In this document: piece after piece, positions 1 through 23,042 of the stretch
How positions within the stretch are numbered: position 1 is the first letter of the stretch
How the letters are laid out: the number at the start of each line of letters is the position of its first letter
Assembly: GCF_000972385.1 (NCBI RefSeq)
Contig: NZ_JXTE01000095.1
Span: 1-23,042 of the forward strand
DNA: 23,042 bases
DNA from: Streptomyces sp. WM6386
Lineage (GTDB): Bacteria; Actinomycetota; Actinomycetes; Streptomycetales; Streptomycetaceae
Reading direction: 5' to 3'
Notes under the pieces: generated by a model
What the model was told of the DNA's origin: nothing
Databases searched by the model: none
What the model saw: the letters and a program-made list of their open reading frames with translations, nothing else
Program-made: the position numbers and the translations under genes

Positions 1-1
1 T

Positions 2-280
2 GTGATCTTCCACCGGATGTACCCGGTGTCCGTCGACCGCACGATCGTCGAGTGCGACTGGCTCTACCTCCCGCACGTCGTCGAGAGCGGCAAGGACGTC
101 AGCCGGTCCGTGGAACTCTTCGACCGGGTCAACCGGCAGGACTTCGACGCGTGCGAGCGCACCCAGCCCGGGATGAGTTCCCGGATGTACGCCAAGGGTG
201 GCGTACTGGTCCCCAGCGAGCACCACATCGGCGAGTTCCACACCTGGGTGAACGAGCGTCTGGGTACGTCGCTGGGGTGA
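2..280 (+). CDS. Rieske aromatic-ring-hydroxylating-type oxygenase alpha subunit, C-terminal fragment (glycine betaine monooxygenase-like)
   Basis: This is the 3' end of a gene entering from the left; the frame is open from base 2, so its first GTG is not a real start. The 92 residues contain the segment NRQDFDACERTQPGMSS and then GGVLVPSEHHIGEFHTWV. I recognise this as the C-terminus of the catalytic subunit of GbcA-like glycine betaine or stachydrine Rieske oxygenases, where an Asp in the first segment is the likely third ligand of the mononuclear iron. The family converts glycine betaine to dimethylglycine plus formaldehyde and needs a separate reductase. The Rieske cluster domain lies outside the window. 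It is a different gene from the Rieske N-terminus at the right edge, so the locus carries two. The stop is one base from the stop of the convergent iclR gene. The substrate could be another quaternary amine. Confidence 0.8.
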   Translation: MIFHRMYPVSVDRTIVECDWLYLPHVVESGKDVSRSVELFDRVNRQDFDACERTQPGMSSRMYAKGGVLVPSEHHIGEFHTWVNERLGTSLG

Positions 281-281
281 C

Positions 282-1079
282 TCAGCCCAGGTAACCCATC
301 CGGTGACTGATCTCCTCGGCGCCCTTGAGGAGCACCGGGGAGACCTCGTGCAGCCGCTCCTCGGTGAAGCGGTACGCGGGTCCGGAGGCGCTGAGCGCGG
401 CGATGACCTCGCCGTCGCGGTTGCGGACCGGGGCGGCCATGGCGTGCAGGCCGATCTCCAGCTCCTCGAGGGTGAAGGCGTAGCCGCGCTCCCTCGCGTC
501 GGCCAGGTTCTTCTCGAGCTTCGTCTTCGCGGTGATGGTCCGCGCGGTGACCTTCTTCATGCCGGTCTCGGTCAGCAGCGTCGTGCGCGCCTTGGTCGGC
601 ATGTGGGCCAGCAGGATCTTGCCGCTGGACGTGGCGTGCAGCGGGGTCAACTGGCCGACCCAGTTGTGCGCGGTGATGGCCCCCGGACCGCGCACCTGGT
701 ACAGGTTGATCGCGTAGTGCTCCTGCATGACCGCGATGTTGACGGTCTCGCCGATCTCCTCGGCGAGCCGCTCGCAGATCGGGCGGCCCTGCTGGGTGAT
801 GTCGATACGCCCGGTTACCGCGCCGGCCAGCCGCACGATGCCGAAGCCGAGGCGGTACTTGCCGCGTTCGCCCGCCTGTTCCACCAGACCGCGCGCCTCC
901 AGGGCGCCGAGCAGGCGGAACGCGGTGGACTTGTGCACGTCGATCTCGCCCGCCACCTCACTGACGCCCGCCTCGCCACGCTGAGCAAGGATCTCCAGGA
1001 CGCTGATGGCGCGGTCCACGGACTGCACGCCGCCGGCTTGTGAATTCGACGTTTCTGTGTCAGTGCTGTAGTTGCTCAC
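282..1079 (-). CDS. IclR-family transcriptional regulator, copy 1
   Basis: The 265-residue protein has an N-terminal winged helix-turn-helix (about residues 18-75, with GVSEVAGEIDVHKSTAFRLL) and a C-terminal IclR effector domain (about 90-262, with HATSSGKILLAH and ALSASGPAYRF). The frame stays open upstream to 1160, but I chose GTG at 1079-1077. The resulting protein aligns without gaps with the second IclR at 19156-19953 (about 79 percent identical by hand count), which starts with ATG at the same place. No Shine-Dalgarno sequence precedes this start. A TATAGT hexamer ends 6 nt before it, which suggests a leaderless mRNA. The gene is divergent from the choline dehydrogenase-like gene and convergent with the Rieske fragment. 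Its likely role is control of the betaine/C1 regulon through the 17-bp dyads described here. The effector is unknown; IclR proteins can repress or activate. Confidence 0.93.
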   Translation of the reverse strand: MSNYSTDTETSNSQAGGVQSVDRAISVLEILAQRGEAGVSEVAGEIDVHKSTAFRLLGALEARGLVEQAGERGKYRLGFGIVRLAGAVTGRIDITQQGRPICERLAEEIGETVNIAVMQEHYAINLYQVRGPGAITAHNWVGQLTPLHATSSGKILLAHMPTKARTTLLTETGMKKVTARTITAKTKLEKNLADARERGYAFTLEELEIGLHAMAAPVRNRDGEVIAALSASGPAYRFTEERLHEVSPVLLKGAEEISHRMGYLG

Positions 1080-1106
1080 AGTGAAACTATACGCGTAGTA
1101 AACAAC
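1071..1106 (-). promoter_or_regulatory. Degenerate tandem operator and leaderless-type promoter of iclR copy 1
   Basis: Two degenerate copies of the locus dyad lie in the 19-bp register at 1071-1087 and 1090-1106. The first matches GTTGCG/CGCAAC at 9 of 12 arm positions and covers the GTG start. The second matches at 7 of 12. A minus-strand TATAGT (1091-1086) is followed by 6 nt and then GTG, the spacing expected of a leaderless transcript. A possible -35 TTGCAG lies 19 nt further upstream. Self-regulation is inferred from operator placement. Confidence 0.5.
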
Positions 1107-1144
1107 GCGACTGCAAGTAACGGCACCGAAACAAGGTCCCGGAA

Positions 1145-1180
1145 GTTGCGCCGTTCGCAACCTGGTGCGTATAACGCTAC
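1145..1180 (+). promoter_or_regulatory. Tandem IclR-type operator over the betA promoter
   Basis: GTTGCG-CCGTT-CGCAAC at 1145-1161 is a perfect 6-5-6 inverted repeat. Two bases later comes GGTGCG-TATAA-CGCTAC at 1164-1180, matching the consensus at 10 of 12 arm positions. TTGCGC (1146-1151) and TATAAC (1170-1175), separated by 18 nt, could be the -35 and -10 of the promoter, in which case the operators cover the whole core promoter. The site lies between the divergent iclR and betA starts, so it may act on both. Confidence 0.75.
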
Positions 1181-1228
1181 GGCGCTAGCATGCCTCGCAT
1201 ATCTACGGCGCGAGCGAGACGAGGCACC

Positions 1229-2899
1229 ATGGCTCCCCTGCAATACGACTTCGTCATCGTCGGCGGCGGATCGGCCGGCAGCGCACTGGCGAACAGGCTC
1301 TCCGCGGACCCGGCGAACCAGGTGCTGGTCCTGGAGGCCGGCCGGTCCGACTACCCGTGGGACGTCTTCATCCAGATGCCCGCGGCGCTGACGTATCCCA
1401 TCGGCAGCCGGTTCTACGACTGGAAGTACGAGTCCGAGCCCGAGCCCCACATGGGCGGCCGCCGCGTCTACCACGCCCGCGGCAAGGTGCTGGGCGGCTC
1501 CAGCAGCATCAACGGCATGATCTTCCAGCGCGGCAACCCCCTGGACTACGAACGCTGGGCGGCCGACCCCGGCATGGAGACCTGGGACTACGCGCACTGT
1601 CTGCCGTACTTCCGGCGGATGGAGAACTGTCTCGCCGCCGACCCGGACGACGAGTTCCGCGGCCACGACGGCCCCCTCGTCCTCGAACGCGGCCCCGCCA
1701 CCAACCCCCTCTTCACCGCCTTCCAGAAGGCCACCGAGGAGGCCGGCTACGCCCCCACGGACGACGTCAACGGCTACCGGCAGGAAGGCTTCGCCAAGTT
1801 CGACCGCAACGTCCACCGCGGACGCCGGCTGTCCGCCTCCAAGGCGTACCTCAAGCCGGTGCGCAAGCGCCCCAACCTCACCGTCAAGACCCGCGCCCTG
1901 GTCACCCGCGTCCTCTTCGAGGGCAAGAAGGCCGTCGGCGTCGAGTACCAGCGGGGCAAGGGCGCTCCCCAGCAGGTCCGTGCCAGGGAAGTCATCCTGT
2001 GCGGCGGCGCCATCAACTCCCCGCAGCTGCTCCAGCTCTCCGGCATCGGAAACGCCGAGGAACTGCGCGCCCTCGGCATCGACGTCGTCCACGACCTCCC
2101 GGGCGTCGGCGAGAACATGCAGGACCACCTGGAGGTGTACATCCAGTACGCCTGCAAGCAGCCCGTCTCCATGCAGCCCTACCTGGCGAAGTGGCGCGCC
2201 CCCTTCATCGGCCTGCAGTGGCTCTTCCGCAAGGGACCGGCCGCCACCAACCACTTCGAGGCCGGCGGCTTCGCCCGCAGCAACGAGGACGTGGCCTACC
2301 CCAACCTGATGTTCCACTTCCTGCCGATCGCGGTCCGCTACGACGGCTCCGTGCCCGCGGGCGGCCACGGCTACCAGGTGCACGTCGGGCCCATGTACTC
2401 CGACGCCATCGGCTCGGTGAAGCTCAAGAGCAAGGACCCGCGCGAGCACCCGGCCCTGCGCTTCAACTACCTCTCCACCGAGCAGGACCGCCGCGAGTGG
2501 GTCGAGGCGATCCGGGTGGCCCGCAAGCTGCTCAACCAGCCCGCGCTCGCCCCCTTCAACGACGGGGAGGTCTCGCCCGGACCGTCGGTGGAGAGCGACG
2601 AGGAGATCCTCGCCTGGGTCGCCAAGGACGGCGAGACCGCGCTGCACCCGTCCTGCACCTGCAAGATGGGCACCGACGAGATGTCCGTCGTCGACCCCAC
2701 GAGCATGCGCGTGCACGGCGTGGAGGGCCTGCGGGTCGTCGACGCGTCGGTGATGCCGTACGTCACCAACGGCAACATCTACGCCCCCGTGATGATGGTC
2801 GCCGAGAAGGCCGCCGACCTGATCCTCGGCAAGGAGCCGCTCGCGCCCTCGAAGGCCGCGTTCTACCGCCACCGCGACGCCCAGAAGCAGGCGGGATAG
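1229..2899 (+). CDS. betA: GMC-family FAD oxidoreductase, probable choline dehydrogenase
   Basis: The 556-residue product has the FAD-binding VGGGSAGSA near residues 11-19 and GMC signature 1 around [20 protein letters not shown]. Signature 2 is [16 protein letters not shown]. The C-terminal catalytic pair is likely His473 in HPSCTCKMG and Asn516 in [10 protein letters not shown]. Length and motifs match bacterial choline dehydrogenase (BetA), which oxidises choline to betaine aldehyde, often on to betaine. An in-frame ATG exists at 1190. I prefer ATG 1229, which has a purine-rich GAGACGAGG just upstream and starts the protein seven residues before the FAD-binding strand, as is usual in the family. 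The MTHFR-like gene follows after 3 nt, so the two are probably translationally coupled. A different primary alcohol substrate is possible, but betB and betaine catabolic genes nearby favour choline. Confidence 0.85.
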
Positions 2900-2902
2900 A
2901 CG

Positions 2903-3739
2903 TTGACCGCCACAGGGCTACGGACGCTGCTGGACAGCGTCCGCTACGAGGTGCTGCCCGCCAAGGCGACCGAGGACAAGGTCCTCGCCCATGTGCCGCG
3001 CGACGTCGTCATCACCGTGACGGCGTCGCCGGTCAAGGGCCTGGAACCGACGCTCGCCCTGACCGAGCGGCTCGCGACGCACGGCTACCGCGTGGTCCCG
3101 CACGTGCCCGCGCGGCTGCTGCGCGACGAGGTCCACCTGAAAGAGGTCGCCGACCGGCTGCGTGAGTCAGGGGTCGACGACGTCTTCGTCCCGGCCGGAG
3201 ACTCCGATCCGCCCGCCGGCGCCTACGAGGGCGCGCTGCCGGTGCTGCGCGCACTGAGCGAGCTGGGCAGTCCGTTCGCGCGGGTCGGCGTCACCGGGTA
3301 TCCCGAGAGCCATCCCCTCATCCACGACGACGTCACCATCCAGTCGATGTGGGACAAGCGCGAGCACGCCACGTACGTCGTGAGCAACCTCTGCTTCGAT
3401 CCGCGGGTCCTGGGGGAGTGGATCGCCCGGCTGCGGCGCCGGGACGTCACCCTGCCCGTCCATGTGGGCGTCGCCGGGCCCGTGCAGCGGGCCAAGCTGC
3501 TGGCCATGGCGACGAAGATCGGAGTGGGGGAGTCGACGCGCTTCCTGACGAAACACGCCTCGTGGTTCGTACGGTTCGCGGCACCCGGCGGGTACGCGCC
3601 CGAACGGCTGCTGACCCGGGCCGAAGGGGCCCTCACCGCGCCCTCGGCGGGCGTGGCCGGTCTGCACCTGTTCACCTTCAACCAGATCGCCGAGACGGAG
3701 CGGTGGCGTCGCGAGCTGTGGGACCGGCTGGGCGGCTGA
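2903..3739 (+). CDS. Methylenetetrahydrofolate reductase-like protein
   Basis: This 278-residue soluble protein resembles the MTHFR TIM-barrel family. It has RYEVLPAK near the N-terminus, then TVTASPVKGLEPTL, VVPHVPARLLRDEVH, VPAGDSDPPAGAYE and GVTGYPESHPL, with LHLFTFNQI near the C-terminus. Start TTG at 2903 lies 3 nt after the betA stop; starting at the next in-frame GTG (2951) would remove the conserved RYEVLP. The family reduces 5,10-methylene-THF to 5-methyl-THF using flavin. Methylene-THF is the product of the dimethylglycine and sarcosine oxidases encoded downstream, so this protein could send recovered methyl groups to methionine synthesis. Whether it keeps reductase activity or has a changed role cannot be judged from the sequence. 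Confidence 0.8.
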   Translation: MTATGLRTLLDSVRYEVLPAKATEDKVLAHVPRDVVITVTASPVKGLEPTLALTERLATHGYRVVPHVPARLLRDEVHLKEVADRLRESGVDDVFVPAGDSDPPAGAYEGALPVLRALSELGSPFARVGVTGYPESHPLIHDDVTIQSMWDKREHATYVVSNLCFDPRVLGEWIARLRRRDVTLPVHVGVAGPVQRAKLLAMATKIGVGESTRFLTKHASWFVRFAAPGGYAPERLLTRAEGALTAPSAGVAGLHLFTFNQIAETERWRRELWDRLGG

Positions 3740-3753
3740 ACGACGCGTATACA

Positions 3754-3790
3754 AAGGGGGGCGGGGCCGCAATCCGGCCCCGCCCCCCTT
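3754..3790. terminator. Bidirectional hairpin between the MTHFR-like gene and purU1
   Basis: A perfect inverted repeat has 16-bp arms (3754-3769 and 3775-3790) and a 5-nt loop. The stem is GC-rich with AA/TT at the outer ends. It lies 14 bp after the plus-strand stop and 9 bp from the minus-strand purU stop, as expected for a shared terminator of convergent genes. Confidence 0.85.
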
Positions 3791-3799
3791 GTCGGCTGC

Positions 3800-4672
3800 T
3801 CAGCGGAAGACCACCGTGCGGTTGTCGTCCACCATCACCCGGCTCTCGCTGTGCCACTTCACCGCGTGTGCGAGGACCTGTGCCTCCACGTCGCGTCCGA
3901 CCGTGACCAGGTCGCCGGGGTCGAGGGAGTGGTCCACCCGGATCACGTCCTGCTCGATGATCTGACCCTCGTCCAGGTCCGAGGTCACATAGTGCGCCGT
4001 CGCGCCGACCAGCTTCACTCCGCGCTGGTAGGCCTGGTCGTAGGGCCGGGCCCCCTTGAAACTGGGGAGGAAGGAGTGGTGGATGTTGATGGCGCGGCCC
4101 TCGAGCTGCTTGCACAGGTCGTCGGAGAGGATCTGCATGTACCGGGCCAGCACGACCAGGTCGATGTCCAGGTCGCGCACCAGCTCCAGCAGGCGCGCCT
4201 CGGCCTGGTCCTTGGTGTCCCGGGTGACCGGGACGTGGTGGAAGGGGATGCCGTAGGTCTCCGCGAGCCCCTCGAAGTCCCGGTGATTGGATACGATCGC
4301 GGGGATCTCGATGTTGAGGGCGCCGGTGCGCTTGCGGAACAGCAGGTCGTTGAGGCAGTGGCCGAACTTGGACACCATGATCAGCGTCCGGGTCGGTGTC
4401 GACGCGTCGCTCAGCGCCCAGGTGATCCCGTAGGCCTGGGCGACCGGACCGAACCGGTAACGCAGATGTTCCAGATCTGCGTTCGGATCGGAAACGTCGA
4501 AGTGGACCCTCATGAAGAACCGGCCCTGAAGTCGGTTGTCGAACTGCTGGCTTTCCAGGATGTTTCCGGAGTTCCTGACGAGAAAGCCGCTCACGGCATG
4601 GACCAGTCCGGCGCTGTCGGGACACGAGAGGGTCAGGACGTACTCACGGCCTGGTTGTGGACGAGGGGACAT
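3800..4672 (-). CDS. purU: Formyltetrahydrofolate deformylase, copy 1
   Basis: This 290-residue protein has an N-terminal ACT domain (about 10-85) and a C-terminal formyltransferase-fold hydrolase domain. The catalytic triad positions appear as Asn196 and His198 in INIHHSFLPSF and Asp234 in DLDEGQII. PurU hydrolyses 10-formyl-THF to formate and THF. I chose ATG 4672 because GGAGG lies 6 nt upstream (4683-4679) and because the paralogue at 20074-20946 starts identically with MSPRPQPGRE; the frame is open to 4705. The two copies align without gaps at about 81 percent identity by hand count. In this locus it would finish the route methylene-THF to formyl-THF to formate, regenerating THF during rapid demethylation. 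The promoter carries the tandem dyads. Confidence 0.95.
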   Translation of the reverse strand: MSPRPQPGREYVLTLSCPDSAGLVHAVSGFLVRNSGNILESQQFDNRLQGRFFMRVHFDVSDPNADLEHLRYRFGPVAQAYGITWALSDASTPTRTLIMVSKFGHCLNDLLFRKRTGALNIEIPAIVSNHRDFEGLAETYGIPFHHVPVTRDTKDQAEARLLELVRDLDIDLVVLARYMQILSDDLCKQLEGRAINIHHSFLPSFKGARPYDQAYQRGVKLVGATAHYVTSDLDEGQIIEQDVIRVDHSLDPGDLVTVGRDVEAQVLAHAVKWHSESRVMVDDNRTVVFR

Positions 4673-4686
4673 ATGCGGCCTCCGTT

Positions 4687-4751
4687 GATGCGTATTGCAC
4701 AACAAGGTGAGCGATACGCAACATGGTCGGCTCGGCGCGGCCCGCGGTCAA
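4687..4751 (-). promoter_or_regulatory. Promoter and tandem operator of purU1
   Basis: Reading the minus strand, TTGACC (4751-4746) is followed by 17 nt and GACCAT (4728-4723), a plausible -35/-10 pair. Two dyads start immediately after it: 4722-4706 (plus-strand form GGTGAG-CGATA-CGCAAC, 10 of 12) and 4703-4687 (GATGCG-TATTG-CACAAC, 10 of 12), 19 bp apart. This puts the operators over and just after the start of transcription. TTGCGT-N18-CAATAC inside the operators is an alternative promoter reading. Confidence 0.7.
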
Positions 4752-4800
4752 GGGTGGTCGGGCAAGTGGTCTCAAGGTGAGAACGGCATCGGTGAACCCC

Positions 4801-4865
4801 TTGACGTCTGTCCGGACATTCGCCACTGTGTTCCACCACAAGCAATTGGGTGCATGATGCGCAAC
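4801..4865 (+). promoter_or_regulatory. Promoter and tandem operator of the betB-proVWX operon
   Basis: TTGACG (4801-4806), 17 nt and CACTGT (4824-4829) form a plausible core promoter. Dyads follow directly at 4830-4846 (GTTCCA-CCACA-AGCAAT, 8 of 12) and 4849-4865 (GGTGCA-TGATG-CGCAAC, 10 of 12) in the same 19-bp register as at the other promoters. The betB start lies 26 nt after the second dyad. Confidence 0.65.
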
Positions 4866-4890
4866 GAATTTCTGTTGAAAGGCTCGGCGC

Positions 4891-7465
<2,575 letters not shown>

Positions 7466-7466
<1 letters not shown>

Positions 7467-9466
7467 TGACCGTCGTCATGGAGAAACCGGAGAAGACCGG
7501 GGTCGCGGAGGAGCCGACGCCCGTCAAACCCGTGCGCAGGGTCAGCCGGTCCATGGTGATCGCCGCGATCCTCGTCGTCTGGCTGGTGCTCTTCGCCGTG
7601 CTGCGCGGCAAGCAGACCCTCACCCTGGCAGCGGCCGACCTGACCGATCTGCACCGGTGGTTCAACGACGTCAACGACTCGATCGGCGCGAACCGCAACT
7701 CCAACCCGCTCTTCCTGTACTTCTTCAACGAGATCCGCCTGGTCATCGACAACGTGGTGACCTTCGTACAGGAGCTGATCTCCCAGCCGACGGGCGACCG
7801 TCCCGTCCCGCAGATCGGCTGGCTCGGCGTCGTCGGCATCGTGGGCTTCGGCTCCTGGGCCGTCGGCAACTGGCGGGTCGCGCTCCTCGCGGTGGCCGGC
7901 TTCACCTTCCTGGGCCTGCAGGGCCTGTGGCAGGAGAGCATGGACACCCTGGCGCTCACCGTCTCCGCGGTCTTCGTGGCGCTGCTCTTCGCGATCCCGC
8001 TGGGCGTGTGGGCAGGGCTGTCCGACCGGTTCAACCGGATCGTGACGCCCTTCCTGGACCTCATGCAGACGATGCCGACCTTCGTCTACCTGGCCCCGCT
8101 GACCCTGTTCTTCCAGATCGGCCCGGCCTCGGCCAATCTCGCCACGCTGATCTACGCGGCGCCGCCGACGATCCGCATCACCGCGCACGCCATCCGCTCC
8201 GTGCCGCACACCACGGTCGAGGCGGCCGACTCGCTCGGCGCCACCCGGCGGCAGTCCCTGACGAAGGTGCTGCTGCCGATGTCCAAGCGGACCGTGGTGA
8301 TGGGCGTGAACCAGACCATCATGGCCGCCCTGGCCATGGTGACCATCGCCGCCCTGATCGACGCGCCCGGCCTGGGCCAGACCGTCCTGCAGGCACTCCA
8401 GTCGCTGGATGTCGGCACCGCCTTCAACGCGGGCCTGGCCATCGTCGTCCTGGCGATCGTGCTGGACCGCGTCACCACCGCGGCGAGCACCCGCGCGGAG
8501 GCGGCACGGCGCTCGAAGAACCGCTTCGTGGCCTGGCGGCGCCCGCTGCTGGGCGCGGGCGCAGCGGTCACGGCGGTCCTGGTCTATCTCTCGCACACCT
8601 ATCTGTGGGCGGCGGAGTTCCCCGGCGAGGGAGGCACGGGCAGTGCCATCCGCAGCGGGGCGGACAACGTGACCACCTGGGCGCAGGACAACCTGTCGGG
8701 TCTGACCAACGCGTTCCGGGACGCCATCACCAACGGCCTGCTCAACCCGTTCCAGTCGCTGCTCACGGACTCCCCGTGGTGGCTCGTCGGAGCCGCCCTG
8801 ATCGGGATCGGCGTCGTCCTGGGCGGCGTGCGCGCCGGCGTCACCACGGCGGTGTGTGTGGGGCTGCTCGTCGGCACCGGTGTGTGGTCGGACAGCATGA
8901 CGACCCTGGCGTCGACCGCCGTCGCCACGGTGCTCGTGATGCTCTTCGGCATCTGCTTCGGCGTCTGGATGGGGCGCAGCGCCATGGCGGACCGGCTGTT
9001 GCGGCCCACGCTGGACGCGGCACAGGTCATGCCGCCGTTCGTCTATCTCGTCCCGTTCCTCGCGTTGTTCGGCGCGACCCGCTTCACCGCGATCGTCGCG
9101 GCCGTCGTCTACGCGGCGCCCGTCGCGATGAAGATCATCGCGGACGGCGTGCGGAACGTGCCCGCCACCACCGTGGAGGCGGCCACTTCCGCCGGGTGCA
9201 ACACCTGGCAGATCATCACCAAGGTCCAGCTGCCGATGGCACGCAGCGCTCTGACCCTCGCGACCAACCAGGGTCTGATCTACGTGCTGTCGATGGTCGT
9301 GGTGGGCGGCCTGGTGGGCGCGGGAGCGCTCGGCTACGACGTCGTGGCCGGATTCTCGCAGGGACAGCTTTACGGGAAGGGGCTCGCCGCGGGGCTCGCC
9401 ATCGTCCTTCTCGGTGTCATGTTCGACCGGATCACTCAGGCAGCGGCTCGCCGCACCTCCGCATAA
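7466..9466 (+). CDS. proW: Glycine betaine/choline ABC importer, fused double permease
   Basis: At 666 residues this is about twice the usual ProW length. Two binding-protein-dependent permease domains lie in tandem. The first has its coupling (EAA) loop near residue 250, TVEAADSLGATRRQ, followed by KVLLPM. The second has it near residue 568, TVEAATSAGCNTWQ, followed by KVQLPM. Each domain also has the preceding MQTMPTFVYLAPL or AQVMPPFVYLVPF motif. Both halves are rich in hydrophobic membrane segments. The fusion supplies both membrane halves of the transporter in one chain, where most ProW-type systems use a homodimer. The ATG overlaps the proV stop by one base, and the lipoprotein gene follows after 13 nt. 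Confidence 0.9.
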
Positions 9467-9479
9467 GGAGCACCACACC

Positions 9480-10439
9480 ATGGCAAGACATTGGCGGGCC
9501 GGCGCGGCCGGCGTGGCGATACTCGGCCTCACCCTCACGGCCTGCGGCGGCGCGAAGGTCGGCGACGACTCCGCGGCGGCCGGTGAGTCGGGCAAGTGCG
9601 GCACCTTCAACCTCGCGGTCAACCCGTGGGTGGGCTACGAGGCGGACGCGGCCGTGGTCGCCTACGTCGCGGAGAACGACCTCGGCTGCAAGGTCAACTC
9701 GAAGGACCTGAAGGAAGAGATCGCCTGGCAGGGCTTCGGGACCGGCGAGGTCGACACCGTCCTGGAGAACTGGGGCCACCCCGACCTGAAGAAGAAGTAC
9801 ATCACCGACCAGAAGACCGCCCTGGAGGCCGGCTCGACCGGCAACAAGGGCATCATCGGCTGGTACGTGCCGCCGTGGCTGGCCAAGGCGCACCCCGACA
9901 TCCTCGACTACAAGAACCTCAACAAGTACGCGTCGAAGTTCAAGACCTCCGAGTCGGGCGGCAAGGGCCAGCTCCTCGACGGTGACCCGTCGTACGTCAC
10001 CAACGACGAGGCCCTGGTGAAGAACCTGAAGCTGGACTTCAAGGTGGTGTACGCGGGCAGCGAGACCGCGCTCATCCAGGCCTTCCGCAAGGCGGAGAAG
10101 AACAAGGAATGGGTGATCGGCTACTTCTACGAGCCGCAGTGGTTCCTGTCCGAGGTGCCGCTGAAGAAGGTCGGGCTGCCCGCCTACAAGGACGGCTGCG
10201 ACGCCGACGCGGAGAAGGTCGCCTGCGACTACCCCGTGTACGACCTCGACAAGATCGTCAGTGCCAAGTTCGCCAAGTCCGGCAGTCCCGCCTATGACCT
10301 GGTGAAGAACTTCAACTGGACCAACGACGACCAGAACGTCGTGGCGAGGTACATCGCGGTCGACAAGATGACCCCCGAGGCGGCCGCCAAGAAGTGGGTC
10401 GAGGCCAACCGCGACAAGGTGGACGCCTGGCTCAAGTAG
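9480..10439 (+). CDS. proX: Glycine betaine/choline-binding lipoprotein (ProX/OpuAC-like)
   Basis: The 319-residue protein starts with a lipoprotein signal: basic MARHWR, a hydrophobic stretch, and lipobox LTAC with the lipidated Cys at 22. The mature part has NLAVNPWVGYEADAA, a segment typical of OpuAC-family quaternary-amine binding proteins. WQGFGTGEVDTVLENWG and VIGYFYEPQWFL supply aromatic residues of the kind that form the cation box. The protein would be membrane-anchored outside the cell and deliver substrate to the double permease. The ATG is preceded by AAGGAG 10 nt upstream, overlapping the proW stop. A strong hairpin follows. Choline versus betaine preference cannot be read from the sequence. 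Confidence 0.93.
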   Translation: MARHWRAGAAGVAILGLTLTACGGAKVGDDSAAAGESGKCGTFNLAVNPWVGYEADAAVVAYVAENDLGCKVNSKDLKEEIAWQGFGTGEVDTVLENWGHPDLKKKYITDQKTALEAGSTGNKGIIGWYVPPWLAKAHPDILDYKNLNKYASKFKTSESGGKGQLLDGDPSYVTNDEALVKNLKLDFKVVYAGSETALIQAFRKAEKNKEWVIGYFYEPQWFLSEVPLKKVGLPAYKDGCDADAEKVACDYPVYDLDKIVSAKFAKSGSPAYDLVKNFNWTNDDQNVVARYIAVDKMTPEAAAKKWVEANRDKVDAWLK

Positions 10440-10473
10440 CCCCGGCGGACCAGAAGTCGAAGACCGGTCGAAC

Positions 10474-10520
10474 ATGCCCGGTGGACGGTGCGCACCCCGC
10501 GCGCACCGTCCACCGGGCAT
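10474..10520. terminator. Hairpin terminator after proX
   Basis: A perfect inverted repeat has 20-bp arms (10474-10493 and 10501-10520) and a 7-nt loop, 34 bp after the proX stop. There is no T-run, which is common for Streptomyces terminators. It separates the transport operon from the demethylation operon. Confidence 0.85.
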
Positions 10521-10558
10521 TGCCGTGTCGCCCCCGGTTTTCCGAGGTCCCGACCCCC

Positions 10559-13103
<2,545 letters not shown>

Positions 13104-13139
13104 CCTGCCGCGTCGGCTTCGACAGAAGGAGCACAGCCG

Positions 13140-14000
13140 GTGACTGCACAGCTGCTCGACGGCAAGGCCACCGCCGCCGACATCCGTCGCGAACTCGCCG
13201 ACCGCGTCGCCAAGCTGACCGCCGGCGGCGGGCGCCCGCCGGGCCTCGGCACCGTCCTGGTCGGCGACGACCCGGGCAGCCACGCCTACGTCGCCGGCAA
13301 GCACCGCGACTGCGCGCAGGTGGGCATCGCCTCCTTCCGCCGCGAACTGCCCGCCGACGCCACCCAGGGTCAGGTCGAGGACGTCATCGACGAACTCAAC
13401 GCCGACCCGGCCTGCACCGGCTACATCGTCCAGCTCCCGCTCCCCGGGCACCTGGACGCCAACGCCGTACTGGAACGCATGGACCCGGCCAAGGACGCCG
13501 ACGGTCTGCACCCCGTCAACCTCGGCCGACTCGTCCTGGGCGTGCAGGCCCCGCTGCCCTGCACCCCGCGCGGCATCGTCGAACTCCTGCGCCGCTACGA
13601 CGTACCGCTGGCCGGAGCCCGGGTGTGCGTGGTCGGACGGGGCATCACGGTCGGCCGCCCGATCGGCCTGCTGCTCACCCGCCGCTCCGAGAACGCCACC
13701 GTGACCCTGTGCCACACCGGAACCAAGGGCCTGGCCTGGCACGTACGCGAGGCGGACATCGTCATCGCGGCGGCCGGCTCACCCGGGCTGATCACCAAGG
13801 ACATGCTGCGCCCCGGCGCCGCGGTCCTGGACGTCGGCATCACCCGCACCGACAACGGCCTGGTCGGCGACATCCACCCGGACGCGGCAGAGATCGCCGG
13901 ATGGGTCGCACCGATGCCCGGCGGGGTGGGCCCCATGACCAGGGCGATGCTGCTGGCCAACGTCGTCGAGGCCGCCGAGAGGAACGCGAGCACCGTATGA
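13140..14000 (+). CDS. folD: Methylenetetrahydrofolate dehydrogenase/cyclohydrolase
   Basis: The 286-residue protein is a full-length FolD. Catalytic Lys54 is in YVAGKHRDC, with QLPLPGHLD and [14 protein letters not shown] in the active-site cleft. [11 protein letters not shown] (from 166) is the NADP-binding loop and [11 protein letters not shown] (from 260) the C-terminal signature. It converts methylene-THF to methenyl- and 10-formyl-THF. GTG 13140 has AGAAGGAG about 8 nt upstream and is 36 nt after the dmg stop. Its place between two methylene-THF-producing oxidases suggests a dedicated catabolic copy that passes one-carbon units to PurU; a second, housekeeping folD elsewhere in the genome is expected but not visible here. 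Confidence 0.95.
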
Positions 14001-14035
14001 ACCTGTCCCTTCCCGAGGACGGAGCCGTCCGATGA
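13997..14035 (+). CDS. Possible 12-codon coupling ORF between folD and soxB
   Basis: ATG 13997 overlaps the folD stop as ATGA, runs 12 codons ([12 protein letters not shown]) and ends in a TGA that itself overlaps the soxB ATG as ATGA. This geometry would let ribosomes pass from folD through the mini-ORF into soxB. The only upstream purines are the end of folD. The arrangement may be chance, and soxB has its own GAGGACGGAG upstream. Confidence 0.25.
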
Positions 14036-15264
14036 GCCCCCGCACCCCCGGCGCCGAACTCCCGGAGCACCCGGACTTCCTCTGGCGCAATCCCGAGCCC
14101 AAGCGCTCCTACGACGTGATCGTCGTCGGCGGTGGCGGCCACGGCCTCGCCACCGCCCACTACCTGGCGAAGAACCACGGCATCAGCAACGTCGCCGTGC
14201 TGGAGAAGGGCTGGCTGGCGGGCGGCAACATGGCCCGCAACACCACGATCATCCGCTCCAACTACCTGTGGGACGAGAGCGCCGGCATCTACGAGCACGC
14301 GCTCAAGCTGTGGGAGGGCCTGGCGGAGGAGCTGGACTACCCGATCCTCTTCTCCCAGCGTGGTGTGCTGAACCTCGCCCACAGTCTCCAGGACGTCCGC
14401 GACAGCGTGCGCCGAGTGGAGGCGAACCGCCTGAACGGCGTGGACGCGGAATGGCTCGACGCTGACGGCGTCAAGGAAGTCTGCCCGATCGTCAACATCT
14501 CCCCGGACGTGCGCTATCCGGTCCTGGGCGCCACCTACCAGCCCCGCGCCGGCATCGCCAAGCACGACCACGTGGCCTGGGGCCTCGCCCGCTCGGCGGA
14601 CGCGGCAGGCATCGACATCATCCAGAACTGCGAGGTCACCGGCCTGGACGTGGTCGGCGGCCGGGTCGTCGGAGTCCAGACGAACCTGGGCCCGATCGCC
14701 GCGGGCAAGGTCGCCCTCTGCTCGGCGGGCCACACCTCGGTCCTGGCCGCGATGGCCGGCATCGAACTCCCGGTCCAGAGCCACCCGTTGCAGGCACTGG
14801 TGTCGGAGCTGCTGGAACCCGTCCACCCCACGGTGGTCATGTCCAACGCGGTCCACGTCTACGTCAGCCAGGCCCACAAGGGCGAGCTGGTGATGGGCGC
14901 GGGCATCGACGCGTACAACTCCTACACACAGCGCGGCGCGTTCCACATCATCGAGGAACAGATGGCGGCCGCCCTGGAACTCTTCCCGGTCTTCGCCCGC
15001 GCCCACGTCCTGCGCACCTGGGGCGGCATCGTCGACGTCAGCCCCGACGCCTCGCCCATCATCGGCCTCAGCCCGGTCGACAACCTCTACCTCAACTGCG
15101 GCTGGGGCACGGGGGGTTTCAAGGCCACCCCGGGCGTCGGCTGGGTCTACGCCCACACGATCGCCCACGACACACCGCATCCGTTGAACGCCCCCTTCTC
15201 GCTCGACCGTTTCACCACCGGCGCGCTCGTCGACGAGCACGGCGCGGCCGCGGTGGCCCACTAG
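14032..15264 (+). CDS. soxB: Sarcosine oxidase, beta subunit
   Basis: This 410-residue flavoprotein has the FAD-binding motif [18 protein letters not shown] near residues 29-46. [20 protein letters not shown] and RGVLNLAH follow, and [12 protein letters not shown] lies near the C-terminus. His178 and His180 in IAKHDHVAW lie in the region where the beta subunit of heterotetrameric sarcosine oxidase holds its covalent FMN. The complex converts sarcosine, O2 and THF to glycine, H2O2 and methylene-THF; beta holds the sarcosine site. Start ATG 14032 gives the usual N-terminus ([18 protein letters not shown]) and has a purine-rich site upstream. The gap to the delta-alpha gene is 26 nt. Confidence 0.95.
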
Positions 15265-15290
15265 GACCACTGGATACTGGGAGCCGATCC

Positions 15291-18200
15291 ATGCTGCTCA
15301 TCCCCTGCCCGTGGTGCGGGCCCCGCGACGAGGCCGAGTTCCACTACGGCGGCCAGGCCCACGTCCCGTACCCCGAGACCCCGTCGACCCTCACCGACGA
15401 GGAGTGGGCCCGCTACCTGTTCTTCCGCGACAACACCAAGGGCCCCTTCGCCGAACGCTGGAGCCATGCGGCGGGCTGCCGCAAGTGGTTCAACGCGGTA
15501 CGGGACACATCGACGAACGAGATCCTGACGGTGTACAGGTCGGGCGAGGAACGCCCGGAGAGGTTGGAGTCGCGACCGGCGACTCGTCAGCCCGGTCCAG
15601 CTGTCCCAGCCCGTCCGGCGATTGAGGACGAGGCCCCTTCAGGGCCGAACGGGGTCGAAGGGGCCGAGCCCCTTCAGGATGGGACGGGTAGGGGCGGCGG
15701 GGGCGAGAACCATCCGTTCCGCCACCCCACCCGCGGCCGAATCCACCGAGACACCCCCCTCACCTTCACTTTCGACGGCACCGAGTACCGGGGCTACCGC
15801 GGCGACACCCTCGCCTCCGCCCTCCTCGCCAACGGCGTCATCCAGGCCGGCACCAGCATCAAGCTCGGCCGCCCCCGAGGCATCTTCTCGGCCGGCGTCG
15901 AAGAACCCAACGCGGTCATCCAGATCGAGGCCCCGTTCCCCGAGCCGATGCTCCCCGCCACCACCGTCGAGCTCTACGACGGTCTGGTCGCGACCAGCCT
16001 CCCCGGCCAGGGCCGCCTCGCCACGGACCCGGACCCCGCCCGCTACGACGCCGTGCACGCCCACTGCGACCTCCTGGTCGTCGGCGCCGGCCCGGCCGGC
16101 CTCGCGGCAGCCGCGGCGGCGGCGAAGAGCGGCGCCCGCGTCATCCTCGCCGACGACCAGCCGGAGCCGGGCGGCAGCCTCCTGGGCACCGGCGAGCACC
16201 TCGACTGGGTGGCAGAGGTCGCCGAACTCCTCGACGCCGAACCCGAGATCCGCGTCCTGCGCCGTACCACCGTCTTCGGCTACTACGACGACAACCACCT
16301 CCTGGCCGTGGAACGCCGCACCAACCACCTCGGCGCGGCTGCCCCGGACAACGTCTCCCGCGAACGCGTCTGGCGCATCCGCGCCCGCCGCGTCGTCCTC
16401 GCCACCGGCGCCCACGAACGCTCACTGGCCTTCGCGGACAACGACCGCCCCGGAGTGATGCTGGCCTCCTCGGCCCGCACCCACCTCAACCGCCACGGCG
16501 CCCTCCCCGGCCGCCACGCGGTCGTCTTCACCACCAACGACAGCGCCTACGCGGCCGCGTTGGACCTGAAGCCAGCGGGCGTGGACATCACCGCCGTCGT
16601 CGACACCCGCCCCGAACCGGGGGAGTGGGCACAGCGTGCCCGCCAGGCCGGCATCGAGGTGCTGACCGGCCACGCGGTCACCGGCACGGAGGGCGCCCCC
16701 CGCCTGACCGCCGTGACCGTTGCCCCGTACGGAGACTCCGTGGGACAGCGCGAGTTCGCCGCCGACCTGCTGCTGGTCTCCGGCGGCTGGAACCCGGTCG
16801 CGCACCTGTACAGCCAGGCAGGCGGAAAACTCCGCTACGACGAGACGCTCGGCTCCTTCGTGCCCGAGGCCTGCCGACAGGCGGTCGAGGTCGTGGGCAG
16901 CGCGAACGGCGTCCTGGCCAGAGCCGACGTCCTCGCCCACGGCAGCGCCGCCGGTGCCCGCGCGATCGAGTCCGAGGGCTACACCCCGCAGGCACCCCGC
17001 CTCCCGGCCGTGGCCGCGCAGCCGCGACCGACGCCCCCGATGCATGTGTACGTCGTCCCCGGCACTTCCGGCCCCCACCGCTTCGTGGACCTCCAACGCG
17101 ACGTCACCGTCGACGACCTGGCCCGGGCGGCCGGCGCCGGAATGCGCTCGGTCGAGCACACCAAGCGCTACACCACCGCCGGCACCGCCAACGACCAGGG
17201 CAAGACCTCCGGCGTCCTGGCCAGCGGTGTCGTCTCCGAACTCCTCGGCGTGGACATCTCGGCACTCGGCACGACCACGTTCCGGCCGCCGTACACACCG
17301 GTCTCCTTCGCGGCGCTCGCCGGCCGCGACCGTGGTGTCCTGAGCGACCCGGTCCGCACGACCGCCATCCATGAGTGGCACGTCGACCACGGCGCCCTGT
17401 TCGAGAACGTCGGCCAGTGGAAGCGCCCTTGGTACTACCCGCACAACGGCGAGGACATGGAGACCGCCGTGCTGCGCGAGTGCGCCGCCACCCGCGAGAG
17501 CGTCGGCTTCATGGACGCCTCCACCCTCGGCAAGATCGACGTCCAGGGCCCGGACGCCGGAGTCTTCCTCGACCTGCTCTACACCAACATGATGAGCACC
17601 CTGAAGGTCGGCATGATCCGCTACGGCGTCATGTGCCGCCCGGACGGCATGGTCTTCGACGACGGCACCGTCATCCGCCTCGCCCAGGGCCGCTTCCTGG
17701 TCACCACCACGACCGGCAACGCCGCCGCCGTACTGGACTGGATGGAGGAGTGGCTGCAGACCGAGTGGCCCGAACTGAAGGTCCACTGCACGTCCGTGAC
17801 CGAACAATGGGCCACCGTCGCCCTGGTCGGCCCCCGCTCCCGTGACGTCCTCGGCTCGCTCGCACCCGAACTCGCCGTCGACAACGACGACTTCCCGTTC
17901 ATGGCCTGGCGCGAGACGACCGTCGCGGGCATCGACGCCAGGGTCTGCCGGATCAGCTTCTCCGGCGAACTGGCCTACGAGATCAACGTGTCCCCGTGGC
18001 AGGCGCGCGCCCTGTGGGAGGCCCTGTACGAGGCCGGCGCGCCGTACGGCATCACCCCGTACGGCACCGAGACCATGCACGTCCTGCGCGCCGAGAAGGG
18101 CTACCCCATCATCGGCCAGGACACCGACGGCACGGTCACCCCCCAGGACCTCGGCATGAGCTGGGCCGTGTCGAAGAAGAAGCCCGACTTCATCGGCAAG

Positions 18201-18527
18201 CGCTCCTTCGCCCGCGCCGACACCGTCCGCGCCGACCGCAAGCACCTGGTCGGCCTCCTCCCCGAGGACCCCGGCACCTTCCTCCCCGAAGGCACCCATC
18301 TGATCGCCGACAGCGTCCTTCCGGCGCCGCCCGTCCCGATGCTCGGCCACGTCACCTCCAGCTACCGCAGCGCGGCGCTGGGCCGGACCTTCGCGCTCGC
18401 CCTGATCAAGGGCGGCCGCGAGCGCATCGGTGAGCGGCTCTACGCCCCCGTGGGCGACCGGCTGGTCCCGGTGACCGTCGCAAGCCCCGTCCTCTACGAC
18501 CCCGAGGGAGCCCGCCGCGATGGCTGA
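15291..18527 (+). CDS. soxDA: Sarcosine oxidase delta-alpha fusion protein
   Basis: One uninterrupted 1078-residue frame joins two subunits that are normally separate. Residues 1-90 are SoxD, with zinc ligands Cys6, Cys9, His59 and Cys63 at the positions I recall for the family. Residues about 95-140 are a low-complexity linker rich in Pro, Gly and Glu, encoded by a palindromic repeat. SoxA starts near residue 140 (NHPFRHPTRGRI). It has a Fer2-like N-terminal fold, the dinucleotide motif GAGPAGLAAAAAAA (from 265) and a GcvT-like folate domain (about 690-1078, with RAEKGYPIIGQDTDG). Alpha binds NAD and THF. I see no convincing internal start: TTG 15564 and GTG 15531 lie before the linker and none lies at the SoxA boundary. 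It overlaps soxG by 8 nt. A sequencing frameshift at the junction is the main alternative. Confidence 0.9.
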   Translation: MLLIPCPWCGPRDEAEFHYGGQAHVPYPETPSTLTDEEWARYLFFRDNTKGPFAERWSHAAGCRKWFNAVRDTSTNEILTVYRSGEERPERLESRPATRQPGPAVPARPAIEDEAPSGPNGVEGAEPLQDGTGRGGGGENHPFRHPTRGRIHRDTPLTFTFDGTEYRGYRGDTLASALLANGVIQAGTSIKLGRPRGIFSAGVEEPNAVIQIEAPFPEPMLPATTVELYDGLVATSLPGQGRLATDPDPARYDAVHAHCDLLVVGAGPAGLAAAAAAAKSGARVILADDQPEPGGSLLGTGEHLDWVAEVAELLDAEPEIRVLRRTTVFGYYDDNHLLAVERRTNHLGAAAPDNVSRERVWRIRARRVVLATGAHERSLAFADNDRPGVMLASSARTHLNRHGALPGRHAVVFTTNDSAYAAALDLKPAGVDITAVVDTRPEPGEWAQRARQAGIEVLTGHAVTGTEGAPRLTAVTVAPYGDSVGQREFAADLLLVSGGWNPVAHLYSQAGGKLRYDETLGSFVPEACRQAVEVVGSANGVLARADVLAHGSAAGARAIESEGYTPQAPRLPAVAAQPRPTPPMHVYVVPGTSGPHRFVDLQRDVTVDDLARAAGAGMRSVEHTKRYTTAGTANDQGKTSGVLASGVVSELLGVDISALGTTTFRPPYTPVSFAALAGRDRGVLSDPVRTTAIHEWHVDHGALFENVGQWKRPWYYPHNGEDMETAVLRECAATRESVGFMDASTLGKIDVQGPDAGVFLDLLYTNMMSTLKVGMIRYGVMCRPDGMVFDDGTVIRLAQGRFLVTTTTGNAAAVLDWMEEWLQTEWPELKVHCTSVTEQWATVALVGPRSRDVLGSLAPELAVDNDDFPFMAWRETTVAGIDARVCRISFSGELAYEINVSPWQARALWEALYEAGAPYGITPYGTETMHVLRAEKGYPIIGQDTDGTVTPQDLGMSWAVSKKKPDFIGKRSFARADTVRADRKHLVGLLPEDPGTFLPEGTHLIADSVLPAPPVPMLGHVTSSYRSAALGRTFALALIKGGRERIGERLYAPVGDRLVPVTVASPVLYDPEGARRDG
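15610..15688. repeat. Palindromic intergenic-type repeat inside the delta-alpha fusion
   Basis: Outer arms CCCGTCC (15610-15616) and GGACGGG (15682-15688) enclose an inner perfect 9-bp inverted repeat (15632-15640 with 15657-15665). The decamer CCCCTTCAGG occurs twice (15634-15643 and 15669-15678). The sequence, including CCGGCGATTGAGGACGAG and the G-rich tail to about 15705, resembles a repeat I recall as very common between Streptomyces genes. Here it is translated in frame as the linker (about residues 107-138). Confidence 0.7.
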
Positions 18528-19122
18528 CACCGCACTGACCGCCCCGCCCCGCAGCCCCCTGTCACAGGTCGCGGGCCGACTCGCCGCCGCCACCCGCACC
18601 TCCGGGGGCGCGATCCGGCTGGCCGAACTTCCCTTCCTGGCCCAGCTCAATGTGCGCCTCGACGCCAAGGGGACGGCGGCGGAAGCCGTCGGGCTCGCGC
18701 TGGACCTGCAACTGCCCCTGCAGCCGAACACCGTCGTCCGGACGGGGGAGTTGACCGTGCTGTGGCTCGGCCCGGACGAATGGCTGCTGGTCGGCCCGCC
18801 CGGAAGCGAGCGGGAGCTGGAGAGCCGGATCCGCACGGCTGCGGGAGACGAACCCGTCTCCGTCACCGACGTCTCCGCACAGCGGACCACGCTGCTCGTG
18901 GCGGGCCCCCGGGCCCACGATCTGCTGGCGCACGGCTGTTCACTGGACCTGCATCCGCGGAGCTTCGGCTCCGGACGCTGCGCCCAGACCACCCTGGGCC
19001 GTACGCAGGTCATCGTGGTCGCCCGGGCCGATTCCCGGGCCGGTTTCTGGGTCCTGGTGCGTTCGTCCTTCGCCGGCTACCTGACCGACTGGCTGCTGGA
19101 CGCGGCGACGGAGTACGTCTGA
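18520..19122 (+). CDS. soxG: Sarcosine oxidase, gamma subunit
   Basis: The 200-residue protein matches SoxG in length and position (last of the sox genes). Features include ELPFLAQLNVRLDAKG, LWLGPDEWLLVGPPG, VSVTDVSAQRTTLLVAGPRAHDLL and GCSLDLHPRSF, with a GcvT-like fold and no cofactor motif. In the heterotetramer gamma packs against alpha and has a structural role. ATG 18520 overlaps the end of the fusion gene by 8 nt, which indicates coupling, with GAGGGAG about 10 nt upstream. It ends the dmg-folD-sox operon and is convergent with the second iclR. Confidence 0.92.
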   Translation: MADTALTAPPRSPLSQVAGRLAAATRTSGGAIRLAELPFLAQLNVRLDAKGTAAEAVGLALDLQLPLQPNTVVRTGELTVLWLGPDEWLLVGPPGSERELESRIRTAAGDEPVSVTDVSAQRTTLLVAGPRAHDLLAHGCSLDLHPRSFGSGRCAQTTLGRTQVIVVARADSRAGFWVLVRSSFAGYLTDWLLDAATEYV

Positions 19123-19133
19123 GCGAAGGCCGG

Positions 19134-19155
19134 CCCTCTGCCCGCCGGGCGAGGG
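19134..19155. terminator. Short hairpin between soxG and iclR2
   Basis: CCCTC (19134-19138) and GCCC (19140-19143) pair with GGGC (19147-19150) and GAGGG (19151-19155), with one bulged T and a 3-nt loop. It fills most of the 33-bp gap between the convergent stops, so it may end both transcripts. No T-run is present. Confidence 0.5.
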
Positions 19156-19953
19156 TCAGCCCAGGCAGCCCATCCGGTGGCTGATCTCCTGCGCGCCCTG
19201 GAGGAGCGCGGGCACGAGCTCGTGGATGCGCTCCTCGGTGAAGCGGTAGGCGGGGCCGGAGGCGCTGAGGGCGGCGACGACCTCGCCGTCACGGCCCCGG
19301 ATCGGGGCCGCCACGGCGTGCAGTCCGATCTCGAGTTCCTCCAGGGTCACCGCGTAGCCGCGCTCGCGGGCCTTGGCGAGATCCTTCTCCAGTGTCGCCT
19401 CGGTGGTCAGGGTGCGCGGCGTCAGCTTCCGCAGCCCGGACTCCGCGAGCACGTCGGCGCGCTCCTTCGCCGGCAGGTGGGCCAGCAGGATCTTGCCGCT
19501 CGACGTGGCGTGCACCGGGGTGAGCTGTCCGACCCAGTTGTGGGTGCCGACGGCGCCCGGACCGCGTACCTGGTACAGGTTGACCGCGTAATGCTCCTGC
19601 AGGACCGCGATGTTGACGGTCTCGCCGACCTCTTCGCTGAGCCGCTCGCACACCTGCCGGCCCTGCTGCGTGATGTCGAGACGGCCCGTGACGGCGCCGG
19701 CCAGCCGCACGATGCCGAAACCGAGCCGGTACTTGCCCCGCTCGGCCGTCTGCTCGACCAGACCGCGCGCCTCCAGCGCCCCGAGCAGGCGGAAGGCGGT
19801 CGACTTGTGGACGTCGATCTCCGCGGCGACCTCGCTGACGCCCGCCTCGCCGCGCTGGGCGAGGATCTCCAGGACACTGACGGCACGGTCGACGGATTGC
19901 ACCCCGCTGACCGCGGGCCCGGCTGTCTCGCCGTCTGCCGTGTGGTTGCTCAT
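19156..19953 (-). CDS. IclR-family transcriptional regulator, copy 2
   Basis: This 265-residue paralogue of the regulator at 282-1079 is about 79 percent identical with no gaps. Most differences lie in the first 20 residues and around residues 160-190 (the effector domain, PAKERADVLAESG). The helix-turn-helix (GVSEVAAEIDVHKSTAFRLL) is nearly identical between copies, so both probably read the same operator. ATG 19953-19951 has no Shine-Dalgarno. TATAGT (19965-19960) ends 6 nt before it, again suggesting a leaderless mRNA. It lies 120 nt downstream of purU2 on the same strand, with no clear terminator between, so read-through from purU2 is also possible. Confidence 0.94.
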   Translation of the reverse strand: MSNHTADGETAGPAVSGVQSVDRAVSVLEILAQRGEAGVSEVAAEIDVHKSTAFRLLGALEARGLVEQTAERGKYRLGFGIVRLAGAVTGRLDITQQGRQVCERLSEEVGETVNIAVLQEHYAVNLYQVRGPGAVGTHNWVGQLTPVHATSSGKILLAHLPAKERADVLAESGLRKLTPRTLTTEATLEKDLAKARERGYAVTLEELEIGLHAVAAPIRGRDGEVVAALSASGPAYRFTEERIHELVPALLQGAQEISHRMGCLG

Positions 19954-19965
19954 GGCGCAACTATA
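19945..19965 (-). promoter_or_regulatory. Operator over the start codon of iclR2, with leaderless-type -10
   Basis: GTTGCT-CATGG-CGCAAC (19945-19961) matches the dyad consensus at 11 of 12 arm positions and contains the start codon. It overlaps the candidate -10 TATAGT (19965-19960, minus strand). A protein bound here would block both polymerase and the start codon. No second dyad is visible in the 19-bp register on either side. The rest of the gap to purU2 (19966-20073) shows nothing I can support. Confidence 0.7.
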
Positions 19966-20073
19966 ATCATGAGTTCCCTCTGCCGAACCGGTGTCGTGGA
20001 ATTCGGCTGTGCGCCCGATGTCGGCCGGTCAGCGGGCTGTTGAGCTCTGCGGACCCGGTGCTGTCCGTCCTCG

Positions 20074-20946
20074 TCAGCGCAGGACGACCGTGCAGTGGCC
20101 GTTGATCAGCACACGGTTCTCGCTGTGCCATTTCACCGCGCGGGAGAGCGCCTGGGCCTCGACATCGCGGCCGATGGCGACCAGCTCGTCGGGGGTGCGC
20201 GAGTGGTCCACGCGGACGACGTCCTGCTCGATGATCGGGCCCTCGTCGAGGTCGGGCGTGACGTAGTGCGCCGTCGCCCCGACGAGCTTCACACCACGCT
20301 GGTGCGCCTGGACGTACGGGCGGGCCCCCTTGAAGCTCGGCAGGAACGAGTGGTGGATGTTGATGGCCCGGCCGTCGAGCTGCTTGCACAGGTCGTCGGA
20401 GAGGATCTGCATATAGCGGGCGAGGACCACGAGGTCGACGTCCAGTTCGTCGACGAGATCCAGCAGTCGTGCCTCGGCCTCCGCCTTGGTCTCCTTCGTC
20501 ACCGGGATGTGGTGGAAGGGGATGCCGTAGGTGTGCGCCAGCGGCTCGAACTCGCGGTGGTTGGAGACGATCGCCGGGATCTCGATGTTGAGCGCGCCCG
20601 TGGACCTGCGGAAGAGCAGGTCGTTGAGGCAGTGGCCGAACTTCGACACCATGATCAGGGTTCGCGTCGGTGTGGAGGCGTCCTGCAGCCGCCAGCTGAT
20701 CCCGTACGCCTGACCGACCGGACCGAACCCCGTGCGCAGCTGCTCCAACGAGACCGCGGAATCCGAGACGTCGAAGTGAACCCGCATGAAGAAGCGGTTC
20801 TGCAGCCGGTCGTCGAACTGCTGGCTCTCCAGGATGTTGCCGGAGTGACTCACGAGGAACGTGGTCACGGCGTGGACGAGTCCGGCCTGGTCGGGGCAGG
20901 ACAGGGTGAGGACGAACTCGCGGCCGGGCTGCGGTCGAGGGGACAT
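20074..20946 (-). CDS. purU: Formyltetrahydrofolate deformylase, copy 2
   Basis: The second PurU has the same 290-residue length as copy 1, with an N-terminal ACT domain and a C-terminal hydrolase domain. It keeps Asn196, His198 and Asp234 of the active site (INIHHSFLPSF, DLDEGPII). It differs from copy 1 mainly at residues 62-90, 150-170 and the last 45. ATG 20946 has GGAGG 5 nt upstream; the frame is open to 21030 but the paralogue supports the internal start. It is divergent from the formaldehyde dehydrogenase gene, and its promoter has the same operator layout as purU1. Two deformylases suit heavy methylene-THF flux from two folate-linked oxidases. Confidence 0.95.
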   Translation of the reverse strand: MSPRPQPGREFVLTLSCPDQAGLVHAVTTFLVSHSGNILESQQFDDRLQNRFFMRVHFDVSDSAVSLEQLRTGFGPVGQAYGISWRLQDASTPTRTLIMVSKFGHCLNDLLFRRSTGALNIEIPAIVSNHREFEPLAHTYGIPFHHIPVTKETKAEAEARLLDLVDELDVDLVVLARYMQILSDDLCKQLDGRAINIHHSFLPSFKGARPYVQAHQRGVKLVGATAHYVTPDLDEGPIIEQDVVRVDHSRTPDELVAIGRDVEAQALSRAVKWHSENRVLINGHCTVVLR

Positions 20947-20964
20947 GCCATCCTCCGTTGTGTG

Positions 20965-21030
20965 GCTGCGTATTACGCAACATGTAGAGCTATACGCAAC
21001 ATGCTCCAACGTGGGTGCCGTGCCGGTCAA
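20965..21030 (-). promoter_or_regulatory. Promoter and tandem operator of purU2
   Basis: On the minus strand, TTGACC (21030-21025), 18 nt and GAGCAT (21006-21001) are followed at once by dyads 21000-20984 (plus-strand form GTAGAG-CTATA-CGCAAC, 10 of 12) and 20981-20965 (GCTGCG-TATTA-CGCAAC, 11 of 12), 19 bp apart. TTGCGT-N18-TAATAC inside the operators is a second possible promoter. Confidence 0.75.
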
Positions 21031-21069
21031 GGGGTGGCGTGCGGAGAGAAGGTCCGATCCGCCGGCCTC

Positions 21070-21145
21070 TTGACAGTGGGTGTCGGCGACGGGGACAGTT
21101 TGGGCGTTCGTTTCTTATAGCGAATGACGTTGCGGTATGTGCAAC
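21070..21145 (+). promoter_or_regulatory. Promoter and tandem operator of the mscR-gbcA unit
   Basis: TTGACA (21070-21075), 18 nt and GACAGT (21094-21099) could be the promoter. Dyads lie at 21110-21126 (GTTTCT-TATAG-CGAATG, 7 of 12) and 21129-21145 (GTTGCG-GTATG-TGCAAC, 11 of 12) in the 19-bp register. Here the first dyad starts 11 bp after the -10 rather than directly next to it. Confidence 0.6.
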
Positions 21146-21197
21146 ACAGGCAATGGCTCGGCCTCGACTCGGCCGCCCCTCAATGAGGAGACCGACA

Positions 21198-22283
21198 GTG
21201 ACCCATGAGGTACGTGCCGTCGTCGCCCGGCAGAAGGGTGCCCCGGTCTCGGTGGAGACCATCCTCGTGCCGGATCCCGGACCGGGTGAGGCGCTGGTGC
21301 GGGTGCAGGCCTGCGGCGTCTGCCACACCGACCTGCGCTATCGGGACGGCGGAATTACCGACGAGTTCCCGTTCCTGCTCGGCCACGAGGCCGCGGGCGT
21401 CGTCGAGGCGGTCGGCGACGGCGTCACCGACGTCGTGGCCGGCGACTTCGTCGTCCTCAACTGGCGTGCGGTCTGCGGCACATGCCGGGCCTGTCGCCGG
21501 GGGAGGCCATGGCACTGCTTCAGCACCCACAACGCCACCCAGCCGATGACCCTCGCCGACGGCACCCCGCTGTCCACGGCCCTCGGCATCGGGGCCTTCG
21601 CCGAGAAGACCCTGGTCGCCGCGGGCCAGTGCACCAAGGTGGACGCGACCGCCTCGCCCGCCGCCGCGGGGCTGCTCGGCTGCGGAGTGATGGCCGGGTT
21701 CGGCGCGGCGGTCAACACCGATGGAGTCGGCCGCGGCGACTCCATCGCGGTGATCGGCTGCGGAGGTGTGGGCATGGCGGCCGTCGCGGGCGCCAAGGTG
21801 GCCGGTGCCGGCCGCATCATCGCCGTCGACATGGACGAGCGGAAGCTGAAGTGGGCCGAGCAGTTCGGCGCCACCGACACCGTCGACTCCTCCAGGACCG
21901 ACGCCGTCGAAGCCATCCGCAGCCTCACCGGCGGCTTCGGCGCCGACGTCGTCGTGGACGCGGTGGGCCGCCCCGAGACCTTCAAACAGGCCTTCTACGC
22001 CCGCGACCTGGCCGGCACCGCCGTCCTGGTGGGCGTCCCCACCCCGGAACTGACCCTCGACCTGCCCCTGCTGGACGTCTTCGGACGCGGCGGGGCACTG
22101 AAGTCCTCCTGGTACGGCGACTGCCTGCCCTCCCGTGACATCCCCGCCCTGATCGACCTCTACCTCCAAGGCCGCTTCGACCTGGGCGACTTCGTCACCG
22201 AGACCATCGCGCTGGACGAGGTGGAGGCCGCGTTCGCCGAGATGCACCACGGCGAGGTCCTGCGCTCCGTGGTCGTCCTGTGA
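21198..22283 (+). CDS. mscR: S-(hydroxymethyl)mycothiol dehydrogenase (mycothiol-dependent formaldehyde dehydrogenase)
   Basis: This 361-residue zinc alcohol dehydrogenase has catalytic zinc ligands Cys39 ([15 protein letters not shown]) and His63-Glu64 (GHEAAG). Structural zinc ligands are Cys93, 96, 99 and 107, and the nucleotide motif is [14 protein letters not shown]. The sequence follows the actinobacterial MscR/AdhE2 enzyme closely ([41 protein letters not shown]). It oxidises the formaldehyde-mycothiol adduct with NAD. GTG 21198 was chosen because GAGGAGA lies about 7 nt upstream; ATG 21183 is in frame but lacks such a site. It stands 81 nt before a Rieske demethylase gene that would make formaldehyde, so the pair probably works as producer and detoxifier. 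Confidence 0.93.
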
Positions 22284-22364
22284 CCGGCCGGACCCAGACC
22301 CCCACTCCCTCGCCCTCCGCGCCCCCGACGTGTGCGCGTCCGACACTTCCCGAGGTGACTTTCG

Positions 22365-23042
22365 ATGACCACCACCAGCCTTCCCCCGAGCCTGATCGCC
22401 ACCCTGTCGGGGGAGCACTACACCGACCCCGAGATCTTCTCCCTGGAACAGGAGCGGATCTTCGAGGCCATGTGGTTCTGTGTGGCCCGAGCCTCGGAGC
22501 TGGCCAGGCCCGGGAGCTTCCGCACCTACCAGGTCGGACGGGAGAGCGTGCTGATCACCCGCTCCCGGGACAGTTCGATCAAGGCGTTCCTGAACGTCTG
22601 CCGGCACCGCGGCGCCAAGCTCTGCACGGAGGAGACCGGCGAGGTCAAGCGGGCGTTCCAGTGCCCGTACCACGCCTGGACCTACGGGCTCGACGGCAAG
22701 CTGATCGCCGCACCGAACCTGACCTCGATGCCGGACATCGACCGGACCGAGTACGGCCTGGTCAACATCCACGTCCGGGAATGGCTCGGATATGTGTGGG
22801 TGTGCCTGGCCGACACCCCGCCGTCCTTCGAGGAGGACATCGTGGGCGCGGTCGTCGAGCGACTGGGCGACGTGGAGTCGATCGACCGCTACGACATCGA
22901 CAACCTGCAGCTGGGCCGCCGTATCACCTACGACGTGAAGGCCAACTGGAAGCTCATCATCGAGAACTTCATGGAGTGCTACCACTGCGCGACCATCCAC
23001 CCCGAACTCACCGAGGTGCTCCCGGAGTTCGCGGACGGTTAC
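22365..23042 (+). CDS. gbcA: Glycine betaine monooxygenase-like Rieske oxygenase, N-terminal part
   Basis: The gene runs off the right edge; 226 codons are present with no stop. The Rieske [2Fe-2S] ligands are Cys79-His81 (CRHRGAKLC) and Cys100-His103 (CPYHAWTYG). The mononuclear iron site begins with ENFMECYHCATIHPE, giving His207 and His212, with Glu204 at the bridging acidic position. The family (GbcA) demethylates glycine betaine to dimethylglycine and formaldehyde with a GbcB-type reductase that is not in the window. Start ATG 22365 has GAGGTGA about 6 nt upstream. The 81-bp gap after mscR (22284-22364) has no hairpin or dyad that I can see, so cotranscription is likely. Related Rieske demethylases act on stachydrine or carnitine, so the substrate is inferred from context. 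Confidence 0.88.
   Translation, partial: MTTTSLPPSLIATLSGEHYTDPEIFSLEQERIFEAMWFCVARASELARPGSFRTYQVGRESVLITRSRDSSIKAFLNVCRHRGAKLCTEETGEVKRAFQCPYHAWTYGLDGKLIAAPNLTSMPDIDRTEYGLVNIHVREWLGYVWVCLADTPPSFEEDIVGAVVERLGDVESIDRYDIDNLQLGRRITYDVKANWKLIIENFMECYHCATIHPELTEVLPEFADGY

Follow-up and report, generated by a model that had tools for sequence, protein, structure and literature searches.

The window, by which we mean the whole 23,042-nucleotide stretch of Streptomyces sp. WM6386 analysed here, carries predicted genes for the uptake and oxidation of choline and betaine, for folate one-carbon handling and for formaldehyde disposal, together with two IclR-family regulator genes (Table 1). For dmg, no curated equivalog reaches its cut-off. 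The Rieske oxygenase gene cut by the left edge is probably gbcA1; its 5' part would be the end of contig C212, which is probably adjacent to the window. The whole gbcA1 gene of a relative (G049) scores 219 bits against the GbcA equivalog NF058607, below the cut-off of 670 bits; the name rests on homology and context.

Table 1. Genes, operator sites and predicted promoter boxes in the window.
Feature	Position	Strand	Remarks
Rieske oxygenase 3' end, probably gbcA1	1..280	+	From gene order in relatives
iclR1	282..1079	-	IclR-family regulator, putative reader of the operator; Pfam HTH_IclR and IclR_C over cut-off
Tandem operator, weak	1071..1106		Over iclR1 -10 and start codon; the -10 overlaps the inner half-sites, the outer ones are retained
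Predicted -10 of iclR1, TATAGT	1086..1091	-	-12 to -7 of GTG
Tandem operator, betA(-mthfr) promoter	1145..1180		Has the perfect dyad; 23.6 bits
betA	1190..2899	+	Choline dehydrogenase; TIGR01810 over cut-off; start may be 1229
mthfr	2903..3739	+	Distant methylenetetrahydrofolate reductase homologue; under family cut-offs
purU1	3800..4672	-	Formyl-THF deformylase; TIGR00655 over cut-off
Tandem operator, purU1 promoter	4687..4722		25.2 bits
Predicted -35 of purU1, TTGACC	4746..4751	-	23 nt before operator
Predicted -35 of betB, TTGACG	4801..4806	+	23 nt before operator
Tandem operator, betB-proVWX promoter	4830..4865		15.1 bits; first dyad weak
betB	4891..6360	+	Betaine-aldehyde dehydrogenase homologue; top family TIGR01804, 588/669 bits
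proV-proW-proX	6381..10439	+	ABC transporter, glycine-betaine type
Predicted -35 of dmg, TTGACA	10559..10564	+	25 nt before operator
Tandem operator, dmg-folD-sox promoter	10590..10625		16.8 bits
dmg	10665..13103	+	Dimethylglycine-oxidase-type; DAO and GCV_T domains; named by domains and context
folD, soxB, fused soxD-soxA, soxG	13140..19122	+	
iclR2	19156..19953	-	Paralogue, 79% identical to iclR1; HTH_IclR and IclR_C over Pfam cut-offs
Single dyad, iclR2	19945..19961		Over -10/+1 and start codon
Predicted -10 of iclR2, TATAGT	19960..19965	-	-12 to -7 of ATG
purU2	20077..20946	-	Formyl-THF deformylase; TIGR00655 over cut-off
Tandem operator, purU2 promoter	20965..21000		Best in the genome: 26.2 bits, E 8.5e-5
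Predicted -35 of purU2, TTGACC	21025..21030	-	24 nt before operator
Predicted -35 of mscR1, TTGACA	21070..21075	+	34 nt before operator, longer than the others
Tandem operator, mscR1(-gbcA2) promoter	21110..21145		14.8 bits, E 0.4; first dyad weak
mscR1	21201..22283	+	S-(hydroxymethyl)mycothiol dehydrogenase; TIGR03451 over cut-off
gbcA2	22365..23042	+	Rieske oxygenase, GbcA homologue; truncated by contig end; 189/670 bits

The original prediction described tandem dyads in a fixed 19-bp register in front of these units, and its coordinates were right. The operator is 36 bp long and consists of two 17-bp dyads (GTTGCG-N5-CGCAAC) with centres 19 bp apart. Out of 12 positions per dyad, the pairs match at 12 and 10 (1145/1164), 10 and 10 (4687/4706), 11 and 10 (20965/20984) and 9 and 11 (10590/10609); the weaker pairs match at 8 and 10 (4830/4849), 7 and 11 (21110/21129) and 9 and 7 (1071/1090), while the lone dyad at 19945 has 11 of 12 matches. 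Single dyads show no excess over chance; at up to three mismatches the window holds 20 (19.0 expected), and genome-wide, at up to two, they are rarer than the reversed control (388 vs 609). We therefore used only the pair in later analyses. The pairing itself is exceptional: four pairs with at least 20 of 24 matches occur at offset 19, compared to none at this offset in 300 shuffles. With a threshold of at least 19 of 24, offset 19 again has four pairs and each other offset from 12 to 40 has none or one, while 300 dinucleotide shuffles gave a mean of 0.003 at offset 19, indicating that the register is indeed beyond chance.

We also searched the 9.2-Mb genome with a 36-bp model of the pair (in model R1 the 19-bp register is fixed by construction). 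The top matches were six window pairs and one pair outside the window, which precedes a Rieske ferredoxin/reductase/gbcA unit on the contig that probably adjoins the window. This contig, C212, would extend the locus to the left and carries one strong and two weaker operator sites. Nothing else in the window scored above 3.5 bits, in agreement with the claim that its intergenic sequence holds no further sites, and the genome scan proposed with that claim did not find the paired register equally common elsewhere. Across eight promoter classes given equal weight, the outer half-sites read G 1.00, T 1.00, T 0.96 on one side and A 0.87, A 0.75, C 1.00 on the other, with G at 0.83 in position 4 and C at 0.91 in the mirror half. 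In several operators, the half-sites are unequal.

Three pairs in the window are weak (1071/1090, 4830/4849 and 21110/21129). We accepted them because they recur in orthologues, and 21110/21129 through the genome-wide model, which found this pair even though it was outside the training set. Among 11 close iclR1 promoters, the pair at 1071/1090 is absent in two (L050 and L051) and present in the other nine. Six relatives have the single dyad of iclR2 in slightly altered form, and two of them (L049 and L051) add a weak second dyad. The predicted list of units preceded by a site thus stands with two qualifications: mscR and gbcA share one site, located before mscR, and iclR2 has a single dyad.

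To see how the operator is distributed in the genus, we compared 80 Streptomyces loci, three of which had supplied training sites. At a position-weight score of at least 15 there are 533 sites, none of them inside the annotated coding sequence of the clusters, which totals 929,569 bases; the position-weight cut-offs (10, 12, 15 and 16) were set after the scores were known, and orthologous promoters are not independent observations. Sites precede the same leading genes throughout: fdx (77/77), mscR2 (60/60), purU1 (43/43), betA (64/65), iclR1 (77/80, seven of these being the betA site), dmg (20/21) and betB (59/63), with gbcA1 having a site in only 31 of 74 loci. Genes internal to operons do not (proV 0/61, proW 0/55, proX 0/60, fdr 0/75, mbl 0/55, mthfr 1/49), and a stand-alone mthfr carries its own operator. 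In 70 of the 80 iclR1 promoters, the pair is centred 9 nt before the start. Pairs with at least 20 matches number 230 at offset 19 and 0-6 at each other offset from 10 to 45; with at least 18 matches there are 362 at offset 19, compared to a maximum of 105 elsewhere (offset 26).

Tandem IclR palindromes have been described before. Suvorova and Gelfand (2021; PMC8222616) report them 18-22 nt apart in 94 orthologous groups, with centres mainly 19-21 nt apart, which they read as two dimers on one face of the DNA; their sites are concentrated at -3 to +1 relative to gene starts. The original prediction knew of no described operator of this kind for actinobacterial betaine catabolism; the kind as such is already described. 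Like their GTT-11-AAC type (consensus GTTYCRYW3RYGRAAC), the element found here is a 17-bp palindrome with GTT...AAC ends and a centre spacing of 19. Position 4, however, is mostly G here rather than the published pyrimidine, making this a variant of that type. The main text of that study does not refer to betaine, and our literature search found no report of a betaine/one-carbon regulon under tandem IclR operators, although this IclR group may be among the study's 181. The tandem architecture is thus known, while the regulon is apparently unreported. In the literature searched, we also came across no regulator described for choline/betaine catabolism, either in Streptomyces or elsewhere among the Actinobacteria. 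Four papers covering IclR and betaine (PMC6904314, PMC6676996, PMC12772271 and PMC3141670) do not describe the regulon in the text available, although one mentions that two marine Streptomyces have an IclR gene upstream of a carrier gene, proP (PMC6676996). The catabolic enzymes, purU and soxBDAG among them, are the same in dimethylglycine/sarcosine clusters of Arthrobacter (PMC3534580); the available text of that paper makes no mention of IclR and lists the glycine betaine pathway as incomplete.

The site follows the iclR gene across genomes. Counting an IclR gene at E 1e-65 or better and an operator model match at E <=0.1, we found the site in 43 of 65 genomes with the gene and in none of 53 without it (Fisher p 4e-16). 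Removing the eight genomes that supplied training sites left 35 of 57 (Fisher p 6e-14), and within the same genus, again with training genomes removed, the counts were 17 of 30 and 0 of 47 (Fisher p 2e-9). The control genomes include six of 53 from outside the genus, and 19 of the 255 genomes in the IclR-free set were newly searched. The 22 IclR genomes with no model match at E 0.1 comprise 14 with a 55-60% IclR, four with 50-54%, two with 47% (G002 and G021), and G076 and G219, whose IclR is 68-70% identical and whose model matches reach E 0.25-0.28. When nine of the 14 were scanned locally, eight had a weaker pair near iclR; among the loci listed for this 55-60% group, betB (7/7) and dmg (9/9) have no site between -170 and +10. 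In genomes of other families, 17 clearly have sites at cluster genes. The register, constant in the window, is not absolute: near iclR in other families, outside the genus, three pairs are spaced at offset 18. Since the site follows the iclR gene, lies on iclR promoters and matches known IclR tandem sites in size and spacing, the IclR proteins of the cluster are its probable readers, as originally predicted.

We infer promoter boxes from short motifs, and the operator has a consistent position relative to them. In the 80 loci, TTGAC lies 22-28 nt before the operator at every betB (59/59), purU1 (43/43), mscR2 (60/60) and dmg (20/20) site, and at most fdx (74/77) and gbcA1 (28/31) sites, but at no betA site (0/64). 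At most units, the operator would begin directly after the TTGAC-type promoter and span approximately -6 to +30. It would cover both promoter boxes at betA, and the -10, +1 and start codon at the iclR genes, where the iclR1 transcript is predicted to be leaderless. A protein bound at these positions would block transcription, pointing to repression and, at iclR, autorepression.

From the element, its register, position and distribution, all directly readable in the DNA, we infer IclR binding, repression and an inducer. We consider it likely that the cluster IclR proteins read the 36-bp operator as two dimers, repress, and are released by a metabolite that opens the whole pathway. On the DNA, the two dimers would be neighbours separated by roughly two helical turns and would form a dimer of dimers. 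A metabolite from the breakdown of choline/betaine would free the operator and jointly induce uptake (ProVWX and, in relatives, BCCT carriers), oxidation (BetA, BetB, GbcA with its ferredoxin/reductase, and the oxidases for dimethylglycine and sarcosine), folate one-carbon handling (FolD, PurU and the MTHFR-like protein) and formaldehyde disposal (MscR and MBL).

Alternatively, effector-bound IclR could activate the catabolic units and repress only itself. The best NCBIfam model for both paralogues is BhcR of Paracoccus denitrificans (NF045644; 200.7 and 196.8 bits, far below the cut-off of 350 bits), whose gene also lies divergent from its target unit. BhcR controls the hydroxyaspartate cycle, and has been proposed to be a dual regulator with one palindrome upstream of the -35 (PMC11323563). 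Activation is also conceivable at fdx in several genomes, which have an extra pair near -130. However, the operators of purU1, purU2, betB, dmg, fdx and mscR2 are placed downstream of the predicted -35/-10, where a bound protein would block rather than recruit polymerase, and we consider this alternative unlikely.

It is doubtful, too, that there is a division of labour between the paralogues, or that mixed IclR1-IclR2 tetramers on one operator sense two metabolites. The sequence divergence between the genes, their separate flanks (betA/purU1 and purU2/mscR1) and the unequal half-sites would fit such a division, but the helix-turn-helix stretch of the two proteins is identical. Of 35 IclR proteins from the close group and the 55-60% group, 34 retain this stretch (HKSTAFR). 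Only L065 deviates (HRSTAFR), and this is the very locus that yielded no operator. Furthermore, genomes with a single IclR gene (G040, on one contig, G033 and G022) keep operators at promoters of the same kinds, so the operators do not require both paralogues, a change to the original prediction, which named the two as readers.

The window proteins share family and domain order with E. coli IclR and AllR, whose effector domains are close solved structures; E. coli IclR is a tetrameric repressor (PMC11323563). The pocket residues, mapped by hand on the alignment, differ: of the five listed as binding the oxygens of glyoxylate/pyruvate (PMC11323563), Ser239 and Ser241 are kept, while Gly160, Ala161 and Asp212 are replaced by Ser, Ser and Thr. 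At the patch positions 143, 146, 154 and 220, the residues are Ala, Ala (in iclR2 Thr), Thr and Leu. The effector is thus likely to differ from glyoxylate/pyruvate, and we do not propose glyoxylate. NdgR of Streptomyces coelicolor, likewise an IclR-family regulator with a palindromic motif, recognises a different 15-bp sequence at amino-acid biosynthesis and thiol-stress genes (PMC4340878).

Dyads of this size are also used by other regulator families, so the reader could be a protein of another family encoded elsewhere, with IclR a mere neighbour. The co-occurrence with the IclR gene, the sites on iclR promoters and the IclR-type size and spacing make this improbable. Transcript hairpins are more improbable still: the predicted starts at several genes would place most of the element in the 5' leader, but in an alignment holding each site twice, once per strand, compensatory changes occurred in 2 of 600 cells (9.8 in shuffles) and standard pairing in 71.5% (74.5% in shuffles), the window has no Rfam match, and the betA and iclR elements lie on the predicted promoter itself. 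Chance, or promoter sequence that was inherited from a common ancestor but has no function, would explain single dyads, which occur at chance frequency, but is hardly credible given the offset-19 statistics, the recurrence at promoters in the same genome that are unrelated to each other, and the scan of that genome.

The preferred reading is therefore repression by the cluster IclR proteins from a shared tandem operator. We somewhat favour the broader view that this is one ancient regulon for methyl-group catabolism, found in several families of the actinobacterial class and tying folate one-carbon disposal, formaldehyde detoxification and, in some species, folate synthesis (folP) and BCCT carriers to the uptake and oxidation of betaine and choline. 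The operator would move with operon breaks and mark the components (ferredoxin, reductase and oxygenase) of the first demethylation step, which is poorly assigned. If the preferred reading is right, the regulon is defined by one motif, with which missing genes of the pathway could be traced; this motif points to BCCT carriers, to folP and, for betaine demethylation, to a ferredoxin/reductase/Rieske oxygenase unit. Judging from these genomes, one IclR family probably switches the whole choline/betaine gene set off and on through repeated docking sites.

The site coordinates in the original prediction were correct for every site listed. The single dyad was not enriched in the window (20 matches vs 19 expected), and genome-wide it had fewer matches than the reversed control. 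The paired 19-bp register did exceed chance, as had been proposed: four window pairs reach at least 20 of 24 matches at offset 19, a score unseen at the remaining offsets between 12 and 40 and, in 300 shuffles, at offset 19 itself. The pairs at 1071, 4830 and 21110 are weak and would be unpersuasive by themselves, but they recur at the corresponding position in relatives.

The window carries a choline/betaine catabolic cluster comprising betA, a distant MTHFR homologue, purU1, betB-proVWX, dmg-folD-soxB-soxDA-soxG, purU2, mscR1-gbcA2 and two IclR genes. Curated cut-offs were passed by betA, purU1, purU2 and mscR1 but not by betB, dmg or the gbcA genes, which are therefore named from their best match, domains and context. 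The best named match of the window IclR is from S. canus (97%).

To search beyond the window, we used R1, a model of the pair built from sequence only, with the register fixed by construction. Its training alignment held 25 pairs, of which the window supplied five and eight related genomes 20, and every pair was entered in both orientations. In the 9.2-Mb genome, scoring 150 of the 1224 first-look candidates put six window pairs and one place outside (21.0 bits, E 0.004) in the top seven; the next best reached 12.8 bits (E 1.8). The 21110 pair ranked among these seven, though absent from the training set. Thus, within its own genome, the paired register is not equally frequent in unrelated or coding DNA, an outcome that would have refuted the original prediction had it been seen. 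The outside place (137239 on contig C212) is centred 26 nt upstream of a Rieske ferredoxin gene; a ferredoxin reductase gene and the 5' part of gbcA1 come next, and C212 also has weaker sites before mscR2 and gbcA1. As C212 terminates within gbcA1, positions 1-280 of the window open within the 3' end of such a Rieske oxygenase gene, and the counterparts of both gene sets lie side by side in the related genome G049, the two contigs probably adjoin.

We then compared orthologous regions in relatives, selecting loci by IclR alone and counting pairs with at least 18 matches. The register recurred: in 17 close stretches, 51 pairs had offset 19 and no other offset had more than 15, and 15 stretches with IclR proteins of 55-60% identity gave 23 pairs vs at most three elsewhere. 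Four stretches with 43-47% IclR proteins had no offset-19 pair at this threshold. Across 80 named Streptomyces loci (among them L121, L140 and L151, whose genomes contributed to the training set, and L156, which is the already examined G033), 230 pairs with at least 20 matches had offset 19 vs 0 to 6 at other offsets; at 18 or more matches, the figures were 362 vs at most 105. A position-weight score of at least 15 yielded 533 sites in these loci, none of them within annotated coding sequence of the cluster (929,569 bases). The sites precede leading genes and not operon-internal ones (see table); these counts exclude genes that start less than 150 bases from a locus end or whose match begins only past query residue 15. 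Fifty of the 533 sites had no assigned cluster gene, many of them close to a locus end, where the counting rule dropped the gene. Neighbouring genes were inspected for 20 of these, and gene scans covered three loci; L117:19229 and L119:20036, both among the 20, lack a nearby cluster gene.

Operator sites before genes of 80 Streptomyces loci, and coordinates of further gene features
Feature	Coordinates	Class	Promoters with site	Remark
fdx		leading	77/77	
mscR2		leading	60/60	
purU1		leading	43/43	
betA		leading	64/65	
dmg		leading	20/21	
betB		leading	59/63	
iclR1		leading	77/80	70 centred 9 nt before start; 7 are the shared betA site
gbcA1		leading	31/74	
proV		operon-internal	0/61	
proW		operon-internal	0/55	
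proX		operon-internal	0/60	
fdr		operon-internal	0/75	
mbl		operon-internal	0/55	
mthfr		operon-internal	1/49	
folD, iclR2			0	one promoter each counted
Short MTHFR homologue	window 2903-3739			40 of 294 bits, far under curated cut-offs
ProW-like permease	window 7466-9466			666 residues, two permease domains on a single chain
Fused sarcosine oxidase delta and alpha subunits	window 15291-18527			single protein of 1078 residues; SoxD domain (residues 3-83) precedes the SoxA domains
mscR2, MBL-fold hydrolase, Rieske ferredoxin, reductase	G000:C212:135367-139613 (L097)			with further operators
BCCT-family carrier	L113:15640-17525; L189:16977-18785			preceded by unassigned sites
FolP-type pterin-binding enzyme	L188:13774-15862			preceded by a site; beside a chorismate-binding enzyme

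We also investigated whether the operator co-occurs with the IclR protein, taking a search match at E 1e-65 or better as IclR presence and E 0.1 or less as an R1 site. A site was present in 15/26 IclR-bearing genomes of the genus, searched with stricter filters, and in 28/39 in a class sample (10/12 within the genus and 18/27 outside it), but in none of 53 IclR-free genomes (34 plus 19 further; six outside the genus). Eight of the 43 positive genomes had supplied training sites; excluding training genomes leaves 35/57. At an E cut-off of 0.5, 5/39 IclR-free genomes match at a chance-like level (best 0.147), vs 37/39 class-sample IclR genomes.

Among 20 non-genus genomes, whose regions were mostly fetched for having a model match, 17 had sites before cluster homologues (dmg, betB, purU/iclR, mscR2, fdx, gbcA1, BCCT, mthfr). 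In G158, the neighbour is no more than a 31% betA-like gene, and the fetched regions of G179 and G308 had no site before cluster homologues. A stand-alone MTHFR homologue had its own site in all four regions containing one (L211, L214, L227 and L236), a count biased by fetching regions for their matches; within the Streptomyces betA operon, this homologue has no site of its own. Matches without a known adjoining cluster gene include L209:6708, L216, L217, L221:17836, L225, L226:128, L230 and three in L235, and one match in L210 falls within a BCCT alignment. In seven short loci from other families, chosen by IclR alone, the register is neither strict nor strongly over background: of the pairs with at least 18 matches, three have offset 19 and as many have offset 18, and the remaining offsets have no more than two each. 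The pairs with the 18-bp register lie near iclR at L198:2275, L200:1448 and L206:2254.

We then placed the operator relative to promoter boxes predicted from sequence. On the gene strand of the 80 loci, the operator is preceded by TTGAC at a distance of 22-28 nt at purU1 (43/43 sites), betB (59/59), dmg (20/20), mscR2 (60/60), fdx (74/77) and gbcA1 (28/31), and hence the presumed start point, about 30-35 nt past the box, would sit within the operator. None of the 64 betA sites has TTGAC; the betA operator itself contains TTGCGC and TATAAC, 18 nt apart. At both iclR genes, TATAGT occupies -12 to -7 relative to the start codon, and the dyad extends to about +8. The weakly conserved inner half-sites of iclR1 are those overlapping the -10, while the outer ends of the operator are best conserved over all promoter classes. 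These positions fit a repressor that would bind the operator and also repress its own gene.

In the close and 55-60% groups, 34 of 35 IclR proteins share the HTH stretch HKSTAFR. The remaining one, L065, reads HRSTAFR, and its locus is the one in that group at which no site turned up. G022, G033 and G040 each have one IclR of this group among the matches listed, and have kept their sites. Mapping pocket residues by hand, from a protein alignment and the residue table of PMC11323563, showed that the glyoxylate/pyruvate pocket is only partly conserved in the window proteins. A Trp (140) near the pocket in sequence is invariant among 11 aligned proteins. As a guess, the effector may be a quaternary or dimethyl ammonium ligand.

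The original prediction knew of no described operator of this kind for actinobacterial betaine catabolism; the tandem architecture as such has been reported. PMC8222616 describes palindromes in tandem, spaced 18-22 nt, for 94 IclR groups, together with a GTT-11-AAC motif type. Half-site position 4 is G here, whereas the consensus of that paper has a pyrimidine. Near a 47%-group IclR, a perfect dyad at L066:10228 (GTTTCGCATAGCGAAAC) has the published pyrimidine form; this protein carries HKSSVFR in place of HKSTAFR, possibly a specificity switch.

We found no report of an IclR regulator for actinobacterial betaine catabolism in the open-licence PMC literature, although the regulon is possibly already among the groups in the supplement of PMC8222616. 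While the operator architecture itself is known, the large regulon behind it is apparently so far undescribed. The FolP-type gene behind the operator would tie folate synthesis to this regulon.
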